DNA of 64,000 nt from contig NZ_ML703253.1 of assembly GCF_008520305.1 (NCBI RefSeq), positions 124,001 through 188,000 of the forward strand. Reading direction: 5' to 3'. The notes beneath the pieces are model-generated. The model saw only the letters and a program-made list of their open reading frames with translations, ran no database searches and was not told the origin of the DNA. Both the position numbers and the translations under genes were made by a program. This stretch comes from Mesorhizobium sp. SARCC-RB16n (GTDB taxonomy: Bacteria; Pseudomonadota; Alphaproteobacteria; Rhizobiales; Rhizobiaceae). Below, piece by piece: positions 1 through 64,000 of this stretch. Within the stretch, counting starts at the first letter, position 1; each line of letters opens with the position of its first letter.

Positions 1-1557
1 TGCTTCACAGGTGGCTGCCGCTACTACGAACCCGGAGACAATGATTTGACAGAACAGACCGAGGCTTCGGAGCCCCGGACCACAGACTTCGTTCCGCTCG
101 GTGAGCCATCTGATTGGGCAAGCCGAGGCATCAATCTCGAAAGCGCGCAGAAGTGGGGCTTCACCCGTTCGAACCTGAACGGTCAGCCCGTCCGCTTGTT
201 CAACTACCGAAACAGCGCGAGCCAGCTTGTCTGGCAGAAGGTCCGGTTCGCCGGCAAAGACTTCCGATCCAAGGGTCACAAGGACGACATGTGCCTCTAC
301 GGCCAATGGCTGTGGCGGGACGGCGGCAAGCGTGTCGTGGTCGTCGAGGGTGAGCTGGACGCGATCTCGCTCAGCCAGATGCAGGGGCATAAGTGGCCTG
401 TCGTCTCGATCCCAAACGGGTGTGACGGCGCGGCCAAGGCCCTCCGCAAGAACCTTGCATGGCTGGAGCAGTTCGAAGAGATCGTCCTCATGTTCGATGG
501 CGATGAACACGGCCAGCGGGCGACCGACGAATGCAAGGTGATCCCGTTCACTCCGGGCAAGCTGAAGATCGCCTCACTGCCCCTCAAGGACGCCAACGAG
601 ATGCTCATGGCGGGCCGCATCAAGGAGACCATCGACGCCATTTGGGGTGCCAAGGTCTACCGCCCTGACGGTCTCGTCGGGGTCTCGGACATCATGGGCG
701 ACCTCCTCAAGCCAGTCGAGTGGGGCCTACCGTGGTGCCTGGAAGAGCTGACCAAGCAGACCTATGGCCGGCGCTTCGGTGAGGTCTATGGCTTTGGCGC
801 CGGCACGGGCATCGGCAAGACCGACTTCCTGATGCAGCAGATCGCGTTCGACATCACCGATCTGAAGCAGCACGTCGGTGCGATCTTCCTCGAACAGAAG
901 CCCGTCGAGACGGCGAAGCGTGTTGCAGGCAAGTTGGCCGGTAAGATGTTCCACGTCCCCAACGCTGGGTGGACAGCCGAGGAACTGACCCGCGCCGCGA
1001 CCGAGCTGGATGGCAAGCTGTTCTTCTACGACAGCTTCGGCCAGACGGATTGGGAGTTGGTCAAGGGGCATATCCGCTACATGGCGGTGAGCCTTGGCAT
1101 CAAGCTGATCTACATCGACCACCTGACAGCCATGGCCGACACTGGCGACGAGAAAGGCACCCTCGAACAGATCATGAAGGAGATGGCCGGGCTCGCAATG
1201 GAGCTGGGCATCATCATCCACTTCGTCTCGCACTTGTCGACCCCGGATGGGAAACCTCACGAGGAAGGCGGGCGCGTCATGATCCGTCACTTCAAGGGCT
1301 CCCGAGCGATCGGCTTCTGGTCCTACTTCATGTTCGGCCTCGAACGAGACCAGCAGAACGAAGATCCGATCATCGCCACCACCACCATCTTCCGCATCCT
1401 CAAGGACCGCTACACCGGCAGATCGACGGGCAAGACCATCATGCTCGGCTTCAAGCAGGAGACCGGGCGCTTGTTCGTGCGGGAAGACGATCCCTTCAAA
1501 GACAAGGACGTTAATGACCACGGCTTCAACAACGAAGACGACGAACTCCCGTTCTAG
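1..1557 (+). CDS. T7 gp4-like DNA primase-helicase, 5' truncated by window edge
   Basis: Bifunctional replisome enzyme that makes RNA primers and unwinds DNA at the phage fork. The frame is open from base 1 and its first residues, CFTGGCRYYEPGD, look like the end of the gp4 zinc ribbon, so the TTG at 46 is not the start and the gene begins outside the window. The Toprim primase core shows VVVEGELDA and LMFDGDEHG. The RecA-type helicase has Walker A GAGTGIGKT, YIDHLTAMAD and SHLSTPDG. The C-terminus is acidic and ends in Phe (DDELPF), as in T7 gp4, where that tail contacts the polymerase. About 518 residues are visible, against 566 in T7 gp4. Confidence 0.95.
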   Translation, partial: CFTGGCRYYEPGDNDLTEQTEASEPRTTDFVPLGEPSDWASRGINLESAQKWGFTRSNLNGQPVRLFNYRNSASQLVWQKVRFAGKDFRSKGHKDDMCLYGQWLWRDGGKRVVVVEGELDAISLSQMQGHKWPVVSIPNGCDGAAKALRKNLAWLEQFEEIVLMFDGDEHGQRATDECKVIPFTPGKLKIASLPLKDANEMLMAGRIKETIDAIWGAKVYRPDGLVGVSDIMGDLLKPVEWGLPWCLEELTKQTYGRRFGEVYGFGAGTGIGKTDFLMQQIAFDITDLKQHVGAIFLEQKPVETAKRVAGKLAGKMFHVPNAGWTAEELTRAATELDGKLFFYDSFGQTDWELVKGHIRYMAVSLGIKLIYIDHLTAMADTGDEKGTLEQIMKEMAGLAMELGIIIHFVSHLSTPDGKPHEEGGRVMIRHFKGSRAIGFWSYFMFGLERDQQNEDPIIATTTIFRILKDRYTGRSTGKTIMLGFKQETGRLFVREDDPFKDKDVNDHGFNNEDDELPF

Positions 1558-1765
1558 CTGGGGCTTTTGGGTGGCCCTCGGGTTCATCTGCTGGGTGGCA
1601 TTCCTCTGCCCTCCAGCCCACTCCGAAGAGAACCACCAGGCACCGCGGAAGTGCCTTCTGGACGTGAGCAAAGCGGACAGCCCCACCCCGTTCTTCATCC
1701 CCTGCGCGAAGGCCGAGCCAAGCGTCCTCCCGATGGTTTGGTACTGGGAGGGCCAAGAGGTCTGA
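1514..1765 (+). CDS. Small membrane or exported phage protein
   Basis: An 83-residue protein of unknown function overlapping the 3' end of the primase-helicase by 44 bases. The ATG at 1514 has AAGGA at 1504-1508 in good position. Residues about 15-33 form a hydrophobic segment (WGFWVALGFICWVAFLC) followed by a polar region with two further Cys, fitting a signal anchor or signal peptide. The overlap suggests translational coupling. No family recognised. Confidence 0.55.
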   Translation: MTTASTTKTTNSRSSWGFWVALGFICWVAFLCPPAHSEENHQAPRKCLLDVSKADSPTPFFIPCAKAEPSVLPMVWYWEGQEV

Positions 1766-1956
1766 CCTTCGACAACACCAACGAGAACATACCCTCAGCG
1801 CTGATCGTTCGGCGCGAGGGCTCCCGCCTAATCCTCCAAGGCAGAACTGCCAGCATCGTCCTGTTCGCGGAAGCGTGGAGGGACCTTGTGGGCGCAATTC
1901 AAGAGGTAATGAATGGAAACGACAGTCCACAATCTGACGCAACTCCTGCTCGCTGA
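1762..1956 (+). CDS. Small phage protein with probable CTG start
   Basis: A 64-residue protein containing SALIVRREGSRLILQ and SIVLFAEAWRDLVGAI, which read as a real beta-strand/helix pattern. No ATG or GTG fits in this frame. The CTG at 1762 overlaps the upstream TGA (CTGA) and has GGGAGGG at 1747-1752 about nine bases ahead, the same arrangement as the exonuclease gene at 4753. A TTG at 1738 without a ribosome site is the alternative. Function unknown. Confidence 0.5.
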   Translation: MTFDNTNENIPSALIVRREGSRLILQGRTASIVLFAEAWRDLVGAIQEVMNGNDSPQSDATPAR

Positions 1957-2197
1957 GAAGGAAGAGAATCGCCAGCTCTACAACCGCTTCAAGGTGATTG
2001 AGCGCGAACGGAAAGAACTCCAAGTTCTGCTCGCCGCTGCCCAGGAGTTCAGGGAAACCAGCAGGGTTCTGGCCGACGAGAACGCCAGCCTCGACAAGAT
2101 GGTTGGCAAGCTGCTCGACGAGAACGTGGCGCTTAAGTCCGACAATGCTTTCCTGCGCCAGCCACAGATGATGGCCCCGGGCCTCTACAAGGGCTGA
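1913..2197 (+). CDS. Coiled-coil phage protein
   Basis: A 94-residue protein that is almost entirely helical and rich in Glu, Lys, Leu and Arg (EKEENRQLYNRFKVIERERK, then LDKMVGKLLDENVALKSDN), fitting a coiled coil. It starts at ATG 1913 inside the end of the preceding gene, with AGAGG just upstream, and its TGA overlaps the ATG of the polymerase gene. It may be a small replication accessory protein; that is inferred from position only. Confidence 0.6.
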   Translation: METTVHNLTQLLLAEKEENRQLYNRFKVIERERKELQVLLAAAQEFRETSRVLADENASLDKMVGKLLDENVALKSDNAFLRQPQMMAPGLYKG

Positions 2198-4212
2198 TGG
2201 GTCAGACCACCCTCGTCTTCGACATCGAGACGAACGGACTGATCCCAGAGATGACCACGATCCATTCGCTGGTCATCAAGAACACCGACACCGGCCAAGT
2301 CTGGTCCTGCTGCAAAGAGTACGTCGGGGACACCGGCAACTCCATCGCCTTCGGGCTGGGGCTCCTGCAGGACGCAGACGTCATCGTCGGCCACAACATC
2401 CAAGACTTCGACATCCCCGCGATCCAGAAGCTCTACCCGTCGTTCAAGCCGAAGGGCCTGATCCGCGACACCATCATCATGTCCCGCCTCATCTACGCGG
2501 ACATGCTGGACGCCGACTTCCGGCAAGAGAAGCGCCTCGGGATCGGGAAGTGGATCAAGAAGAACCTTCTCGGTCGCCACAGCCTCGAAAGCTGGGGCCA
2601 GCGCATGGGCATCTGGAAGGGTGACTATGGCGAGATCAAGAAGGCCGAGGCCAAGGCCAAAGGGCTCACCGGCCAGGACGCCGTGGACTACGTCTGGGGC
2701 AACTGGTCGAAGGAGATGCAGGACTACTGCGAGCAGGACGTCGAGGTCACCGACAGGCTTTGGCTCAAGCTCACCAAGAAGGGGTTCTCGGAAGAGAGCA
2801 TCCAGCTTGAACATGACGTGCGCCGCATCGTGGCCCGTCAGGAGGCCTATGGGTTCGCCCTCGATCTCCGCAAGGTCCAAGACCTCCACGGCACCCTGGC
2901 CCAGCGCAAGGCTGAGCTGGAGAAGGCCCTGCAGTCCGAGTTCAAGCCTTGGTATCGCAACCTTGGTCCCAAAGAGCCGACAGTCGACCGTTCCGTCTCA
3001 CAGAAGCACCTCCCGATCATCGGGTACGAGACCAAGAAGAACGGCGAGTTCAAGCTCGACAAGGACGGCAACAAGAAGCCGATCTGGCCAAAGTGCCACT
3101 ACTCGACCGACGCCCCATACACTGATGTCAAGCTGCTCCCATTCAACCCGGGCAGCCGGCAGGACGTCGCCAACCGGATGCGCAAGCTGTTCGGCTGGAG
3201 GCCCACGGAGTTCACCTCCGATGGTCACCCAAAGGTCGATGACGAGACGCTCAAGGGCCTCTCCTACCCGTCCGCGAAGGTGCTGTGCGAATACTTCATG
3301 GTTCAGAAGCGCATCGGCCAAGTTGCGGAAGGCAAGGAGGCTTGGCTTCGGCATGTGGTCAATGGCCGGGTTCACGGCAGGGTAGCCACGAACGGTGCGG
3401 TGACGGGTCGAATGACCCACTCCAAGCCCAACATGGCCCAGGTCCCGGGCATCTACGACAAGAAGACCGGCGAGAAGCTTCCTTATGGCTTCGAGTGCCG
3501 GCGGTGCTGGACCGTCGGAAAGGGCAAGAAGCTCGTCGGCTGTGACGCTGATGCGTTGGAGCTGCGGGACCTCGCCGGGTACATGGCTGCCTACGACGGC
3601 GGCGCGTACATCAAGACCGTTCTCGAAGGGAACAAGGCCGCTGGCACCGACATGCACACCCTCAACGCTGCGGCGCTGGGATGCAGTCGAGACACGGCCA
3701 AGACGTGGTTCTACGCCTTCATCTACGGATCGGGCGACGAGAACCTCGGCAACATCCTGGGCTTCACCGGCAAGCGAGCCATGGCAGAGGGCAAGAAGTC
3801 CCGCGCCAAGTTCCTCGCGGCACTGCCGGCGCTCAAGTCGTTGTCGGAAGCAGTGGCCCGCAAGGCCAAGACCCAAGGCTGGATCAAGGGGCTCGACGGT
3901 CGCATCCTCATGGTGCGCTCGGCTCACTCCTCCCTGAACACCCTCCTTCAATCCGCAGGGGCAATCCAGATGAAGCGCGCTCTCGTGATCCTAGACAACA
4001 ACCTTCAAGCGCTCGGGCTAGTCCCGGGTGTCCATTACGAGTTCGTCGCGAACGTCCACGACGAATGGCAGATCGAGGTCGATGAAGACAAAGCAGAGCT
4101 GGTGGGGAAGACGGCGCAGGACGCCATCCGACTTGCTGGCGAGTACTACAAGTTCCGCTGCCCTCTCGCTGGCAACAGCGTCGTGGGAGCGAACTGGGCC
4201 GAGACACACTAA
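2197..4212 (+). CDS. T7 gp5-like family A DNA polymerase
   Basis: Replicative phage polymerase with 3'-5' proofreading. The exonuclease domain has FDIETNG (Asp9, Glu11), GHNIQDFDIPAI and DVEVTDRLW. The polymerase domain has motif A GCDADALELRDLAG near residue 450, motif B KTWFYAFIYG near 505, and motif C NVHDEW near 622. Length 671 residues, against about 704 in T7. The ATG overlaps the previous stop (GATG), so the replication genes are translationally coupled. Processivity presumably depends on host thioredoxin as in T7, but that cannot be read from the sequence. Confidence 0.96.
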   Translation: MGQTTLVFDIETNGLIPEMTTIHSLVIKNTDTGQVWSCCKEYVGDTGNSIAFGLGLLQDADVIVGHNIQDFDIPAIQKLYPSFKPKGLIRDTIIMSRLIYADMLDADFRQEKRLGIGKWIKKNLLGRHSLESWGQRMGIWKGDYGEIKKAEAKAKGLTGQDAVDYVWGNWSKEMQDYCEQDVEVTDRLWLKLTKKGFSEESIQLEHDVRRIVARQEAYGFALDLRKVQDLHGTLAQRKAELEKALQSEFKPWYRNLGPKEPTVDRSVSQKHLPIIGYETKKNGEFKLDKDGNKKPIWPKCHYSTDAPYTDVKLLPFNPGSRQDVANRMRKLFGWRPTEFTSDGHPKVDDETLKGLSYPSAKVLCEYFMVQKRIGQVAEGKEAWLRHVVNGRVHGRVATNGAVTGRMTHSKPNMAQVPGIYDKKTGEKLPYGFECRRCWTVGKGKKLVGCDADALELRDLAGYMAAYDGGAYIKTVLEGNKAAGTDMHTLNAAALGCSRDTAKTWFYAFIYGSGDENLGNILGFTGKRAMAEGKKSRAKFLAALPALKSLSEAVARKAKTQGWIKGLDGRILMVRSAHSSLNTLLQSAGAIQMKRALVILDNNLQALGLVPGVHYEFVANVHDEWQIEVDEDKAELVGKTAQDAIRLAGEYYKFRCPLAGNSVVGANWAETH

Positions 4213-4213
4213 G

Positions 4214-4546
4214 GCCCCTCAGAACGCGCCGGGGTTCGTCTACATCATGGCGAACCCTGCGTGGCCTGGGCGAAGCAAAGCCGGCTTCGCGAAGGACCTT
4301 AAGAACCGCCTCCGTCAGGCCAACACCAATGACCCTGACCGAGCCTACTACTTCCATGAAACGAGGAGTTTTGATGATCGCAAACAAGCTGAAGCAGTTC
4401 TTCACGAGCTGCTGGCTGGCTATCGCATCGCCGGCACCGAGTGGTTCGAGCTACATCCAGACGATGCAGCCGGTATGCTACGGGGGCTCCATCGCCGGGT
4501 TGCTGCAGAAGGCAGACCGGGACGCGATGCAGGCAGCCCTGACTGA
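4214..4546 (+). CDS. GIY-YIG nuclease domain protein (T5orf172/MUG113-like), start unresolved
   Basis: The frame encodes FVYIMANP, GRSK, LKNRLRQANTNDP, EAVLHELLAGYR and GTEWFEL, the pattern of T5orf172/MUG113-type GIY-YIG endonucleases, often found as free-standing phage nucleases. The domain begins at about 4235 but no ATG, GTG or TTG with a ribosome site lies just before it. ATG 4247 would remove the first strand with its conserved Tyr. The frame is +1 relative to the polymerase gene and stays open into it. A non-AUG start, a frameshift fusion or an inactive remnant are all possible. Confidence 0.7.
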   Translation, partial: APQNAPGFVYIMANPAWPGRSKAGFAKDLKNRLRQANTNDPDRAYYFHETRSFDDRKQAEAVLHELLAGYRIAGTEWFELHPDDAAGMLRGLHRRVAAEGRPGRDAGSPD

Positions 4547-4574
4547 CAAGTACGGCATCCGGCAGATCGACTGA
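4374..4574 (+). CDS. Small phage protein overlapping the GIY-YIG gene
   Basis: A 66-residue reading frame starting MIANKLKQFFTSCW and ending ADRDAMQAALTDKYGIRQID. The ATG at 4374 has GAGGAG at 4363-4368, one of the better ribosome sites in the region, and the TGA overlaps the ATG of the next gene. It shares about 170 bases with the GIY-YIG frame, so either both are made or one is a remnant. Function unknown; the start is also compatible with TTG 4371. Confidence 0.5.
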   Translation: MIANKLKQFFTSCWLAIASPAPSGSSYIQTMQPVCYGGSIAGLLQKADRDAMQAALTDKYGIRQID

Positions 4575-4756
4575 TGGACGTCTGGGTCCTCACTGGCCGC
4601 ACCGAAAGCGGCGACCCCATCGGCCCCCATGTGTGGCCCTATGACCCGCCTCAGGCCAAGGTCGATGCCCTCCTCAAAGAGACCTACGACGAGGAGTGGG
4701 AATACATGGATGGGCAGCTCAACTACCGCATCGAACACACGAGGATTGAAAGCTGA
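4574..4756 (+). CDS. Small acidic phage protein
   Basis: A 60-residue protein (MDVWVLTGRTESGDPIG at the N-terminus, then an acidic stretch ETYDEEWEYMDGQ) whose ATG overlaps the upstream TGA. Its own TGA overlaps the CTG start proposed for the exonuclease, so it sits inside the coupled replication operon. No family recognised. Confidence 0.6.
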   Translation: MDVWVLTGRTESGDPIGPHVWPYDPPQAKVDALLKETYDEEWEYMDGQLNYRIEHTRIES

Positions 4757-5559
4757 GAACACTACTTATCGACGGGGACATCCTCGTCGTATCGACCGGA
4801 GCTGCCCTTGAAGTCGAAACCGACTGGGGCGACGATGAGTGGACCCTGACTTGCGACGTCAAGGAAGTGAAGTCCACCATCTTGGACACCATCAAGCGCC
4901 TCGAAAGGGACCTTGATGCCGATGCCTCGGTGATCACCCTGTCCAAGGGCATCACCTTCCGCCACGAACTCTACCACGGCTACAAGAAGGGACGCTCCCG
5001 CAAGCCGGTTGGAACCAATGAGGTCAAGCGCTGGCTCATCGAAGAGCATGGCGCGAAATACAAGCCAGGGATCGAGGCCGACGATGTCATGGGCATCCTC
5101 GCCACCAACCCTCGGCTGATCAAAGGCGAGAAGATCATCGTGTCCCAGGACAAGGACATGCTGACGATCCCGGGCCTGATCTACCGCAATGGTGAGATCG
5201 TCAAGGTCACCCCGGAAGAGGCCGAGCTGAACTGGCTCACACAGGCCCTGACCGGCGACACCACGGACGGCTACCCTGGCTGCCCCGGCATGGGTCCGGT
5301 AACGGCCAAGGACGCCCTCGTCCGCCGCATTGGGCTGGAGAGCTACGAACACACCATCGAGCGCGGCAAGCGCAAGGGTGAGGTCGAGACCCGCTGGAAA
5401 GAGATCGACGTTCCCACGCTCTGGGACGTGGTCATCCACCAGTACCACCGCGCCGGCCTGACCACTGACGACGCCCTCCTGCAGGCCCGACTGGCCCGCA
5501 TCCTCCACAACGACGACTACGACCATGTCAAGAAGGAACCGATACTCTGGACACCGTGA
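4753..5559 (+). CDS. T7 gp6-like 5'-3' exonuclease, CTG start
   Basis: Removes primers and degrades host DNA in T7. The protein shows RTLLIDGD, EADDVMGILATNP, SQDKDMLTIPG and GDTTDGYPGCPGMG, the acidic clusters and helix-hairpin-helix of the FEN/5'-3' exonuclease fold. The N-terminal RTLLIDGDIL strand carries a catalytic Asp and lies upstream of the first GTG (4867), so translation must begin earlier. The frame is closed by TGA at 4747 and the only near-cognate start is CTG 4753, with GAGGA at 4741-4745 seven bases ahead and overlapping the previous stop (CTGA). That gives 268 residues. Starting at 4867 would delete the first active-site strand. Confidence 0.88.
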   Translation: MRTLLIDGDILVVSTGAALEVETDWGDDEWTLTCDVKEVKSTILDTIKRLERDLDADASVITLSKGITFRHELYHGYKKGRSRKPVGTNEVKRWLIEEHGAKYKPGIEADDVMGILATNPRLIKGEKIIVSQDKDMLTIPGLIYRNGEIVKVTPEEAELNWLTQALTGDTTDGYPGCPGMGPVTAKDALVRRIGLESYEHTIERGKRKGEVETRWKEIDVPTLWDVVIHQYHRAGLTTDDALLQARLARILHNDDYDHVKKEPILWTP

Positions 5560-6134
5560 ACATGATCCACGACTGCCTCTGCAAAGGCCCTGGCTACGTC
5601 TGCACCCGCCGATGCCCCACTGTCTCCAAGACCGTGAAGCCTACCATCTATCTCGATCTCGACGGCGTCCTGGCTGACTTCGATGCCGGCGCTGGCAACA
5701 TCCTCGGCACCGACAACATCTACAAGTGGGAGTTCGTCCACGGCCCGAAGGCCTTCTGGGACAAGCTGAACGTCTACCCGAACTTCTTCGGTGGGTTGCC
5801 CCTGAAGGACGACGCCATGGTCCTGTGGAATGCTGTTCGCGCCCTCGATCCGGTGGTCCTTACGGCGCTCCCAAAGAAGGACGCTACGGATGTCGACACG
5901 CAGAAGCGGACCTGGGTCAAGCGGCATCTGCGCCACCCGTTCGGCAGCGGCATGACGACCAGGGTCATCACATGTGAGACCAAGGACAAGCCAAACTTCT
6001 GTGAGCCTGGTGACGTGCTGGTCGACGACCGCGCCGTGAACCGTGAAGCCTGGGAAGCTGCCGGTGGCATCTACGTGCTGCACACCAGCGCCGCGTCCAC
6101 GGTCCTCTACCTCAAGGCCCTTGGGATCATCTGA
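5556..6134 (+). CDS. 5'(3')-deoxyribonucleotidase-like HAD phosphatase
   Basis: Predicted to remove phosphate from deoxynucleoside monophosphates. HAD motif I is YLDLDGVLADFD with Asp34 and Asp36; motif II is LTALPK and motif IV is DVLVDDRAVNREAW. A short Cys-rich N-terminal extension (CLCKGPGYVC, RRC) precedes the fold and may bind metal. The GTG at 5556 overlaps the exonuclease TGA (GTGA), and the next gene overlaps its end. Pairing with the adjacent dNMP kinase suggests adjustment of the dNTP pool. Confidence 0.82.
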   Translation: MNMIHDCLCKGPGYVCTRRCPTVSKTVKPTIYLDLDGVLADFDAGAGNILGTDNIYKWEFVHGPKAFWDKLNVYPNFFGGLPLKDDAMVLWNAVRALDPVVLTALPKKDATDVDTQKRTWVKRHLRHPFGSGMTTRVITCETKDKPNFCEPGDVLVDDRAVNREAWEAAGGIYVLHTSAASTVLYLKALGII

Positions 6135-6685
6135 TGGCTGAACGTCTGATCGCCTTGTCGGGGCCTGCGGGTTCCGGCAAGTCGGTAGCCGGATCACACC
6201 TCGCGGACACCCACGGGTTCACTCCCGTCAAGTTCGCCGGCCCGCTCAAGGACATGGTGCGGGCATTCTACCGGGCAGCCGGATTGACGAGCGAAGCGGA
6301 GATCGAGCGGCGGATCGAGGGGGACCTGAAAGAGGAACCCTGCAAATACCTCAACGGCTGCACCCCGCGCCACGCAATGCAAACCTTGGGGACGGAGTGG
6401 GGCCGCATGTGCATGGGCCAGAACTTCTGGATCAACGCATGGGCTCGCAAGGTCGACAGCATCGCCGGCCCGGTGGTCACCGACGACTGCCGGTTCGACA
6501 ACGAGGCCGAGACTGTTCGGGCCATCGGCGGCGACGTCGTGAGGCTCAAGCCGAAGGTTCACCGCAGGAAGACTTCGAGCCACGCCGCAGAGGCGGGCAT
6601 TGGGGAAGACTGGGTGACCCACACGGTCAAGAACGACGGAACTATCGACGATCTTCGTGACAAGCTTAGTGAGGTGGTCGGGTGA
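6134..6685 (+). CDS. Deoxynucleoside monophosphate kinase
   Basis: A 183-residue P-loop kinase related to T4 gp1-type dNMP kinases, which phosphorylate dNMPs released from host DNA. The P-loop GPAGSGKS is at residues 10-17, followed by KFAGPLKDMVRAFY, a typical substrate-binding helix. TDDCRFDNEAETVRA and the basic lid region KPKVHRRK lie later. It starts at ATG 6134 overlapping the previous stop, closing the replication/nucleotide operon just before a terminator-like hairpin. Confidence 0.88.
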   Translation: MAERLIALSGPAGSGKSVAGSHLADTHGFTPVKFAGPLKDMVRAFYRAAGLTSEAEIERRIEGDLKEEPCKYLNGCTPRHAMQTLGTEWGRMCMGQNFWINAWARKVDSIAGPVVTDDCRFDNEAETVRAIGGDVVRLKPKVHRRKTSSHAAEAGIGEDWVTHTVKNDGTIDDLRDKLSEVVG

Positions 6686-6918
6686 ATAACCCCTCCACTA
6701 GCACTACGGAGGGGTTTCTTGCTCCTCCGGCAGTCACTCGGGAACTGATGGCGTACCTCAGACAGGTATTTCCAAACAAGCTCCCCGATGACCCATCGAT
6801 TTCCGACCGTGAGCTTGGGGCTTTGATCGGACGCCAGCGGGTGATCACTCACCTCGCTCTCATCCTCGACCAACAGGAAGAAGACCTCCTCGCAAATGTG
6901 CTCAAAGCCAAAGATTGA
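6682..6918 (+). CDS. Small hypothetical phage protein
   Basis: A 78-residue frame with GTG 6682 overlapping the dNMP kinase stop (GTGA). Its first 12 codons run through the hairpin at 6690-6714. An ATG at 6748 would give MAYLRQVFPNK and 56 residues, avoiding the hairpin. The body (SISDRELGALIGRQRVITHLALILDQQEEDLLANVL) looks helical. Its end overlaps the next gene. Start uncertain, function unknown. Confidence 0.55.
   Translation: MNNPSTSTTEGFLAPPAVTRELMAYLRQVFPNKLPDDPSISDRELGALIGRQRVITHLALILDQQEEDLLANVLKAKD
6684..6717 (+). promoter_or_regulatory. Hairpin with repeated promoter-like core
   Basis: The element CCCCTCCACTAGCACTAC at 6690-6707 recurs exactly at 28775-28792. Here it forms a hairpin, CCCCTCC (6690-6696) with GGAGGGG (6708-6714), followed by TTT, which resembles a terminator. 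At the second site the hairpin is absent although the core is conserved, so the core itself probably has a function. Its start, AATAACCCCTCCACTA, resembles T3-class phage RNA polymerase promoters. It separates the replication genes from the virion genes. Confidence 0.55.
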
Positions 6919-7105
6919 GAAGGCCGACCCAGTCGCTCCTCCTCCGCCCCCGGCCAATGACAAGCCTCTGGCCCCTGTCTTGAACGAAACATCCCGCCTC
7001 GCCAATCAGGAAGGCGCTAACGCAAGCGCAGCCCGACGTGGCCGCAAAGCATTGACGATCCCGCTGGCCAGAACTGGCGGGTCCGGTATCAACATCCCAC
7101 AATAA
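6896..7105 (+). CDS. T7 gp7.3-like small virion/tail assembly protein
   Basis: A 69-residue protein with a Pro-rich middle (PVAPPPPPANDKPLAP) and the C-terminus RRGRKALTIPLARTGGSGI. A basic segment followed by a Gly-rich GxGINI-type ending is seen in T7 gp7.3 and in small proteins encoded just before the portal in many podoviruses. The ATG at 6896 overlaps the upstream gene, and the portal gene follows in the same frame after the TAA. The assignment is by motif and position. Confidence 0.65.
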   Translation: MCSKPKIEKADPVAPPPPPANDKPLAPVLNETSRLANQEGANASAARRGRKALTIPLARTGGSGINIPQ

Positions 7106-7111
7106 CCGACC

Positions 7112-8710
7112 TTGGCCGACGTTAAGATTACCATCTCAGCGAAGGCTCTATACGAACAGCTAGTCACCGACAGAAACCCGTATCTTAAGCGGGCTCGTCG
7201 GGCGGCTGAATTGACGGTCCCCTACCTGTTCCCCAAAGAGGGCACTACAGGGGCCGCTGATTTCGCAGAGCCTAACCAAGGTCTCGGCGCTCGTGGCATC
7301 AGGTTCCTGGCTTCCAAGTTGAGCCAAAGCCTGTTCCCCATCAACGCGCCTTTCTTCAAGTACGAAATCGACGACATCGCCCTCCAAGACCTGACCAAGG
7401 CCGACGACAAGAGGGGTGAGATCGAGAAGGCCCTGAGCGCCCGCGAACGTGCGGTTCTCAGCGAAATGAACGGTTCCATGTTCCGGCCCGTTGCCTTCGA
7501 AGCCTGCCGTCAGCTTGTGCTGGCTGGCAACTACATGATCTTCATCCCGAAGAAGGGCAAGCCTCGTGGCTTCCGCCTGTCATCCTACGTGGTCAATCGC
7601 GACCCGTCCGGCAACATCCTCGACATCGTCATCAAAGAGCAGATCGCTCGCGCTGCCCTGTCCGAGGACATCAAGTCCAAGATAGCCAGCACCGACGTTG
7701 CAGATAGCGACAAGGAAGCGACGGTCGATGTCTACACGCTCATCACGCTCGATGACGCCTCCAGTCAGTACATCGTGGTCCAAGAGATCGACGGTGTGCA
7801 GATCGACGGCGAATACTCGGGCTCGTACCCCAAAGACAAGCTGCCCTGGCTGCCCCTGCGTTTCACCTATGTGGAAGGCGAGGACTACGGTCGCGGCTTT
7901 GTCGACGAGTACATTGGCGACCTGAACTCCCTCGACGTCCTGACCGAAGCATTACGGGACGGCACCGTGCAAGGTGCGAAGGTTGTCTGGATTGTCTCGC
8001 CCAACGCGAACGTCCGTGTCGAGAAGCTGTCAAAGGCTGAGAACGGCGCATTCGTCCAGGGCGACATCAACCAAATCCAGCCCCTCAGGCTCGACAAGCA
8101 GGCCGACTTTGCGGTGGCCGAAAGGTTCATCCAGCAGCTCACCGAACGGCTCTCCTTCGCGTTCCTCCTTAACACCTCCGTCCAGCGGAAGGGTGAGCGG
8201 GTCACGGCAGAAGAGATTCGGTACATGGCCGGTGAACTCGACCAGGGTCTCGGCGGCGTCTACTCGCTGCTGGCTGAAGAGTTCCAGCTCCCCGTCGCTC
8301 GCCTGTTCGAGGCGCGCATGGAGTTCGTTCGCAAGGTCCCTCCGCTTCCCAAGGAGATTACCTCCACGACCATCGTTACGGGCCTAGACGCCCTTGGTCG
8401 CGGCAACGATCTGCAGAACCTCGACAGCTTCCTGGCTGGCGCTGCCCAACTGGGTGGCCCTGAAGCAATCGGCCGATACGTCAACCTCGGTGAGTATTTC
8501 AAGCGCCGTGGTGCTGCCCTTGGCATCGACATGGGTGGTCTCATCCGTACCGACCAAGAAATCCAGGCAGCCGATCAGGCAGCCATGCAGCAGCAAATGA
8601 TCTCGCAGCTCGGCCCCCAGGCAATCTCCCAGATGGGCGGTATGGCCAAGGAAGGCATGAAGCAGCAGGCCCAACCCCCACAAGCCACGACAGGAGAACA
8701 GAATGGCTGA
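7112..8710 (+). CDS. Portal (head-tail connector) protein, T7 gp8-like
   Basis: A 532-residue connector forming the ring through which DNA enters the head. The N-terminal SAKALYEQLVTDRNPYLKRA, TVPYLFPKEG and GARGIRFLASKLSQSLFP match the gp8 pattern, and the C-terminus is Gln-rich (MQQQMISQLGPQAISQMGG). The only near-standard start is TTG 7112, six bases after the TAA of the preceding gene in the same frame and without an obvious ribosome site, so translation may depend on termination upstream. Confidence 0.93.
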   Translation: MADVKITISAKALYEQLVTDRNPYLKRARRAAELTVPYLFPKEGTTGAADFAEPNQGLGARGIRFLASKLSQSLFPINAPFFKYEIDDIALQDLTKADDKRGEIEKALSARERAVLSEMNGSMFRPVAFEACRQLVLAGNYMIFIPKKGKPRGFRLSSYVVNRDPSGNILDIVIKEQIARAALSEDIKSKIASTDVADSDKEATVDVYTLITLDDASSQYIVVQEIDGVQIDGEYSGSYPKDKLPWLPLRFTYVEGEDYGRGFVDEYIGDLNSLDVLTEALRDGTVQGAKVVWIVSPNANVRVEKLSKAENGAFVQGDINQIQPLRLDKQADFAVAERFIQQLTERLSFAFLLNTSVQRKGERVTAEEIRYMAGELDQGLGGVYSLLAEEFQLPVARLFEARMEFVRKVPPLPKEITSTTIVTGLDALGRGNDLQNLDSFLAGAAQLGGPEAIGRYVNLGEYFKRRGAALGIDMGGLIRTDQEIQAADQAAMQQQMISQLGPQAISQMGGMAKEGMKQQAQPPQATTGEQNG

Positions 8711-8846
8711 CGAAAGCACACCCGAAGTGGTGACCGAAGTGGTCGCCGAAGAGAAAGCCAAAGCGGCCCCGAAGGCGAAAGCCAAAGAGAAGCGCCCGGC
8801 GAACCATGAGCTGATGATCAGCGGCAACGTCGTGGTGACACATTGA
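8703..8846 (+). CDS. Small Lys/Ala-rich protein between portal and scaffold
   Basis: A 47-residue protein (EEKAKAAPKAKAKEKRPANH in the middle, then ELMISGNVVVTH). The ATG at 8703 overlaps the portal end, preceded by AGGAGA at about 8693-8698, and its TGA overlaps the TTG start of the scaffold gene. It is too short for most gene callers but has a good ribosome site and the same coupled layout as its neighbours. Function unknown. Confidence 0.6.
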   Translation: MADESTPEVVTEVVAEEKAKAAPKAKAKEKRPANHELMISGNVVVTH

Positions 8847-9706
8847 CGACTGCTACCATTCAGGTCCAGGCCGCTCAGCCCACCGCTGACGAAAGCGCTG
8901 CGGCCCTGGCGGCTGCGGCTGCTGCTGCCCCGACGACTGAAGCTGAGGCCCGCGCCCAGATCGCTGCTGCTGAAGCGGCCAAGATCGCGCCGGCTAAGCC
9001 TGTTCGCCCCGACAGCGTCCCCGAGAAGTTCTGGGATGCCGAGAAGGGCGTCGTGAACCATGAAGCTCTCCTGGCCTCCTATACGGAGCTGGAGAAGAAG
9101 GTTGGCGCCCCGAAGGAAGAGACCAAGCCCGAAGGTGAGAAGACCGCCGAGCAGATCGCCAAGGAAGCCGCCGACAAGGCCGCTGCCGAGGATGCCCCTA
9201 AGAAGGCATCTGAGGTCGTCGCTGACCTGAACTCGAAGTTCCTGGCTCAGGACGGCAAGCTGACTGACGCCGACTACGCCGCAGCCGAGGCCATTGGTCA
9301 CGACCGCGCAACTGTCGACGCCTTCATCGCCGGCCAGCAGGCTCTCGCTGAAGTGGCAACGCAGCGCATCACCTCCGCAGCCGGTGGCAAGGAAAGCATG
9401 GACCGCATGTTCGCATGGGCGTCCACCTCCATCCCGGCAGCCGAGATCGAGACCTTCAACAAGTCATTCGAAGGTTCCGACGTGAATGCCGCTGTGGTCG
9501 CCATGGAACAGCTCAAGGCGAAGTACGAGGCCGCGAACGGGAAAGACCCGACGCTGGTAGCCGGTAAGCCCGGTGCCAATGCCTCTGACGTCTTCACGAG
9601 CTGGGCTCAGGTCCAGGCTGCGATGGGCGACGAGCGCTACAGCAAGGACCATGCGTACCGGACCCAGATCGAGCAGAAGCTCGCCCGGTCCAACAACATC
9701 CGCTAA
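8843..9706 (+). CDS. Capsid assembly scaffolding protein, T7 gp9-like
   Basis: A 287-residue, acidic, Ala/Glu/Lys-rich, mostly helical protein with PDSVPEKFWDAEKGVVNHEA near residue 55, the signature of T7-type scaffolds, which guide capsid assembly and then leave the head. The C-terminus (SKDHAYRTQIEQKLARSNNI) is basic, as expected for the coat-binding end. It starts at TTG 8843, overlapping the TGA of the small upstream gene. In T7 the capsid gene would follow directly; here the lysis cassette comes first. Confidence 0.88.
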   Translation: MTTATIQVQAAQPTADESAAALAAAAAAAPTTEAEARAQIAAAEAAKIAPAKPVRPDSVPEKFWDAEKGVVNHEALLASYTELEKKVGAPKEETKPEGEKTAEQIAKEAADKAAAEDAPKKASEVVADLNSKFLAQDGKLTDADYAAAEAIGHDRATVDAFIAGQQALAEVATQRITSAAGGKESMDRMFAWASTSIPAAEIETFNKSFEGSDVNAAVVAMEQLKAKYEAANGKDPTLVAGKPGANASDVFTSWAQVQAAMGDERYSKDHAYRTQIEQKLARSNNIR

Positions 9707-9708
9707 TC

Positions 9709-9754
9709 GAATAACCCCGGGAACCGTCTCTGCCTTTTGGTATGCGGCCCGGGG
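9709..9754 (+). promoter_or_regulatory. Hairpin with partial copy of the promoter-like element
   Basis: GAATAACCCC at 9709-9718 matches the start of the element at 6684 and is followed by CCCCGGG (9715-9721) pairing with CCCGGGG (9748-9754) around a 26-base loop. It sits between scaffold and endolysin. It could reduce read-through, start transcription of the lysis genes, or both. Confidence 0.4.
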
Positions 9755-9777
9755 ACATTCGCGTTCCAAAGGACACC

Positions 9778-10368
9778 ATGAACCGCCCAGCATTCTTCGC
9801 TGCGGTGCGTTCTGCGTTCGGCCCGCTGGCAGCCGCCCAGGTTGCTGGCTTCACTCTGATCCTCGATCAGGCCGAGAGGGTCAAGACACCCCTCGACCGC
9901 CTAGCCTACATGCTCGCGACGACCTACTGGGAAACCGGCAGGACGATGCAGCCTGTGGCCGAGGCCAACTGGATCAAGAACGCCGAGGCATGGCGCAAGA
10001 CGCACCTCCGCTACTACCCGTTCTACGGTCGTGGCTACGTCCAACTGACGTGGGACTACAACTACAAGAAGGCCTCTGACTACTTCCGCACGGTCCTCGG
10101 GATCAACGTTGACTTCGTCAAGAACCCCGAGCTGGTCATGCGCCCCGAGTACGCGGTCGTCATCCTGTTCGTCGGCATGGAGCAAGGCTGGTTCACCGGC
10201 AAGAAGCTCTCCGACTACATGGACGGCATCGACGAGGGTGACGTGGAAGACCTCCGCGAGTTCGTCGAAGCACGGCGCATCATCAACGGCGTCGACAAGA
10301 AACTCGAGATTGGCAAGATCGCCCTCGTGTTCGAGAAGGGTCTCCGCGCATCGGGCTACGGCAAGTGA
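9778..10368 (+). CDS. Endolysin, glycoside hydrolase family 19
   Basis: A 196-residue peptidoglycan-degrading enzyme of the chitinase-like GH19 family used by many phages for lysis. The catalytic region reads LATTYWETGRTM with Glu52 as the probable acid. FYGRGYVQLTWDYNYKKAS is the GRGxxQLTxxxNY motif of the substrate groove. There is no signal peptide, so release needs a holin. ATG 9778 has AAGGA at 9769-9773. It opens a lysis cassette lying between scaffold and capsid. Confidence 0.9.
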   Translation: MNRPAFFAAVRSAFGPLAAAQVAGFTLILDQAERVKTPLDRLAYMLATTYWETGRTMQPVAEANWIKNAEAWRKTHLRYYPFYGRGYVQLTWDYNYKKASDYFRTVLGINVDFVKNPELVMRPEYAVVILFVGMEQGWFTGKKLSDYMDGIDEGDVEDLREFVEARRIINGVDKKLEIGKIALVFEKGLRASGYGK

Positions 10369-10523
10369 AGCCCTTCCTCATCATCTTCCGCAAGGCCAAG
10401 GACGGCGTGTGGGAGAAGGACGGCATCAAGGTCAGGTTCGGATACCGCTATGGTGCCGCCCTCGGCCTGAAGAACCACTTCATAGTCGGCCCATGGATCG
10501 TCTCCTGGGGCTGGTGGAAATGA
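10365..10523 (+). CDS. Small basic/aromatic protein in lysis cassette
   Basis: A 52-residue protein beginning at GTG 10365, overlapping the endolysin stop (GTGA) and ending FIVGPWIVSWGWWK. The aromatic C-terminus could touch the membrane but is too short for a confident transmembrane helix. Its TGA overlaps the ATG of the holin-like gene. Function unknown; position suggests a lysis-related or simply coupled role. Confidence 0.5.
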   Translation: MKPFLIIFRKAKDGVWEKDGIKVRFGYRYGAALGLKNHFIVGPWIVSWGWWK

Positions 10524-10807
10524 CCACCATCAAGTCCAGCAGGCGCACCTCCAAACAGTTCCTGCTGGCAAACACCGGGTTGGCCTGGGGGCTCGCTTTC
10601 TACAGCCTCTACACCAACCAAGGGGCCGCCGCAGTTGCATCCTCACTGGCGCTGATCGGTTCCCTCTACGGGGCCTATGTCGGTGTCGGTCACATGGACT
10701 ACCGACGCTTCCTCAATTTCTTCAACGGACAGGAGACAGGCCTATCATACCCAGGGTCTATGCCTACCTCGCCGGATTGCTCGCCGTCCTCACCCTCATT
10801 GGGGTGA
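10520..10807 (+). CDS. Putative holin
   Basis: A 95-residue protein with a basic N-terminus (TTIKSSRRTSKQ) and two hydrophobic segments around LLANTGLAWGLAFYSLY and AAAVASSLALIGSLYGAYVG, fitting a small two-helix membrane protein. It lies between endolysin and spanin genes, where a holin is expected. Its 3' end overlaps the i-spanin frame. A second holin candidate exists at 24992-25201, so which one triggers lysis is not settled. Confidence 0.6.
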   Translation: MTTIKSSRRTSKQFLLANTGLAWGLAFYSLYTNQGAAAVASSLALIGSLYGAYVGVGHMDYRRFLNFFNGQETGLSYPGSMPTSPDCSPSSPSLG

Positions 10808-11073
10808 TCTACGGCAAAGGCCGGCTTGACGCCAAACATGCAGCCGAAACGGCGCTCCTGAAGGGGAACCTGAAGGTCGCTGAGCTGAACCTCAAGAACG
10901 AGAAGGACGCCCGCCTGGGTGATGCCATTCTCGCCACCGAAGCAGCCAAACGACAGGCTGCCCTATCCACCAAGATTGACGAGCTGAACACCTATGCGGA
11001 AACGCTTGAAGACGCTAATCGCGAGTGCCTTAGTGGCGCTGACGTTGAGCGGCTGCGCGACCTCTGGAAGTAG
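10744..11073 (+). CDS. Rz-like i-spanin, probable ATC start
   Basis: Inner-membrane spanin subunit: an N-terminal anchor (VYAYLAGLLAVLTLIGVIYG) followed by a long charged helix (HAAETALLKGNLKVAELNLK and beyond). The first standard start, TTG 10777, falls inside the anchor and has no ribosome site. AGGAGA at 10731-10736 is seven bases before ATC 10744, which would give an IPRVYAYLAG beginning like other Rz proteins; ATA 10747 is the alternative. The o-spanin gene is nested at its end in another frame, the usual Rz/Rz1 layout. Confidence 0.75.
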   Translation: MIPRVYAYLAGLLAVLTLIGVIYGKGRLDAKHAAETALLKGNLKVAELNLKNEKDARLGDAILATEAAKRQAALSTKIDELNTYAETLEDANRECLSGADVERLRDLWK

Positions 11074-11269
11074 GATCGTCGCACCCCACTACCCGGAGCT
11101 GCCTGCTGATTTGCGGGTGTGCTTCTCTACCACCGTCGCGCCGCCCAGCTCGGGCGTGATGACGAAGAAGCGGGTGATGAACCTCATCGCCAAGCTGAAG
11201 AAATCGGAGAGCGACAAGACGGACTGCGGCAAGCGCCTCATCTCCTTCTACGACAGTCTCTCCCACTGA
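10994..11269 (+). CDS. Rz1-like o-spanin lipoprotein
   Basis: A 91-residue outer-membrane spanin subunit. A signal peptide (RKRLKTLIASALVALTLSGC) ends in the lipobox LSGC with the lipidated Cys at 21, followed by a Pro-containing periplasmic part. It overlaps the i-spanin by 80 bases in a different frame, so lysis of a Gram-negative host through membrane fusion is expected. Confidence 0.8.
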   Translation: MRKRLKTLIASALVALTLSGCATSGSRIVAPHYPELPADLRVCFSTTVAPPSSGVMTKKRVMNLIAKLKKSESDKTDCGKRLISFYDSLSH

Positions 11270-11273
11270 CTAT

Positions 11274-11306
11274 GGCCCCGTTCCCTGCAATGCAAAGCGG
11301 GGCCTT
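11274..11306 (+). terminator. Probable terminator after the lysis cassette
   Basis: GGCCCCG (11274-11280) pairs with CGGGGCC (11298-11304) around a 17-base loop, followed by TT. The T-tract is weak, so termination may be partial. The rest of 11307-11504 holds no convincing gene and probably carries the leader or promoter of the capsid gene. Confidence 0.5.
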
Positions 11307-11504
11307 CTCATGTTCCCGACGCCTGTTCTGACAGATCACACCCCTCTTTAGGCGGTGATCAAGGAACCAAGGAAGTCTCACCAGAAGACCACTTGGAGAC
11401 CCGCCAACCGCACCTGAGGGTGTGGAAGCCGGACAATCCCAATGACGCTTCCAGTGCTGCTCCGAGGTCCGCGCAAACCTCAGAACAAACACGGGAATAC
11501 ACAC

Positions 11505-12437
11505 ATGGCCAATCCTGGCATCGTATCCAATCTCGGTCAGGCCAACGGCGTCGGTGACGTCCAGGCTAACTTCGTCAAGGTCGCAACCGGCGAAATCCTG
11601 ACTGCATTCACTCGCACTGTCGAGTTCGCGGACAAGCACATGGTCCGCAACATCTCGGAAGGCAAGTCCGCTTCCTTCCCGGTGACGGGCCGCACCTCGG
11701 GTGCCCGCTACCATACCCCGGGCGATCAGGTCCTCGGTACGGTCACCAAGTTCAACGAGCGCGTCATCACCATCGACGACCTCCTGTTGACCGACTACTT
11801 CACCGCCAACATCTACGAGGCGATGAACCACTTCGAGACCCGCTCGGAGATGACCAAGCAGCTCGGTGAAGAGCTGGCACAGGCCTACGACCGCAACGTC
11901 GCTCGCACGATGCTCCTCACGACCCGCATGTCGAACGTCGTGGACAACCTCCCGGGCGGCGGCAAGATCGTCAACGCGGCTCTGCTCACGGACAGCGACC
12001 AGATGGCGAAGGCCTTCTTCGACGCGGCTGCCGTTCTGGATGGCAAGTACATCCCGGCTGAGCGTTACGCTGCCCTGAAGCCGGTGCAGTACTACGCCCT
12101 GGCTCAGAACACCAAGGTGATCAACGTCCAGTGGGACGGCAAGGGCTCCTATTCGGACGGTAAGGTCGTCAAGATCGCGGACATCCCGATCTTCAAGTCG
12201 CTGAACCTGCCGAACGGCACCAACGTGAACACCGGCCCGGCCAAGTACCAGGGCGACTTCACGAACACCGCTGGCATCATCTTCAACAAGGGCCTCGCCG
12301 GCACCGTGAAGCTGCTCGATGTCGCTATCGAGAGCGAATACATGGTCTCGCGTCAGGGCACCCTGATCGTCGCCAAGTACGCTGTCGGTCACGGCGGTCT
12401 CCGTCCCGAGTGCGGCCTGGAGCTGGCTACGGCCTAA
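11505..12437 (+). CDS. Major capsid protein, T7 gp10-like
   Basis: A 310-residue HK97-fold coat protein. Recognisable parts are QANGVGDVQANFVKVATGEI, the TRTVEFADKHMVRNISEGKS region, DDLLLTDYFTANIYEAMNHF, and the C-terminal IESEYMVSRQGTLIVAKYAV. ATG 11505 was preferred to ATG 11442 because the first gives the normal MANPG-type beginning of the family and the upstream 21 codons show no conservation pattern. It is a single-gene unit bounded by hairpins on both sides. Confidence 0.93.
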   Translation: MANPGIVSNLGQANGVGDVQANFVKVATGEILTAFTRTVEFADKHMVRNISEGKSASFPVTGRTSGARYHTPGDQVLGTVTKFNERVITIDDLLLTDYFTANIYEAMNHFETRSEMTKQLGEELAQAYDRNVARTMLLTTRMSNVVDNLPGGGKIVNAALLTDSDQMAKAFFDAAAVLDGKYIPAERYAALKPVQYYALAQNTKVINVQWDGKGSYSDGKVVKIADIPIFKSLNLPNGTNVNTGPAKYQGDFTNTAGIIFNKGLAGTVKLLDVAIESEYMVSRQGTLIVAKYAVGHGGLRPECGLELATA

Positions 12438-12457
12438 TCCACACCCACACACCGATG

Positions 12458-12490
12458 AACCGGGGCTCCTTAGGGGGCCTCGGTTTTTTT
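12458..12490 (+). terminator. Strong terminator after the capsid gene
   Basis: A 12-pair stem with two G-U pairs, AACCGGGGCTCC (12458-12469) and GGGGCCTCGGTT (12474-12485), TTAG loop, and seven T at 12484-12490. T7 also has its main late terminator just after gene 10, so position agrees. Confidence 0.88.
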
Positions 12491-12515
12491 CGTTCAACTC
12501 TCCACTGGAGGCAAA

Positions 12516-13103
12516 ATGGCCAACGGCCTGACCCCACTGACAGAGCTTGAGGCGATCAACGAAATCCTCGCGACCGGAGCTGAAAGCCCTGTGTCGACCC
12601 TTGAGGAGAACCAAGTGATCGACGCCTCGCTCGCAATGAATACCCTTCGGGCCACCTCGGTCGAGGTCCAGACGGCTGGCTGGAACTTCAACTCCGAGGA
12701 AGGCGTGAGCATCGCCCCAGACCAGAACGGAGAGATCATCCTCCCGCCGAACGTCCTGAGGGTCGATACCTCTGGCGAAAGCGCGGCCACCAACGCCGTG
12801 CAGCGCGGCCTACGTCTCTACGACAAGGGCAACCGCACCACCATCTTTGAAGGCCCTGTGACGGTCGACTGGGTCCTCGGTCTCGACTTTGAAGACCTCC
12901 CGTCCACAGCCCGGCTCTACATCACCATTCGCGCGGCTCGCAAATACCAGGACCGCTACTTCGGTGATCAGGCTGTCCACTCCTACACGTCGCAGGACGA
13001 GCAGATCGCTCGCGCCGCCATGATGCAGGAAGAGATGGACAGCAACGACGCCAACATGCTGTCCGACAGCCAGTTCATGACCAAGCTCAGAGGCCGCAGC
13101 TAA
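12516..13103 (+). CDS. Tail tubular protein A, T7 gp11-like
   Basis: A 195-residue adaptor between portal and nozzle. MANGLTPLTELEAINEILAT, the VDWVLGLDFEDLPSTARLYI stretch and RAARKYQDRYFGDQ follow the gp11 family, and length is as in T7 (196). ATG 12516 has GGAGG at 12507-12511. The gene is followed immediately by gp12-like GTG at 13104. Confidence 0.93.
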   Translation: MANGLTPLTELEAINEILATGAESPVSTLEENQVIDASLAMNTLRATSVEVQTAGWNFNSEEGVSIAPDQNGEIILPPNVLRVDTSGESAATNAVQRGLRLYDKGNRTTIFEGPVTVDWVLGLDFEDLPSTARLYITIRAARKYQDRYFGDQAVHSYTSQDEQIARAAMMQEEMDSNDANMLSDSQFMTKLRGRS

Positions 13104-15578
13104 GTGGCCAAAGTCTCTGGCTCGATTGCCAACTTTGCCAACGGTGTCAGTCAGCAGGCCATGGCCTTGCGGCTGGCCACCCAAGGCGACCTCCAGACGA
13201 ACGCCTACTCGACCATCGTGGACGGACTCAAGAAGCGCCCTCCGACGAAGCTCAGGGCCAGCCTCGGGCCAGCCATTTCAGGCACCGTCTTCACCCACAC
13301 AATCAACCGTGACGCCAACGAACGGTATGAGCTGGTGGTCACCCCTACGTCTATCCGCGTGTTCACCCTGGATGGCGTCGAGAAGGTGGTCAACGCTCCG
13401 ACCGGCTACGGCTACCTGTCTTACAACACGGCTGCCTACCAGCGTCCCCCTTACCGGGCACTGACGGTTGGCGACTACACCTACATCACGAACCAGACCA
13501 AGGTGGTCGCCCAGGACCCCGCCATCGTCGAGCAGGCTTCCCCGAGTGAGGCCATCGTCAACGTGCTGGCTGGCAACTACGGCAAGACCTACACGATCAC
13601 CATCAACAACGTGAAGGTGGCCGAGTACCGAACCCCAGACGGTCAGAGCGCGGCCCAGTCGCCGGCAGTCGACGTCTCCTACATCGCCCGCAGGCTTGCC
13701 ACTGGCGAGACCGTGGCCCTGGAGAACACAGCCAACGACAAGCCGAACGGCAACTGGACGTGGAAGGCCACCGACACCAACCTTGCTGCCAACGGCATCG
13801 ACGCGGCCCACGGCTGGACCGTCAAGGTCTTCAAGTCGACGATCTACATCAAGAAGAACGATGGCGCCGATTTCAGCATCGCGGTCGACGACGGCTACAA
13901 CGGCAACGCCATGAAGGCTGTGCGCAAGACCGTGCAGGACTTCGCTGATCTACCAGCCTACTGCGAGGACAAGGTCGCTATCGAGGTCACCGGCTCAGTC
14001 GGGACCGAGTTCGACAACTACTACGTCCGCTTCGACCGCCAGGATGCCAACTCCTCCATCGGCGTGTGGCGGGAAATCCCCAAGCCTGGGATCGTCAAGG
14101 GCATCAACGCCAACACGATGCCATTCGTGCTTGTCCGTGAGGCCAACGGCACGTTCACCTTCAAGGCTGCCACATGGGATCAGCGCAAGTGCGGCGACGA
14201 CAAGATCGCCCCTGGCCCGTCCTTCATTGGCAATACGATCAACGAGCTGCTGTTCTTCAAGAACCGGCTCGGGTTCCTGTCCGACGAGAACGTGATCCTG
14301 TCCAGGCACGGCAGCTTCTTCGACTTCTACCGCTCGACCGCGACGGCCCTGCTCGACGATGATCCTATCGACGTGGCCGCGACCGACAACGGCGTCTCTG
14401 TGCTTCGCAGCGCGGTGGCGGCGGCTGACCGGCTGGTGCTGTTCGCGGACCAGACGCAGTTCACCCTTATGGGCAACGAGCTGCTGACCCCGAAGACAGC
14501 CTCGATCCGGCCCTCGACGTCGTTCTCGGCATCGAGCGTGGCTCGCCCGGTTCGCGCCGGCAACTCGATCTTCTTCCCCGTGGATCGCGGCCAATACACC
14601 ATGATCCGCGACTACAAGATCGACGTGAACACCGGCCTAGCGGACGCCTCTGACGCCACCGGACATGTCCCTCAGTACATCCCAGGCACCGCCCTGAGGA
14701 TCGCTGCATCGACCCATGAGGACATCCTTGTGGTGCAGGCTGACGGTGATCCCGGCGCGCTCTACGTCTACAAGTACTACTGGTCGAATGATCAGCAGCT
14801 CCAGGCGAGCTGGTCGCGGTGGACGTTCCCCGGTGTGACTGCGATCCTCGATATCCAGTTCATCGACAGCCAGCTCATCCTGATCGTCAATCGCGGGCTC
14901 AACGCCTTCATTGAGGTGATGGACATTCAGCCGGGTGGCGTGGACGACTACTGCCGGTTCGTCATCAACCTCGACCGGAGGTTCACCGTGAAGGACACCG
15001 GCAATCGCACCTACGATCCGTTCGACAACACCACCACGGTGCCCATGCCTATCGACATCACGACCGACAGCTACATCTGCGTGACAGCGGGGCAGCAGAA
15101 CGCTGTGATGGAGCCCGGCCTCGCTCTCCAAATTCTGTCGAAGAGTTCCACCCAGGTCGTCCTCTCCGGGGACATCAGGGGCGTTCCGCTCTACTTCGGG
15201 ACCGTCTATGAGATGCGCTACCGGCTATCGACGATCTACATCCGGCAGGAGAGCCGCAGCGGCGGTGTCTCGACGATTACTGAGGGACGGCTGCAGCTCA
15301 TGCACCTCCTGATCCAGTTCTCGAAGACCGCCTACTTCCGCGTCGAGGTCACCCCGATGGCGCGCGAGGTCCGCTCGTACTTCTCCAACGGTCGCCTCAT
15401 GGGTGACCCGAACAACCGGGTTGATGTGGTCAATCTGAGCGACGGTTCCTTCAAGGTCCCGCTGCTCTCAAAGAACGACCGCGTCGTCGTCGAGATCGTG
15501 AACGACAGCTACCTCCCGTCCTGCCTGCTCTCCGCTGAGTGGGTGGCCAACTACGTCCAGAAATCGACAAGGATTTGA
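13104..15578 (+). CDS. Tail tubular protein B (nozzle), T7 gp12-like
   Basis: An 824-residue nozzle protein. The start GSIANFANGVSQQAMALRLA, the domain around FFKNRLGFLSDENVILSRHG, and LSYNTAAYQRPPYRALTVGD are characteristic. GTG 13104 directly follows the TAA of the previous gene. The next gene overlaps its TGA by one base. In T7 gp12 forms the tube tip and contacts the fibres. Confidence 0.93.
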   Translation: MAKVSGSIANFANGVSQQAMALRLATQGDLQTNAYSTIVDGLKKRPPTKLRASLGPAISGTVFTHTINRDANERYELVVTPTSIRVFTLDGVEKVVNAPTGYGYLSYNTAAYQRPPYRALTVGDYTYITNQTKVVAQDPAIVEQASPSEAIVNVLAGNYGKTYTITINNVKVAEYRTPDGQSAAQSPAVDVSYIARRLATGETVALENTANDKPNGNWTWKATDTNLAANGIDAAHGWTVKVFKSTIYIKKNDGADFSIAVDDGYNGNAMKAVRKTVQDFADLPAYCEDKVAIEVTGSVGTEFDNYYVRFDRQDANSSIGVWREIPKPGIVKGINANTMPFVLVREANGTFTFKAATWDQRKCGDDKIAPGPSFIGNTINELLFFKNRLGFLSDENVILSRHGSFFDFYRSTATALLDDDPIDVAATDNGVSVLRSAVAAADRLVLFADQTQFTLMGNELLTPKTASIRPSTSFSASSVARPVRAGNSIFFPVDRGQYTMIRDYKIDVNTGLADASDATGHVPQYIPGTALRIAASTHEDILVVQADGDPGALYVYKYYWSNDQQLQASWSRWTFPGVTAILDIQFIDSQLILIVNRGLNAFIEVMDIQPGGVDDYCRFVINLDRRFTVKDTGNRTYDPFDNTTTVPMPIDITTDSYICVTAGQQNAVMEPGLALQILSKSSTQVVLSGDIRGVPLYFGTVYEMRYRLSTIYIRQESRSGGVSTITEGRLQLMHLLIQFSKTAYFRVEVTPMAREVRSYFSNGRLMGDPNNRVDVVNLSDGSFKVPLLSKNDRVVVEIVNDSYLPSCLLSAEWVANYVQKSTRI

Positions 15579-16039
15579 TGATCACAATTCGTAGGGCCAA
15601 GGTGGCCGACGCTATCTCCCTGGCTCCGCGATTGCGGTCAGCAGATCGAGACGAAATCAGAGCAGCCTTGGGCATGACGCCTGAGGTTGCCCTGCCTCTG
15701 TTCATTCAGGGGAACTACATCTGGGCCGGCGTCGAGCCATCAGGGAGGGTCTTCGGGCTCTTCGGGATCGACCCGGTCCACAACAATCCCCACCTTGGGA
15801 TCGTCTGGATGGTCTCCTCACCAGAGATCATGAACTACCGTCGAGAGCTGGTCAGGCTCACCCCGAAGTGGCTCAAAAGGCTGCACCGGATCAGGCCCCT
15901 GATCGGCAACCATATCGACGCCCGCAACACCACGCACATCCGCTGGCTCAGGCGCATGGGTTTCTCGTTCCTGAGGACCCATCCAGAGTTCGGCGTCGAG
16001 AAGCGTCCCTTCCATGAATTTGCAAGATTGAGGTCATAA
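15578..16039 (+). CDS. T7 gp13-like internal protein with acetyltransferase-like fold
   Basis: A 153-residue protein starting MITIRRAKVADAISLAPRLR, like the first strand and helix of GNAT proteins and of T7 gp13. RLHRIRPLIGNHIDARNTTH and WLRRMGFSFLRTHPEFG form the usual C-terminal half. T7 gp13 is needed for virion morphogenesis rather than known acetylation. The ATG at 15578 overlaps the last base of the gp12-like gene. Confidence 0.8.
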   Translation: MITIRRAKVADAISLAPRLRSADRDEIRAALGMTPEVALPLFIQGNYIWAGVEPSGRVFGLFGIDPVHNNPHLGIVWMVSSPEIMNYRRELVRLTPKWLKRLHRIRPLIGNHIDARNTTHIRWLRRMGFSFLRTHPEFGVEKRPFHEFARLRS

Positions 16040-16042
16040 CGA

Positions 16043-16591
16043 ATGTGCATCGGCGCAGTCGGCATGGCTGTTGCTCAGTTCGCCCTGTCCGCAGCCAGCA
16101 CTGTCGCCGGCTTCGTCGGCCAGTCGCAGCAGGCAGCAGCGCAGCAGGAGTACTACAAGAACAACCGTGACGCGGCCAACAAGGCTGCCGTCAACACGTA
16201 TGCGGCCAACCAGAACCGGGCGCTACAGGAACGCAAGGCTGCCTCCCAGGAGACCCAGCAGTTGCAGACCGATGCCACACGGGCTCGAGCCACGGCAGAG
16301 GTTGCCGCTGGTGAAGCCGGCGTGTCGGGCCTCTCGGTCGACGCCTTGATTGGCGACTACTACGGCCAGCAGGGTCGCTATGAGCGCACCCTCGACAACA
16401 ATTACCAGATGCAGGCCGACTATCTCCGAGGCGAGATGGACAGCACCCAGGCGCAGGCCGAGGGACGCATCAACTCGGTCCAGCAGGGCCAGAAGCCATC
16501 GTTCGCTGACGCTGCCATCCGCATTCTCGGCGGTGGGCTAGATGCCTATGGCGGCTACCAGAGAGCCAAGCAACAGGGATACGCCTCCTAA
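16043..16591 (+). CDS. Internal virion protein, T7 gp14-like
   Basis: A 182-residue protein with a hydrophobic Ala-rich start (GAVGMAVAQFALSAASTVAG), a long Gln/Ala-rich helix and a Gly-rich end (ILGGGLDAYGGYQRAKQQ). In T7, gp14 is ejected first and inserts in the outer membrane as part of the DNA-ejection channel. It lies in the canonical 13-14-15-16 order, and its TAA overlaps the start of the next gene. Confidence 0.82.
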   Translation: MCIGAVGMAVAQFALSAASTVAGFVGQSQQAAAQQEYYKNNRDAANKAAVNTYAANQNRALQERKAASQETQQLQTDATRARATAEVAAGEAGVSGLSVDALIGDYYGQQGRYERTLDNNYQMQADYLRGEMDSTQAQAEGRINSVQQGQKPSFADAAIRILGGGLDAYGGYQRAKQQGYAS

Positions 16592-18816
16592 TGCCACAAG
16601 GAAGAGTTCAAGCACCCGATCTGCAGTCGAACGTTAGGCTCACGCCAGCGCCGATGCAGTCGGACACATATGCCCCGCCGCCGCAGCCGGTGAAGAACGA
16701 GAACCTGTTCCGTCTGGCTGACGCCCTGGGGGCATTCTCAGGCTCGGTCGGGAACCTCGTAGGCGTGGTCGGGAAGACCTCCAAGGAGCAGCGCGCCAAG
16801 GACGATGCTGCGTTCCAGATGCACATGGCCGGCCAGACCCTGGCGCAGACGCGCAAGGACATTGCTGACGGCAAGATGATGGTCACCGACGACAAGATCG
16901 CCAACGCGGCCCGTCAGTCGGTCTATGGTGGCAAGTGGGCTGAAGGCCTCGCGCAGGACACCGACGCCGAGCTGCAGACCAGCTTCGATTGGGACAACGG
17001 CAACCCGGAAGAGTTCCTGGCGAAGAAGTTCCAGGAGAACATCGAGAAGAGCGGCCTGACCGACCCAAACGCCCTCGCGGCTGCCGGCAAGGCATGGGAC
17101 GGCTACAAATCCGCGGTCTTGGCTAAGCAGGCCAAATATCGCACTGACAGGGTCAACCAGTCCAACACGGACACGGCCTTCACAGTCATCAGCGACAAGG
17201 CCAACGAGTACATCTCGAAGGGCGTCGATCCGGCGAAGTTCGCAGAGAACCTCAACGTCGTGCGCGGTACGCTGGGCGTCAAGGGCTCCCTCGGGGTCAA
17301 CGATGAGACGCTCGACAACGAGTTCCTCAACGCGGCCTCAAGGATCGCCTCCACGAACCCTGAGTATGCCGTCGCCATGTTGGACGCCGAGTACACCGGA
17401 CGCTCTGGAAAGACGTCCCTGTCCTCGCAGCGGGCCTACCGCGACAAGGTGCTGGCCATCAAGGCTGAAGCGGCCAAGGCTGTTGGTGTCCGTGACGACA
17501 AGAACCAGCAGCTTGAGGTGGACCGGCAGGCCGACAGTCTCCTGTCCCAAGGCAAGCTCGACCGCGTCACCGACACGACTTGGTATGACCATGCCGGCGA
17601 GCAGAAGACGATCCCCGCCGAGACGATCAAGAAGGAAGCTCTCAACCGCTACCTCGACAGGTCGCAGCAGATCGCCACGTCCAACAAGGAAACCCCTGAC
17701 CAGACGGCAGCTCGTGAACTCCGCGTGGCCCAGCAGTCCGGTCTCGATCATCCAGGCATGAAGGCAGTCGTCACCGGCATCGCTAAGGCAGCCTCGGTCG
17801 ACATGGCTCAGGACCCCGAAGCGATGAAGCTCGTGATGGACAAGGTTCACATGGCGAGGTGGCTCTACAACACCTCCAAGAACACCTACATGTCCTACCT
17901 TCCTGAGGGCGACCGCGACTTCATGGAAAGCTTCATGATCGCCAAGGACAACCTCACCGGCAAGGATGGTCGGCAGATGTCCGATCAGGGTGCCCTTGAG
18001 TTTGCCGTGCGTACCTCTCAGCCTGTCCAAGTCGACGGCCTGAACTTCACCAAGGCTCAGAACGACAAGATCGACACCTCGGTCAAGAACATCGCCACGC
18101 AAGATGGTTGGTTCGGCACGAGCATCGGAAGCGGCTTGACCCCGTGGAACTCGGCAGCAGCCCAGCAGCGTGTGTCCTCCATCGCGAAGCGCCTCGTGCG
18201 CGGCGGCGTGGATCAGGACAAGGCAGTCACCATCGCCGTCGACAGCGTCAAGCGCAACTCGATCACCTACAACGGGACGCTTCTGGAGCTGAACAACAAG
18301 GCTCTGCCTGACAACTACAAGCCGGCCCTGGATGGCATCATCGGGGACTGGGCTACGGAGAACCCTGGGGTCCTTAAGGATCACGACATCGGCGTTGGCG
18401 ACATCACCATAATGCCGATACAGGACATCAACCGATCCGGTGGCCGCTTCATGCTGACCGACAAGAACACCGGCCAGCCCCTGATGGACGACAAGTCGGG
18501 CGAGCCCTTCTTCATCTCCCTCGGGACCATCCGCCAGCGCGGCGAGAACCTCAAGTCCACGGCTGACGCCAAGTCGGCTCACGACATCTCCATCCGAGGT
18601 GCGGCCAAGACCCACGGCCTCGTCCCCGCCAGGGCGGAAGATGGCAACGGCACGGTCTGGATCAACCCGAAGACCCGCGAGGCCTTCGACGTCACGGTGC
18701 CCGAACCGGGCGCTAAGCCTGTCGTCAAGAAGCTCGGCAAGCGTGTTCGCGCTGACCGCCCGGTCTACGAGGACAACGGCTTCACTCCACCCAACTTCGG
18801 CGGCGCAAACCGCTAA
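16591..18816 (+). CDS. Internal virion protein, T7 gp15-like
   Basis: A 741-residue, largely helical protein (747 in T7) from the ejected core. It begins with a Pro-rich segment (DTYAPPPQPVKNENLFRLAD) and has a long helical body including EEFLAKKFQENIEKSGLTDP. The C-terminus has NGTVWINPKTREAFDV and a basic tail. In T7 gp15 forms the periplasmic tube. The assignment rests on order, size and style more than on a sharp motif. Confidence 0.82.
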   Translation: MPQGRVQAPDLQSNVRLTPAPMQSDTYAPPPQPVKNENLFRLADALGAFSGSVGNLVGVVGKTSKEQRAKDDAAFQMHMAGQTLAQTRKDIADGKMMVTDDKIANAARQSVYGGKWAEGLAQDTDAELQTSFDWDNGNPEEFLAKKFQENIEKSGLTDPNALAAAGKAWDGYKSAVLAKQAKYRTDRVNQSNTDTAFTVISDKANEYISKGVDPAKFAENLNVVRGTLGVKGSLGVNDETLDNEFLNAASRIASTNPEYAVAMLDAEYTGRSGKTSLSSQRAYRDKVLAIKAEAAKAVGVRDDKNQQLEVDRQADSLLSQGKLDRVTDTTWYDHAGEQKTIPAETIKKEALNRYLDRSQQIATSNKETPDQTAARELRVAQQSGLDHPGMKAVVTGIAKAASVDMAQDPEAMKLVMDKVHMARWLYNTSKNTYMSYLPEGDRDFMESFMIAKDNLTGKDGRQMSDQGALEFAVRTSQPVQVDGLNFTKAQNDKIDTSVKNIATQDGWFGTSIGSGLTPWNSAAAQQRVSSIAKRLVRGGVDQDKAVTIAVDSVKRNSITYNGTLLELNNKALPDNYKPALDGIIGDWATENPGVLKDHDIGVGDITIMPIQDINRSGGRFMLTDKNTGQPLMDDKSGEPFFISLGTIRQRGENLKSTADAKSAHDISIRGAAKTHGLVPARAEDGNGTVWINPKTREAFDVTVPEPGAKPVVKKLGKRVRADRPVYEDNGFTPPNFGGANR

Positions 18817-18824
18817 CCATCACG

Positions 18825-18853
18825 AGGCCCTCGGCACATCACCGGGGGCCTTT
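18825..18853 (+). terminator. Hairpin between gp15- and gp16-like genes
   Basis: AGGCCCTCGG (18825-18834) pairs with CCGGGGGCCT (18842-18851) around a 7-base loop, followed by TTT only. Probably a weak attenuator or processing site. A nearly identical hairpin follows the next gene. Confidence 0.55.
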
Positions 18854-18873
18854 CCATTTCACCATGAGGAACA

Positions 18874-21800
18874 ATGAACGACGAACTGAAGAACGCCATC
18901 ATCGAGCAGTCGAAGCGCATCGGGGCTGACCCTATGTGGTTCGCCACGTCGATGTCGTATGAGACTGGCGGCACATTCGACCCATGGAAGAAGGGTCCGA
19001 CGACCAAGTGGGGTCGCCACGTAGGCCTCATTCAAATGGGCGAGCCACAGCGCAAGCAGTTTGGCTACACCCCCGACAAGTCCGTGGCCGATCTGGTCAA
19101 GTCCTCGGCTGACTACATGGTCGCCAGCGGCTTCAGGCCGGGCATGAACGAACACCAATTCTATGCCACGATCAACACCGGCAGCCCCAACGGCGGCAAC
19201 AAGTCCGACGCGACCAACGGAGGCGCTCCAGGCACTGCCAACGACAAGGTCGACTACCAGATGGGCAGTCACCGGCAGAACGCTGCGAAGCTCCTGGGCG
19301 GCACCTTCAACGAGATCACGTCGTCGAGCCCCAATGGTTCGGCTGACATCGGCATGACCCATTCCGAGGTCCCGACGTGGCAGACAAACACCCCCCGCCA
19401 GCCTGAGGTTGAGACCGCCGAACCCGGCTGGTGGCAGCTCCAGAAGGACGCCTACAACACGCAGCAGACGCTGCCCTGGCTGGCTGTCCAGAACAAGCAG
19501 ATACAGCCCGACCCTAACTGGTCCCTGGATGAGAAGCGCCTCGGCCCCGATCTCGAAGCTCGCGGCATCCCTAAGTCTGAGATGGAGCGCTATGCGCCCC
19601 GCTTGGCCAGTGTCTCCGAGGCCGACTATCAGGACAACCTGGGTCGCGTTAAGTCAGACTGGGACGCCAACGTCAGGCTCTCCAATGCGGGGTTCACTGG
19701 CGGTCTCCTCAAGATGGCCAACTCGATCCTCGATCCGGTCGCCCTCGGTGCCGACGTTCTGGCATCCTCGGTAGCGCCTGAGGTGGTCATCGGAAATCGC
19801 GCCAAGCGCCTCGGCAGGGTCCTTGAAGGGGCCATGGCTGGTGCCGCTGGTGGTGCTGCCTCGGTGGCCCTCAACGCTGCCGTCAACCCGAACGTATCCA
19901 ACTCCGACCTCTTCGCTGCCACCGTCTTTGGTGCCGGCATGGGTGGCGCTGTGGGTCACCTCTTCGGTCGCCCCGAGACCACGTTCGAAGGTGCCGCGCT
20001 GGCGAGAGCAACACGCAACGCCGCAGAGGCCCATGAGGGTCTCCCAATGGCTGGCTCTGTGGGTGCAGCTAAGGCTTCGGTCGATCAGCCATTCCTCGAC
20101 GAGAAAGGCCTCGGCCTGCTCGATGAGCGCGACTTCGACAAGACGGCCTTCGGTGCGATCCGCCCAGACCTCTCGGCTCGCCTTCAGCAGGACGACAACG
20201 TCCTCGTCAAGGCCGGCGCTGGTCTCGTGCAGGATGGCACTGGCAAGAAGGACGGAGCGGTCAACGCTATCGCCGCCTCGGAAGATCAAGTTCGCCTGTT
20301 CGACGAGAAGCGCGTCCATGAAGCCCAAACCTACAACCCGCAGCTCGCTGACTACGCCAAGCGTCAGAAGGGGCTGAACAAGGCTCAGATCGAGCGCAAC
20401 TTCAACGACGAAATCCACGCCTACATCACCGACCGGGAGCCAGGGCGCGCGGAGCGTTATGACCCGGCAGTGGTCAAGGTTGGCAACAAACACGCCGAGC
20501 TGTACGCCGACGCCCTCGCCCTTCAGCAGAACCCGTTCCATCGTGACGGTATCGAGGGACGCGCGGTGCTTGGCACGGACAGCATTCCGTCAGACCCACA
20601 CTACTCGCCCCGCTACTGGAACAACGAGGCTATCATCTCTGCAGTCGACGAGTTCGGCCAGGACACCATCGTCACCCTGATCGGTAGGGCCATGAAGTCC
20701 GCTGACACAGGCCTAAAGGAAGATCTGATCGAGCGCACGGCCAAGGCCTTCACCGGGGCCATCGTCGACCGTGCCCATGGCCTGGAAGACGTCACCTCAC
20801 GCATCCTCAGCGCTGACCAGATGGACAACCTCGTGGACATGCTGGAGGGCCACTACGGGCTCGATCCCAAGGATGCCGAAGCGCTGCGGTTCGAGTTCAC
20901 CAAGAACAGGGCCAAGGACGCCGGCAGGGATGGCCACAACAAGGCCCGTCTGCTGCTCGACGAGAAGATGAAGCTGGACGGCGTGGTCAGCAAGAAGACC
21001 GGCACCATTCATGAGGGTGGTCTCAGCCTGTCCGACCTCGTGGTCACTGATGCCCGCCAGAACTTCACCCGCTACATGCGCAATGCCATGGGCCGCGTGG
21101 CGCTCGCTCGCTACCGCTTCAAGGACCCGCAGACCGGCGAGATGCTGATCAACGGCTTCACCAGCGACAGGGAGTTCGCCGCCTACATGACCAAGGTCAA
21201 GCAGAAGAACGCTGACCTGATGGGCCAAGGCAAGATCACCAAGGCCCAAGCGGCTGCCGGTGTGAAGCGCCTGGAGTACGCCTATGCGTCGATCCTTGGT
21301 CGCCCAACAAGCGACATGGAGGCCACGAGCGCGGGCTGGTTCCTTAGGATGGTCCGCAAGTACAACTTCTCGCGCATCATGAACCAAGTCGGCTTCGCCC
21401 AGATTTCCGAGATCGGCTCGCCTATCGCGTCACTCGGCTGGAAGGCTGCACTCTCGCAGGCACCGGCCCTCAGGCGCGTCGTGACGGATGATGGGGCATC
21501 GCTCCTGAAGTCTGGTCTAGGCAACGACGTGGAGGCGATCATAGGTGTTGGCGCCGACAGGCTGCTGCACACCTCGGACTACCGAATCGACGAGTTCTCC
21601 AATGGCTTCCATGGTGAGCCAACGTCGAGCTGGAAGGAGTTCATCGAGCGCAAGCTGAACAAGGCCAACCAGATTACCTCCGAAGTCTCGGGGCTGACCC
21701 AGGCCAACGTGATGCTCGAACGCTGGACAGCCAAGGCCATCGTGCAGCGGTTCTCGGACATGGCTCATGGTGGCAGGCAGTTCTCGGCGGCTAGGTTTGC

Positions 21801-22584
21801 CGACCTGGGCCTGAGCAAGGACATGACCGACCGCGTTATGAAGATGTTCACGACCGAGGGCAACTTCGAACACGAGACAGGCTTCATCACGGGCCGCAAG
21901 GTCACCCGAGCGCACTTCGACAAGTGGGCAGATAAGGAGGCCCGCGAGGCTTTCATCTCGGCAGCCCACAGGCTGAGCCGTCAGGTGATCCAGAAGAACG
22001 ACATCGGGAACATGACCATGTGGATGTCTCATCCGCTGGCCAAGGCCCTGATGCAGTTCCGCACGTTCATGGTCGGGTCCTATGGTAAGCAGACCCTCAA
22101 GTCGCTGCATTTCAAGGACGTCATGGCTGCCCACCAGATGATCCTGACGACGGCCTTCGCGGCTGCCGGCTATATCATGCAGATGAAGGCTCAGGCGATG
22201 CTACGCTCGGACGGGGACAAGTTCCTCGAAGAGCGCCTCAACCCCAAGAACCTCTCTGCTGCTGCGTTCGCCCGCGCTGGCGCATCCTCGATCCTGCCAA
22301 TGCTCATCGACACCGGCCTAGGCATCGCCGGCCAGGACACGCTGTTCTCCTACACCCGAACGACCGGACAGGCGAGCAACATGTGGCTAGGCAATCCGAC
22401 CACGGGTGGCTTGGACGACATCTACCAAGCTGGCCAGTCGGTCGCCGGTCTCTTCAAGGACCGCGAGTGGTCGCAGGACGAGGCCCGCAAGGTCTCCCGC
22501 GTCCTCATGTTTGGGAACGCTCTTCCTCTCGTCATGGGCCTCAACGGCCTGATCAGCGGTCAACCCGAACGGGCACCCCGCTAA
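18874..22584 (+). CDS. Internal virion protein with transglycosylase domain, T7 gp16-like
   Basis: A 1236-residue core protein (1318 in T7 gp16). The N-terminal 130 residues look like a lytic transglycosylase: ATSMSYETGGTFDPW with Glu30 as the probable catalytic acid, and WGRHVGLIQMGEPQRKQFGY. In T7 this domain opens peptidoglycan during DNA ejection. The rest is helical, with a Gly/Ala-rich hydrophobic stretch around residue 310 (EGAMAGAAGGAASVALNAA) and a basic C-terminal half. Confidence 0.9.
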   Translation: MNDELKNAIIEQSKRIGADPMWFATSMSYETGGTFDPWKKGPTTKWGRHVGLIQMGEPQRKQFGYTPDKSVADLVKSSADYMVASGFRPGMNEHQFYATINTGSPNGGNKSDATNGGAPGTANDKVDYQMGSHRQNAAKLLGGTFNEITSSSPNGSADIGMTHSEVPTWQTNTPRQPEVETAEPGWWQLQKDAYNTQQTLPWLAVQNKQIQPDPNWSLDEKRLGPDLEARGIPKSEMERYAPRLASVSEADYQDNLGRVKSDWDANVRLSNAGFTGGLLKMANSILDPVALGADVLASSVAPEVVIGNRAKRLGRVLEGAMAGAAGGAASVALNAAVNPNVSNSDLFAATVFGAGMGGAVGHLFGRPETTFEGAALARATRNAAEAHEGLPMAGSVGAAKASVDQPFLDEKGLGLLDERDFDKTAFGAIRPDLSARLQQDDNVLVKAGAGLVQDGTGKKDGAVNAIAASEDQVRLFDEKRVHEAQTYNPQLADYAKRQKGLNKAQIERNFNDEIHAYITDREPGRAERYDPAVVKVGNKHAELYADALALQQNPFHRDGIEGRAVLGTDSIPSDPHYSPRYWNNEAIISAVDEFGQDTIVTLIGRAMKSADTGLKEDLIERTAKAFTGAIVDRAHGLEDVTSRILSADQMDNLVDMLEGHYGLDPKDAEALRFEFTKNRAKDAGRDGHNKARLLLDEKMKLDGVVSKKTGTIHEGGLSLSDLVVTDARQNFTRYMRNAMGRVALARYRFKDPQTGEMLINGFTSDREFAAYMTKVKQKNADLMGQGKITKAQAAAGVKRLEYAYASILGRPTSDMEATSAGWFLRMVRKYNFSRIMNQVGFAQISEIGSPIASLGWKAALSQAPALRRVVTDDGASLLKSGLGNDVEAIIGVGADRLLHTSDYRIDEFSNGFHGEPTSSWKEFIERKLNKANQITSEVSGLTQANVMLERWTAKAIVQRFSDMAHGGRQFSAARFADLGLSKDMTDRVMKMFTTEGNFEHETGFITGRKVTRAHFDKWADKEAREAFISAAHRLSRQVIQKNDIGNMTMWMSHPLAKALMQFRTFMVGSYGKQTLKSLHFKDVMAAHQMILTTAFAAAGYIMQMKAQAMLRSDGDKFLEERLNPKNLSAAAFARAGASSILPMLIDTGLGIAGQDTLFSYTRTTGQASNMWLGNPTTGGLDDIYQAGQSVAGLFKDREWSQDEARKVSRVLMFGNALPLVMGLNGLISGQPERAPR

Positions 22585-22606
22585 CAACCTAACGCACCCC
22601 TCAACG

Positions 22607-22637
22607 AGGCCCTCAGGATCAACCCTGGGGGCCTTTT
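22607..22637 (+). terminator. Terminator-like hairpin before the tail fibre gene
   Basis: AGGCCCTCAGG (22607-22617) pairs with CCTGGGGGCCT (22624-22634) around a 6-base loop, followed by TTTT to 22637. It closely resembles the hairpin at 18825, differing by one inserted base pair. Confidence 0.6.
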
Positions 22638-22659
22638 GCATTTCCACTCAAGGAACGAA

Positions 22660-24570
22660 ATGACCTCACCAATTCTATCCTTCGTCGTCTACGACGGGGA
22701 CGGGTCGACGCGCGACTTCACGTTCGACTTCGGTTACCTCGACCGGGATCACATCAAAGTCTACCTCAACGACGTCGGCACTGGTTCCTTCACCTGGACC
22801 GGCCCGTTCGCTCTCCGCTTCGCTGTGGCACCGCCCACCGGCAAGAAGATCAGGATCGCCCGCGAGACGCCCGCAGCCAAGCCGGTTGTGACCATCGCAA
22901 ATGGATCTTCGCTCCGCGCTGAAGACCTCAACCGTCAGGCACTCCAGTCCATGTACGTGGGCCAGGAAAGCGCCGACATCGCCACCCTCATGCGCTCTGG
23001 CACGTTGTCCGCTCCGACCACGGATGCCGGTCGTGTCACCCTGCAGTTCCCTTCGATTGAGGCCCGCAGGGGCAACGTCCTCGGCTTCGATAGCGACGGT
23101 CAGTTCCGCCCGTTCACTTCTGCCGACATGCCCAAGGGCGAGACCGGCGACAAGGGACCTGTCGGTAATCAAGGCCCCATTGGTCCGCTTGGTCCGCAAG
23201 GCAACGCAGGCCCCCAGGGTCCGATTGGGCCGACTGGCGAGCGTGGCCCTCAGGGTACTCAGGGTCCGCAGGGCATCGCCGGACCTCAGGGTCCACAGGG
23301 TATCTCCGGTGTGGCTGGCCCTCAGGGTCTCCCCGGCATCCAGGGTCCGCAGGGTTTGCAGGGACCTGAGGGTCCTATCGGCAAGGCTTTCGATCCCGAC
23401 GCCTCCGGTTTGACCGCAGACCGCTCTGCCTACAACGCCGAGCCAGCAAACTTCTCCTTCCTCGATACGCAGGCCGGCATCGTCTACTGGAAGCTGTCCA
23501 ACGCTGTTGGCGCTTGGTCTGACGGTGTGCCGTTCGGGCGTGGTCCTCAGGGCCTCCAAGGTCCGGCAGGCCCACAGGGCGTCCAAGGCCCTCAGGGTCA
23601 GAAGGGTGACGACGGCCCGCAGGGCGTCCAGGGTCCACAAGGCCTGACCGGCGAAGTTGGCCCGATTGGTCCCGCTGGTCCGGTTGGCGGCGCTGGTCCT
23701 CAGGGTATGCAAGGCCCGCAGGGCTCTCAGGGTCCGCAAGGTCCCGCTGGCTCTATTGGTCCCACCGGCAGCCCCGGGATGGTCTGGAAGGGCACCTACG
23801 TCGCCAGCACTGCCTATGCAGTGAAGGACGTCGTGTCCTACAACGGCAGCTCCTACATCAACATCCTAGCCAGCACTGGCGTCGTCCCGACGAACACCAC
23901 CTATTGGGCTCCGGTTGCCATCAAGGGTGACCAGGGCGTTCAGGGCGTTCAGGGCGTTGTTGGTCCGGTTGGTCCGCAAGGCGTCGAGGGTCCGACAGCG
24001 GCACGTCTGGGAATTGGCGCGCAGTTGATCTCGGACTGGAACGCCGTGACTGACAACGGCTGGTATCGGGGTTCTGCCGCTGCCAATGCACCTGACAGCG
24101 GCTGGTGGTTGGGTGAGGTTATCAGCCATGATGTCAACTGGTGTACGCAGACCATTCACGCATTCACCGCTGATAGCGCGGGCAACACGGCCTCCTACCG
24201 CCGTAGCAAGAACAGCGGAACCTGGGAGGCTTGGTACAAGCTCCAGCTCAGCCAAGCTGAACAGGATGCTCGTTACGCCACGTATGCCTCCCTCCCAGCC
24301 GCAGGCATCGGCAGCGGCCAGACTTGGCAACTCGTCACGCGGGCCTTCAACACCGCCTACCAGAACACTACTGGCAGGGCGATCATGATCAGCTATGCCG
24401 GCGACCGCGCCAACGTTTCCCTCTCTGCGGACAACGTGACCTACCTTGCTGACGTCTTCAAATCGACTGGCGACAGCGGTCAGCCCACCGCCAGTGGCAT
24501 CATCCCAGCTGGTTGGTATTACAAGCTCACCTCCAGGGTCGCCCAGGGCAACTGGTACGAGCTTCGGTAA
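22660..24570 (+). CDS. Tail fibre protein with T7-type anchor, collagen-like shaft and knob
   Basis: A 636-residue receptor-binding fibre. Residues 1-110 match the T7 gp17 N-terminal anchor ([36 protein letters not shown]). Three Gly-X-Y collagen-like blocks follow. Between the second and third is a CBM5/12-like motif ([20 protein letters not shown]). A pyocin-knob-like domain follows ([24 protein letters not shown]), then a tip ending [23 protein letters not shown] 22660 has AAGGAA at 22650-22655. The C-terminal modules probably fix host range on rhizobial surface polysaccharide. Confidence 0.92.
23137..23385 (+). repeat. Collagen-like Gly-X-Y block 1 of the tail fibre
   Basis: About 83 codons in a Gly-X-Y frame dominated by GPQG, GPIG and GIQG triplets. 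At DNA level the units CAGGGTCC and GGTCCGCAG recur many times, so length changes by recombination are likely. Collagen-like phage shafts are trimeric; here they space the anchor from the receptor-binding modules. Confidence 0.85.
23536..23784 (+). repeat. Collagen-like Gly-X-Y block 2 of the tail fibre
   Basis: A second Gly-X-Y run ([18 protein letters not shown] and onward) of about 83 codons, the same length as block 1. A non-collagen segment with [18 protein letters not shown] separates the two blocks. The equal block length hints at duplication of a module. Confidence 0.8.
23926..23997 (+). repeat. Collagen-like Gly-X-Y block 3 of the tail fibre
   Basis: A short third Gly-X-Y stretch ([19 protein letters not shown]), including GGCGTTCAG units in tandem at 23935-23956. 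It lies between the carbohydrate-binding-like motif and the knob domain. Confidence 0.75.
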
Positions 24571-24581
24571 AGGAAACACAC

Positions 24582-24995
24582 ATGACTGAAACTGGCTTCT
24601 ACCACCCCGTTCGGGGGTACTGGCAGACCAATGGCGGCGACCCTTCGAAGCTGCTTGCACAATACCCGGAGGGGACCGTCGTGGTCCCCCTCAAGCCCGG
24701 CGCAGACTACGAATGGTCCGGCGACATCTGGACCTATTCGCCACCCTCGACCGAGGCGCTCCGTGAGGCCATGCCGCAGATCACCCCGAGGCAGCTTAGG
24801 CTCACCCTGCTGTCCCTCGGCATTCACGAAGCTGACGTCGACATGAAGCTGGTCAGCGATCCGACCGGCATGGTGGAGTGGAAATACGCCACCTACTTCA
24901 AGCGGACGCACCCGCTGGTCGACGGCCTCGGTGCCCTCTTCAGCATCACCGCAGAGCAGATCGACAGCCTATGGGAATGGGCGGCTGCGCTGTGA
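24582..24995 (+). CDS. Fibre-associated phage protein of unknown role
   Basis: A 137-residue protein: GFYHPVRGYWQTNGGDPSKL, a DYEWSGDIWTYSPPS segment, then helical LRLTLLSLGIHEADVDMKLV and a C-terminal ITAEQIDSLWEWAAAL. Position and the YEWSG-type motif resemble small chaperone or accessory proteins encoded after phage fibres. ATG 24582 follows AAGGAAA at 24570-24576. It overlaps the next gene by 4 bases. No firm family name. Confidence 0.6.
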   Translation: MTETGFYHPVRGYWQTNGGDPSKLLAQYPEGTVVVPLKPGADYEWSGDIWTYSPPSTEALREAMPQITPRQLRLTLLSLGIHEADVDMKLVSDPTGMVEWKYATYFKRTHPLVDGLGALFSITAEQIDSLWEWAAAL

Positions 24996-25201
24996 TCCTC
25001 AATCTCATCTCAGGAACATCCACCGTGGACAGCACTACCGCTGCGGTCGCCGTCTCCGCAGTAGCGAGCCCTGTTTGGCTCCCCTGGCTCCACGCAGCTT
25101 CTGACGGCGCTGCACTCATCGCACCCCTTCTCGGCACCGTCTGGCTCATCGTTCAGATCGTCGGGAAGGTGCGGGACATGACCCGAAAGGACCACAAGTG
25201 A
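24992..25201 (+). CDS. Putative holin in T7 gene 17.5 position
   Basis: A 69-residue membrane protein from GTG 24992 (overlapping the previous TGA). It contains a helix around ALIAPLLGTVWLIVQIVG, a weaker hydrophobic segment around AVAVSAVASPVWLPWL, and a basic tail (GKVRDMTRKDHK). T7 encodes its class II holin just between fibre and small terminase, as here. GTG 25025 would give a 58-residue form, and such dual starts are known for some holins. Confidence 0.6.
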   Translation: MILNLISGTSTVDSTTAAVAVSAVASPVWLPWLHAASDGAALIAPLLGTVWLIVQIVGKVRDMTRKDHK

Positions 25202-25464
25202 AGACCGATAGCGCTGCCCTCGGGGCACTCTTCGACACCTTCGCGGATCAGCTCAAGACCATCCTCACCGAGGGCCGCACGGTCGTCGACAAGGAGACCG
25301 GAGACCCAGTTCAGGTAACCCCTGACGCGGCGTCCCTGAACGTGATCCTCAACTTCCTCAAGCACACCGGCACGACCGTCGCCCCGGGCACCCACAAGGT
25401 GGTCAACGACATCGTCTCTAATCTGCCGTTCGACGGCTCCGAGCATCAAGAGCGATACAACTGA
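25198..25464 (+). CDS. Small terminase subunit, T7 gp18-like
   Basis: An 88-residue, mainly helical protein (89 in T7 gp18): KTDSAALGALFDTFADQLKT, then DAASLNVILNFLKHTGTTVA and a polar C-terminus. It would recognise concatemer DNA and direct the large terminase. GTG 25198 overlaps the TGA of the holin-like gene. The assignment comes from size, fold style and location; two extra genes separate it from terL. Confidence 0.72.
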   Translation: MKTDSAALGALFDTFADQLKTILTEGRTVVDKETGDPVQVTPDAASLNVILNFLKHTGTTVAPGTHKVVNDIVSNLPFDGSEHQERYN

Positions 25465-25724
25465 TGAACATCACCGCACAGAACACATTCACTGATCCCA
25501 TCCTCGTGCAGGCGGGGAACTCCTTCGACATCTCGATCAGCGGCACCTTCGTGGCGACCGTGGTTCTGCAGCGGTCGAAGGATCAGGTTACCTGGCTGGA
25601 CGTCGAGGCGAACACCGCGCCCGTCGAGAAGACTGGCTCTGCCGGTTCGGCCTGGTACTTCCGCCTCGGGGTGAAGACCGGGGGTTACACCTCTGGCACT
25701 GTGGTCGCCAACCTCTTCGACTAA
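25464..25724 (+). CDS. Small beta-rich virion-associated protein
   Basis: An 86-residue, all-beta protein: GNSFDISISGTFVATVVLQR, DQVTWLDVEANTA and YFRLGVKTGGYTSGTVVANL. This pattern is common in small phage proteins encoded beside fibres and resembles an immunoglobulin-like or decoration module. ATG 25464 shares its A with the preceding TGA and the next gene overlaps the same way. Function inferred only. Confidence 0.6.
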   Translation: MNITAQNTFTDPILVQAGNSFDISISGTFVATVVLQRSKDQVTWLDVEANTAPVEKTGSAGSAWYFRLGVKTGGYTSGTVVANLFD

Positions 25725-26926
25725 TGGCCCACATCAAGGCTGTTGCGGGGGTCGCTGTAAGAGGCGTCCTCCGTAACGTGCTGCACTCAGGTACGTCCGG
25801 TCCGACCGACCCGCTCGCGGTGTTCCAGTACGACCTCAACTTCCTCACCAACACCTACAAGGGTGGCACTCAGCCGCTTGGCAACAACACCCTCGACGGT
25901 CGCTTCCTACGCGACAGCGGCAACTACCAAGCCTGCTACCTCCCGAACAAGGCGGGCCTGCTGGTTTCAGTGGGCAGCGCAGGCATCCGGCGCACTGATG
26001 CTGGTATCTGGCTGTACCCTTCGGTGTCCATTCTGGGCCTATGGGGCGCTGACCTCTCCAACGCCGCCTGGACGAAGACGGGCATCAACGCTGTCAAGAA
26101 CCAAGTCGGTGCGGATGGCGTAGCCAACACAGCATCGAGCATAACGGCCACGACTGCCAACGGCGTGGTCAAGCAAGTCATCACCTCGGCTGTGGCTGAC
26201 CGCGTGATGTCGGCATACGTCAAGCGTCTGTCTGGCACTGGAACCCTGGAGTTCTCGCTTGACAACGAGGCGACGTGGACCGTGGTGCCTGTCACCAACG
26301 CCTACACCCGACCCTTCATCGTTCAGCTCGGCGTCACCAACCCCAGCATCGCGTTCAGGATCGCCAACTCTGGCGACAGCTTCGCGGTCGACTTCAGCAT
26401 GGTCAGCGGGGCGATGAACGGCCAGCTCCTGCCCTACGGATATCTGGTCCGCAGCACGGGAACCGCAGTCGGCTCATTCAGCCGCTCAACCCCATGGGCG
26501 CTCAACACCGATAACAGCCCGCTGTTCACCTGTATCACCCAGCCCTTCGCTTGGTACTGGCAGGGCCGCGCCGACCGCCTGGGTGGTGGCCTGTTCGTCA
26601 GTGACGGGGCCTTTCAGGTCAACATCGTAGCTGACGGAACCATCCAGTATGGCGGCAAGTCCTCGCCAACCGGCCAGTGGAAGGCTGGCATGAGCAACCT
26701 CAACAAGGTCGCCGGCTGGACCAACGGTGCCGGGATCGCCAAGTTCTCGATCAACGGCAACCCTCCGACCAGCACCAGCACGCTACTCACGCCGAACGGT
26801 ACGCACTTCGTCTTCTCATCCAATGGGTCGGGCGGTGCAGCTATCAACGGCCTCGTCGAGCGCGCCGCGTTCAGCCCGAACTATGCGCCTTCAGACGCCG
26901 ATCTCATGGCCATGACGGCCCCCTAA
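25724..26926 (+). CDS. Spike/fibre-like protein between small and large terminase
   Basis: A 400-residue protein. Residues about 105-230 (GADLSNAAWTKTGINAVKNQ, VMSAYVKRLSGTGTLEFSLD) match the pattern of phage head-spike/fibre jelly-roll modules that bind carbohydrate. The C-terminal 140 residues look like a concanavalin-type lectin (WQGRADRLGGGLFVSDGAFQ, AGIAKFSINGN). A second receptor-binding or capsid-surface adhesin is likely. T7 has no counterpart here, so it may be an acquired gene. Confidence 0.6.
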   Translation: MAHIKAVAGVAVRGVLRNVLHSGTSGPTDPLAVFQYDLNFLTNTYKGGTQPLGNNTLDGRFLRDSGNYQACYLPNKAGLLVSVGSAGIRRTDAGIWLYPSVSILGLWGADLSNAAWTKTGINAVKNQVGADGVANTASSITATTANGVVKQVITSAVADRVMSAYVKRLSGTGTLEFSLDNEATWTVVPVTNAYTRPFIVQLGVTNPSIAFRIANSGDSFAVDFSMVSGAMNGQLLPYGYLVRSTGTAVGSFSRSTPWALNTDNSPLFTCITQPFAWYWQGRADRLGGGLFVSDGAFQVNIVADGTIQYGGKSSPTGQWKAGMSNLNKVAGWTNGAGIAKFSINGNPPTSTSTLLTPNGTHFVFSSNGSGGAAINGLVERAAFSPNYAPSDADLMAMTAP

Positions 26927-26936
26927 CAGAGAGCCC

Positions 26937-26999
26937 TCAGGAGAGGCTTCAGGTCCATCCCGGTCCACTGATGCCCCAAGCTCATAGAGCCTCTCCTGA
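26937..26999 (+). repeat. Perfect 12-base inverted repeat before terL
   Basis: TCAGGAGAGGCT at 26937-26948 and AGCCTCTCCTGA at 26988-26999, separated by 39 bases. It sits in the 105-base gap before the large terminase gene. There is no T-tract, so an RNA processing or regulatory hairpin is as likely as a terminator. Confidence 0.6.
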
Positions 27000-27031
27000 C
27001 CACCTCCCTGCCCCCGAACAACTAGGAGCAA

Positions 27032-28744
27032 ATGACCAAGCAGACGCTATCTGCCTCGACCTCGCTGTCGTCGCAGAAGGACCCTCTACTCGACTTCAGA
27101 AACTTCCTCTACGTCGTGTGGAAACATCTCAATCTGCCGGACCCCACGCGGGTTCAGTATGACATCGCATCATTCCTACAGCACGGCCCGAAGCGCCTCA
27201 TCATCGAAGCCTTCCGTGGTGTCGGCAAGTCCTGGGTCACCTCGGCCTTCGTCTGCTGGCTGCTCTACTGCGATCCCCAAACCAAGGTTCTCGTCATCTC
27301 GGCCTCGAAGCAGCGCTCCGATGACTTCTCGACCTTCACCATGCGCCTCATCTTCGAGATGGAGCTGCTGGCCCACCTGAGGCCCGGCCCCGATCAGCGC
27401 CAGTCCAAGGTCGCCTTCGACGTCGGCCCCGCGCGCGCCTCGCACAGCCCCTCGGTCAAGTCCCTGGGCATCACCTCACAGATCGCCGGTTCACGCGCCA
27501 ACGTGATCATCGCGGACGATATCGAGGTCCCGAACAATTCCGACACCCACCTGAAGCGCGAGAAGCTGTCCGAACAAATCAAAGAGTTCGACGCCGTGCT
27601 GTCACCGGGTGGCCGCATCATCTACCTCGGCACCCCGCAGACCGAGCAATCGATATACAACCTCCTGCCTGACCGTGGCTACGTCTGCCGCATCTGGCCG
27701 GCTCGCTTCCCCGACGAGGAGCGCCGCGCCAAGTATGGCTCCAAGCTGGCCCCGTTCGTTGGCCGGCTGCTGGACGACAAGCCCGACCTCGTGGGTGGCC
27801 CTACCGATCCCCAGCGGTTCACCGACGTGGACCTGAACGAGCGTGAGATGTCCTATGGGCGTTCAGGCTTCGCCCTTCAGTTCTACCTCGACACCAGCCT
27901 ATCGGACGAGGATCGCTTCCCGCTGAAGCTGTCCGACCTGATCATCATGGGCTTGGACCGCAAGAGGGCTCCGAGAGAGGTCGTGTGGGGCTCTGGCCCT
28001 GATCAGGTCTATGAGAAGCTGCCTATGGTTGGCCTCCCCGGCGACCGGCTGTATCGCCCGATCTTCACCGACAAGGACTACGTCGAGTATGACGGCTCGT
28101 GCATGTTCATCGACCCCTCGGGCCGAGGCAAGGACGAGACCGCATGGGCTGTGGTCAAGGCCCTGAACGGCATCCTCTACCTAACTGCTGTTGGCGGGGT
28201 CCGTGGCCACGGCTACGAGGACAAGGTGTTGGATGAAATCCTGGCCTGCGCCAAGGAGCATGAGGTCAACATCATTCAGGTCGAGCCAAACTACGGCGAT
28301 GGCATGTTCGCCCAGCTCCTCCGCGCCCGAGCCCAGCTCCGCTACCCCGTCACGATTGAGGACGCAGAGTGGTCGAAGGCCCAGAAGGAAGCTCGCATCA
28401 TCGACACCCTGGAGCCGATCATGAACCAGCACAGACTGGTGGTCGACCCGAAGGTGATCGAGTGGGACTACGACAGCACGGCTGCCCTGCCGACTGACGA
28501 GGTCAACAAGTACCGCCTGTTCTACCAAATGACCCGGATCACCAAGAACCGTGGTGCCCTGGCTCATGACGACAGACTGGATGCTGTGGCCGGCTGTGTG
28601 GCCTACTGGCTTGAATGGATGGCCAGGAACACGACGGTGGCTGTCGAACAACGGAAGCAGGAGCTGCTCGATGCTGAACTGGCCAAGTTCATGGAGACGG
28701 CCCTCGGTGGCTCCCTACGGTCGCCCCCTCGGTTCGCCCTATAG
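27032..28744 (+). CDS. Large terminase subunit (packaging ATPase/nuclease), T7 gp19-like
   Basis: A 570-residue motor that drives DNA into the head (586 in T7). Walker A is FRGVGKS at 61-67, Walker B is VIIADDIE at about 158-165, and a coupling motif GTPQTEQ follows. The nuclease half begins MFIDPSGRGKDETAW near residue 360, with a later acidic HDDRLDAVAGCVAYW. ATG 27032 follows AGGAG at 27025-27029. It is the last virion gene, followed by non-coding repeats. Confidence 0.95.
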   Translation: MTKQTLSASTSLSSQKDPLLDFRNFLYVVWKHLNLPDPTRVQYDIASFLQHGPKRLIIEAFRGVGKSWVTSAFVCWLLYCDPQTKVLVISASKQRSDDFSTFTMRLIFEMELLAHLRPGPDQRQSKVAFDVGPARASHSPSVKSLGITSQIAGSRANVIIADDIEVPNNSDTHLKREKLSEQIKEFDAVLSPGGRIIYLGTPQTEQSIYNLLPDRGYVCRIWPARFPDEERRAKYGSKLAPFVGRLLDDKPDLVGGPTDPQRFTDVDLNEREMSYGRSGFALQFYLDTSLSDEDRFPLKLSDLIIMGLDRKRAPREVVWGSGPDQVYEKLPMVGLPGDRLYRPIFTDKDYVEYDGSCMFIDPSGRGKDETAWAVVKALNGILYLTAVGGVRGHGYEDKVLDEILACAKEHEVNIIQVEPNYGDGMFAQLLRARAQLRYPVTIEDAEWSKAQKEARIIDTLEPIMNQHRLVVDPKVIEWDYDSTAALPTDEVNKYRLFYQMTRITKNRGALAHDDRLDAVAGCVAYWLEWMARNTTVAVEQRKQELLDAELAKFMETALGGSLRSPPRFAL

Positions 28745-28768
28745 TCCACCTTCACGACCACCTAAATC

Positions 28769-28792
28769 GAATACCCCCTCCACTAGCACTAC
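28769..28792 (+). promoter_or_regulatory. Second copy of the promoter-like element
   Basis: CCCCTCCACTAGCACTAC at 28775-28792 is identical to 6690-6707, and the six bases before it differ at one position. No hairpin can form here. Just after terL, it faces the joined virion ends and the early-type genes, which fits a phage promoter serving the rightmost or leftmost end of the virion genome. Confidence 0.5.
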
Positions 28793-28804
28793 CCTGATGG
28801 TTCC

Positions 28805-28963
28805 CCTTAGAGTGTTACCTTAAGTGGGACCTGATTGGACCCCTAAGGTAGCCCCTTAGGTGGCACCTGATAGCATCCCTCAGCAGCCCCAGAGTTCTCC
28901 CTGGAGGTTAGCCGAGGGGTGCTTAGGGGGACTGCCGTAGTCAGGAGACACCCCTAGTCCTGA
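28805..28963. repeat. CCTTAAG-type repeats and inverted repeats at the presumed virion-end junction
   Basis: Heptamer-like units CCTTAG (28805), CCTTAAG (28818), CCTAAGG (28842) and CCTTAGG (28854) occur in a row. The segments 28818-28841 and 28854-28877 are imperfect direct repeats, 19 of 24 bases identical. Further on, AGGGGTG/CACCCCT (28915-28921, 28949-28955) and TCAGGA/TCCTGA (28941-28946, 28958-28963) form inverted repeats. T7 carries arrays of CCTAAAG-like heptamers beside its terminal repeats, so this may be the packaging or end region. Confidence 0.5.
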
Positions 28964-29199
28964 TCTGGTAGGAGGACCCCCTCGTCCTTAGCAGCCAGAC
29001 GGAACAGCCTACGGACCTCCTGAGCTGTCGCCCGGTGTTCCCCGAAGGCCACGCAAGCCTCGACCGCACGTCGCCAGTTAGCGCCCCTCTTGGTGAATGT
29101 CAGGAGCAACTCGCCGGCTGCCTCGACCGAGGAGACGTTGTGTCGGAGACCTGGGCGTTCCCTGACGGGGACCTTTGGGGTGAACCAATTCAAGCTCAA
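28954..29199 (-). CDS. DUF982-like protein
   Basis: An 81-residue protein: FTPKVPVRERPGLRHNVSS, VEAAGELLLTF, RRAVEACVAFGEHR, QEVRRLFRLAAKDEGVLL. This follows the DUF982 pattern, a small family widespread in rhizobia with unknown function. It is one of only two minus-strand genes in the visible prophage, and its start overlaps the stop of the upstream minus-strand gene. It may be a host-derived lysogeny or exclusion gene. Confidence 0.7.
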   Translation of the reverse strand: MSLNWFTPKVPVRERPGLRHNVSSVEAAGELLLTFTKRGANWRRAVEACVAFGEHRATAQEVRRLFRLAAKDEGVLLPDQD

Positions 29200-29390
29200 G
29201 AGATGTCACCTCGTGCTATCCTACGCTTCAGGTCGTCAGCATTGAGAAGGTCGACCAGATCGTCGGCCCACTCCATGTTGAGGCCAACAGCAGGGCGACC
29301 CTCAACCATGGCCGGCTGCCCGGTGAACACATCGAACACCGTCCAGGTCCCGTCTGGGTCTTTCCTTAGGTCGTACCTCTGCTGCGCCAT
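29196..29390 (-). CDS. Small minus-strand prophage protein, possibly from leaderless mRNA
   Basis: A 64-residue protein: RYDLRKDPDGTWTVFDVFTG, then GLNMEWADDLVDLLNADDLK and a basic end. The start at 29390 was chosen because the longer frame upstream is Arg-rich and shadow-like. A sigma70-like promoter (minus-strand TTGCAC, 17 bases, TATATC) would start transcription at or near the ATG. The stop overlaps the start of the DUF982 gene, forming a two-gene unit. No family recognised. Confidence 0.55.
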   Translation of the reverse strand: MAQQRYDLRKDPDGTWTVFDVFTGQPAMVEGRPAVGLNMEWADDLVDLLNADDLKRRIARGDIS

Positions 29391-29396
29391 GAGGCC

Positions 29397-29425
29397 GATA
29401 TAGGGGGTGGGAATATTTGGTGCAA
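29397..29425 (-). promoter_or_regulatory. Sigma70-like promoter for the minus-strand pair
   Basis: On the minus strand TTGCAC (bases 29425-29420) and TATATC (29402-29397) are 17 bases apart. The predicted start of transcription, about seven bases on, falls at the ATG of the 29390 gene. Each box matches consensus at four of six positions. Confidence 0.4.
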
Positions 29426-29857
29426 ATTTCCCCGCGACCCATCGGATAACAGGCACGCGCGCCGACCCCCCGTACCCCCTTCGCGCGCGCGGTAAAGGCA
29501 CGAGCGCGTGATCCCGAGCGCGGCTTGAGGTACGCGAGCGCACATCGCGCCTTCTGTCACACCTTTCGTAACGCATCCGGGCAATGCCCATGCAATCCAA
29601 GGCTTCCAACCTAATGCAGCATTTGATGATAGGCCTTCAGGGTCGACCAATGAGGCACATGAGGAGTGCGACGAGGGGCATGGAACGGGCATTCCAGTCA
29701 CGGAATGTTCATTCCCCTGTCTGCCAATCGGTGTATTTGCCCAGCAACACCTAAGCCCGCCTTCAGGTCTCACGCTAGGTCACGCCTTGCCCGGTCTCTA
29801 GCTCCGCGCGTATAGGTGCCCACATGGTTTCCTCTTGGGCGCATGGAAGGGCAGCAC
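29426..29857. other. Non-coding intergenic region with operator-like half-sites
   Basis: No convincing gene is seen between the minus-strand pair and the small membrane gene at 29858. The first part (29450-29550) is unusually rich in GCGCGC runs. Three half-sites, CATTCC 29690-29695, GGAATG 29702-29707 and CATTCC 29710-29715, form two adjacent inverted repeats. This region separates divergent genes and could hold the lysis-lysogeny control sites. Confidence 0.5.
29690..29715. promoter_or_regulatory. CATTCC/GGAATG operator-like triplet
   Basis: CATTCC, GGAATG, CATTCC with spacers of 6 and 2 bases. GGAATGTTCATTCC (29702-29715) is a perfect palindrome. Repressor unknown; candidates are the winged-helix proteins at 34824 and 35795. 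Confidence 0.45.
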
Positions 29858-30028
29858 ATGGGCGATACGATAACCGGACTATACGTTGGCGCATGGGTCA
29901 CCCTCATGGTGATTAGCGCGATCTGGCGCTATCGACACGCGGACAGTGTCGGCATGTGGGTTAGCCTAGTCATGGCCGGTTCGGGATTGCTGCTTTTGTT
30001 CCCACATGAGGCGGCTTTCGCGCAGTAG
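29858..30028 (+). CDS. Small two-helix membrane protein
   Basis: A 56-residue protein with two predicted membrane helices, ITGLYVGAWVTLMVISAIW and MWVSLVMAGSGLLLLF. The ATG at 29858 has GGAAGGG at 29846-29852; an upstream ATG at 29843 would add five residues. In a prophage such proteins can act in superinfection exclusion or lysis, but nothing here is specific. Confidence 0.5.
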   Translation: MGDTITGLYVGAWVTLMVISAIWRYRHADSVGMWVSLVMAGSGLLLLFPHEAAFAQ

Positions 30029-30603
30029 GAGCGATTTCTTCAAACTTTCTTTCGCTGTGATTTCAAGGGCTTAGCTGAAAAGTGGGCTCTATCTGTCGTT
30101 TTTCTCAATCATCCCACTTGCGCAACGGTCTCGCTTATGGGACAAGTGGCCATCGAACGAAACGGTTCGGGGCGGCGAGGTTCTCGGGTTCCACTAGACC
30201 AGTCCAGTTCGGTACGGATTTCGGCACACCAAGGGGTGCCAGACTAAAGACTGCCAGACCATCGGCTCTCTGTTCTTTGACAGGCGCAAACACGGGCAAA
30301 GCCGCCCTAGCCACTGAATAACGTCTCTACCAATCCACTGGCGCGAAAGTTGCGGCAACGGAACGGATCAAGCGGGACTAGATCGAACCCTATCGGTCGC
30401 ATGACGGTGAAGCCTTGGCGGCAACCGGAAGTGACACGGGCAAGTGACAGTCTGCGGTGCCCGGTTCCTAGCCTTAAGACGGTGCCAAAGAGGTAAGGCT
30501 TAGGCCTTCCCTACAATCTGCCTAGCGGTGCCCAAGGGTGCCGCCAAGGCATTCCAAAGGGTCGCTCAAACGGCCTTTCGGCATGTCTTGAAAGGGTCTG
30601 ACA
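30029..30603. other. Non-coding region before the early-type genes
   Basis: No supported gene on either strand. CGGTGCC occurs at 30455-30461, 30480-30486 and 30526-30532, with GGTGCC again at 30537-30542. AAGTGACA is repeated at 30429 and 30442. Under the circular-permutation model this is the left-end leader of the virion genome, where promoters for host RNA polymerase would be expected; no clear -35/-10 pair was found. Confidence 0.45.
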
Positions 30604-30735
30604 ATGATCAAATCAATCCTCTCCCACACATGGCCACTGGTTGCGCTGGTTGTCATGTTCGGTTCGGTCGCTGCCTTCGATGGCGGTGCCGCTGGCCAGA
30701 TGCTGCGGGCTCTAGTCGCTGCGGTGCTGGCATGA
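30604..30735 (+). CDS. Small membrane protein, first early-type gene
   Basis: A 43-residue protein with one hydrophobic helix (WPLVALVVMFGSVAAFDGG) and a second weak one (LRALVAAVLA). ATG 30604 follows AAAGGG at 30591-30596. It overlaps the next gene at ATGA. Function unknown. Confidence 0.55.
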   Translation: MIKSILSHTWPLVALVVMFGSVAAFDGGAAGQMLRALVAAVLA

Positions 30736-31292
30736 CAACCATTCACACTGCATTCTGGAATGATCGCCGCGCTGCGGTGCGTCATGCTTCCATTCAATGG
30801 ACAGTCCGCGATGGCAACCGGCAACGCTGCTACAACAGCGAGGCGGCAAGGCTTCATCCAAGGGCTGGCAAGTTCGACGATAGGCAAGCGGCTAAGGGTT
30901 TTGCCCGGCTGTGCGCCAAGATCGCCATTCGCCACATGATCGCAACCGGCGTCATCGCTGATTACGACAAGGTGACGCAAGAGGTGGTGCGGGCTTCCTT
31001 CAAGGTCGCAATGACCAAGGAAAGCCGCGCGGTGTGTGATGGTTGCTCCGCTGGCGTCTACTTCGCCAAATGGGGCTGGACCGACACAATCATCACCCAT
31101 GAAGTCGCACATTGGGCCGACCAATGGGCACACAAGCTTGGCGGTAAAGCCACCCTGTCGGCCTATGAGCCGCATGGCCCTAAGTGGCGCGGCTGGTACA
31201 CCTATCTGCTTGCCGCCGCGTCGGATCGCTTCACAGTCGAGGGGATAACCGCTGGTTGGAAGGCGGATCGCCTGCCCGTTCTCATGCCATAG
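30732..31292 (+). CDS. SprT-like zinc metallopeptidase
   Basis: A 186-residue protein with the zinc motif HEVAH (IITHEVAHWADQWAHK) and a later PHGPKWRGWY carrying the probable third ligand His, the arrangement of SprT/minigluzincin peptidases. A CDGC pair occurs before the active site. There is no C-terminal zinc finger. Related domains in SPRTN-like proteins cut DNA-protein crosslinks. In an early phage region it might remove host proteins from DNA or inactivate a host factor, which is inference. ATG 30732 overlaps the previous stop. Confidence 0.72.
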   Translation: MTTIHTAFWNDRRAAVRHASIQWTVRDGNRQRCYNSEAARLHPRAGKFDDRQAAKGFARLCAKIAIRHMIATGVIADYDKVTQEVVRASFKVAMTKESRAVCDGCSAGVYFAKWGWTDTIITHEVAHWADQWAHKLGGKATLSAYEPHGPKWRGWYTYLLAAASDRFTVEGITAGWKADRLPVLMP

Positions 31293-31371
31293 CCTTGTCC
31301 ATTCTTCTGCACTGTCGGGAACGTCTCGGCAGTGTAGCGGTATGCACAACCACAAACGTGAGGTTCTCACC

Positions 31372-32205
31372 ATGGCTAAGCTCTTCAAGTCCAAGACCAT
31401 CCGCTCGGGTGGCAACGCCAAGACCATCAAAGGCGACAAGTTCGGGGAATATGAGACGGCGATCATGTACCTTGCGCCGGCCAAACAGGCTCTCATGGGC
31501 AATGTCTGCCCGATGGCTGAAACCGCTGGCTGTGAAATGGGCTGCCTGTCAAAGGCTGGCCGCGCCGGCATGTTCTCGTCCATTGTCGAGGCACGGATCG
31601 CCAAGACGCAACGGTATTTCAGCAACCGCGCCGCGTTCATGGCCGACTTGGTCAAGGACATTGAGGCCTTTGTGCGCTACTGCAACCGCAAGGGTGTCAA
31701 GCCAGCGGTTCGGCTGAACGGCACGTCAGACATTCAATGGGAGGTGGCGCACCCATGCCAACGGGACGCCCCTAAGGGTCACTTCTCGTACCCTGTGGCG
31801 TACCTCCACGCGTCCATCTTCGAAGCTTTCCCCGAGGTGCAATTCTACGATTACACCAAGGTCTACAAGCGGGCCTACCGCAAGCTGCCTGCCAACTATT
31901 CGCTGACCCTGTCCTATAGCGAGGCCTCGCCGGCCTATGCTGCCGCCGTCATCAAGACCGCTTGCGAAACCGGCATCAACATGGCTGTGGTCTATCGGTC
32001 CAAGGCCATCCGCGACAACATGCTGTCAAGCGGTGATGCCTTCGGTGATGCCTCCAATGGTGTGGTGTCAACCACCCGCGTCATTCGTCCAGTCATCGAC
32101 GGTGACGAAACCGATATGCGCTTCACGGACCCGCAAGGCGTCATCGTCGGGCTCTACGCAAAGGGGCCAGCCAAGAAGGACACTTCTGGCTTCGTTATCG
32201 ACTAA
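31372..32205 (+). CDS. Conserved-looking phage protein with Cys cluster
   Basis: A 277-residue protein: LFKSKTIRSGGNAKTIKGDK, then CPMAETAGCEMGCLSKAGRA with three close Cys, then AYRKLPANYSLTLSYSEASP. The Cys-rich motif and GGNAK start recall phage gene-product-88-like proteins, whose role is unknown; this is a resemblance, not a secure match. ATG 31372 has GTGAGG at 31359-31364; ATG 31342 is an alternative. Possible metal or nucleic acid binding. Confidence 0.6.
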   Translation: MAKLFKSKTIRSGGNAKTIKGDKFGEYETAIMYLAPAKQALMGNVCPMAETAGCEMGCLSKAGRAGMFSSIVEARIAKTQRYFSNRAAFMADLVKDIEAFVRYCNRKGVKPAVRLNGTSDIQWEVAHPCQRDAPKGHFSYPVAYLHASIFEAFPEVQFYDYTKVYKRAYRKLPANYSLTLSYSEASPAYAAAVIKTACETGINMAVVYRSKAIRDNMLSSGDAFGDASNGVVSTTRVIRPVIDGDETDMRFTDPQGVIVGLYAKGPAKKDTSGFVID

Positions 32206-32215
32206 CCCCTCCACT
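32201..32215 (+). promoter_or_regulatory. Third partial copy of the promoter-like element
   Basis: TAACCCCTCCACT at 32203-32215 matches 6687-6699 exactly. It overlaps the stop codon of the Cys-cluster gene and lies about 75 bases before the next gene, a position fitting a promoter. Confidence 0.4.
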
Positions 32216-32289
32216 GTCGCAAAGGTTCCCTGAGCGCATCGGTCTGGCGTCCTCCAGCGCTGGCCGGTGTCGCTCGGGCAGGAGATCAC

Positions 32290-32706
32290 ATGCACGTCTA
32301 TCGCATCGAACACCCTAACCACCCCGATGAAGGCCCTTGGCAAACGGGCGCGGTCTATCGCTACGACGCCAACCGCCGCGAAGATGCCTGCAGTGCCTAC
32401 GATCACCCAGGGCCACGCTGCTCGGGTGAAGCCGGCACGGCGCTATCCCACATCTTCAGACAGGATCGCTCGGCCCGGGAAAGCTACGTCTTCGGCTTCA
32501 GGTCCAAGACCCAGCTTGTCCTCTGGTTCTCGTCGAAGGCTGGCCGGCAGGCAATGCAGGAAGCCGGCACAGCCACCCTGCGCGTCTACGAGGTCGCCCC
32601 TGAGCATGTCGCCAAGGGCAACCGGCAAGTCGCCTTCAAGCGTGACGCCGCAAGGCCTGTCGCGACCCTCAATCTCGCCACCTTCAAACCAGCCGGGGAG
32701 TGCTGA
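32290..32706 (+). CDS. Hypothetical early phage protein
   Basis: A 138-residue protein: MHVYRIEHPNHPDEGPWQTG, then YVFGFRSKTQLVLWFSSKAG and TLRVYEVAPEHVAKGNRQVA. The pattern of an N-terminal YRIE strand with a WF/VYEV core is seen in small phage proteins of unknown function. ATG 32290 follows AGGAGAT at 32280-32286. No enzyme motif seen. Confidence 0.65.
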   Translation: MHVYRIEHPNHPDEGPWQTGAVYRYDANRREDACSAYDHPGPRCSGEAGTALSHIFRQDRSARESYVFGFRSKTQLVLWFSSKAGRQAMQEAGTATLRVYEVAPEHVAKGNRQVAFKRDAARPVATLNLATFKPAGEC

Positions 32707-32709
32707 ACC

Positions 32710-32811
32710 ATGCCGCCTGAAGTCGAAACCATCTGGGCAACCTTCCTGTGGTGCGGGCTGATCACAGGCTGCGCTGCCTACTTCATCGCAACCCTGAGGG
32801 CACCGAAATGA
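32710..32811 (+). CDS. 33-residue single-helix membrane protein
   Basis: MPPEVETIWATFLWCGLITG followed by CAAYFIATLRAPK: one transmembrane helix with a short basic tail. It starts four bases after the preceding stop, and its ATGA overlap links it to the next gene. Short, but the overlap pattern on both sides supports it. Confidence 0.5.
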   Translation: MPPEVETIWATFLWCGLITGCAAYFIATLRAPK

Positions 32812-33047
32812 GGACCAAACAGCCGCGCCCCTATTACACCCTCGTGGCGCATGAGGGCGACCACATAGCGGACAACCCTTGGGGCATCGCCTTCGGGGAC
32901 TACGACTTGGACACCGTGAAGGCCGAGCGCGACGAGTACCGCGACAAGGGCTGGAAGGCCAAGGAACTCAAAATCATCACCACTACCGACAAGCAGGCCG
33001 ACATCGACGCGGCTGTGCGGTCCCTGAACGACGAGGCAAAGCCATGA
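32808..33047 (+). CDS. Small early phage protein
   Basis: A 79-residue acidic/basic protein (RPYYTLVAHEGDHIADNPWG, DLDTVKAERDEYRDKGWKA). ATG 32808 overlaps the previous stop and the following gene overlaps its end at ATGA. Unknown function. Confidence 0.55.
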   Translation: MRTKQPRPYYTLVAHEGDHIADNPWGIAFGDYDLDTVKAERDEYRDKGWKAKELKIITTTDKQADIDAAVRSLNDEAKP

Positions 33048-33340
33048 CAAGGATGACAACCATCGGCGGATCGTGGGGCGAACTCACGGTCGACGCTGAG
33101 ACCGGCAACGTGCTGACCTACGACCACAGGGGCACCCTGCCCGATCCCGAGGACGCCAGCGAGCGCGGCTACACGCTCATCACCCGCGTCGATCTCGACG
33201 AGTGGCGCAAGACCTACGGCGACCAAGAGCCAACCTCAATCGACATCCTCGACGTCGGCTACTGGATTGGCCCAGCCAACACCTACGAGCCGCCCGCGCA
33301 GGACTGGCGCGACGACTACGAAATGGGAGGCAACCGATGA
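33044..33340 (+). CDS. Small acidic early phage protein
   Basis: A 98-residue protein with TIGGSWGELTVDAETGNVLT and a C-terminus rich in Asp, Tyr and Trp (YEPPAQDWRDDYEMGG). ATG-overlapped on both sides. Acidity and a DNA-mimic-like composition are notable, but no function can be assigned. Confidence 0.55.
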   Translation: MTRMTTIGGSWGELTVDAETGNVLTYDHRGTLPDPEDASERGYTLITRVDLDEWRKTYGDQEPTSIDILDVGYWIGPANTYEPPAQDWRDDYEMGGNR

Positions 33341-33432
33341 CCGGAGGAGGTCTCGCCGCCTACTGGACCCTGCTCCAGCAACGCAAACGCCGCGCCCAAC
33401 GCAAGCTCAAGCCCAAGGGAAAGAGCAAATGA
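33337..33432 (+). CDS. 31-residue basic peptide
   Basis: TGGGLAAYWTLLQQRKRRAQ followed by a Lys/Arg tail. It overlaps both neighbours by four bases (ATGA). It may be a small nucleic-acid-binding or membrane-active peptide, or merely keep ribosomes coupled. Confidence 0.45.
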   Translation: MTGGGLAAYWTLLQQRKRRAQRKLKPKGKSK

Positions 33433-33644
33433 CCACCTACGTCTGCCAGAAGCTCACCGACTACACCGAACGCGGCAACAAGTGGGAACTGAGCGTTGCC
33501 CACACCACGGGCGCCAGGACGCTCCTCGGCTTCCACAAGACCCGCAAGGTCTGCATCACCGTCGCCCGCGTCCTGGCTGGCCGGCAGGGCAAGATCGAGG
33601 TGCGCGAGAAGCGCGAGCGGATCACCGCTTGGAGGGTCGCGTGA
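33429..33644 (+). CDS. Small basic early phage protein
   Basis: A 71-residue protein (TTYVCQKLTDYTERGNKWEL, TRKVCITVARVLAGRQGKIE) with two Cys and a basic end. Coupled to both neighbours through overlapping start and stop codons. Unknown function. Confidence 0.55.
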   Translation: MTTYVCQKLTDYTERGNKWELSVAHTTGARTLLGFHKTRKVCITVARVLAGRQGKIEVREKRERITAWRVA

Positions 33645-33937
33645 TGATGTTCAAGTCCATGATCTGGTATCGCAACGCCACCGGGTCGCTGCGATCCTCG
33701 GGCGATCTGCTCGATCCACCCTACGAGGCCTATGGGTCACTCGACGCGGCCCACAAGGCGCTCCATCGGGCGACACCATTCGTGCGCTCGAAGGCAATCA
33801 GCGTGGTCGTCACGGTCTGCACCCCACACAAGGGTGGATACCCTGTCCGCTCGATTGCCGCGATGGAGCGCGATCCCTGGGTCTACGGCGGCACCAAGGA
33901 ATACACCGTCGACCAGCTCGTCGGGGTGGCAGCATGA
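33644..33937 (+). CDS. Small early phage protein
   Basis: A 97-residue protein ([40 protein letters not shown]). ATG 33644 shares the A of the preceding TGA; GTG 33641 would add one residue. It ends with an ATGA overlap into a tiny membrane gene. Unknown function. Confidence 0.55.
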
Positions 33938-34023
33938 CGCTGTGGGAGTTCGTCCAGCTCGTCGTCGGCGGCTACGCCTTCGTCTGCCTGTTCACCGCTT
34001 GGTGGCTGGTCAAGGCCACTTAA
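33934..34023 (+). CDS. 29-residue single-helix membrane protein
   Basis: [20 protein letters not shown] and a short AWWLVKAT end give a single hydrophobic helix. The ATG overlaps the previous TGA. It is the last gene of the coupled run from 32710. Confidence 0.45.
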
Positions 34024-34034
34024 GTCCAACTCGC

Positions 34035-34090
34035 TTTTGCAAGCAAAACTCAAATCCTGTGTTGACACCCAGAACCGAGGAAGATATTCC
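34035..34090 (+). promoter_or_regulatory. Inverted repeat and -35-like box before the next early unit
   Basis: TTTTGC (34035-34040) and GCAAAA (34043-34048) form an inverted repeat. TTGACA follows at 34062-34067, with TATTCC 17 bases later at 34085-34090. The -10 match is poor and the ribosome site would lie before the start of the transcript, so this is tentative. Confidence 0.3.
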
Positions 34091-34091
34091 T

Positions 34092-34259
34092 ATGCACATC
34101 ATCAACGAGCAATTCCACACCGAGGGCCGCGCCGTCGCATGGATGCGTGACTACTCGGACACCTACCGCCCTTCGACCTACGGCACCCGGCTGACCAAGC
34201 GGCGCTCGCGCTGCGGCCAGTATTGGGAAGTCGTCGGCTCGCGCTTCGCTATCAACTGA
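34092..34259 (+). CDS. Small basic early phage protein
   Basis: A 55-residue protein ([20 protein letters not shown], then [15 protein letters not shown]). ATG 34092 has GAGGAAG at 34077-34083. Basic composition might suit nucleic acid binding. Unknown function. Confidence 0.5.
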
Positions 34260-34282
34260 TCAACCAAGTCAAGGAGACCATC

Positions 34283-34732
34283 ATGATCAAGAAGTCCAGC
34301 ATCGCCCTCGGTTCCTCCGTCGTCAGCTCTGGCCGCGCCCAGGGTCGCATCGTCGGTGTCTACTCCAGCCTGTATCTGGTTGAGGTCGAGGGCCTCACAA
34401 GGGGCCACGACGGGTTCAACTACAACGGCCTGCTGCTGCTCGACGGCTACGACCCGAAGGGCCGCACAGACCTCTGGTACTACCCCAAGACGGCCCTAAC
34501 CGTTGTCTCAGCACCAGCCAGGGAGCCCACCGCGCCCATGACCAAGTCGGTCCTCGATCTGCTGCGGCGCAAGGGTGCCATCACGTCACTCGAAGCCCAG
34601 GGCGTCCTGCGCTGCCGTCAGTTGCCGGCCCGCGTCCTCGAACTGAAGCGCCTCGGCCACAAGATCGTCACCGAGTTGAAGGTTGACCCAACCGGCCAGA
34701 AGTACGCCCGGTATCATTTGGAAGTCGCCTAA
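34283..34732 (+). CDS. Helix-turn-helix phage protein
   Basis: A 149-residue protein with a beta-rich N-terminal domain (IKKSSIALGSSVVSSGRAQG, YLVEVEGLTRGHDGF). The C-terminal helix-turn-helix has SVLDLLRRKGAITSLEAQGV and RVLELKRLGHKIVTE, the pattern of small phage HTH domains. ATG 34283 follows AAGGAGA at 34270-34276. A regulatory role in early gene control is plausible. Confidence 0.65.
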   Translation: MIKKSSIALGSSVVSSGRAQGRIVGVYSSLYLVEVEGLTRGHDGFNYNGLLLLDGYDPKGRTDLWYYPKTALTVVSAPAREPTAPMTKSVLDLLRRKGAITSLEAQGVLRCRQLPARVLELKRLGHKIVTELKVDPTGQKYARYHLEVA

Positions 34733-34763
34733 ACTTTAGTTCCAAACCGTACAGAGCAACCAG

Positions 34764-34805
34764 CCCGGGTAATCCGCCGTTGACCACACGGAAGGGATGC
34801 CCGGG
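34764..34805 (+). promoter_or_regulatory. Hairpin upstream of the winged-helix gene
   Basis: CCCGGG at 34764-34769 and again at 34800-34805 can pair, extended imperfectly on the inner side. It covers the ATG at 34797, which argues that the regulator gene starts at 34824 instead. There is no T-tract. Confidence 0.35.
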
Positions 34806-34823
34806 AACGGGAGGACTGTTGGA

Positions 34824-35213
34824 ATGCTTAACTCACCCAAGGAGAGGGCCAAACGTTGTATCCTGATCGAGATGATGCTCGGCATTCAGGAGGCCATTGC
34901 AAAGCTGGAATTTGATGGGGAGGTCAGCCTCGTGCTTATGGCGGTGCGCCTCGGCCATTACCAAGGAAAGCCACTGGACATCACGTCCTTGGCCGGCGCT
35001 ACGAGCCTACCGCGAACGACCGTGCTGCGACACATCAGGTTGCTGGAGGCAAATGATAGGATTGCGATCAAGCGCGGTAGCCGGCGCACTGTGGTGACGC
35101 TCAACGGCAAGGCTGAGACGAAGTTCACCAAGCCTTTCTATCAGCGCGTTGAGAGGATCGTTCGGGAGGCTTCCCGCGACCTGTCCATTTTGGACACCAA
35201 AACTATAGACTAA
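34824..35213 (+). CDS. Winged-helix transcription regulator
   Basis: A 129-residue protein with a MarR/ArsR-like DNA-binding domain: LDITSLAGATSLPRTTVLRH, IRLLEANDRIAIK, RRTVVTLNGKAE as the wing. The N-terminus is helical (IEMMLGIQEAIAKLEFDGEV) and likely dimerises. ATG 34824 has GGGAGGA at 34808-34814. As one of two winged-helix genes near int it is a candidate for the lysogeny repressor. Confidence 0.72.
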   Translation: MLNSPKERAKRCILIEMMLGIQEAIAKLEFDGEVSLVLMAVRLGHYQGKPLDITSLAGATSLPRTTVLRHIRLLEANDRIAIKRGSRRTVVTLNGKAETKFTKPFYQRVERIVREASRDLSILDTKTID

Positions 35214-35290
35214 ACCGAGAACAACCAATAAATGCCACGCCACGTTCTGTCCCACTCGCGGGATAGAGGCCAACTCAGGGAATAAATTGC

Positions 35291-35659
35291 ATGAACGCCA
35301 TACCGTTCGGGGACATCCTTCTTCAACTGAAACGAATTGCCGACGCCTTGGAGAGCGGTCGGGGGTCTGCGCCGGGGGTCAGCGCAGCAGTTCCCACCAA
35401 CCCCTACGCCAGCGCCGACTTACCGGCTGGCTACAACACGGTCCTTGGCTACCTTGCCGAGGTCAACCCGGAAGCGCTCGATCTAATGGGCGATCCAATT
35501 GCAGATACCCAAAGAGACGGCTACTGGCTCACGCATCAGGCCAGTCGCAAAGACATCCAGATCGTAACGGTTGAGGCACCGGCCCCGCTTAAGGCAGTCG
35601 GTATCGATACGGTCAACGCCTATCCAATCGAGCTACTGCGGAAGCGCCTGGGGGACTAA
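35291..35659 (+). CDS. Hypothetical prophage protein
   Basis: A 122-residue protein (MNAIPFGDILLQLKRIADAL, GYWLTHQASRKDIQIVTVEA, AYPIELLRKRLGD). It lies between the two winged-helix genes and is followed by a terminator. No domain recognised; the C-terminal half has an alpha/beta look. Confidence 0.6.
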   Translation: MNAIPFGDILLQLKRIADALESGRGSAPGVSAAVPTNPYASADLPAGYNTVLGYLAEVNPEALDLMGDPIADTQRDGYWLTHQASRKDIQIVTVEAPAPLKAVGIDTVNAYPIELLRKRLGD

Positions 35660-35697
35660 TCACCAAGCCACCGCAAGGGGGGTCTAACAGGGACCAC

Positions 35698-35735
35698 AAG
35701 GGGGATGATCGCGATTGTGTGATCGTCCCCTTCTT
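35698..35735 (+). terminator. Terminator after the 35291 gene
   Basis: AAGGGGATGATC (35699-35710, with one extra G before) pairs with GATCGTCCCCTT (35721-35732) around a 10-base loop with one G-U pair, followed by CTT. The stem is strong but the T-tract is short. Confidence 0.6.
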
Positions 35736-35794
35736 GCAAAGGATGCGGCTCAGGAGTATCTGCCTACACGTAACCATCATGTGAGGGACGGACT

Positions 35795-36151
35795 ATGAAC
35801 ACCTTTGCCGGGCGCAAGCCCGAGAACAAGACAGCGCGGCGACTGCTCTCATTCATTGAGGAGTTCGGTAAGCTCGACGCAGAAATGCAAATCCAACAGA
35901 TCGCGGTCTTTCTCCACGTCATGGGGACGCCTGACCTCACGATGCGCGAACTGGAACAGGCGACTGGGCTCAGCTCGTCCTCGGTCAGCCGGAACGTCTC
36001 CGCGCTGTCCAAGGTCCACCGCAAGGGCCAGCCGGGGCATGACCTCGTCACCACCTATGAGGACGCCATGGATCGCCGCATCAAGCGGGTTCGGGCGACC
36101 CCGAAGGGCAGCAAGGTCTTCAACACGCTCATGAACCTATTAGGGAGTTAA
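35795..36151 (+). CDS. MarR-like winged-helix regulator next to integrase
   Basis: A 118-residue protein with DLTMRELEQATGLSSSSVSR, NVSALSKVHR and RRIKRVRATPKGSKVFNTLM, the helix-turn-helix and wing/C-terminal pattern of MarR-like regulators. It ends six bases before the integrase gene, so the two are probably co-transcribed. It may control integration or the lytic switch. Confidence 0.75.
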   Translation: MNTFAGRKPENKTARRLLSFIEEFGKLDAEMQIQQIAVFLHVMGTPDLTMRELEQATGLSSSSVSRNVSALSKVHRKGQPGHDLVTTYEDAMDRRIKRVRATPKGSKVFNTLMNLLGS

Positions 36152-36156
36152 CCACC

Positions 36157-37218
36157 ATGGCGGTCTATTCACGCGGCAACGGCTTCCAGGCCAACTTCAC
36201 GGTCAAGGGAAAGCGGTACATCGAGCAGTTCTCATCCGAAGCCGATGCCGAGCGGTGGGAGTTTGACACGAAGCAGGCGATCAAGCTCGGTCGTCCCCTT
36301 CCTGCTGGCCCTGCCCGTTCGGTTGGCGGTGGTGACACAGGCACCCTCGGGCAAGTCCTCAGGTCAGCCGAGAAGGAGCATTGGGGTCGCCTCAATGCCA
36401 AGACTGGCGGTGACCAAGCGCGACTGTTCGTCAAGTGGGCTGGCTCCGAGACGGCACCCCACGAGGCGCTGTCCGAAGAGAACATCCGCAAATACATCAA
36501 CTACCTCCATGACGAGCGCAGGATCGGCACGTCGGCCATCAACCTCTACAAGGCCAACATCAGCGTCCTGATCAAGTACGCCAAGGTGCCAAAGGTTGAC
36601 CTGAAGTGGGATCGCCCCGAGGCAGGACAGCCGAGGTTCTTCAGCGAGGAGGAAGTAGCCCTTGTGATCCAGACGCTGACCCTGTGGTCAATGCCTGTCG
36701 AGCGGGACTTCTTCATGTTCCTCGTCGACACCGGAATGCGCCCGTTCTCGGAGGCCACAGCCTTCAGGTGGGACGCCTACTGGGATGGCAAGGTGACCCT
36801 GCAGAAGGCTGCCCGTGGCCGAGGCGAGGCTGTGCGTCGAACCAAGACTGGCAAGAGCCGGACGGTGCCCCTGACGCGCCGCGCTATCGAGGCTGTCGAA
36901 CGGCAGCGTGTGCGCGGTCTCAAGGGTCCGTTCTCGGACATCACCAAGTCCCGCATGGTCTACGTGTGGGACAAGGTCAGGCAGCACCTTCCGCAGCTCA
37001 GCGACACCGTCCTGTACACGGCGCGGCACACCTGTGCGTCCTGGCAAGTCATCGCCGGCATCGACCTTCGCCGCGTCATGATGTGGATGGGGCACGACAG
37101 CTACAAGACGACCCTGATCTACGCCAACCTCGCGCCCACGCATCTGCTCGACAACCTTGCTGCGCTGGAAGGCCAGAGTGCCCCGAAGCTCACGGTTGTT
37201 GGCGGCAAACGTGCGTGA
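36157..37218 (+). CDS. int: Tyrosine-family phage integrase
   Basis: A 353-residue site-specific recombinase that inserts and excises the prophage. The N-terminal part has an arm-binding-like domain (AVYSRGNGFQANFTVKGKRY) followed by a SAM-like core-binding domain. The catalytic domain shows GMRPFSEATAF (Arg195), YTARHTCASW (Tyr287, Arg290, with Tyr in place of the usual His), MMWMGHDSYKTTLIYANL with the nucleophile Tyr322. It is transcribed towards the right prophage end, the common layout with att just beyond the gene. Confidence 0.95.
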   Translation: MAVYSRGNGFQANFTVKGKRYIEQFSSEADAERWEFDTKQAIKLGRPLPAGPARSVGGGDTGTLGQVLRSAEKEHWGRLNAKTGGDQARLFVKWAGSETAPHEALSEENIRKYINYLHDERRIGTSAINLYKANISVLIKYAKVPKVDLKWDRPEAGQPRFFSEEEVALVIQTLTLWSMPVERDFFMFLVDTGMRPFSEATAFRWDAYWDGKVTLQKAARGRGEAVRRTKTGKSRTVPLTRRAIEAVERQRVRGLKGPFSDITKSRMVYVWDKVRQHLPQLSDTVLYTARHTCASWQVIAGIDLRRVMMWMGHDSYKTTLIYANLAPTHLLDNLAALEGQSAPKLTVVGGKRA

Positions 37219-37262
37219 CAGATCGCGTTACAGATGCCGCGAAATCGTTACATCTGTTACAG
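37215..37262. repeat. GTTACAG repeats at the probable right attachment site
   Basis: GTGACAG (37215-37221), GTTACAG (37227-37233), GTTACA (37247-37252) and GTTACAG (37256-37262) cluster at and just after the integrase stop. GTTACAGATG and CATCTGTTAC are also near-inverted. Such repeats commonly serve as integrase arm-binding sites beside attP/attR. The att core itself cannot be fixed without the left end. Confidence 0.5.
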
Positions 37263-37401
37263 AACGATCCCTTGCGATCCCTGGGTTCCCGCATAACGAA
37301 GCGTTTAGAGCCTGCCTGGCCCAAAAGACGTGGCTTGCCGCGGATCATCCCCGCGCATAGCGTCGACCAACGTTTTTCGCGCACCAACAAGGATCGAACT
37401 C

Positions 37402-38517
37402 ATGCCCGAGACGGCAAGGTCACGCGCCGCCGAACTTTCCCATTTGCGTAGCCGCGATTTCGTCAACGGCGATCCGATCCCTTTGCCGCTGACCATGGCT
37501 TCGATCTTTCACACCCCGGGCGCCGAGACCGGATTCGATCAATATGGCCGCTACGACAACCCAACCTGGCGTGCCGTGGAACATGCGCTCGGCCATCTGG
37601 AAGATGCGCAATGCGTAACCTTTCCCTCCGGAATGGGCGCGATTTCGTCTGTGTTTTTCGCACTCCTGAAATCGGGCGATCGCGTGCTCCTGCCCGCGGA
37701 CGGCTACCATGCCACGCGTGCGATGGCCGAACGCTTCCTGAAGCCGCTCGGCATAGATTGCGACACCAGGCCGACGCCGACTTTCCTTGACGGCGGCTTC
37801 GAAGGCTACCGGCTGGTCTTCGTCGAGACCCCCTCCAATCCGCGGCTGGACATCTGCGACATTTCGGCCGTCGCCGAGGCTGTTCACGAACAGGGCGCGA
37901 TCCTTGTCGTCGACAACACGACAATGACGCCATTCGGCCAACGCCCACTCGATTTCGGCGCCGATGTCGTCGTCTCCGCCGACACCAAGGCGGTCAACGG
38001 CCACTCGGATGTGCTGTTCGGTCACGTCGCCAGCCGCAACGCCGACATCATCGCCAAGGTGACGGATTGGCGCGGAATGGTCGGCGGCATTCCCGGGCCG
38101 TTCGAAGCCTGGCTGGTGCATCGCGGCCTCGAAACACTGGAGGTGCGTTTCGACCGGATGTGCTCATCGGCCGAAACGATCGCACAACGGCTCAGGGACC
38201 ATCGCGCGGTGCGCGGCCTGCGTTTTCCTGGCCTGAATGGCGACCCCTCGCACAATCTTGCCCGCGCCCAGATGGAACGCTTCGGCTTTCTCATCTCCTT
38301 CGAGCTCGCCTCGGAGCAGGAGGCCGAGGATTTCATCAACAATTGCAGCCTGATACAGGCCGCCACATCCTTTGGCGGCGTCCACACCTCCGCCGAGCGA
38401 CGCCTGAAGCGAGGCGACGCGGTTCCGGCTGGCTTCGTACGCTTGTCGGTCGGCTGTGAGCCGGTGGAAGAACTCTGGAAGGCGATCGAGGCGTCGCTGG
38501 ACAGGATCAGCGGCTGA
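37402..38517 (+). CDS. Cystathionine gamma/beta-lyase-like PLP enzyme
   Basis: A 371-residue enzyme of the Cys/Met-metabolism PLP family. SADTKAVNGHSDVLFG holds the PLP-binding Lys and VFVETPSNPRLDICD is a family hallmark. YGRYDNPTWRAVEHALGHLE gives the N-terminal YxRxxNPT region. It would cleave or form thioether amino acids; beta-lyase, gamma-lyase and gamma-synthase cannot be separated by eye. ATG 37402 has AAGGA at 37389-37393. It is the first host gene after the prophage. Confidence 0.88.
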   Translation: MPETARSRAAELSHLRSRDFVNGDPIPLPLTMASIFHTPGAETGFDQYGRYDNPTWRAVEHALGHLEDAQCVTFPSGMGAISSVFFALLKSGDRVLLPADGYHATRAMAERFLKPLGIDCDTRPTPTFLDGGFEGYRLVFVETPSNPRLDICDISAVAEAVHEQGAILVVDNTTMTPFGQRPLDFGADVVVSADTKAVNGHSDVLFGHVASRNADIIAKVTDWRGMVGGIPGPFEAWLVHRGLETLEVRFDRMCSSAETIAQRLRDHRAVRGLRFPGLNGDPSHNLARAQMERFGFLISFELASEQEAEDFINNCSLIQAATSFGGVHTSAERRLKRGDAVPAGFVRLSVGCEPVEELWKAIEASLDRISG

Positions 38518-38525
38518 CAAATCGA

Positions 38526-38828
38526 CTACGAGCAGAGGTCATCGGCTTCGATGTTGCGACGGCCATGCAGCACGCGAAGGATTTCGATCGCATCACCGCC
38601 GACCCGGTACAAGGTGAGATATTCGCCGACAATCAGGTGGCGGATACCGGGCGCTATGTCGTCGCGCGACGCACCTGAGAAGGGATAAGTCGACAATTGC
38701 TGCCACCTTGCCGCGAAACGATCAAGCAGCCGATCGGCTGCTGCCTCGTTGTTGCGCGCAATATGAAGCCAGATCGCAACCAAATCCTCTTCTGCACGAG
38801 CGTTGCGGTCGATAGGCAACAACTTCAT
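38526..38828 (-). CDS. parE: ParE-type toxin (RelE/ParE superfamily)
   Basis: A 100-residue protein: RNARAEEDLVAIWLHIARNN, LDRFAARWQQLSTYPFSG, APGIRHLIVGEYLTLYRVGG, ILRVLHGRRNIEADD. This is the ParE fold with its basic C-terminal strand; ParE toxins poison gyrase. Its start overlaps the antitoxin stop (ATGA), the usual coupled order antitoxin then toxin. Confidence 0.88.
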   Translation of the reverse strand: MKLLPIDRNARAEEDLVAIWLHIARNNEAAADRLLDRFAARWQQLSTYPFSGASRDDIAPGIRHLIVGEYLTLYRVGGDAIEILRVLHGRRNIEADDLCS

Positions 38829-39100
38829 GCTGCATCGTCAGATCGCAAACGCCTGCGGGCCTCTGCCTTGATTTCATCCATAGAGGCATATCGACCCGGC
38901 CCGCTGTCGATCCCCTCCTGCACCAGCCTGCGCAATTCCTCGACCGTGTAGCCCATCAGGTCGCGGCGGTCTTTCCACTGCCTCAGCGCGTCGTGGATCA
39001 CTTCGCTCGCCGAGGCGTATTCTCCCGCCGCGACCACATCGTCGACCGCCTGCGCCAGTTCCGGCGAAAGCGTGATGCTGCGTTTGTCGACCTGACCCAT
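38825..39100 (-). CDS. parD: ParD-type antitoxin
   Basis: A 91-residue protein with a ribbon-helix-helix N-terminus (KRSITLSPELAQAVDDVVAA, YASASEVIHDALRQWKDR) and a flexible C-terminus that binds toxin. It neutralises the adjacent ParE and represses the operon. A near-perfect inverted repeat 29 bases upstream of the start is a likely operator. Confidence 0.88.
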   Translation of the reverse strand: MGQVDKRSITLSPELAQAVDDVVAAGEYASASEVIHDALRQWKDRRDLMGYTVEELRRLVQEGIDSGPGRYASMDEIKAEARRRLRSDDAA

Positions 39101-39128
39101 GACAGGCTCCCGATGAATGAGACATGAT

Positions 39129-39147
39129 GGTACGATTTAATCGCACC
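39129..39147. promoter_or_regulatory. ParD operator candidate
   Basis: GGTACGATTTAATCGCACC is an inverted repeat with one mismatch and a perfect CGATT/AATCG core (39133-39143). It lies just upstream of the minus-strand parDE operon, as expected for ribbon-helix-helix autoregulation. Confidence 0.6.
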
Positions 39148-39243
39148 AGTTTCAAGAAAGTCGGCGCGCGCTGAATCAGAAGCTGCGCCCGACGGCGCAA
39201 CCTCCTGATATCGAGAGACTTAATCCAAATATCGTGGAGAAAA

Positions 39244-39648
39244 CTGCCAGCCGGCCTGTAAGCCGGGTTTTGTATGGCCCTCGCCCCTTGCGAGGCGAGA
39301 ACGTGGCGGCCATTCATCTTGGGCGCATGTTGCCATGCGCCTCACGCAACCTACCCGGACGGTGAGCCGGAAACAGCCCTCGAGGGTTTCCCCTCGCACC
39401 GCCCCTATTCGGTCTTGCTCCCGGTGGGGTTTACCGTGCCGCTCCTGTTGCCAGTCGCGCGGTGGGCTCTTACCCCACCCTTTCACCCTTACCCCGACAA
39501 AGTCGTGGCGGTTTGCTTTCTGTGGCACTTTCCCTGGGGTCGCCCCCGCCGGCCATTAACCGGCACCGTGTCTCCATGGAGCCCGGACTTTCCTCACCCG
39601 CGGCCTTTCGGCGTTTGCGGGTGCGGCCGCCCGGCCAGCTGGCAGGGC
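39244..39648 (-). ncRNA. rnpB: RNase P RNA
   Basis: Catalytic RNA that removes 5' leaders from tRNA precursors. Read on the minus strand it shows GGAAAGTCCGGGCTCC near the 5' side, ACAGAA, GGTAAGGGTGAAAGGGTG, GGTAAGAGCCCACCGCG and, near the 3' end, AAACCCGGCTTAC. The two ends pair as helix P1 (TGCCAGCTGGCC with GGCCGGCTGGCA). About 405 bases, as expected for a type A alphaproteobacterial RNA. The ends are estimated from P1. Confidence 0.95.
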
Positions 39649-39707
39649 GTATAAAGGGGCTAACACCACAAAACGCAACCGAAAAAGCCGGTCATGCCCG
39701 GTTCTTG

Positions 39708-40427
39708 TCAAGCCGGCGCGCCGACAGCCGCCAACTGAACCTTGACCTTGCTGCAGTAAGCCGCCGAAACCGGGTTCATGCGGGTGGCGCCATGGCCGGC
39801 ATTGTATTTCAGGATCGTGCCGCAGGTCGTGCCGCCGCCGAGGTCGCGTGCCATGGCGAGGTACTTCATGCCGTATTTGATGTTGGTGTCGGGATCGAAC
39901 AGGCCCTTGGCCGAGCCGCTGTAGCCCATCATCCTCGCGGTTGCCGGCTTGATCTGCATCAGGCCGATTTCACCGGCGCCGCCGACCATGTTCGGCCGAT
40001 AGTTGCTCTCGATCTTGATCACGGCATGGGCCAGCGACGCCGGAACGCCGTAGCTCGCCGCGTAGCGGGCGACAATCGCGGAATACTGGCCGCCGCTCGT
40101 CACTGCCGCGGTCGCCGCAGCGACGTTGCTGAGACCGATCGATGCCGTCGTCGTCATGTCCACGGTTTTGCGGTCGCGCTTCGTCTGCCTCTCGGCAGAG
40201 GATTTCCTTGCCTTGGCCCAGCTTGCCTTCTCCACTTTCGCGGGAGCCTGCTTCGTCGTCGCCTTCGCACTCTTGCTGCTTTTGGTCGAAATGGCCTTGC
40301 CCTTGGTGGACGCCGCGACGAGGCCCTGGTCGGCCCGTGGGCTTAACGGCGCGGCGTCGGCCGCGCTGAAGGCAAAGCTCATTACGCCGGCAGCAAGAGC
40401 TGCCGTTAAAACGGTCAATTTCTGCAT
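39708..40427 (-). CDS. Secreted lytic transglycosylase (SLT domain)
   Basis: A 239-residue protein with a signal peptide (KLTVLTAALAAGVMSFAFSA) and a Lys/Ser/Ala-rich linker. The SLT domain has LAHAVIKIESNYRPNMVGG (catalytic Glu in KIES), GEIGLMQIKPATARMMGYSG and LKYNAGHGATRM. It cleaves peptidoglycan glycan strands. The start at 40427 gives the signal peptide; the upstream extension does not look coding. Confidence 0.9.
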   Translation of the reverse strand: MQKLTVLTAALAAGVMSFAFSAADAAPLSPRADQGLVAASTKGKAISTKSSKSAKATTKQAPAKVEKASWAKARKSSAERQTKRDRKTVDMTTTASIGLSNVAAATAAVTSGGQYSAIVARYAASYGVPASLAHAVIKIESNYRPNMVGGAGEIGLMQIKPATARMMGYSGSAKGLFDPDTNIKYGMKYLAMARDLGGGTTCGTILKYNAGHGATRMNPVSAAYCSKVKVQLAAVGAPA

Positions 40428-40638
40428 GTGATCCTGTTCTGTTGGGACCGCGCGAAGATTTTCGCGTGGCATCGCTTGATCAATATCGGGACACCCGGGG
40501 GCTGGACGTCCGACAAACTGTACGAAAAGCCCTTTGAAGCCCGATTTGGCGCCAATGAAGGCGGGGCAAGTCACTTTAAGTGACAGTTTGTAACTTTAGG
40601 ACTAGGGAGGATTACTTGGATCAGGAATTGACCCTGCG

Positions 40639-41394
40639 TCAATTCCTGATGGAAGCAAGCAGCTTCTGCAGCGTGCGCATCGTCGAGCCGTCGGCAACTC
40701 CGTCGATCCGGCGCGGCCGGAAATGCCGCTGGAAGGCTTCTACGACGACCCGTGTCCGATCGTCGAAAATGCCTGATATCTCGACACCATAGCCATAGAG
40801 CGACAGCATCGACTGCAGTGTCTCGACATCGGCACCGCGGTCGCCGGGCTTCAACGCGGCTCCGCGCCTGACGGGAGCGGCTGGCACGAGATGGCCGACA
40901 CCGGCCTTGAATAGCGCGGCCCATGGAAACTTCTCGCCTGGATCGATCTTGCGCCCGGGCGCTACGTCTGAGTGCGCCAGCACCCGCTCGGCGGCGATCG
41001 CATGGCGCGCAGCAATGCCCTTGCACAGCCCGATCACCGCATTGATCTGGCGCCGCGGAAAGCCGGGATAGCCCAGTGAATGGCCCGGATTGACGATTTC
41101 AATGCCGACCGAGCAGGAATTGATGTCGGTGCGTCCGAACCAGGAACTCTGGCCGGCGTGCCAGGCGCGGTCGCTTTCCCGGACCATCTGCACGATGTGG
41201 CCATTCTCATGGACGAGATAATGTGACGAGACTTCACTCGCCGGATCGCAGAGCCAGGCTTCGGCCCCGGGACCGGTCGCCATGCCAGTATAGTGCAGCA
41301 CGATCATGTCGGGCGTCAGCGTGTCACGCCTTGGCCCGAAATTCGGCGATACCCTGACCTCGGCGCTCGGCTCGTCGGGCAGGAAGCCGCTCAT
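40639..41394 (-). CDS. N-acetylmuramoyl-L-alanine amidase with PG-binding domain
   Basis: A 251-residue AmiD-type amidase. The Amidase_2 domain has DMIVLHYTGMATGPGAEAWL, SSHYLVHENGHIVQMV, AWHAG and LAHSDVAPGRKIDPGEKFPW, giving the zinc His residues. The C-terminal repeat (ALKPGDRGADVETLQSMLSL, FDDRTRVVVEAFQRHFRP) is a peptidoglycan-binding domain. No signal peptide is obvious. It overlaps the upstream djlA-like gene by four bases. Confidence 0.9.
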   Translation of the reverse strand: MSGFLPDEPSAEVRVSPNFGPRRDTLTPDMIVLHYTGMATGPGAEAWLCDPASEVSSHYLVHENGHIVQMVRESDRAWHAGQSSWFGRTDINSCSVGIEIVNPGHSLGYPGFPRRQINAVIGLCKGIAARHAIAAERVLAHSDVAPGRKIDPGEKFPWAALFKAGVGHLVPAAPVRRGAALKPGDRGADVETLQSMLSLYGYGVEISGIFDDRTRVVVEAFQRHFRPRRIDGVADGSTMRTLQKLLASIRN

Positions 41395-42110
41395 GCGTGC
41401 CGCAGGCCCCGCTCGATCATCTCGTAGGCGGCGTTGATCGCCGCGACCCTGGTCGTCGCGATCTTGATAAACTCCTGCGGCAGGCCGCGCGCGATCAGCC
41501 GATCCGGATGGTTGTCGGAAACCAGCTTGCGATACCGCCTCCTGACTTCCTCGAACGGCTTGCCGCGCTCGATGCCGAGTACGACATAGGGGTCGCCGGC
41601 GCCAAGATCGACATGCCGCGCCATGATCGATTCGTAATGCGCCTCGTCGATGCGGAAGATCTCCGCGATACGGTGCAGGAAGATGCCTTCGCGCTCATGC
41701 ACCAGCCCATCGGCCTTGGCGATATGGAACAGCCCGTCGAGTATGTCTTCCAGCATGATGCAGTTGGAATGCCCGGAGCCGCACAGCTGAGCCATGCGCT
41801 CGGCATAGGTTTCGAAACCGGCCACATCCTGCTGGGCGAGATCGAACAGCCGCGCAACGTTGCGCGTCTCTTTCGGCGGCACTTCGAATATTTCCTGGAA
41901 GGCGCGCACCTCATCCTGGGTGACGATGCCATCGGCCTTGGCCATCTTGGCAGACAGCGCGATCATCGCCACCGAGAAGGCGACGCGACGGCGCAGGTCA
42001 GCATCGCCGGAGAAAACCGTGCGCACGGCCTCAACGACGTCCCCGACACCCGACGTGGCTGAAGACGATACCCGCGTGATGAAGTCGCCGAGGCGGTCCC
42101 AAATCGACAT
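41391..42110 (-). CDS. TerB/DnaJ-domain co-chaperone (DjlA-like)
   Basis: A 239-residue protein with an N-terminal TerB-like helical domain (RRRVAFSVAMIALSAKMAKA, DGIVTQDEVRAFQEIFEV) and a C-terminal J domain. In the J domain DPYVVLGIERGKPFEEVRRR is followed by LVSDNHPDR with the HPD motif, so it should stimulate DnaK. No membrane anchor is seen, unlike E. coli DjlA. The start at 42110 was preferred to 42122 for the SIWDRLGDFI beginning. Confidence 0.85.
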   Translation of the reverse strand: MSIWDRLGDFITRVSSSATSGVGDVVEAVRTVFSGDADLRRRVAFSVAMIALSAKMAKADGIVTQDEVRAFQEIFEVPPKETRNVARLFDLAQQDVAGFETYAERMAQLCGSGHSNCIMLEDILDGLFHIAKADGLVHEREGIFLHRIAEIFRIDEAHYESIMARHVDLGAGDPYVVLGIERGKPFEEVRRRYRKLVSDNHPDRLIARGLPQEFIKIATTRVAAINAAYEMIERGLRHA

Positions 42111-42211
42111 GGCCCGCTTCATAGAGCCAACCGATCCCCGCTATCAAGTCAATAACAGCCCATGACCGGCTTGTGAACGGCGAGCCGCCTGGTCCGATAC
42201 CCCCAACAAAG

Positions 42212-42236
42212 AAGGACCGGCAAGACGCCGGCCCTT
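42212..42236. terminator. Bidirectional terminator-like hairpin
   Basis: AAGGACCGGC (42212-42221) and GCCGGCCCTT (42227-42236) pair with one mismatch around a 5-base loop. It lies between the minus-strand lipoprotein gene and the DjlA gene, so it probably ends the lipoprotein transcript. Confidence 0.55.
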
Positions 42237-42272
42237 CCTCCCAAGACACTACTTTTACCACTGCTTTACAAA

Positions 42273-42479
42273 CTACTGCGCGGGCGCAGGAGCTGGCGTT
42301 GCCGGAGCCGGCTCGGCAGGCTTGGTCGAATTGTTGGTCGGAGCCGCAGGCTTCATCGGCTGCTCGGCAGGCGGCGGATTAGTGCTCTGGGTCGTGGTCT
42401 TGTCGGTGCCGCTGTCGCTGCAGGCCGCGACGCCAAACAGCGCGAGCGCCGATACCGACGCAAGAATGAGCTTTTTCAT
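42273..42479 (-). CDS. Small Pro/Ala-rich lipoprotein
   Basis: A 68-residue protein with signal peptide [19 protein letters not shown] ending in a lipobox (VAAC). The tail is low-complexity and rich in Pro, Ala, Thr and Asn. Probably an outer-membrane-linked small lipoprotein of unknown role. The start at 42479 follows AAGGAGA on the minus strand. Confidence 0.8.
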
Positions 42480-42650
42480 GACATCTCTCCTTCAACACAC
42501 GCTCACCTTGCGGTGAACGGTCGAGAGAGAAATGCGTCACAAGGCGATGAGTTTCGTAACGTTGCGTTTCCGCATGTAACACCAACGGCATGTTGGCAGC
42601 GTTGCTGCCGGCGCCTTGGCGCATTAACAACGAAACCTGGAAACGAAAAA

Positions 42651-45600
42651 ATGCCGGAGACCGCCGCCATGGCCGCGAAATGGGATTTCTGGATCGACCG
42701 CGGCGGCACTTTCACCGATGTCATCGGCCGTGACCCGCAAGGTGCACTGCATCCGCGCAAGCTTTTGTCGGAAAACCCGGAAGCTTACACCGATGCAGCC
42801 ATCCAAGGCATCCGAGACCTGCTCGGCCTCGAAGCGGGCGCCATGATCCCGTCCGGCCTGATCGGCGACATCAAGATGGGAACCACGGTGGCCACGAACG
42901 CGCTTCTGGAGCGCAAGGGCGACCGCGTGCTCTTGCTCATCACCAAGGGATTTCGCGATGCGCTCAGGATCGCCTATCAGGCGCGTCCCGACATCTTCGC
43001 CAAGGAGATCATTCTTCCCGAGCAACTCTACGAGCGCGTCATCGAGATCGACGAGCGCGTGCTCGCCGACGGCTGCGTCGAACGGCTGCTCGACATTTCA
43101 GCTTGCCGGCCGGCCATAGAACAAGCGAAAGCCGATGGCATCGACGCCATTGCAATCGTCTTCATGCATGCCTGGAAATACCCCGATCACGAGAAGGCGG
43201 TGGCCAGGGTCTGCCGCAAGCTTGGCTTCGGCCAGGTCTCGGTCAGCCATGAGGTCTCGCCGCTGATCAAGCTGGTCGGCCGCGGCGACACCGCCGTGGT
43301 CGACGCCTATCTGTCGCCGATCCTGTCGCGCTATGTGCAAAGGGTGGCGCAAGAACTGGCAGGAGGGAACGACGATTCCCCCCGCCTGATGTTCATGATG
43401 TCCTCTGGCGGGCTCACCGCCGCCGACATGTTCCAGGGCAAGGACGCGCTGCTGTCTGGCCCGGCCGGCGGTGTCGTCGGCATGGTCGAGACGGCGAAGC
43501 TCGCCGGTTTCGACAAAGTCATCGGCTTCGACATGGGCGGCACGTCCACGGACGTCGCCCACTATGACGGCGCGTATGAACGTGCCTTCGACACCGAAGT
43601 CGCCGGCGTGCGCGTTCGCGCACCGATGATGCGCATCCACACCGTTGCCGCCGGCGGCGGCTCGATCCTGCATTACGAGGCCGGCCGTTTCCGCGTCGGA
43701 CCGGACTCCGCGGGCGCCAACCCCGGCCCGGCCGCCTACCGGCGCGGCGGTCCGCTGGCCGTCACCGATGCCAACGTCATGCTCGGCAAGCTGCAGCCCG
43801 ATTTCTTCCCGTCGATCTTCGGCCCCGGCCAGGACGAACCGCTCGACGCGCAAACCGTGCGCGCGAAATTCGGGGCTCTTGCCGCCGAAATCGGTGATGG
43901 CCGGTCGCCCGAATCGGTCGCCGAAGGCTTCGTCACAATCGCGGTCGAGAACATGGCCAATGCGATCAAGAAGATTTCCGTGCAGCGCGGCTACGACGTC
44001 ACCGAATATCTCCTGAACTGTTTCGGCGGCGCCGGCGGACAGCACGCCTGCCTGGTCGCGGACGCACTCGGCATAGAGGCAGTGCTGATCCATCCTTTCT
44101 CCGGCCTGCTTTCGGCCTATGGCATCGGCCTGGCCTCGGTCTTTGCCTCGCGCCAGCAGGCGCTGCTGATGCCGCTTGCCGAGGAATCCAGAACGGAAAT
44201 CGGCGGCCTCATCGCCGCCTTGAAAAAGGCCGTGATCGCGGAGCTCACGGCGCAGGGCATCGCCGAGAACTCGGTTGCCACCAGGCCGGTGCTGCACATC
44301 CGCTATGACGGCACCGACACGGCATTGCCGGTGAATTTCGAGGCGGACTCGATCTTCCAGGCTAGGCGCGATTTCGAAATCGCCCACAAGGCACAATTCG
44401 GCTTCGTCTACGACGACAAGCCGATGATCGTCGAGACCGTCGGCGTCGAGGGCACCGAAACCGGCCAGACGGCCGCCGAAGCCTATGCGCCCGCCGGACC
44501 GGGAAGGGTCAAGTCAGCTACTTCCGAGACCCGGCGTATCTATACGGAAGGCCGGTGGCATGAAGCCGGCGTCTACCGTCGCCAGAACCTCAAGCCGTCC
44601 GATCTGGTCGCCGGCCCCGCCCTGATCATCGAGCCGAACCAGACCATCGTCGTCGAGCCGGGCTGGCAAGCCGAAATCACCAACCTCAATCACGTCGTCA
44701 TACGCCGCACGGAAAGGAAAGCGCGCGCCGCTGCCCTTGGCACGCAAGCCGATCCGGTGATGCTCGAAGTCTTCAACAATCTCTTCATGTCGATCGCCGA
44801 GCAAATGGGCGTGACGCTGCAGAACACCGCCTATTCCGTCAACATCAAGGAAAGACTGGATTTTTCCTGCGCCGTCTTCGACCACACCGGGGCGCTGGTC
44901 GCCAATGCGCCGCACATGCCGGTGCATCTCGGCTCGATGGATCGTTCGGTCGAAACCATCATCCGGCTGAACTCCGGCGACATCCACCCCGGCGACGTCT
45001 TTGCCTTGAACGCCCCCTATAATGGCGGCACGCATCTGCCCGACATCACGGTGGTGACGCCGGTCTTCGACGATGCCCAGAAAAACATCCTCTTCTGGGC
45101 GGCCTCGCGCGGTCACCATGCCGACATTGGCGGTACCGCCCCCGGCTCGATGACGCCGCTCGCCACCACGGTCGACGAGGAAGGCGTGCTATTCGACAAT
45201 TTCCGCGTCGTCGACCGCGGAAAATTCCGCGAGAACGAGCTGCATACGCTGCTCACCGATCATCCTTATCCGGCCCGCAACCCGCATCAGAACATCGCCG
45301 ACCTCAAGGCGCAGATCGCCGCTAACGAGAAGGGTGTGGCGGAGCTGCGCAAGATGGTCGCGCATTTCGGCCTCGACGTCGTCGAGGCCTATATGGGCCA
45401 TGTGCAGGACAATGCGGCCGAGAGCGTGCGCCGCGTGCTGGAGCGGCTGCCGGACACGTCGGACTATGAATATCCCACCGACACCGGCCAGGTCATCAAG
45501 GTCAAGATATCAGTCGACCGCCAAAAGCGCGAGGCGACCGTCGACTTCACCGGCACGTCGCCTGTCATGAAGAACAATTTCAACGCGCCTGAGCCGGTCG

Positions 45601-46295
45601 CCCGCGCCGCCGTGCTCTATGCCTTCCGCGTCATGGTCGAGGACATGATCCCGATGAATGCCGGGTGCCTGCGGCCAATCAATATCGTCATTCCCGACGG
45701 CTGCATGCTCAAGCCCGCCTACCCTGCCGCTGTCGTCGCCGGCAATGTCGAGACCTCGCAGCACGTCACCAACGCGCTGTTCGGCGCCATGGGCGCGATG
45801 GCCAACGCGCAGGGAACGATGAACAACCTGACTTTTGGCAACAAGCAATACCAGTACTACGAGACCATTTGCTCCGGCTCGCCGGCCGGTCATATGAACT
45901 CCGGCCGCGGCTTTGCCGGCACCTCCGGAGTGCACACCCACATGACCAATTCGCGCCTCACCGACCCGGAGGTGCTGGAGCTGCGCTTCCCCGTGGTGCT
46001 GGAGGATTTCCACATCCGCCAGGGATCCGGCGGCAAGGGCAAATGGAACGCCGGCGACGGCACCAAACGCACCGTCCGCTTCCTCGAGAAGATGGAATGC
46101 GCGATCCTGTCCTCGCACCGCAATCGCCCGCCGCAAGGGCTGGATGGCGGCGGCGACGGCGAAGTCGGCTCGACCAAGGTGCGCCGCAACGACGGCACGG
46201 TCGACGTGCTGAAAGCTTGCGACCAGACCGTGCTCGACGCCGGCGAGGCCGTCATCTTGACGACGCCAACGCCAGGCGGGTTCGGTAGGCTGTAA
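42651..46295 (+). CDS. Fused hydantoinase A/B family protein (5-oxoprolinase-like)
   Basis: A 1214-residue ATP-dependent amidohydrolase. The HyuA half has [39 protein letters not shown] and [17 protein letters not shown]. The HyuB half begins near residue 700 ([20 protein letters not shown]) and has [37 protein letters not shown] and a C-terminal [15 protein letters not shown]. Size and fusion match 5-oxoprolinase (about 1280 residues), which opens 5-oxoproline to glutamate, though hydantoin substrates cannot be excluded. ATG 42651 is preferred to 42513. Confidence 0.9.
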
Positions 46296-46378
46296 GGAAA
46301 GCGTCAACAGGCTGTCACCGGCCTGTCATGACCCTGGGTTACCCGCTTGCGCCAAAGCAAATGGGGAATCACTTTGCC

Positions 46379-47626
46379 ATGACGGATGTCTCCGCAGATC
46401 TGGTCTTTCGCCGCGGCAAGGAAGTTGGAAAAGCCGTCTACCAGAACCGCCCGCTTTCGAAAGCCGGCATCTCCGAACGGCTGTTCGCCTTCCTGTTTTC
46501 CGGCCTCGTCTATCCGCAGATCTGGGAAGACCCCGATGTCGACATGGACGCGATGCAGCTTGGCCAGGGCCACCGCGTCGTCACCATCGCCTCGGGCGGC
46601 TGCAACATCCTGGCCTATCTCACCCGCTCGCCGGCACAAATCGACGCCGTCGACCTCAACGCCGCCCACATCGCGCTGAACCGCATGAAGCTGGAGGCGG
46701 TTCGCCATCTGCCTTCGCAGGGCGACCTGTTCCGTTTCTTCGGCGCGGCCGACACGAGCCACAATTCCGAAGCCTACGACCGCTTCATCGCCCCGCATCT
46801 CGACCCCGTCAGCCGCCATTACTGGGAGCGCCGCAACTGGCGTGGCCGCAGGCGCATCGGCGTTTTCGACCGTAATTTCTACCGGACCGGCCTGCTCGGC
46901 CTGTTCATCGCCATGGGCCACCGCACGGCGAAATTCTTCGGCGTCAACCCGGCCCGCATGATGGAAGCCAGGAACATCGGCGAACAGCGCCGCTTCTTCA
47001 ACGAGGAGCTGGCGCCCGTCTTCGACAAGAAGCTTCTGAAATGGGCCACCTCACGCAAAGCTTCGCTGTTCGGCCTCGGCATCCCGCCGGCGCAGTATGA
47101 TTCGCTCATCACCTCCGGCGACGGCACCATGGCCAGCGTGCTGAAGGCCCGGCTGGAGAAGCTCGCTTGCGATTTCCCGCTGGAGAACAACTACTTCGCC
47201 TGGCAAGCCTTTGCCCGCCGCTATCCCGAGCCAGGCGAGGCCGCCCTGCCCGCCTATCTGGAAAAGCAGAACTATGAAACCATCCGCGGCAATATCGACC
47301 GCGTCGCCATCCACCACGCCAACCTGATCGAATTCCTCGCCGGCAAGGATGCCGGCGCCGTCGACCGCTTCATCCTGCTCGACGCGCAGGACTGGATGAC
47401 TGACGACCAGCTCAACGCGCTGTGGTCGGAGATCACCCGCACCGCCTCCGCCGGGGCCCGCGTCATCTTCCGCACCGCCGCCGAGCCCAGCCTGCTGCCG
47501 GGGCGCGTCTCGACCTCGCTGCTCGATCAGTGGGACTATCAGAACGAAGCATCGCGCGAATTCTCGGCCCGCGACCGCTCCGCCATCTATGGCGGCTTCC
47601 ACCTCTATGTGAAGCGCGCGGCATGA
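46379..47626 (+). CDS. btaA: SAM:diacylglycerol 3-amino-3-carboxypropyltransferase
   Basis: First enzyme of the betaine lipid DGTS: it moves the aminocarboxypropyl group of S-adenosylmethionine to diacylglycerol. The protein belongs to the DUF3419 family: LVYPQIWEDPDVDMDAMQLG, RVVTIASGGCNILAYLTRSP, IDAVDLNAAHIALNRMKLEA, and RFILLDAQDWMTDDQLNALW. ATG 46379 gives 415 residues; ATG 46361 and 46328 are also in frame. It overlaps btaB at ATGA. In rhizobia these genes are typically induced by low phosphate; no pho box was identified here. Confidence 0.9.
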   Translation: MTDVSADLVFRRGKEVGKAVYQNRPLSKAGISERLFAFLFSGLVYPQIWEDPDVDMDAMQLGQGHRVVTIASGGCNILAYLTRSPAQIDAVDLNAAHIALNRMKLEAVRHLPSQGDLFRFFGAADTSHNSEAYDRFIAPHLDPVSRHYWERRNWRGRRRIGVFDRNFYRTGLLGLFIAMGHRTAKFFGVNPARMMEARNIGEQRRFFNEELAPVFDKKLLKWATSRKASLFGLGIPPAQYDSLITSGDGTMASVLKARLEKLACDFPLENNYFAWQAFARRYPEPGEAALPAYLEKQNYETIRGNIDRVAIHHANLIEFLAGKDAGAVDRFILLDAQDWMTDDQLNALWSEITRTASAGARVIFRTAAEPSLLPGRVSTSLLDQWDYQNEASREFSARDRSAIYGGFHLYVKRAA

Positions 47627-48288
47627 GCACGACGGAGCTGCCGGCCAGCCACGCCGAGCTGATGGACGGCGTCTACCGCTGGCAGCGCCACATCTATGAC
47701 CTGACCCGCAAATACTATCTGCTCGGCCGCGACCGGATGATCGCGGGGCTGGACGTGCCGCCAGGCGGCACCGTGCTGGAGCTCGGCTGCGGCACCGGCC
47801 GCAACATCATCCTCGCCGCCCGTGCCTATCCCGATGCTCACTTCTTCGGCCTCGATATTTCGGCCGAAATGCTGGAGACGGCCGGCAAGGCGATCAACCG
47901 CGAGGGCCTGCCCGATCGCGTCATGCTGGCAAGGGGCGACGCCACCGATTTCAACACGGGCGCGCTTTATGGCATCGAACGGTTCGACCGCATCTTCGTA
48001 TCCTACTCGCTGTCGATGATCCCGGGCTGGGAGAAGACGATCTCGGCAGCACTTGCCGCGCTCGCCCCGACAGGCTCGCTGCACATAGTCGATTTCGGCC
48101 AGCAGGAAGGCTTGCCGGGCTGGTTCCGCACCCTGCTGCGCGGCTGGCTGAAAAAATTCCACGTCATGCCGCGTGAATCCCTGCGTGGAGTCCTGGAATC
48201 GGAATCTCGGCGAACCGGCGCAACCTTTCGTTTTCGCACGCTTTATCGCGGCTATGCCTGGCTGGCTGTGATCAAGCTCGGCATCTGA
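47623..48288 (+). CDS. btaB: Diacylglyceryl-homoserine N-methyltransferase
   Basis: A 221-residue SAM methyltransferase that adds three methyl groups to make DGTS. Motif I is GGTVLELGCGTGRNIILAAR; further motifs are HFFGLDISAEMLETAGKAI and FDRIFVSYSLSMIPGWEKTI. It begins at the ATGA overlap with btaA, and the pairing supports the function strongly. Confidence 0.9.
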   Translation: MSTTELPASHAELMDGVYRWQRHIYDLTRKYYLLGRDRMIAGLDVPPGGTVLELGCGTGRNIILAARAYPDAHFFGLDISAEMLETAGKAINREGLPDRVMLARGDATDFNTGALYGIERFDRIFVSYSLSMIPGWEKTISAALAALAPTGSLHIVDFGQQEGLPGWFRTLLRGWLKKFHVMPRESLRGVLESESRRTGATFRFRTLYRGYAWLAVIKLGI

Positions 48289-48398
48289 CATCGCAGACAT
48301 GATCGGCGACCAACGTTTCAGGTCCCACGGACGATCTGGCGGATGGATCGACGGATTAGCCTATCGCTGTTGCCGAATGGCCCAAGGGGTGGTACATT

Positions 48399-48415
48399 AC
48401 CTCCACGCTGGAGGT
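48399..48415. promoter_or_regulatory. Inverted repeat upstream of higB
   Basis: ACCTCC (48399-48404) and GGAGGT (48410-48415) form an inverted repeat that includes the ribosome site of the toxin gene. It could be a HigA operator or an RNA element that masks translation. Confidence 0.4.
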
Positions 48416-48420
48416 CGAAA

Positions 48421-48717
48421 GTGATCGTCGGGTTTCGGGACGGATGGCTACGGGCCTTCTTCGTCGAAGACATTCACTCCCGCAACATTCCGTCCGACCT
48501 TGAAAGCCGGTTATTTCGCAAGCTCCAGATGATCGATGACGCGATCACCGATCTGGATTTGCGTGTGCCACCCAGCAACCATTTCGAGAAGTTGCGCGGC
48601 AATCTCGATGGCTTCCATTCCATCCGCGTCAACAGCCAATGGCGGCTGATCTTCCAGTGGGACGGCGGACGCGGTGAAGCGTCGGGTATTTATCTCGACG
48701 ACCATAGTTACAGATGA
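48421..48717 (+). CDS. higB: HigB-type toxin (RelE family mRNA interferase)
   Basis: A 98-residue protein: AFFVEDIHSRNIPSDLESRL, RKLQMIDDAITDLDLRVPPS, NHFEKLRGNLDGFHSIRVNS and QWRLIFQWDGGRGEASGIYL. This is the HigB pattern with its basic catalytic surface. GTG 48421 has GGAGG at 48410-48414. It precedes the antitoxin, the inverted order typical of higBA. Confidence 0.88.
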   Translation: MIVGFRDGWLRAFFVEDIHSRNIPSDLESRLFRKLQMIDDAITDLDLRVPPSNHFEKLRGNLDGFHSIRVNSQWRLIFQWDGGRGEASGIYLDDHSYR

Positions 48718-48725
48718 GGTGACAC

Positions 48726-49034
48726 ATGTTGATGACCACACGCAAGCCTGCAACAGTTGGCGAAATCCTCACGGAAGAATTCATGCAGCCGCTTGGCCTG
48801 ACACAGGCGGCTTTGGCCGAAGCGATGGGGGTCCAGCGCAAGCATGTGAACGAATTGTGCAACGATCGCCGCAACGTGACGGCTGCGACCGCGCTTATTC
48901 TGGCGCGAGTCTTCGGCAACAGCCCGGATTTCTGGCTGAACGTGCAGCGCCGTAGCGATCTCTGGTCGGTCATGAACTCGCCCGACGAGCGCGCGCGTGT
49001 CGATCGCGCCAAGCCTTTGGCGACTGCGGCATAG
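48726..49034 (+). CDS. higA: HigA-type antitoxin
   Basis: A 102-residue XRE-family HTH protein: TVGEILTEEFMQPLGLTQAA, LAEAMGVQRKHVNELCNDRR and FGNSPDFWLNVQRRSDLWSV, typical of HigA. It neutralises HigB and represses the operon. ATG 48726 lies 8 bases after the toxin stop; ATG 48732 is an in-frame alternative. Confidence 0.9.
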   Translation: MLMTTRKPATVGEILTEEFMQPLGLTQAALAEAMGVQRKHVNELCNDRRNVTAATALILARVFGNSPDFWLNVQRRSDLWSVMNSPDERARVDRAKPLATAA

Positions 49035-49061
49035 AAGAAACTTGCAGCAATCGACTGCCGC

Positions 49062-50441
49062 TTAATGCAGTGCCTTCACCAGTGCCCCCACCATCGCTTG
49101 CGGCCGATAATTGAGCTTGGCCGGCGTTAGGCCGAGCCGCACGATCACCAACTGCTCGGACGGAATAATCGCAACCGTCTGTCCGTCATGGCCCTCCATC
49201 CAGTAAGTGTCCTTGGGCAGGCCGGCGGCAACGCCGGCGCCGGGATTTTCCTCGTCGCCCGGCGCCTCGATCCACAACTGGCCCTTGCCGTAGACTTTGG
49301 AGGCGGATGCCGGCTCGCGCATCCAGTCGACGAAGCCGGCCGGCAGGACCTGGTCGCCGTTCCATACCCCGCCCTGCAGCAGGAACTGGCCGAAGCGGGC
49401 CCAGTCATGCGCGGTGGCATAGAGGTAGGACGAGCCGACGAAAGTGCCCTGCTCGTCGGTCTCTAACACCGCGCTGTGCATGCCGAGCGGCTCGAACAGT
49501 GCCGTGCGCGGCCAGGTCAACGCCTTGACCTTGTCGCCGATCGTGTCCTGCCAGAGCCGCGACAGCATCACCGCCGTGCCGCTGGAATAGGAAAAAACCT
49601 TGCCGACCTCACCGGTCAGCGGCTTGGACTCGGCAAAGCCCGCCATGTCGGGTTCGAGATAGAGCATGCGCGTGACATCGGCGACGTCGCCATAGTCTTC
49701 GTTGAATTTCAGCCCGCTCGACATGGCCATCATGTCGGCGAGGCTGATCGCGGCGCGCCCGTCGGCCTTCCACGGCGCGAACAGGCCCTTGTTGTCGACC
49801 GCCATCTTGCCGTCCTTGACCAACGTGCCGATGATGGCGGCGTTGACCGTCTTGGTCATCGACCAACCGAGCAGCGGCGTCTTGGCCGAAAAGCCGTCGC
49901 CATAGCGCTCAGTGACGACCCGCCCGTTCTTGACCACGACGATCGCGCGCATGCCGGTGCCGGCCATGGCGTCGTCCGCGACGATCTTCGCAACCTCGGG
50001 GTTCTGCGACGCATCGACCCGTTCGCCCTCCGGCCATAGCGCATCCTGACTTGTCGCCGCGGGGTCGACATGGACCGCCGTACGCCGGGCCTTGCCGACG
50101 TCGCCGTCCGGAACCGAGGCGCAGCCCAGCCCGTCGCGGGCAACCGCCTCGCTCTTGCCGAGGAAACCGAGCAGGCCGGCGGAAACCGTACCCCGGTTCT
50201 TGTCGACCGAGACCCGCATCAGCCGCAGCAGCGGGTGGCCGGGCGCCTGCACGTCGACGGCCAGCACCTCTTTGGCGTCGCGCCCGGCGATGAAGACGTT
50301 GGAGCAGACGATCTTGGCCGAATAGCCCGAGCCGACGCGGATCAGTTCGGGCGGCGCGATGTAAAGCCAGGCAAACAGGGCGGCAACCGCCAGCACGATC
50401 AGGCCAAGCAGCCATTTGACGATCTTGACGATGATCCGCAT
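49062..50441 (-). CDS. Beta-lactamase-fold serine hydrolase
   Basis: A 459-residue class C-like hydrolase (PF00144 type). A signal anchor (IVKWLLGLIVLAVAALFAWL) leads to a periplasmic domain. Catalytic SxxK is in GWSMTKTVNAA, the YxS/N motif is FSYSSGTAVM, and the KTG position is EGHDGQTVAII. Related enzymes include esterases and 6-aminohexanoate-dimer hydrolases, so antibiotic hydrolysis should not be assumed. Start 50441 has GGGAGG on the minus strand six bases ahead. Confidence 0.85.
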   Translation of the reverse strand: MRIIVKIVKWLLGLIVLAVAALFAWLYIAPPELIRVGSGYSAKIVCSNVFIAGRDAKEVLAVDVQAPGHPLLRLMRVSVDKNRGTVSAGLLGFLGKSEAVARDGLGCASVPDGDVGKARRTAVHVDPAATSQDALWPEGERVDASQNPEVAKIVADDAMAGTGMRAIVVVKNGRVVTERYGDGFSAKTPLLGWSMTKTVNAAIIGTLVKDGKMAVDNKGLFAPWKADGRAAISLADMMAMSSGLKFNEDYGDVADVTRMLYLEPDMAGFAESKPLTGEVGKVFSYSSGTAVMLSRLWQDTIGDKVKALTWPRTALFEPLGMHSAVLETDEQGTFVGSSYLYATAHDWARFGQFLLQGGVWNGDQVLPAGFVDWMREPASASKVYGKGQLWIEAPGDEENPGAGVAAGLPKDTYWMEGHDGQTVAIIPSEQLVIVRLGLTPAKLNYRPQAMVGALVKALH

Positions 50442-50728
50442 CCATTGCCTCCCAGGCACTCGCCTGACGTTTATGTCATCGAATTGCCTCCATTGCTTCC
50501 GCAAAATCGGGCTTCTTGTCGAGCGCCATAAACCAGATATCAACCATGATCGGCGATCACAGGGATGCATGTCGCCCAAAAGTGCGCAGCGGTTTTGCGA
50601 CAACGACATGCACGAAAAACGAATAGGCTGGGCGATGCGTGGGGCGATCGCCTGGAGGGGCCAGATCAACTTCGGCCATCAGTGCACAGACCCATCAGCG
50701 ACCGGCTGATTCCGGCTTGGAAGTTGCG

Positions 50729-51529
50729 ATGCGCCGTCTTGCGGTCCTTTTCATGCTGGCGCTGCTCGGCGCCTGCTCGACCGTGGACGATCTCTCGCCG
50801 CTGTCGCCGTCCGCTTCGAGCAGCCCGACGGTGGCCGTGCGCGCACCGCGCTTTGCCGATTCCAAGCCGCATGAGTGGGACAGCAGCGCGCCGTGGAACT
50901 ATGCCGTCCACGGCACCGACGTCTCCAAATACCAGACCTCGGTCGACTGGCCGACGGCCAAGGCGAGCGGTATCTCCTTCGCCTTCATCAAGGCGACCGA
51001 AGGCGGCGATCGTTTCGATGAATATTTCAGCGAGCATTGGGCGCGCACCCGAGCCGCCGGTGTTCCCCGCGCGGCCTATCATTTCTTCTATTTCTGCACT
51101 CCGGCGGCCCAGCAGGCGCGCTGGTTCATCCAGAACGTGCCTGTCGACCGCTCGGCGATGCCGCCGGTGCTCGACATGGAATGGAATCCGAAATCGCCGA
51201 CCTGCAGGCTGCGCCCGGACGCCGCCACGGTGCGCGCGGAGATGACCACCTTCCTCGAAATCGTCGAGCGGCACTACGGCAAGAAGCCGATCATCTACAC
51301 CTCGGTCGATTTCTTCGACGACAATGAATTGTCGACCTTCCGCGGCTACCCCTACTGGCTGCGTTCCGTCGCCGGCCACCCGCGTGAAAAATACGGCAGC
51401 CATCCCTTCACCTTCTGGCAGTACACCGGAACCGGCATCGTTCCCGGCATGACCGGCAAGTCCGACATCAACGTTTTTAACGGCAGTGAGGCCGCCTGGA
51501 ACAAGTGGCTGCGGCAGAACACCCGTTGA
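50729..51529 (+). CDS. GH25 muramidase lipoprotein
   Basis: A 266-residue cell-wall hydrolase with a lipoprotein signal (RRLAVLFMLALLGAC). The GH25 domain shows VHGTDVSKYQTSVDWPTAKA, FAFIKATEGGDRFDEYFSEH, GAYHFF-like RAAYHFFYF, PPVLDMEWNP with the catalytic Asp/Glu, and FTFWQYTGTGIVPG. It cuts MurNAc-GlcNAc bonds. Its last codons are duplicated downstream. Confidence 0.9.
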   Translation: MRRLAVLFMLALLGACSTVDDLSPLSPSASSSPTVAVRAPRFADSKPHEWDSSAPWNYAVHGTDVSKYQTSVDWPTAKASGISFAFIKATEGGDRFDEYFSEHWARTRAAGVPRAAYHFFYFCTPAAQQARWFIQNVPVDRSAMPPVLDMEWNPKSPTCRLRPDAATVRAEMTTFLEIVERHYGKKPIIYTSVDFFDDNELSTFRGYPYWLRSVAGHPREKYGSHPFTFWQYTGTGIVPGMTGKSDINVFNGSEAAWNKWLRQNTR

Positions 51530-51587
51530 TGTCAGGTTCAACGGCAGCACCGCCTTGATCAAAGGGCTGCGGCAGAACACCCGTTGA
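51507..51587. repeat. Partial tandem duplication of the GH25 3' end
   Basis: The last 23 bases of the GH25 gene (51507-51529, through the stop) recur exactly at 51565-51587, 58 bases later. The 30 bases before each copy are also similar, with AACGGCAG and CCGCCT in common. This is a decayed duplication of the gene tail. Confidence 0.8.
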
Positions 51588-51704
51588 CACCGGGCCTGCC
51601 GCCTGCTTTTCGACACAGCCAGCGGTAAAGAGTGCAACCGCTGGTAATCTAGGGCGTTGGGCTTCCGGCCAAGCACATGCCCTTTTCGTTTCGAAAGGAA
51701 GCTG

Positions 51705-52883
51705 ATGCGACTGCGTTCCCAAGCCCTCGCGGCGCTGTTCCTGTGCGCCACGGCCTTGCCGGCGATGGCGCAGGAATGCGGCGGCGATTTCGAAACCTGG
51801 AAAAAAGGTGTGGCGACGGAAGCCAAGGCTGCCGGCGTCGGCGCCGTCGGCCTCGATGCGCTGGAGGACGCCGCGTTTGACCCGAGGGCCCTAGCGCGCG
51901 ACCGCGCGCAGGGTGTGTTTACCCAAACCTTCATCCAATTTTCCAACCGCATGATCTCGGCCTACCGGCTGAAACAAGGTGCGGCGAACATGAAGAAATA
52001 CGCCGACATCTTCGCCCGCGCCGACCAGCAATTCGGCGTCCAGGCGCCTGTCATCACCGCCTTCTGGGCGCTCGAGACGGATTTCGGTGCCGTGCAGGGC
52101 GATTTCCACACGCTGAGCGCGCTGGTGACGCTCTCGCATGATTGCCGCCGTCCGCAGCTGTTCCGGCAACAGTTGGTGCCGCTGCTGGAACTGATCGATC
52201 GCGGCGTGCTGCCGGCCGATGTCACGGGCGCCTGGGCCGGCGAGATTGGCCAGACGCAGATCCTGCCGTCCGACTATCTTGCGCGCGGCGTCGATGGCGA
52301 CGGCGACGGCAAGATCGATCTTAGAAACAGCGTTCCCGACGTGATCATGACCACGGGCAACAAGGTGCTGTCGCGCGGCTGGAAGCGCGACGAGCCCTGG
52401 ATCCAGGAGGTGCGCGTGCCCGACGAGATGCCGTGGGACCAGACCGGGCGCACCAATAAATTGCCGCTGACACAGTGGGCGCAATGGGGCGTCACCAATC
52501 CCGACGGCTCGCCGCTGGTCGACAAGGGTCTGAAGGCCGGTCTGGCGCTGCCCATGGGCCGCAAGGGTCCGGCCTTCCTCACCTACGAGAATTTCGACGT
52601 CTATCTCGAATGGAACCAGTCCTTCACTTACGCGCTGACCGCGGCCAACCTTGCCGCGCGGCTCGCCGGCGCGCCGCCGCTTGACCCGCGCAATCCCGAG
52701 CCGGGCCTCAACAACGACCAGATGAAGGCGCTGCAGACCAAGCTCGAGGCCAGGGGTTACGATGTCGGCACGGTCGACGGCATCCTGGGCACCAACACCC
52801 GCGATGCCATCCGCAAGGAGCAGACACGGCTAGGCCTGCCGGTGGACGGCTGGCCGACGCCGGAGCTATTGGCGAAGCTGTGA
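51705..52883 (+). CDS. MltB-family lytic murein transglycosylase with PG-binding domain
   Basis: A 392-residue secreted enzyme. The signal peptide is LRSQALAALFLCATALPAMA. The catalytic domain shows QFGVQAPVITAFWALETDFG with the active Glu in ALETDFG, and AWAGEIGQTQILPSDYLARG. The C-terminal peptidoglycan-binding domain is QMKALQTKLEARGYDVGTVD. ATG 51705 has AAGGAAG at 51695-51701. With the GH25 gene upstream it forms a pair of wall hydrolases. Confidence 0.9.
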   Translation: MRLRSQALAALFLCATALPAMAQECGGDFETWKKGVATEAKAAGVGAVGLDALEDAAFDPRALARDRAQGVFTQTFIQFSNRMISAYRLKQGAANMKKYADIFARADQQFGVQAPVITAFWALETDFGAVQGDFHTLSALVTLSHDCRRPQLFRQQLVPLLELIDRGVLPADVTGAWAGEIGQTQILPSDYLARGVDGDGDGKIDLRNSVPDVIMTTGNKVLSRGWKRDEPWIQEVRVPDEMPWDQTGRTNKLPLTQWAQWGVTNPDGSPLVDKGLKAGLALPMGRKGPAFLTYENFDVYLEWNQSFTYALTAANLAARLAGAPPLDPRNPEPGLNNDQMKALQTKLEARGYDVGTVDGILGTNTRDAIRKEQTRLGLPVDGWPTPELLAKL

Positions 52884-52888
52884 AGAGA

Positions 52889-52944
52889 GTGAGTAGTGAG
52901 TAGTGAGTAGTGAGTAGTGAGTAGTGAGTAGTGAGTAGTGAGTA
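52889..52944. repeat. Eight perfect copies of GTGAGTA
   Basis: A 56-base tandem array with a 7-base unit begins six bases after the transglycosylase stop. GACTACTGACTACTCAC at 52969-52985 is a near-reverse complement, so a long hairpin followed by T-rich bases 52986-52992 can form, able to end both convergent transcripts. The copy number is likely variable between strains. Confidence 0.9.
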
Positions 52945-52994
52945 GTGGAATATAGGAAATTCCCTGCTGACTACTGACTACTCACTTCTTTTTC

Positions 52995-54215
52995 CTAATC
53001 CGCCATCGTCTCCAAGCTCGCAAACCCCTGCGGCGCGTCACCCTCGTCGAAGGGCGTCGTCACCTCGACGAAAGTGTCGGGATAAAAGCCGTTGAAGCGG
53101 GTCCTGAGTGACAGCGAGTAGGCGCCGATATGGCCGATCTCGATCCAGTCGCCGGTATCGACGGTTTCCGGCAGCCAGAACGGCCGGGACAGGATATCGA
53201 CGGAATCGCAGGTCGCGCCGCACACCTTGAACGGCACGATGTTCTTCTCGTCGCCATTGCGCGTGCGGATCGCGGGATCGGGAATGAAGCGGGCCGGCAG
53301 CGTGATCTTGCCGGTCCATGAATCCGACAGCGACGCCCAGATGCCGTCATTGATGTAGAGCCGCTTGCCCTTGCGCAGGAGCACGCGCACGATCAGCGAC
53401 AGGCAACGCGCCACGATCACCCTGCCCGGCTCCGCCACAAGCGGCATTTCGTCGAACTGGTACTCCTTCAGGTCGCCGGAGAGCCGCGACATGATCTGGC
53501 CGAGCGACGGCATCTCGATCTGCTTGCGGTTGGGATCATGTCCGTATTCGGCGGGAAAGCCGCCGCCGACATCAAGCCCGGCAATGTCGAAGGTTAGCCG
53601 GTTGCGCACCCAGTCGGCCGAGGCCAGTGCCCGCTCATAGGTGTCGGGATCCTCGATCTGGCTGCCGACATGGAAGCACAAGCCGACCTTGTAGCCGGTG
53701 CGGTTCAGCCGCTCGGCGAGTTCGACCGCATAGGCCGGCCCGGCACCGAATTTCTTCGACAGCTCGTAGGCGGCGTGACCCTTGGTCTGCACGCGCACGA
53801 ACACGCTGATCGCGCCTGGGTCGATATCCAGCGCCCGTACCACCCGGGTCAGCTTGGTGATCTCGTCCTCATGATCCAGCGAAATGACCCTGATGCCGTA
53901 TTTTTCCAGCGCCAGCTTGATATCCGACTGCGCCTTGACCGGGTGCATGTAGAGCATCTCCGCATCGGGCGAGACGGCGCGCACGGCGGCGAACTCACCG
54001 GGCGAAGCGACGTCGAAGGCGGTAACCCCAGCCTCGACCAAGGTCTTCAGCACGATCTGCTCGCCATTGGTCTTGACCGCGTAGGCGGTCTTGCCGGGGA
54101 ACATGCCCATGAACTGCAAGGCGTCGGCCTTCAGCACCTGCGGGCGGAAACAATAGACCGGATCGTCCGGGCGAAGCGCCAGTGCCGCCTCGCTTGCATT
54201 CTCGAATCGCTGCAT
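52995..54215 (-). CDS. Ornithine/lysine decarboxylase, fold type III PLP
   Basis: A 406-residue enzyme making putrescine (or cadaverine). GKTAYAVKTNGEQIVLKTL holds the PLP Lys, GLCFHVGSQIEDPDTYERAL the His stacking region, LDVGGGFPAEYG the Gly loop and KVCGATCDSVDIL the active-site Cys from the partner subunit. The alanine-racemase-like barrel is typical of eukaryotic-type ODC found in alphaproteobacteria. The start at 54215 follows AGGATTC on the minus strand; a start at 54245 is possible. Confidence 0.88.
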   Translation of the reverse strand: MQRFENASEAALALRPDDPVYCFRPQVLKADALQFMGMFPGKTAYAVKTNGEQIVLKTLVEAGVTAFDVASPGEFAAVRAVSPDAEMLYMHPVKAQSDIKLALEKYGIRVISLDHEDEITKLTRVVRALDIDPGAISVFVRVQTKGHAAYELSKKFGAGPAYAVELAERLNRTGYKVGLCFHVGSQIEDPDTYERALASADWVRNRLTFDIAGLDVGGGFPAEYGHDPNRKQIEMPSLGQIMSRLSGDLKEYQFDEMPLVAEPGRVIVARCLSLIVRVLLRKGKRLYINDGIWASLSDSWTGKITLPARFIPDPAIRTRNGDEKNIVPFKVCGATCDSVDILSRPFWLPETVDTGDWIEIGHIGAYSLSLRTRFNGFYPDTFVEVTTPFDEGDAPQGFASLETMAD

Positions 54216-54419
54216 GGACGAATCCTCGGCTTCCGATGCGCACAATTAATCCAAGCTAGCGGCTAATGAAAACAATTCTGTGTCTCGCGCCCCTTGCGGG
54301 CCGGCATTAGTCCCTGCCGGCAGTCCATCCACAGGTTTCGGGTGGCTCTTGCCGGCGAACCCGATATTGCTTCTGCCTGATGGCTGGCATTCGAGTCGTC
54401 TTGGGGGAGGACGAATCAC

Positions 54420-55334
54420 ATGGCGATGGCAGCAACGTCACCACGCGGACCGATGGCCCTCAAGGATTGGGGGCAGTTGCTTCTGCTTGGCGCCATCTGG
54501 GGCGGGTCGTTCTTCTTCGCCCGCATCGCGGTTGCGGAGCTTCATCCGCTGGTGCTGGTGCTGTTTCGCGTCGCCATCGCCGCACTGGCGCTGCAGCTTT
54601 ATCTCGGCTTGCGCGGCCCGTCCTTCCGCCTCGCCCTTCCCCACGCCGGCCTGTTCTTCCTGCTGGCGCTCACCAACAATGTCGTTCCCTTCTCGCTGAT
54701 CTTCGCCGGGCAGACAGAGCTTGGCGCCGGCGTTGCCTCGGTGCTGAACGCCACGACGCCGTTCTGGACGCTGATCCTGGCCAACGCGCTGACATCGGAT
54801 GAGAAGCTGTCGTGGAACAAGCTGGCCGGCATCGCGCTTGGCGTCGCCGGCACGGCTGTGATGATCGGCCCCGGCCTGCTTGCAGGCCTTGGCGGCCCGG
54901 TCTGGGCGAAGTCCGCGCTGATCGGCGCCTCGCTATCCTATGGCGTAGCCCTGATGGTCGCCCGTCGCTTCAAGGGCATCCCCTCGCCGGTACTCGCCAC
55001 TGGACAGTTGACCGCCTCAACCATCATCATGATCCCCATCGCGCTGCTGGCGCATGGCCCGGCCGGTCTGTTCTCGGCCTCGCCCCCGGTGTGGGCGGCG
55101 GTGCTGGCGCTGGCGCTGCTGTCCACCGCCTTCGCCTATATCCTCTATTTCAACCTCGTCGCTTCCGCCGGAGCGACAAACGCCTCGCTGGTCACGCTGA
55201 TCGTGCCGGTCAGCGCGGTCCTGCTCGGTTTCCTGTTTCTTGGCGAGCGGCTCGAACTGTTCGAGATCGGCGGCATGGTGCTGATCGGCCTTGGCCTGGT
55301 TACTATTGACGGGCGATTGTTCGGAAGGCGTTAG
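54420..55334 (+). CDS. EamA/RhaT-family (DMT) transporter
   Basis: A 304-residue inner-membrane protein with ten predicted helices in two EamA repeats: LLLLGAIWGGSFFFARIAVA at the start of the first, ALIGASLSYGVALMVARRFK at the second, and SLVTLIVPVSAVLLGFLFLG near the end. Such proteins export amino acids or metabolites; substrate unknown. GGGGGAGGA upstream at 54404-54412 fits ATG 54420. Confidence 0.88.
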   Translation: MAMAATSPRGPMALKDWGQLLLLGAIWGGSFFFARIAVAELHPLVLVLFRVAIAALALQLYLGLRGPSFRLALPHAGLFFLLALTNNVVPFSLIFAGQTELGAGVASVLNATTPFWTLILANALTSDEKLSWNKLAGIALGVAGTAVMIGPGLLAGLGGPVWAKSALIGASLSYGVALMVARRFKGIPSPVLATGQLTASTIIMIPIALLAHGPAGLFSASPPVWAAVLALALLSTAFAYILYFNLVASAGATNASLVTLIVPVSAVLLGFLFLGERLELFEIGGMVLIGLGLVTIDGRLFGRR

Positions 55335-55594
55335 AACCGGCAAGGGACCCATCGACGCGAAATTCGAAGCCAACTTTCGCGTCGGGAGCGCCATCATGAC
55401 ACGGCAAAGACACGAAGCCGCCATATTTTATTCACAGGTCCGGAGCCGGGTTTTGCAGAGGAGTTTCAAAGCCTAACGGCAAAACTGGTGTCGCAAATCT
55501 GGCATTTACGTCGCAATGCAGCATATTTTCCGCTTGCCTGTGGCACAAATGAACCTAGACTCCAGGGCATAGCTCTTTAAGAGGAGGCTATGTC

Positions 55595-55681
55595 ATGGGA
55601 CTTACGAGGCCAATCAACGCATTGATGATTTGTGCTGCGTTTGCTTTCATCGGCGCCCTCATTATGGGCGTCCTTCCCTGA
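55595..55681 (+). CDS. 28-residue hydrophobic small protein
   Basis: MGLTRPINALMICAAFAFIG followed by ALIMGVLP: a single membrane helix. ATG 55595 has a strong GAGGAGG at 55581-55587, and a strong terminator follows 49 bases after the stop, so this looks like a real independent small gene between divergent neighbours. Function unknown. Confidence 0.7.
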   Translation: MGLTRPINALMICAAFAFIGALIMGVLP

Positions 55682-55729
55682 ACCCGCCAAGACGGGGAAG
55701 ACCAGCACCAGATAATTCAAACAATTCGA

Positions 55730-55755
55730 AAGGCCGGGTTTTTACCCGGCCTTTT
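55730..55755 (+). terminator. Strong terminator
   Basis: AAGGCCGGGT (55730-55739) and ACCCGGCCTT (55744-55753) form a perfect 10-pair stem with a TTTT loop and trailing T. It ends the small-protein transcript and, by symmetry, can also end the convergent metF operon. Confidence 0.9.
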
Positions 55756-55771
55756 GCTGTTCAGCCATGCC

Positions 55772-56689
55772 TTATGCCGCGGCCGATCCGGCCACCTCCG
55801 CCTCATGCGAGCGGATGCCGATCATGTGACAGACGGCAAAGACAAGGTCGGCCCGGTTCATCGTGTAGAAGTGAAAATCGCCAACGCCACGCTCGACAAG
55901 GTCCAGCACCTGTTCGGCCGCCACGGCGGATGCCACCAGCGCATGCGTCTGCGGGTCGTTCTGTAGCCCGTCGAAGCGCTCGGCCAGCCATGCCGGCACC
56001 AGCGCACCGCAGCGCGCCGAGAAATTGGCGACCTGCGTGAAATTGTGCACCGGCAGGATGCCGGGCACGATCGGGATGTAGATGCCGGCGCGGCGCGCCC
56101 GTTCGACGTAACGCTCGTAGAGATCATTGTCGAAAAAGAACTGGGTGATCGCCCGCGTCGCGCCATTGTCGACCTTGCGCTTCAGCATATCGATGTCGGT
56201 GGCGAAGTCAGGGCTTTCCGGGTGCTTTTCCGGATAGGCCGAAACCGAGATATCGAAATCGCCGGCGTCCTTCAGCGCCCCGACCAGTTCGGCCCCATTG
56301 GCGTAGCCGTCCGGATGCGGCCGGTAGGCGGTGCCGACGCCGGCTGCCGGATCGCCGCGCAAGGCGACGAAGCGCTTCACGCCCATGTCGGTGAATTCCT
56401 GGATCACGGCGTCGACCTGGTGGCGAGCGGCGTCGACGCAGGTCATATGCGCGGCCGGCGTCAAGCTGGTCTCCTTCAGGATGCGGCCGATGGTGCGCGC
56501 CGTGCGCTCGCGCGTCGAACCGCCGGCGCCATAGGTCACCGAGACGAATTTGGGCTGCAGCGGCTCCAGCCTAGTGACCGTATCCCACAGCCTCGCCTCC
56601 ATCTCGTCGTTCTTCGGCGGGAAGAACTCGAACGAAACCCTGACCTTGTCGCCGATATCGGGACGGCGGGAAAAACGAAACTGGTTCAT
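55772..56689 (-). CDS. metF: 5,10-methylenetetrahydrofolate reductase
   Basis: A 305-residue flavoenzyme that makes 5-methyl-THF for methionine synthesis. Characteristic segments are KVRVSFEFFPPKNDEMEARL, FVSVTYGAGGSTRERTARTI, RFVALRGDPAAGVG, ISVSAYPEKHPESPDFATDI and ITQFFFDNDLYERYVERARR. Its start overlaps the stop of the regulator-methyltransferase gene by one base, so it is the second gene of that operon. Confidence 0.95.
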   Translation of the reverse strand: MNQFRFSRRPDIGDKVRVSFEFFPPKNDEMEARLWDTVTRLEPLQPKFVSVTYGAGGSTRERTARTIGRILKETSLTPAAHMTCVDAARHQVDAVIQEFTDMGVKRFVALRGDPAAGVGTAYRPHPDGYANGAELVGALKDAGDFDISVSAYPEKHPESPDFATDIDMLKRKVDNGATRAITQFFFDNDLYERYVERARRAGIYIPIVPGILPVHNFTQVANFSARCGALVPAWLAERFDGLQNDPQTHALVASAVAAEQVLDLVERGVGDFHFYTMNRADLVFAVCHMIGIRSHEAEVAGSAAA

Positions 56690-57711
56690 CAGGCGATTTC
56701 CCCTATCGAGCCCACTCTGGTCTGCTGGCTGGCATTGGCAGGATCGGCGATCAGCAGGCGCCGGTCGCGGCCAAGCCAAAGCTTGACGGTGAGCCTGGCC
56801 TCGTTGCCGCCGCGCGGTTCGAATTCTTGGGCATCCTCGAGATCGAGGCCGGCTTCGGAGAACCACTCCCCGATCTGCCGGTCGGAAAAGCCGAGGCGCA
56901 TATGCGCGTGTTCGTCGCGCAGGAACTCCAGCGCATGCGGCGCGAAATCGACGATGACCAGGCGGCCTGCCGGGCGCAGAAGCCGCGCCGCCTCGCGGAT
57001 GGCGCGGGCGGGATCGTCGAGATAGTGCAGCACCTGGTGAATGGTGACGAGATCGAAGGCATCGCGCTCGACAGGCGGCGAAAAGATATCACCCTGCCGC
57101 ACCTGCGCATTCGAAACGCCGGCCTTGTCGAGATTGGCGCGCGCCACGGTCAGCATCTCGCGCGACATGTCGATGCCGATACCGCGTCGGTAGAGCGGCG
57201 AGAAGATTTCGAGCAGCCGCCCGGTGCCGGTGCCAAGGTCGAGCATGGACTGGAACGGCCGCTTGCCGACCAGCTTCAGCATCGCGGCCTCTACGGCGCG
57301 GTCGGGCACGTGCAGCGAGCGGATATGATCCCAGCTTGCTGCGTTCTGCGAAAAATACTCGGTGGCGCGGTCCTGCCGCTTGCGCTTGACCGAGGTCAGC
57401 CGCTCCAGATCGCGCTCGACCTGCGGGTCGGCCCCCCGAATGCCGGAAACCAGCCCCATCACGAAGTCGCGCGCGGAATCGGCGTCCGACAGGCGGAAGA
57501 AGGCCCACGATCCTTCCTGGTAGCGGCCGATCAGCCCGGCCTCGAGCAGCAGCTTCAGGTGCCGCGAGACACGCGGCTGCGACTGGCCGAGAATTTCGGT
57601 AAGGTCGGAAACGGTAAGGTCGCCGCGCGACAACAGTGCCAGTATGCGCAGGCGGCTGGATTCGGCCGCCGCCTTCAGCGTATCAACCATGGTGTCGAGC
57701 GAGACATGCAT
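56689..57711 (-). CDS. ArsR-type regulator fused to SAM methyltransferase
   Basis: A 340-residue two-domain protein. Residues 1-90 are an ArsR winged helix (SRLRILALLSRGDLTVSDLT, EILGQSQPRVSRHLKLLLEA). Residues from 110 are a class I methyltransferase with MLDLGTGTGRLLEIFSPLY and FDLVTIHQVLHYLDDPARAI. In alphaproteobacteria this fusion often precedes metF. Binding SAM or SAH may let it sense methyl status, which is inference. A 16-base palindrome lies 25 bases upstream of the start. Confidence 0.9.
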   Translation of the reverse strand: MHVSLDTMVDTLKAAAESSRLRILALLSRGDLTVSDLTEILGQSQPRVSRHLKLLLEAGLIGRYQEGSWAFFRLSDADSARDFVMGLVSGIRGADPQVERDLERLTSVKRKRQDRATEYFSQNAASWDHIRSLHVPDRAVEAAMLKLVGKRPFQSMLDLGTGTGRLLEIFSPLYRRGIGIDMSREMLTVARANLDKAGVSNAQVRQGDIFSPPVERDAFDLVTIHQVLHYLDDPARAIREAARLLRPAGRLVIVDFAPHALEFLRDEHAHMRLGFSDRQIGEWFSEAGLDLEDAQEFEPRGGNEARLTVKLWLGRDRRLLIADPANASQQTRVGSIGEIA

Positions 57712-57735
57712 CTGCGTATTCTCTTTGAAAAAGAT

Positions 57736-57751
57736 ATAAACATATGTTTAT
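57736..57751. promoter_or_regulatory. Palindromic operator of the regulator-metF operon
   Basis: ATAAACATATGTTTAT is a perfect 16-base palindrome, AT-rich in a GC-rich setting. It lies between the operon start (57711, minus strand) and the plus-strand gene at 57887, the expected place for an ArsR-type autoregulatory site. Confidence 0.75.
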
Positions 57752-57886
57752 GTCGGTTTTGTCAGCCTTGCAAGCGCTATGTCGCTTCCGGACCAGAAAA
57801 TGCCGCATGCGTGATTTCCCGGTCCAAGTCACCCCGAAACGTCTGGCGATTCGAGACGATGGCATGCACCAGGACAGGGACAGGCA

Positions 57887-58411
57887 ATGACAGGGCCGCG
57901 TGAGATGTTCGAGGCACGCGAAGGCGAGCAGAGGCTGGCCCAGGATCCGGCAACGATGGCGCCGGACGGCGGCATCGTCTTCATCGGCCGCATCGCCTCG
58001 CCATGGACCACCCGGGAAAGCTGCCCGAAGAATATGCGCGCCGCACGCGAGGCCGGACAGCCCGCGGTGCTGACCATCGATGCGCCTTATCGTGCAGGCC
58101 TGCGCGGGCTGGAACGCGCCAGCCACGTCGTCATCCTATCCTGGCTGCATCACGCGCCACGGAATCTGCTTGTGCAGAAACCCCGCCATGCGACTGAGGC
58201 AAAAGGCGTATTCGGCCTGCGCTCCCCTGCCCGGCCGAACCCAATCGGCCTGCATGTAGCCAAGCTCGTCGGCTTGGACATTGCCACCGGGCGCATCGAC
58301 CTCGACGCCATCGACGTGCTCGACGGCACGCCGGTCATCGACATCAAACCTTATTTCGCCTCGACCGATGCAATATCGGAGGCGACCGTTGAGGGGCGCG
58401 AGGAGCGATGA
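57887..58411 (+). CDS. TrmO/TsaA-family tRNA methyltransferase
   Basis: A 174-residue protein of the UPF0066 family, whose E. coli member TrmO methylates t6A37 in tRNA-Thr. Key segments are GRIASPWTTRESCPKNMRAA, LILSWLHHA-like VVILSWLHHAPRNLL, FGLRSPARPNPIGLHVAKLV and VLDGTPVIDIKPYFASTD. It overlaps the DUF2293 gene by four bases. Confidence 0.88.
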   Translation: MTGPREMFEAREGEQRLAQDPATMAPDGGIVFIGRIASPWTTRESCPKNMRAAREAGQPAVLTIDAPYRAGLRGLERASHVVILSWLHHAPRNLLVQKPRHATEAKGVFGLRSPARPNPIGLHVAKLVGLDIATGRIDLDAIDVLDGTPVIDIKPYFASTDAISEATVEGREER

Positions 58412-58722
58412 CCGCGCCGACCGGCCGCCGCCGCGCCATCGCCAAGGCGCTGACTGCACTTCTGCCGCTGGCGCCCTATGCCGACATGGAGAAGATCCGC
58501 GCCGACGCCGGCTCGGTGCATATGAAGACCTTGCCGCCGGCGATCGCGGTCTGGCTGGCAACGATCGCCCATATCCGTCACATGCACACCGACTATGAAA
58601 AGCTTCTGGCCGAGGGCTATGACCGCGACTCGGCGCGCTTCTTCGTCATCGAGCGGACCAACATCGTGCTCACGCGCTGGCGCGCGACACGTCTGCTCGA
58701 CGCCGATGACGAGGAGGAATAA
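58408..58722 (+). CDS. DUF2293 protein
   Basis: A 104-residue helical protein: RRRAIAKALTALLPLAPYAD, LPPAIAVWLATIAHIRHMHT, YEKLLAEGYDRDSARFFVIE, TNIVLTRWRATRLL. It fits the DUF2293 family of unknown function, common in rhizobia. The ATGA overlap with the TrmO-like gene suggests co-expression. Confidence 0.85.
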   Translation: MTAPTGRRRAIAKALTALLPLAPYADMEKIRADAGSVHMKTLPPAIAVWLATIAHIRHMHTDYEKLLAEGYDRDSARFFVIERTNIVLTRWRATRLLDADDEEE

Positions 58723-58858
58723 CGCCATTGCGGGTGGGATCGCCCTCACCTCGCGACGCTGGCCGATCTTTATCTCGAGGACGACTGAAGTCGGAGTGCT
58801 GGCTCTATGCGTTCGGCCTGCTGCCGATAGCTTGTGACGCCAAGGCTAGGAGCTGCCG

Positions 58859-59815
58859 ATGAGCCAAATCGCACAGGATATACCGCCGCTGCCTATGGTG
58901 AGCGACCGCCATGTCGACCCGTATTCCTATCCCGACGGCATTGCCTTCCTCGACGGCCAGTACCTGCCGATGTCGCAGGCCAAGGTCTCGGTGCTGGATT
59001 GGGGTTTTCTGCATTCCGACGCCACCTACGATACGGTGCATGTCTGGAACGGTCGCTTCTTCCGTCTCGATCTCCATCTCGACCGCTTTTTCGGCGGTTT
59101 GCAAAAGCTGCGCATGACGATCCCGTTCGATCGCGACGGCGTGGCCCAGATCCTGCACAATTGCGTCGCACTGTCGGGTCACCGCGCCGCCTATGTCGAA
59201 ATGCTGTGCACGCGCGGTGCTTCGCCGACCTTCAGCCGCGACCCGCGCCAGGCGATCAACCGCTTCATGGCGTTCGCCGTGCCTTTCGGCTCGGTCGCCA
59301 ATGCCGAGCAGTTGCAGCGCGGCCTGCGTGTCGCCATCAGCGACAAGATGCGCATTCCGCCGGCCTCGATCGATCCGGCGATCAAGAACTATCATTGGCT
59401 CGACCTCGTGCGCGGTCTTTACGATGCCTATGATCGCGGCGCCGAGACGGCCCTTATTCTCGACTTCAACGGCAATGTCGCCGAAGGCCCAGGCTTCAAC
59501 GTCTTCTGCGTCAAGGACGGCAGGCTGTCGACACCGGCCATTGGCGTGCTGCCAGGCATCACCCGCCGCACCGTCTTTGACCTCTGTGGCGAGGAAGGGC
59601 TCACCGCTAAGGCCGCCGATGTCAGCGTAGCCGCGCTCAAGGCCGCCGACGAAGTCTTCATCACCTCGACTGCCGGCGGCATCATGCCGGTGACGGAGAT
59701 CGACGGTGCCGACGTCGCGGACGGCAAGGTCGGGCCGATCACCAGCCGGCTGATGGCGCTCTATTGGCAAAAGCACGACGACCCGGCCTGGTCGAGTTTG
59801 GTGAACTACCCCTGA
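58859..59815 (+). CDS. Class IV aminotransferase (D-amino acid or branched-chain type)
   Basis: A 318-residue PLP enzyme of fold type IV. PMSQAKVSVLDWGFLHSDAT is the family N-terminal block, DPAIKNYHWLDLVRGLYDAY contains the PLP Lys, and LDFNGNVAEGPGFNVFCVKD with FITSTAGGIMPVTEIDG form the C-terminal motif. D-alanine and branched-chain substrates cannot be separated by eye. ATG 58859 follows AGGAG at 58848-58852. Confidence 0.87.
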   Translation: MSQIAQDIPPLPMVSDRHVDPYSYPDGIAFLDGQYLPMSQAKVSVLDWGFLHSDATYDTVHVWNGRFFRLDLHLDRFFGGLQKLRMTIPFDRDGVAQILHNCVALSGHRAAYVEMLCTRGASPTFSRDPRQAINRFMAFAVPFGSVANAEQLQRGLRVAISDKMRIPPASIDPAIKNYHWLDLVRGLYDAYDRGAETALILDFNGNVAEGPGFNVFCVKDGRLSTPAIGVLPGITRRTVFDLCGEEGLTAKAADVSVAALKAADEVFITSTAGGIMPVTEIDGADVADGKVGPITSRLMALYWQKHDDPAWSSLVNYP

Positions 59816-59969
59816 TCCACACGATTTCTTGTTCTACGGGAAAGCGCCAGGTTCAAAAAGATTTCCCCTCGCCTCTGGAAAATCACGGGATAGGCCGTAT
59901 ATGCCCGAAAGCGGAGAAGCCTCCGCTTTCATCCAGAAATTGCGCCCGCAGGGGCAGGGATTCCACATC

Positions 59970-60809
59970 ATGACATCAAAGGTTTGGTTCATCACCGGAT
60001 CGTCCAAGGGTTTTGGCCGCGTCTGGGCCGAGGCCGCATTGGCGCGCGGCGACCGCGTCGCCGCGACCGCCCGTGACGTCGGCACGCTCGCCGATCTGGT
60101 CGCAAAATACGGCGACAACATCGCCGCAATAAAGCTCGATGTCACCGACAAGAAAGCCGTCGATGCCGCGGTCGCCGAGGCGCATAAGCGCTTTGGCCGG
60201 CTCGACGTCGTAATCAACAATGCCGGCTACGGCCATTTCGGCGCCATCGAGGAAGTCAGCGAGCAGGAAGCCCGCGACCAGATCGAGACCAATGTGTTTG
60301 GCGCGCTGTGGGTCACCCAGGCCGCCCTGCCGATCATGCGGGCGCAGCGGTCCGGCCACATCATCCAGATCTCGTCGATCGGCGGCGTCAACGCCTTTGC
60401 CTCGCTCGGCCTCTACCATGCCTCGAAATGGGCGCTAGAAGCCTTCAGCCAGTCGCTCAGCATCGAGGTGGCGGAATTCGGCATTCATGTCACGCTTGTT
60501 GAGCCGGGCGGTTTCTCCACCGACTGGTCGGGAGCATCGGCCAAGGTCTCCAAGCCGATCGAGGCCTATGCGCCTGCCCGCGCCAAGATGGCCGAGCGCC
60601 GCGCCAACTCGGTCGCCGGCGATCCCGAGGCGACCGGTCCGGCCATGCTGGCCATCGTCGATGCCGACGAGCCGCCGCTGCGGGTCTTCTTCGGCGATGG
60701 CGGCTTGCCAATGATACGCAAGGAATACGCCAACCGCCTCGCCACCTGGGACAAGTGGGACCACGTTTCCGTCATGGCGCAAGGCGCCAACAAGAACCGC
60801 AAGGGCTGA
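59970..60809 (+). CDS. Short-chain dehydrogenase/reductase
   Basis: A 279-residue classical SDR. The nucleotide-binding GSSKGFG is in VWFITGSSKGFGRVWAEAAL, NNAGYG follows, the catalytic Ser is in IIQISSIGGVNAF, and YHASKWALEAF gives Tyr and Lys. The substrate is unknown; the length and C-terminal extension suit a carbonyl or alcohol oxidoreductase. The longer upstream frame from 59829 is not supported. Confidence 0.9.
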   Translation: MTSKVWFITGSSKGFGRVWAEAALARGDRVAATARDVGTLADLVAKYGDNIAAIKLDVTDKKAVDAAVAEAHKRFGRLDVVINNAGYGHFGAIEEVSEQEARDQIETNVFGALWVTQAALPIMRAQRSGHIIQISSIGGVNAFASLGLYHASKWALEAFSQSLSIEVAEFGIHVTLVEPGGFSTDWSGASAKVSKPIEAYAPARAKMAERRANSVAGDPEATGPAMLAIVDADEPPLRVFFGDGGLPMIRKEYANRLATWDKWDHVSVMAQGANKNRKG

Positions 60810-60848
60810 CATCTGGTGTTTTGCTGCGCCGCCCCCGGAGCGGCGTAG

Positions 60849-61466
60849 CTATGCCTTGTAGATCCATTGCTCCGGCACGCGCACCGAAATCTCTTCGCCG
60901 GCCCTGACGATGCCGGGCTTTTCAACCCAGGCGACCACGCCGCGCAACCGCTTCGCAGCCTTGGGAAACAATAGCGCACCGGCTTCGACGTCGGGCATTC
61001 CGGCGTTCTCGGCGATCGATCGCCCTGCGATGCGGCACGGTCCGTTCTGGGCATCGACCTTGAGGGTCACGCCGCCTTTGAAGAACAGCAGCGTGCCGGC
61101 CGGCAGCATCGACAGATGCGGCACGTCTTCGATCACCAGATTGGCACCGATCCACTCGGGCTTGATTTCGGCCAGCCCCATCCGCTCGGCGACGATGGCC
61201 AGTTCGTCCGCAGCCACGATGGATAGCTGCCTTTCGTTGCGCATCTCGGTGCCGCGTGGGTACCATGGCTCGCGTCCGCCCGAGCGCCGCGTCGACCCGG
61301 CATGGAAATCGCCTGATATGCCGTCGAAGCCGAGCCGCAATTCGTCCACCGGACGCGTCTGGAAATGGTCCGCTGGCGCGACATACAGCCCCGTCGCACG
61401 GGCGGAAAGCTTCTTTCCCGGGATGATTTCGACCGGCTTTTCAGCCTCGGGGAAGAGTTCCAGCAT
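60849..61466 (-). CDS. MOSC-domain protein
   Basis: A 205-residue protein of the molybdenum-cofactor sulfurase C-terminal type. LRLGFDGISGDFHAGSTRRS, RQLSIVAADELAIVAERMGL, WIGANLVIEDVPHLSMLPAG and NGPCRIAGRSI with the conserved Cys are the usual MOSC blocks. It probably handles sulfur transfer or detoxification. It overlaps the end of the TetR gene by 26 bases. Confidence 0.85.
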   Translation of the reverse strand: MLELFPEAEKPVEIIPGKKLSARATGLYVAPADHFQTRPVDELRLGFDGISGDFHAGSTRRSGGREPWYPRGTEMRNERQLSIVAADELAIVAERMGLAEIKPEWIGANLVIEDVPHLSMLPAGTLLFFKGGVTLKVDAQNGPCRIAGRSIAENAGMPDVEAGALLFPKAAKRLRGVVAWVEKPGIVRAGEEISVRVPEQWIYKA

Positions 61467-62112
61467 GGCTTCGTTCCTTGGATGATGCGCCCCGGTTTTG
61501 CCCTTCGGCCGGCAAGGCCGCAAGAGCGGTTTGGGCCAAAACGCGCAAGTCTTCGACCGACGCGCCATCCCGTGCCTGGATCGACATGCCGTTCATGACG
61601 CCTGCAACATATCTAGCCAAGTCTTCGACGGAGAGGTTATCCGGCAAGTCGCCTTCTGCCTTGCCTTTGGCCAGCCGCGCCGCGATCGCCGCCTCGCTTG
61701 CCTTGCGATAGGTCCTGAGTTCATCCGCGATGGCTTGCGCCTGTGGTGAAGCTGCCAGCGCGCCGCTGACGAAAAGGCATCCGCCCGGCTTGCCGGGCCT
61801 GGAATAGGCCTCCGCAGCGCCGATCAGCAAGCATCGTATCGCCTCCCCCGTCGACACCGGCGCGCTCAGCGCTTCGAGCGCGAAGCCGATCTCGGTCTCG
61901 TGGTAGCGCATCAACGCCTTGCGGAACAAAGTCTCCTTGTCGGTGAAGGCGTTGTAAATCTGTGGCGGCGTCAGCCCCATCGCCTCGCGCAGCATCGCCA
62001 GCGACGTCGCTTCATAGCCATGCTCCCAGAAAAGATGCATGGCGGCATCGAGCGCCTGCTCGAGGTCGAATGCGCGCGGCCTGCCGCCGCGTGCCTTGTT
62101 TGAATTTTCCAT
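61441..62112 (-). CDS. TetR-family repressor
   Basis: A 223-residue regulator. The HTH is in LFWEHGYEATSLAMLREAMG and LTPPQIYNAFTDKETLFRKA. The ligand domain resembles the AcrR C-terminal subfamily (GGCLFVSGALAASPQAQAIA). It is divergent from the tautomerase-VOC pair and upstream of the MOSC gene; two direct repeats in the shared region are likely operators. Start 62112 gives MENSNKARGGRPRAFD. Confidence 0.88.
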   Translation of the reverse strand: MENSNKARGGRPRAFDLEQALDAAMHLFWEHGYEATSLAMLREAMGLTPPQIYNAFTDKETLFRKALMRYHETEIGFALEALSAPVSTGEAIRCLLIGAAEAYSRPGKPGGCLFVSGALAASPQAQAIADELRTYRKASEAAIAARLAKGKAEGDLPDNLSVEDLARYVAGVMNGMSIQARDGASVEDLRVLAQTALAALPAEGQNRGASSKERSHAGTLPRG

Positions 62113-62119
62113 AGTGATC

Positions 62120-62174
62120 GATACGAAACCTGTTGACTCGCCCTTCCCGCATATCATATCAATTGATACGAAAC
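62120..62174. promoter_or_regulatory. Direct repeats between tetR and tautomerase genes
   Basis: GATACGAAAC occurs at 62120-62129 and 62165-62174, each preceded by a TGATC or CAATT-like run. The 45-base spacing places both sites on about the same helix face. They are the best candidates for TetR-type operators controlling both directions. Confidence 0.5.
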
Positions 62175-62231
62175 TAGGCAAACCGGAAGATGACTTCCCG
62201 GCGAGGGCCGTGCAACCCGAGGAGAAAAGCA

Positions 62232-62654
62232 ATGCCGATCACCGTGACCGCGCCGGAAGGCGTACTGACCTCTGGCGGAGAACACGAAATCCTGCCGCGC
62301 CTGAGCGCCGCCCTCATCGAGGCCTCCGGCGCCACCGGCAATTCATTCTTGACCGCGATCGTCGGCGGCACGGTTCACATCCTGCCGTCGCACCACATCT
62401 ATGCGGGCGGCGCCAACCGGCCCGTCGTCATGGTCGAGTTGAAGCTGCCCAATATCGGCCTTGACTCGGTCGAAGCCCGCAAGACCTTTATCAACGCCGC
62501 CGCAAGAATTGTTGCCGAACTCTGCGTCCCGGAACACCAAGCTGAAAACACCTGGGTCAACATCGTCAACGCGCCCGATGGCGGCTGGGGCATCGGTGAT
62601 CGGCAATATACAGGCGACGCGCTGATCGCGGCCGCTACCGCCGCCGCGCAGTGA
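62232..62654 (+). CDS. Tautomerase-superfamily protein
   Basis: A 140-residue protein starting MPITVTAPEGVLTSGGEHEI, leaving Pro1 after Met removal, the catalytic residue of 4-oxalocrotonate tautomerase relatives. The C-terminal half (ENTWVNIVNAPDGGWGIGDR) resembles the second beta-alpha-beta unit, giving MIF-like length. ATG 62232 has GAGGAG at 62219-62224. Substrate unknown. Confidence 0.8.
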   Translation: MPITVTAPEGVLTSGGEHEILPRLSAALIEASGATGNSFLTAIVGGTVHILPSHHIYAGGANRPVVMVELKLPNIGLDSVEARKTFINAAARIVAELCVPEHQAENTWVNIVNAPDGGWGIGDRQYTGDALIAAATAAAQ

Positions 62655-63082
62655 TGAACAGAATGATGCGGCTCTCCCCTTCGCTGTTCTTCACCACCAA
62701 CTGCGAGCCTGCGCTGGCCTTCTACGAACAATGCGGCCTTGGCCGGGGAACGATCCTGCGGCGCTGGGGTGATAACAACATGCCGGTGCGCACCGAAGCC
62801 ATGCGCGGAAAGGTCCTGCATGCCCGTTTCGAAGGCCCGGGTGTCCTGTTCCACGCCTCGGACAATGACGACGCGGAGCCGATGAAGGGCTCCGCGATGA
62901 TGCTGGAATTCGATGGGCCCGCCGCAGCGCCAGAGGTTTTCGCCCGCCAGCACCTTTTCGCCCGCATGGCCACGGACGGGCGGATCACCGTGCCGTTTGC
63001 CCGGCAATATTGGGGGACCAGCTTCGGCATGCTGGTCGACGCCTTCGGCGTACAGTGGATGTTCAGTTGCTCCAATGAATAG
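62654..63082 (+). CDS. VOC-family (PhnB/glyoxalase-like) protein
   Basis: A 142-residue protein with two beta-alpha-beta-beta-beta units: LSPSLFFTTNCEPALAFYEQ, LHARFEGPGVLFHASDND, YWGTSFGMLVDAFGVQWMFS. It fits the PhnB-like VOC group, often of unknown activity. The start overlaps the tautomerase stop (GTGATG), so the two are a coupled pair under the TetR gene's likely control. Confidence 0.82.
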   Translation: MNRMMRLSPSLFFTTNCEPALAFYEQCGLGRGTILRRWGDNNMPVRTEAMRGKVLHARFEGPGVLFHASDNDDAEPMKGSAMMLEFDGPAAAPEVFARQHLFARMATDGRITVPFARQYWGTSFGMLVDAFGVQWMFSCSNE

Positions 63083-63195
63083 ACGTCAGCCGTTGACCGT
63101 TCGATCACAACCTTCTTACCGAAAACCAGCGCGGCGTCGCATTGCCGCCGCGCCACCGATATATACGGTGGCGCCAAATCGGGAGGAGGTTCGGA

Positions 63196-63759
63196 ATGCA
63201 GGTTGGACACGCCATCGCAGCGCTCTGGCTGTTCTGGGTGGTATCCTGGATCCTCGCCGCATCCTGGGCCGATCCGGCGCAGAAACGCGCCACCATCGGG
63301 GCGGAGGCCCGCTATCGCGTCTTCTGGCTGGCCGGCACCGTCCTGCTGTTCGTTCCAGCGCATGGCTATGAAGGCAGGCTGAGATTGTGGACGCCGACCC
63401 TTGCCGAAGCCTGGGCCTGCGTTGCCCTGATCGCGGTTGGTATCGCCTTCGCCTGGTGGGCGCGCCTGCATCTCGGGCGGTTGTGGTCCGCCACGGTCAC
63501 CGCCAAGGCGGATCACCGCGTGGTCGACACCGGTCCCTATCGTCTGGTCCGGCATCCGATCTATACCGGGCTGCTGTCGGTGCTCGCCACCATGGCGGCA
63601 AAGGGAACGATCTGGGGCATTGCAGGCACGGCTCTGCTCATCATCGGCGTCGTCGTGAAGGCGAGGCTGGAGGAGCGTTTCCTGCGCGGCGAACTCGGCC
63701 CCGCTTATGACGACTACGCCAAGCGGGTGCCGATGCTGGTTCCCTTCACGCCGGCCTGA
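63196..63759 (+). CDS. Isoprenylcysteine carboxyl methyltransferase-like membrane protein
   Basis: A 187-residue protein with about four membrane helices (IAALWLFWVVSWILAASWA, VLLFVPAHG, CVALIAVGIAFAWWARLHL). The C-terminal methyltransferase signature DTGPYRLVRHPIYTGLLSVL and EERFLRGELGPAYDDYAKRV follows. Bacterial members modify lipids or small molecules; substrate unknown. ATG 63196 has GGGAGGAGG at 63181-63189. Confidence 0.87.
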   Translation: MQVGHAIAALWLFWVVSWILAASWADPAQKRATIGAEARYRVFWLAGTVLLFVPAHGYEGRLRLWTPTLAEAWACVALIAVGIAFAWWARLHLGRLWSATVTAKADHRVVDTGPYRLVRHPIYTGLLSVLATMAAKGTIWGIAGTALLIIGVVVKARLEERFLRGELGPAYDDYAKRVPMLVPFTPA

Positions 63760-63779
63760 CGGGGCGCAGCGTTCTCCAA

Positions 63780-64000
63780 TCAGAGCATGCGCAAGAGCGC
63801 GCCGCCGATCGAATACCCCGCGCCGAAAGCACAGATCAGGCCGAAATCGCCAGGTTTCATGTCGGCATGGTTCTCCGACAGCGCGATGATGGCGCCGGCG
63901 CCCGCCGTGTTGCCGAGCCGCTCCAGCACCATGGGCGCGCGGTCATGGCCGACATCGTGGCCGAATGCCAGCTTCAGGATCATCGCATTCATGCGCGCAT
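63780..64000 (-). CDS. FabH-like 3-oxoacyl-ACP synthase III, C-terminal part, cut by window edge
   Basis: The C-terminal 73 residues of a ketoacyl synthase III: ARMNAMILKLAFGHDVGHDR, then LERLGNTAGAGAIIALSENH with the catalytic Asn in GNTAGAG, and GLICAFGAGYSIGGALLRML. The frame is open to the window end, so the rest, including the active-site Cys and His, lies outside. A dedicated fatty acid or polyketide starter role cannot be told apart. Confidence 0.85.
   Translation of the reverse strand, partial: ARMNAMILKLAFGHDVGHDRAPMVLERLGNTAGAGAIIALSENHADMKPGDFGLICAFGAGYSIGGALLRML

Follow-up and report, generated by a model that had tools for sequence, protein, structure and literature searches.

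What is a tyrosine integrase gene doing at the end of a T7-like set of phage genes in the chromosome of a soil Mesorhizobium, and where in this set do the ends of the virion DNA meet? The locus was studied in a window of 64,000 nucleotides (positions 124,001 to 188,000 of contig NZ_ML703253.1 of Mesorhizobium sp. SARCC-RB16n). We selected 40 open reading frames for comparison with PHROGs, and 23 of these yielded matches (7/10, 8/10, 5/10 and 3/10 per batch). On one strand, replication, virion and packaging genes follow each other in T7 order: primase/helicase, DNA polymerase, exonuclease, portal, head assembly, endolysin, major capsid and two tail tube proteins, then internal virion proteins, tail fibre and the small and large terminase subunits, the latter (terL) ending at 28744. 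Downstream of terL, small genes mostly without assignment lead to a MarR-type regulator and a tyrosine integrase (int, 36157-37218). This gene content and order can be read directly from the window, the main features of which are as follows.

1-1557, plus strand: DNA primase/helicase, start lost at the window edge (phrog_239, E=1e-158; 92.9% identical to the primase of phage Lo5R7ANS)
2197-4212, plus strand: T7-like DNA polymerase (phrog_17, E=6.6e-137)
4867-5559, plus strand: 5'-3' exonuclease (phrog_107, E=3.4e-46)
5556-6685, plus strand: 5'-3' deoxyribonucleotidase (5556-6134) and deoxynucleoside monophosphate kinase (6134-6685) (phrog_2643, phrog_139)
6684-6707, plus strand: T7-type phage promoter-like element upstream of portal, differing in 1 of 24 bases from 28769-28792
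7112-8710, plus strand: portal (head-tail adaptor; phrog_449, E=5e-169)
8843-9706, plus strand: head assembly/scaffold (phrog_1052)
9742-10368, plus strand: endolysin (phrog_181)
11442-12437, plus strand: major capsid protein (phrog_267)
12516-15578, plus strand: region with phrog_446 and phrog_457 matches
15539-16039, 16043-16591 and 18874-22584, plus strand: internal virion proteins (phrog_308, phrog_805, phrog_342)
16591-18816, plus strand: 741-aa protein without PHROGs match, among the internal virion proteins
22636-24570, plus strand: tail fibre with collagen-like repeats (phrog_5073; phrog_1806, 'collagen like minor tail')
25198-25464, plus strand: terminase small subunit (phrog_891, E=7.6e-10)
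27032-28744, plus strand: terminase large subunit, terL (phrog_38, E=7e-111)
28769-28792, plus strand: T7-type phage promoter-like element directly after terL, near-identical to 6684-6707
29441-29730, no strand: virion terminal repeat, a single copy in two pieces (29441-29483 and 29671-29730) matching both Lo5R7ANS termini; the joint
30738-32205, plus strand: first early genes, homologues of Lo5R7ANS gp01 and gp02 (tblastn, 59% and 78% identity; the second is Pfam GP88, PF17338)
34797-35213, plus strand: early protein, homologue of Lo5R7ANS gp09 (43% identity)
35795-36151, plus strand: MarR-type regulator, 5 bases upstream of int (PF12802, E=2.2e-8; phrog_9665, transcriptional regulator, E=1.5e-33)
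36157-37218, plus strand: tyrosine integrase (phrog_1, E=3.8e-36; 70-72% identical to the integrase of the Mesorhizobium loti LU prophage)
37227-37261, plus strand: three GTKACA repeats, putative arm-type integrase sites
37294-37308, no strand: attR core TAACGAAGCGTTTAG, common to empty sites
37402-38517, plus strand: host cystathionine gamma-lyase gene right of attR, with ATG at 37402 (NF005758, 551 bits against a cut-off of 440)

We are highly confident that a temperate T7-like prophage, probably functional and belonging to the Lo5R7ANS (Pairvirus) group, is integrated in this Mesorhizobium chromosome and that the window contains its right-hand 37.3 kb. The preliminary description had proposed a T7-like prophage with virion genes in T7 order and terL ending at 28744, followed by early-type small genes, regulators, int and the host junction; the PHROGs matches agree with this, and the junction is now placed at 37291. 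It had also spoken of a complete lysogenic member, of which the T7-like prophage stands but the completeness does not, because the left window edge cuts the prophage and about 8 kb are missing, as judged by a sister prophage in M. loti LU. The window itself has no RNA polymerase gene, which would be expected further left, before base 1. Neither the best 80 of 245 viral-contig relatives nor 13 genome-contig loci included a copy of the window prophage, the best primase identity among them being 93%. Of the 178 records that 28745-52000 matched in a plasmid search, none covered more than 80% of the query, so the search pointed to no plasmid home.

The closest isolate is Mesorhizobium phage Lo5R7ANS (vB_MloP_Lo5R7ANS, KM199771, Autographiviridae, Pairvirus). 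For the structural part (window 7112-24567), DNA identity with this phage is 81% over 82% of the length, a comparison to be read with the missing 8 kb or so of the window prophage's genome in mind. The limit of the genus Pairvirus is a whole-genome nucleotide similarity of about 70%. Positions 1-29187 of the window are colinear with 17057-45414 of the linear Lo5R7ANS genome and positions 29794-35547 with 318-5456, as would be the case if the two virion ends adjoined in the prophage. The joint is flanked by these two blocks, and pieces of a 239-bp repeat that is identical at both Lo5R7ANS termini map to it, at 29441-29730, within the 28.7-30.6 kb in which the ends had been predicted to meet. 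As the repeat is matched in the window only as two pieces of 43 and 60 bp, the positions of the virion ends are approximate. The window and the M. loti LU contig each contain a single match to it (in the latter to its first 124 bases, at 76%), and self-comparison of window 1-37290 at E 1e-8 revealed no direct repeats; a single copy in the prophage is what would be expected after circularisation. The prediction that the circle is opened at attP beside int also fits Lo5R7ANS, where int (6073-7152) lies upstream of the RNA polymerase gene (10485-12950) and the opening would fall in the interval between them.

Into what site did the phage insert? Host homology begins at 37291, 72 bp past int, in all 15 inspected Mesorhizobium loci, and the site is intergenic, between mraZ and the cystathionine gamma-lyase gene. 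A 24-bp empty site is present in a single copy in each of 133 genomes among the 146 of the genus, and a reversed-pattern control gave none. Compared with the usual attB, the attR of the window has one changed base, immediately left of the core (GCAT instead of GCCT). The GTKACA repeats, a motif first picked by eye and then counted, number three in 95 bp as against 0.29 per kb in the prophage and are likely arm-type sites. A tRNA gene as integration site was considered and rejected: ARAGORN found none in the window and none in the 13 scanned of the 15 empty-site loci. The phage has inserted at a site that is not a tRNA gene and that precedes mraZ, with which the division and cell-wall cluster begins; no paper on mraZ as a prophage site was found among open-licence PMC papers.

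The sister prophage in M. loti LU occupies the same host site. Three contigs chain through exact 127-bp overlaps in the order mraZ side, prophage (NZ_PJRO01000023, 44,084 bp) and gamma-lyase side, and the prophage contig carries the 15-bp core GCCTAACGAAGTGTT at both ends. Its T7-like RNA polymerase gene (1121-3613) lies 1.1 kb inside attL, and int (42912-43988) lies at attR; the stretch from 41284 to 43988 comprises homologues of gp08-gp11 and int. By analogy, the window prophage is expected to have an attL, an RNA polymerase gene and the att core at both ends. The two prophages agree in host site and gene order, their integrases are about 70% identical and their att cores are near-identical, with GTGTT in the sister and GCGTT in the window. 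Homologues of Lo5R7ANS gp01 and gp02 were not found in M. loti LU, while those of gp08-gp11 were, so that the early region differs at its start. Five of six chromosomal relatives keep the gene order with a polymerase-int spacing of about 39-41 kb; in the sixth, G014, the int match is on another contig. Shared att words were 50 bp long in G009 (tRNA-Lys) and 84 bp (tRNA-His) and 55 bp (tRNA-Leu) in G011; for G010, G012, G013 and G028, the right-hand stretch of the last being chosen without knowing its int position, the longest shared words measured 14-20 bp.

A promoter motif was derived from non-coding DNA of Lo5R7ANS. Two near-identical promoter-like elements are present in the window prophage, none on the minus strand and none in the 26,710-bp host part. 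Relatives have similar elements at the same places, including upstream of portal, on the plus strand only; in M. loti LU, the upstream half differs in its letters from that of the window prophage. The case for promoters rests on the near-identical copies and the shared places, since looser matches are at shuffle level: with up to 5 mismatches, counts were near the shuffled mean (7 versus 3.3 in the window, 2 versus 3.7 in the sister contig), and with up to 8 of 23 mismatches there were 6 in the window and 0-7 in shuffles. Repeated 18-mers over whole phage genomes provided no promoter candidate, scans for host sigma-70 promoters and terminators remained below the shuffled mean and were set aside, and relatives showed no phage-type promoter ahead of the polymerase. 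As judged from sequence, the prophage has repeated putative phage-type promoters on its coding strand, a criterion of T7-like phages (Autographiviridae).

Could the locus instead be a decayed or truncated remnant, a fossil that has lost its left part with polymerase and attL? The left end does lie outside the window, and integration of T7-like cyanophages has been described in PMC8776855 as transient and without stable lysogens. Nevertheless, we consider this very improbable, because the genes for replication, virion, packaging and integration that the window contains are open and match known families, and the M. loti LU sister at the same site has the polymerase and both att cores.

Two further readings concern the joint. 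Taken alone, the gene order is also compatible with headful packaging of circularly permuted virion DNA, in which case it would be uninformative on fixed virion ends. This is slightly less probable still, given that Lo5R7ANS was deposited as a linear genome with the 239-bp repeat at both ends, mapping to the joint, and that terL is of T7 type (phrog_38; 'putative DNA maturase B' in the Lo5R7ANS annotation). Fusion of two phages at 28.7-31 kb through an assembly error has in its favour that the window is a single record, but the same joint is present on one contig of the independent M. loti LU assembly (terL 33793-35499, terminal repeat match 35949-36072), and the chance of such a fusion is negligible.

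An integrated temperate T7-like phage with fixed virion ends suggests the following life cycle. The virion DNA would be linear with a short direct terminal repeat, through which the ends would be joined into a circle after injection, leaving one copy at about 29.44-29.73 kb. The integrase may act on a lambda-style attP in which putative arm-type GTKACA sites lie next to a core around TAACGAAG, and the circle would recombine with the intergenic attB between mraZ and the cystathionine gamma-lyase gene. With attP placed between int and the RNA polymerase gene, the prophage would read attL, RNA polymerase, replication, virion, terL, joined ends, early genes, MarR regulator, int, attR. A MarR-like regulator beside int is a trait of temperate T7-like prophages that is found here (PF12802, 35795-36151), and this protein may control lysogeny.

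Integration itself might even be the lysis-lysogeny switch, with the polymerase silenced by insertion, an idea we put forward as a rather doubtful one. It derives from attP having the early/int operon on one side and the RNA polymerase gene on the other, combined with the lack of a detectable phage-type promoter before the polymerase in relatives. Insertion would separate the polymerase from the early promoters needed to start its expression and leave it beside mraZ, a host gene with the opposite reading direction, and excision would reunite polymerase and promoters and release the lytic programme. In G009 and G011, tRNA genes read towards the polymerase, which weakens the assumption that a cut-off polymerase is generally silent. 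Still, separation of polymerase and early operon on integration would offer a simple model for how a T7-type phage stays silent; no paper on this combination of early promoters and attP was found among open-licence PMC papers.

How does the prophage compare with known systems? With Lo5R7ANS it shares the colinear genome, a homologous terminal repeat, int upstream of the RNA polymerase gene and the MarR-type gene before int (gp11 in the phage). However, the Lo5R7ANS integrase is only 32-33% identical and the att core of the window is absent, so the att site is not shared; moreover, Lo5R7ANS has a BglII-like restriction enzyme, a methyltransferase and a tRNA-Leu between int and polymerase. A search of open-licence PMC papers retrieved none on Lo5R7ANS or Pairvirus. 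Temperate T7-like phages and prophages are already in print, contrary to the weight initially given to such a case: PMC10134795 lists Pseudomonas LUZ100, Agrobacterium Pasto, Pelagibacter HTVC019P and a P. putida KT2440 prophage, all with an integrase near the RNA polymerase gene and several with a MarR-like regulator beside int. There, proof of stable lysogeny is called ambiguous and no stable lysogens were obtained. LUZ100 differs in its phage promoter directly upstream of the polymerase, where none was found in relatives of the window prophage, and for LUZ100 and Pelagibacter phages tRNA-Leu is indicated as the site (PMC10134795), whereas that of the window prophage is intergenic. The T7-like cyanophages P-SSP7 and S-TIP37 likewise carry int with attP downstream of it, but they use a tRNA-Leu site and formed no stable lysogens, as described in PMC8776855. 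Since int next to the polymerase gene has already been published for T7-like phages and prophages (PMC10134795), the prophage is a further example of a described type with an unusual site beside cell-division genes, and it adds a rhizobial case of a T7-like phage in the prophage state, together with a sister that displays both ends.

The window prophage carries a T7-like gene set in T7 order, as seen in a PHROGs scan of 40 hand-chosen ORFs, 23 of which gave matches (7/10, 8/10, 5/10 and 3/10 by batch). The succession of replication genes, virion genes, terL, small genes and int set out in the preliminary description was thus recovered. The small genes between terL and int are mostly without assignment.

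Start cut by the window edge: primase/helicase, first in order
Next, in order: DNA polymerase, exonuclease, nucleotide kinase, portal, scaffold, endolysin, capsid
After the capsid, in order: two tail tube proteins, internal virion proteins, fibre, terminase small and large subunits
Ending at 28744: terL (terminase large subunit)
35795-36151: MarR_2 domain protein, ending 5 bases ahead of int
36157-37218: integrase (int)

Two further observations concern single genes. The fibre gene (22636-24570) matches collagen-like tail protein families, and an ORF at 4028-4546, which shares bases with the end of the polymerase gene for DNA replication, has a weak homing endonuclease family match (phrog_18411, E=8.6e-4).

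Among isolates, Mesorhizobium phage vB_MloP_Lo5R7ANS (KM199771) is the nearest: it alone matched window 7112-24567 in a megablast search of 50,697 phage records (two matching records, both Lo5R7ANS; 81% identity, 82% of the query covered). As deposited, this genome is linear and 45,718 bp long, with early genes at its start and a terminal repeat, bases 45480-45718 being identical to bases 8-246.

Lo5R7ANS 6073-7152: int
Lo5R7ANS 10485-12950: RNA polymerase
Lo5R7ANS 43278-44984: terL

Lo5R7ANS 17057-45414 is colinear with window 1-29187, and 318-5456 with window 29794-35547. Between both blocks, at window 29441-29483 and 29671-29730, lie two pieces matching both Lo5R7ANS termini, and this is the single place in the window where the terminal repeat is found. 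Compared with itself, the prophage part of the window shows no direct repeat at E 1e-8. Because the colinear blocks flank the terminal repeat pieces, we infer that the virion ends meet where they had been predicted, at about 28.7-30.6 kb, and that the window prophage is the circular form of the genome, opened away from its joined ends.

The place of opening was also supported: the circle had been proposed to open beside int, with the host junction just after it. Window 37216-39300 matched 145 of the 146 genomes of the genus; among the matches listed, many start at window 37291 (query base 76), others later and none earlier, and in 15 of the 15 best loci inspected homology starts at 37291, with int ending at 37218. 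At this junction the empty sites carry TTAAGCCTAACGAA, then two variable positions, filled by GC in the majority of the 15 loci and by CC or GG in others, and then GTTTAG; the DNA on the far side leads to mraZ. In one of these genomes (G139), MraZ, MraW, a penicillin-binding transpeptidase and a Mur ligase are encoded consecutively. The distance from the mraZ start to the far core edge is 313 bp in this genome, against 298 bp for M. loti LU, and three ATGGG repeats seen by eye in between are presumably MraZ boxes. With up to two mismatches, ATTAAGCCTAACGAAGCGTTTAGA occurs as a single copy in each of 133 of the 146 genomes (reversed control, 0); the other 13 include M. loti LU. Since the empty sites adjoin the mraZ side and the gamma-lyase gene at this conserved pattern, the sequence comparison places the integration site between the divergent mraZ and cystathionine gamma-lyase genes, in intergenic DNA. 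No tRNA was found in the 13 empty-site loci scanned (L106 and L108 fell outside the scan) or anywhere in the window. A search of open-licence papers gave none on an integration site beside mraZ.

Despite its intergenic position, the 24-bp attB (window 37291-37314) shows strong conservation in the genus, and it contains the dyad AACG-AAG-CGTT. It may have a regulatory role for mraZ or the gamma-lyase gene.

As a stand-in for the left end of the window prophage, the sister prophage of M. loti LU was used. An identical stretch of 15 bases, GCCTAACGAAGTGTT, stands at both ends of its contig C16 (44,084 bp). The last 127 bases of C16 are the first 127 of contig C34, which continues into the gamma-lyase gene, while its first 127 are the end of contig C12, which leads to mraZ.

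C16 1121-3613: T7-like RNA polymerase
C16 42912-43988: int

The resulting order, attL, polymerase, further genes up to terL, joined ends, early genes, int and attR, is the arrangement predicted by the permutation model. The Lo5R7ANS terminal repeat again has a single place in C16, its first 124 bases matching at 76%. Among the early genes, homologues of gp08-gp11 were found; those of gp01 and gp02 were looked for in the sister and not found. The M. loti LU contigs (L110 1-15, the end of L112, L131 and L134) break exactly at both core edges with equal overlaps of 127 bp. Such breaks would be expected of a de Bruijn assembly if the sequenced DNA also contained phage-to-phage (attP) junctions, and they are suggestive of these, which may stem from spontaneously excised circles or from a tandem prophage pair. 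No empty-site junction turned up in this genome, which holds four exact core copies. The motif GTKACA, picked by eye, has three copies in the 95 bp downstream of the window int, and three in the last 130 bp and four in the first 185 bp of C16, against backgrounds of 0.29 (window prophage) and 0.39 (sister) per kb. These copies look like candidate arm-type sites flanking the core on both sides.

The integrase query matched the records or genomes of all 14 relatives at E 0.001, some weakly. Int lies near one end and the polymerase near the other in 6 of 6 virus records (G001-G006), whose ends were set by prophage predictors and do not count as att evidence. G007 was left out of the count, its length and the position of its int being those of C16. 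Five of six further genomes (G009-G014) carry both genes in the same order, about 39-41 kb apart, within a single contig; the integrase hit of G013 is weak and partial (E=6.4e-5), and that of G014 falls on another contig. G009 and G011 have long repeats within tRNA genes at both ends. Within the genus, 4 of 146 genomes have a T7-like polymerase (E 1e-50), and the only one with the integrase type of the window prophage (1 of 146, E 1e-60), M. loti LU, is among these four.

By eye, a stretch resembling the 5' half of tRNA-Leu lies less than about 250 bases after int in L002, a locus of a relative, so that sister lineages may use tRNA-Leu and the window lineage the mraZ site. Variable cargo seems to be carried between attP and the gene for RNA polymerase.

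Lo5R7ANS 7233-10328: BglII-like restriction enzyme, methyltransferase, tRNA-Leu, RtcB-like gene
M. loti LU (L110) 188-793: another ORF between attP and polymerase
L004 (a relative's locus) 591-1790: homologues of gp15 and gp16

A T7-type, promoter-like element of 24 bp with CACTAGCACTAC at its end has two window copies differing by one base, one starting 25 bp past the terL end and the other about 400 bp ahead of portal. The pattern ACTAG[CG][ACG]CTAC has at least one copy in 9 of 12 phage sequences scanned, all on the plus strand, and none in L005, L008 and L010 or in the host part of the window, which served as control. Copies lie just past the polymerase gene in C16, L002, L009, L012, L006 and L007, and with one mismatch in Lo5R7ANS (12986). 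Others lie ahead of portal and, in the window, C16 and Lo5R7ANS, past terL; the remaining pieces end before terL. Counts of the motif under looser matching are near the shuffled level, and the case rests on near-identity and shared position. The letters 5' of the shared part vary between genomes and mostly agree within one (the exception is one of four C16 copies), a pattern to be expected of a polymerase and promoter that change in step. Between int or attL and the polymerase there are no copies in the five sequences spanning this stretch (C16, Lo5R7ANS, L002, L009 and L012).

With attP placed, as predicted, between int and the polymerase gene, integration would cut the polymerase off from the early promoters. 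If these were the sole start of polymerase expression, integration itself would hold the phage silent. We consider this unlikely: the tRNA genes in G009 and G011 read towards the polymerase, and repression by MarR is the published model.

No literature on Lo5R7ANS or Pairvirus was found among open-licence papers. T7-like phages with integration are described in PMC10134795 and PMC8776855, so that a T7-like prophage of this kind is already known and the window adds another member. PMC10134795 calls proof of maintained lysogeny ambiguous and itself obtained no stable lysogens; in PMC8776855, T7-like cyanophages insert at tRNA-Leu but do not form stable lysogens. In LUZ100, according to PMC10134795, a phage promoter lies directly upstream of the polymerase, whereas none was found there in the five sequences that span this stretch.
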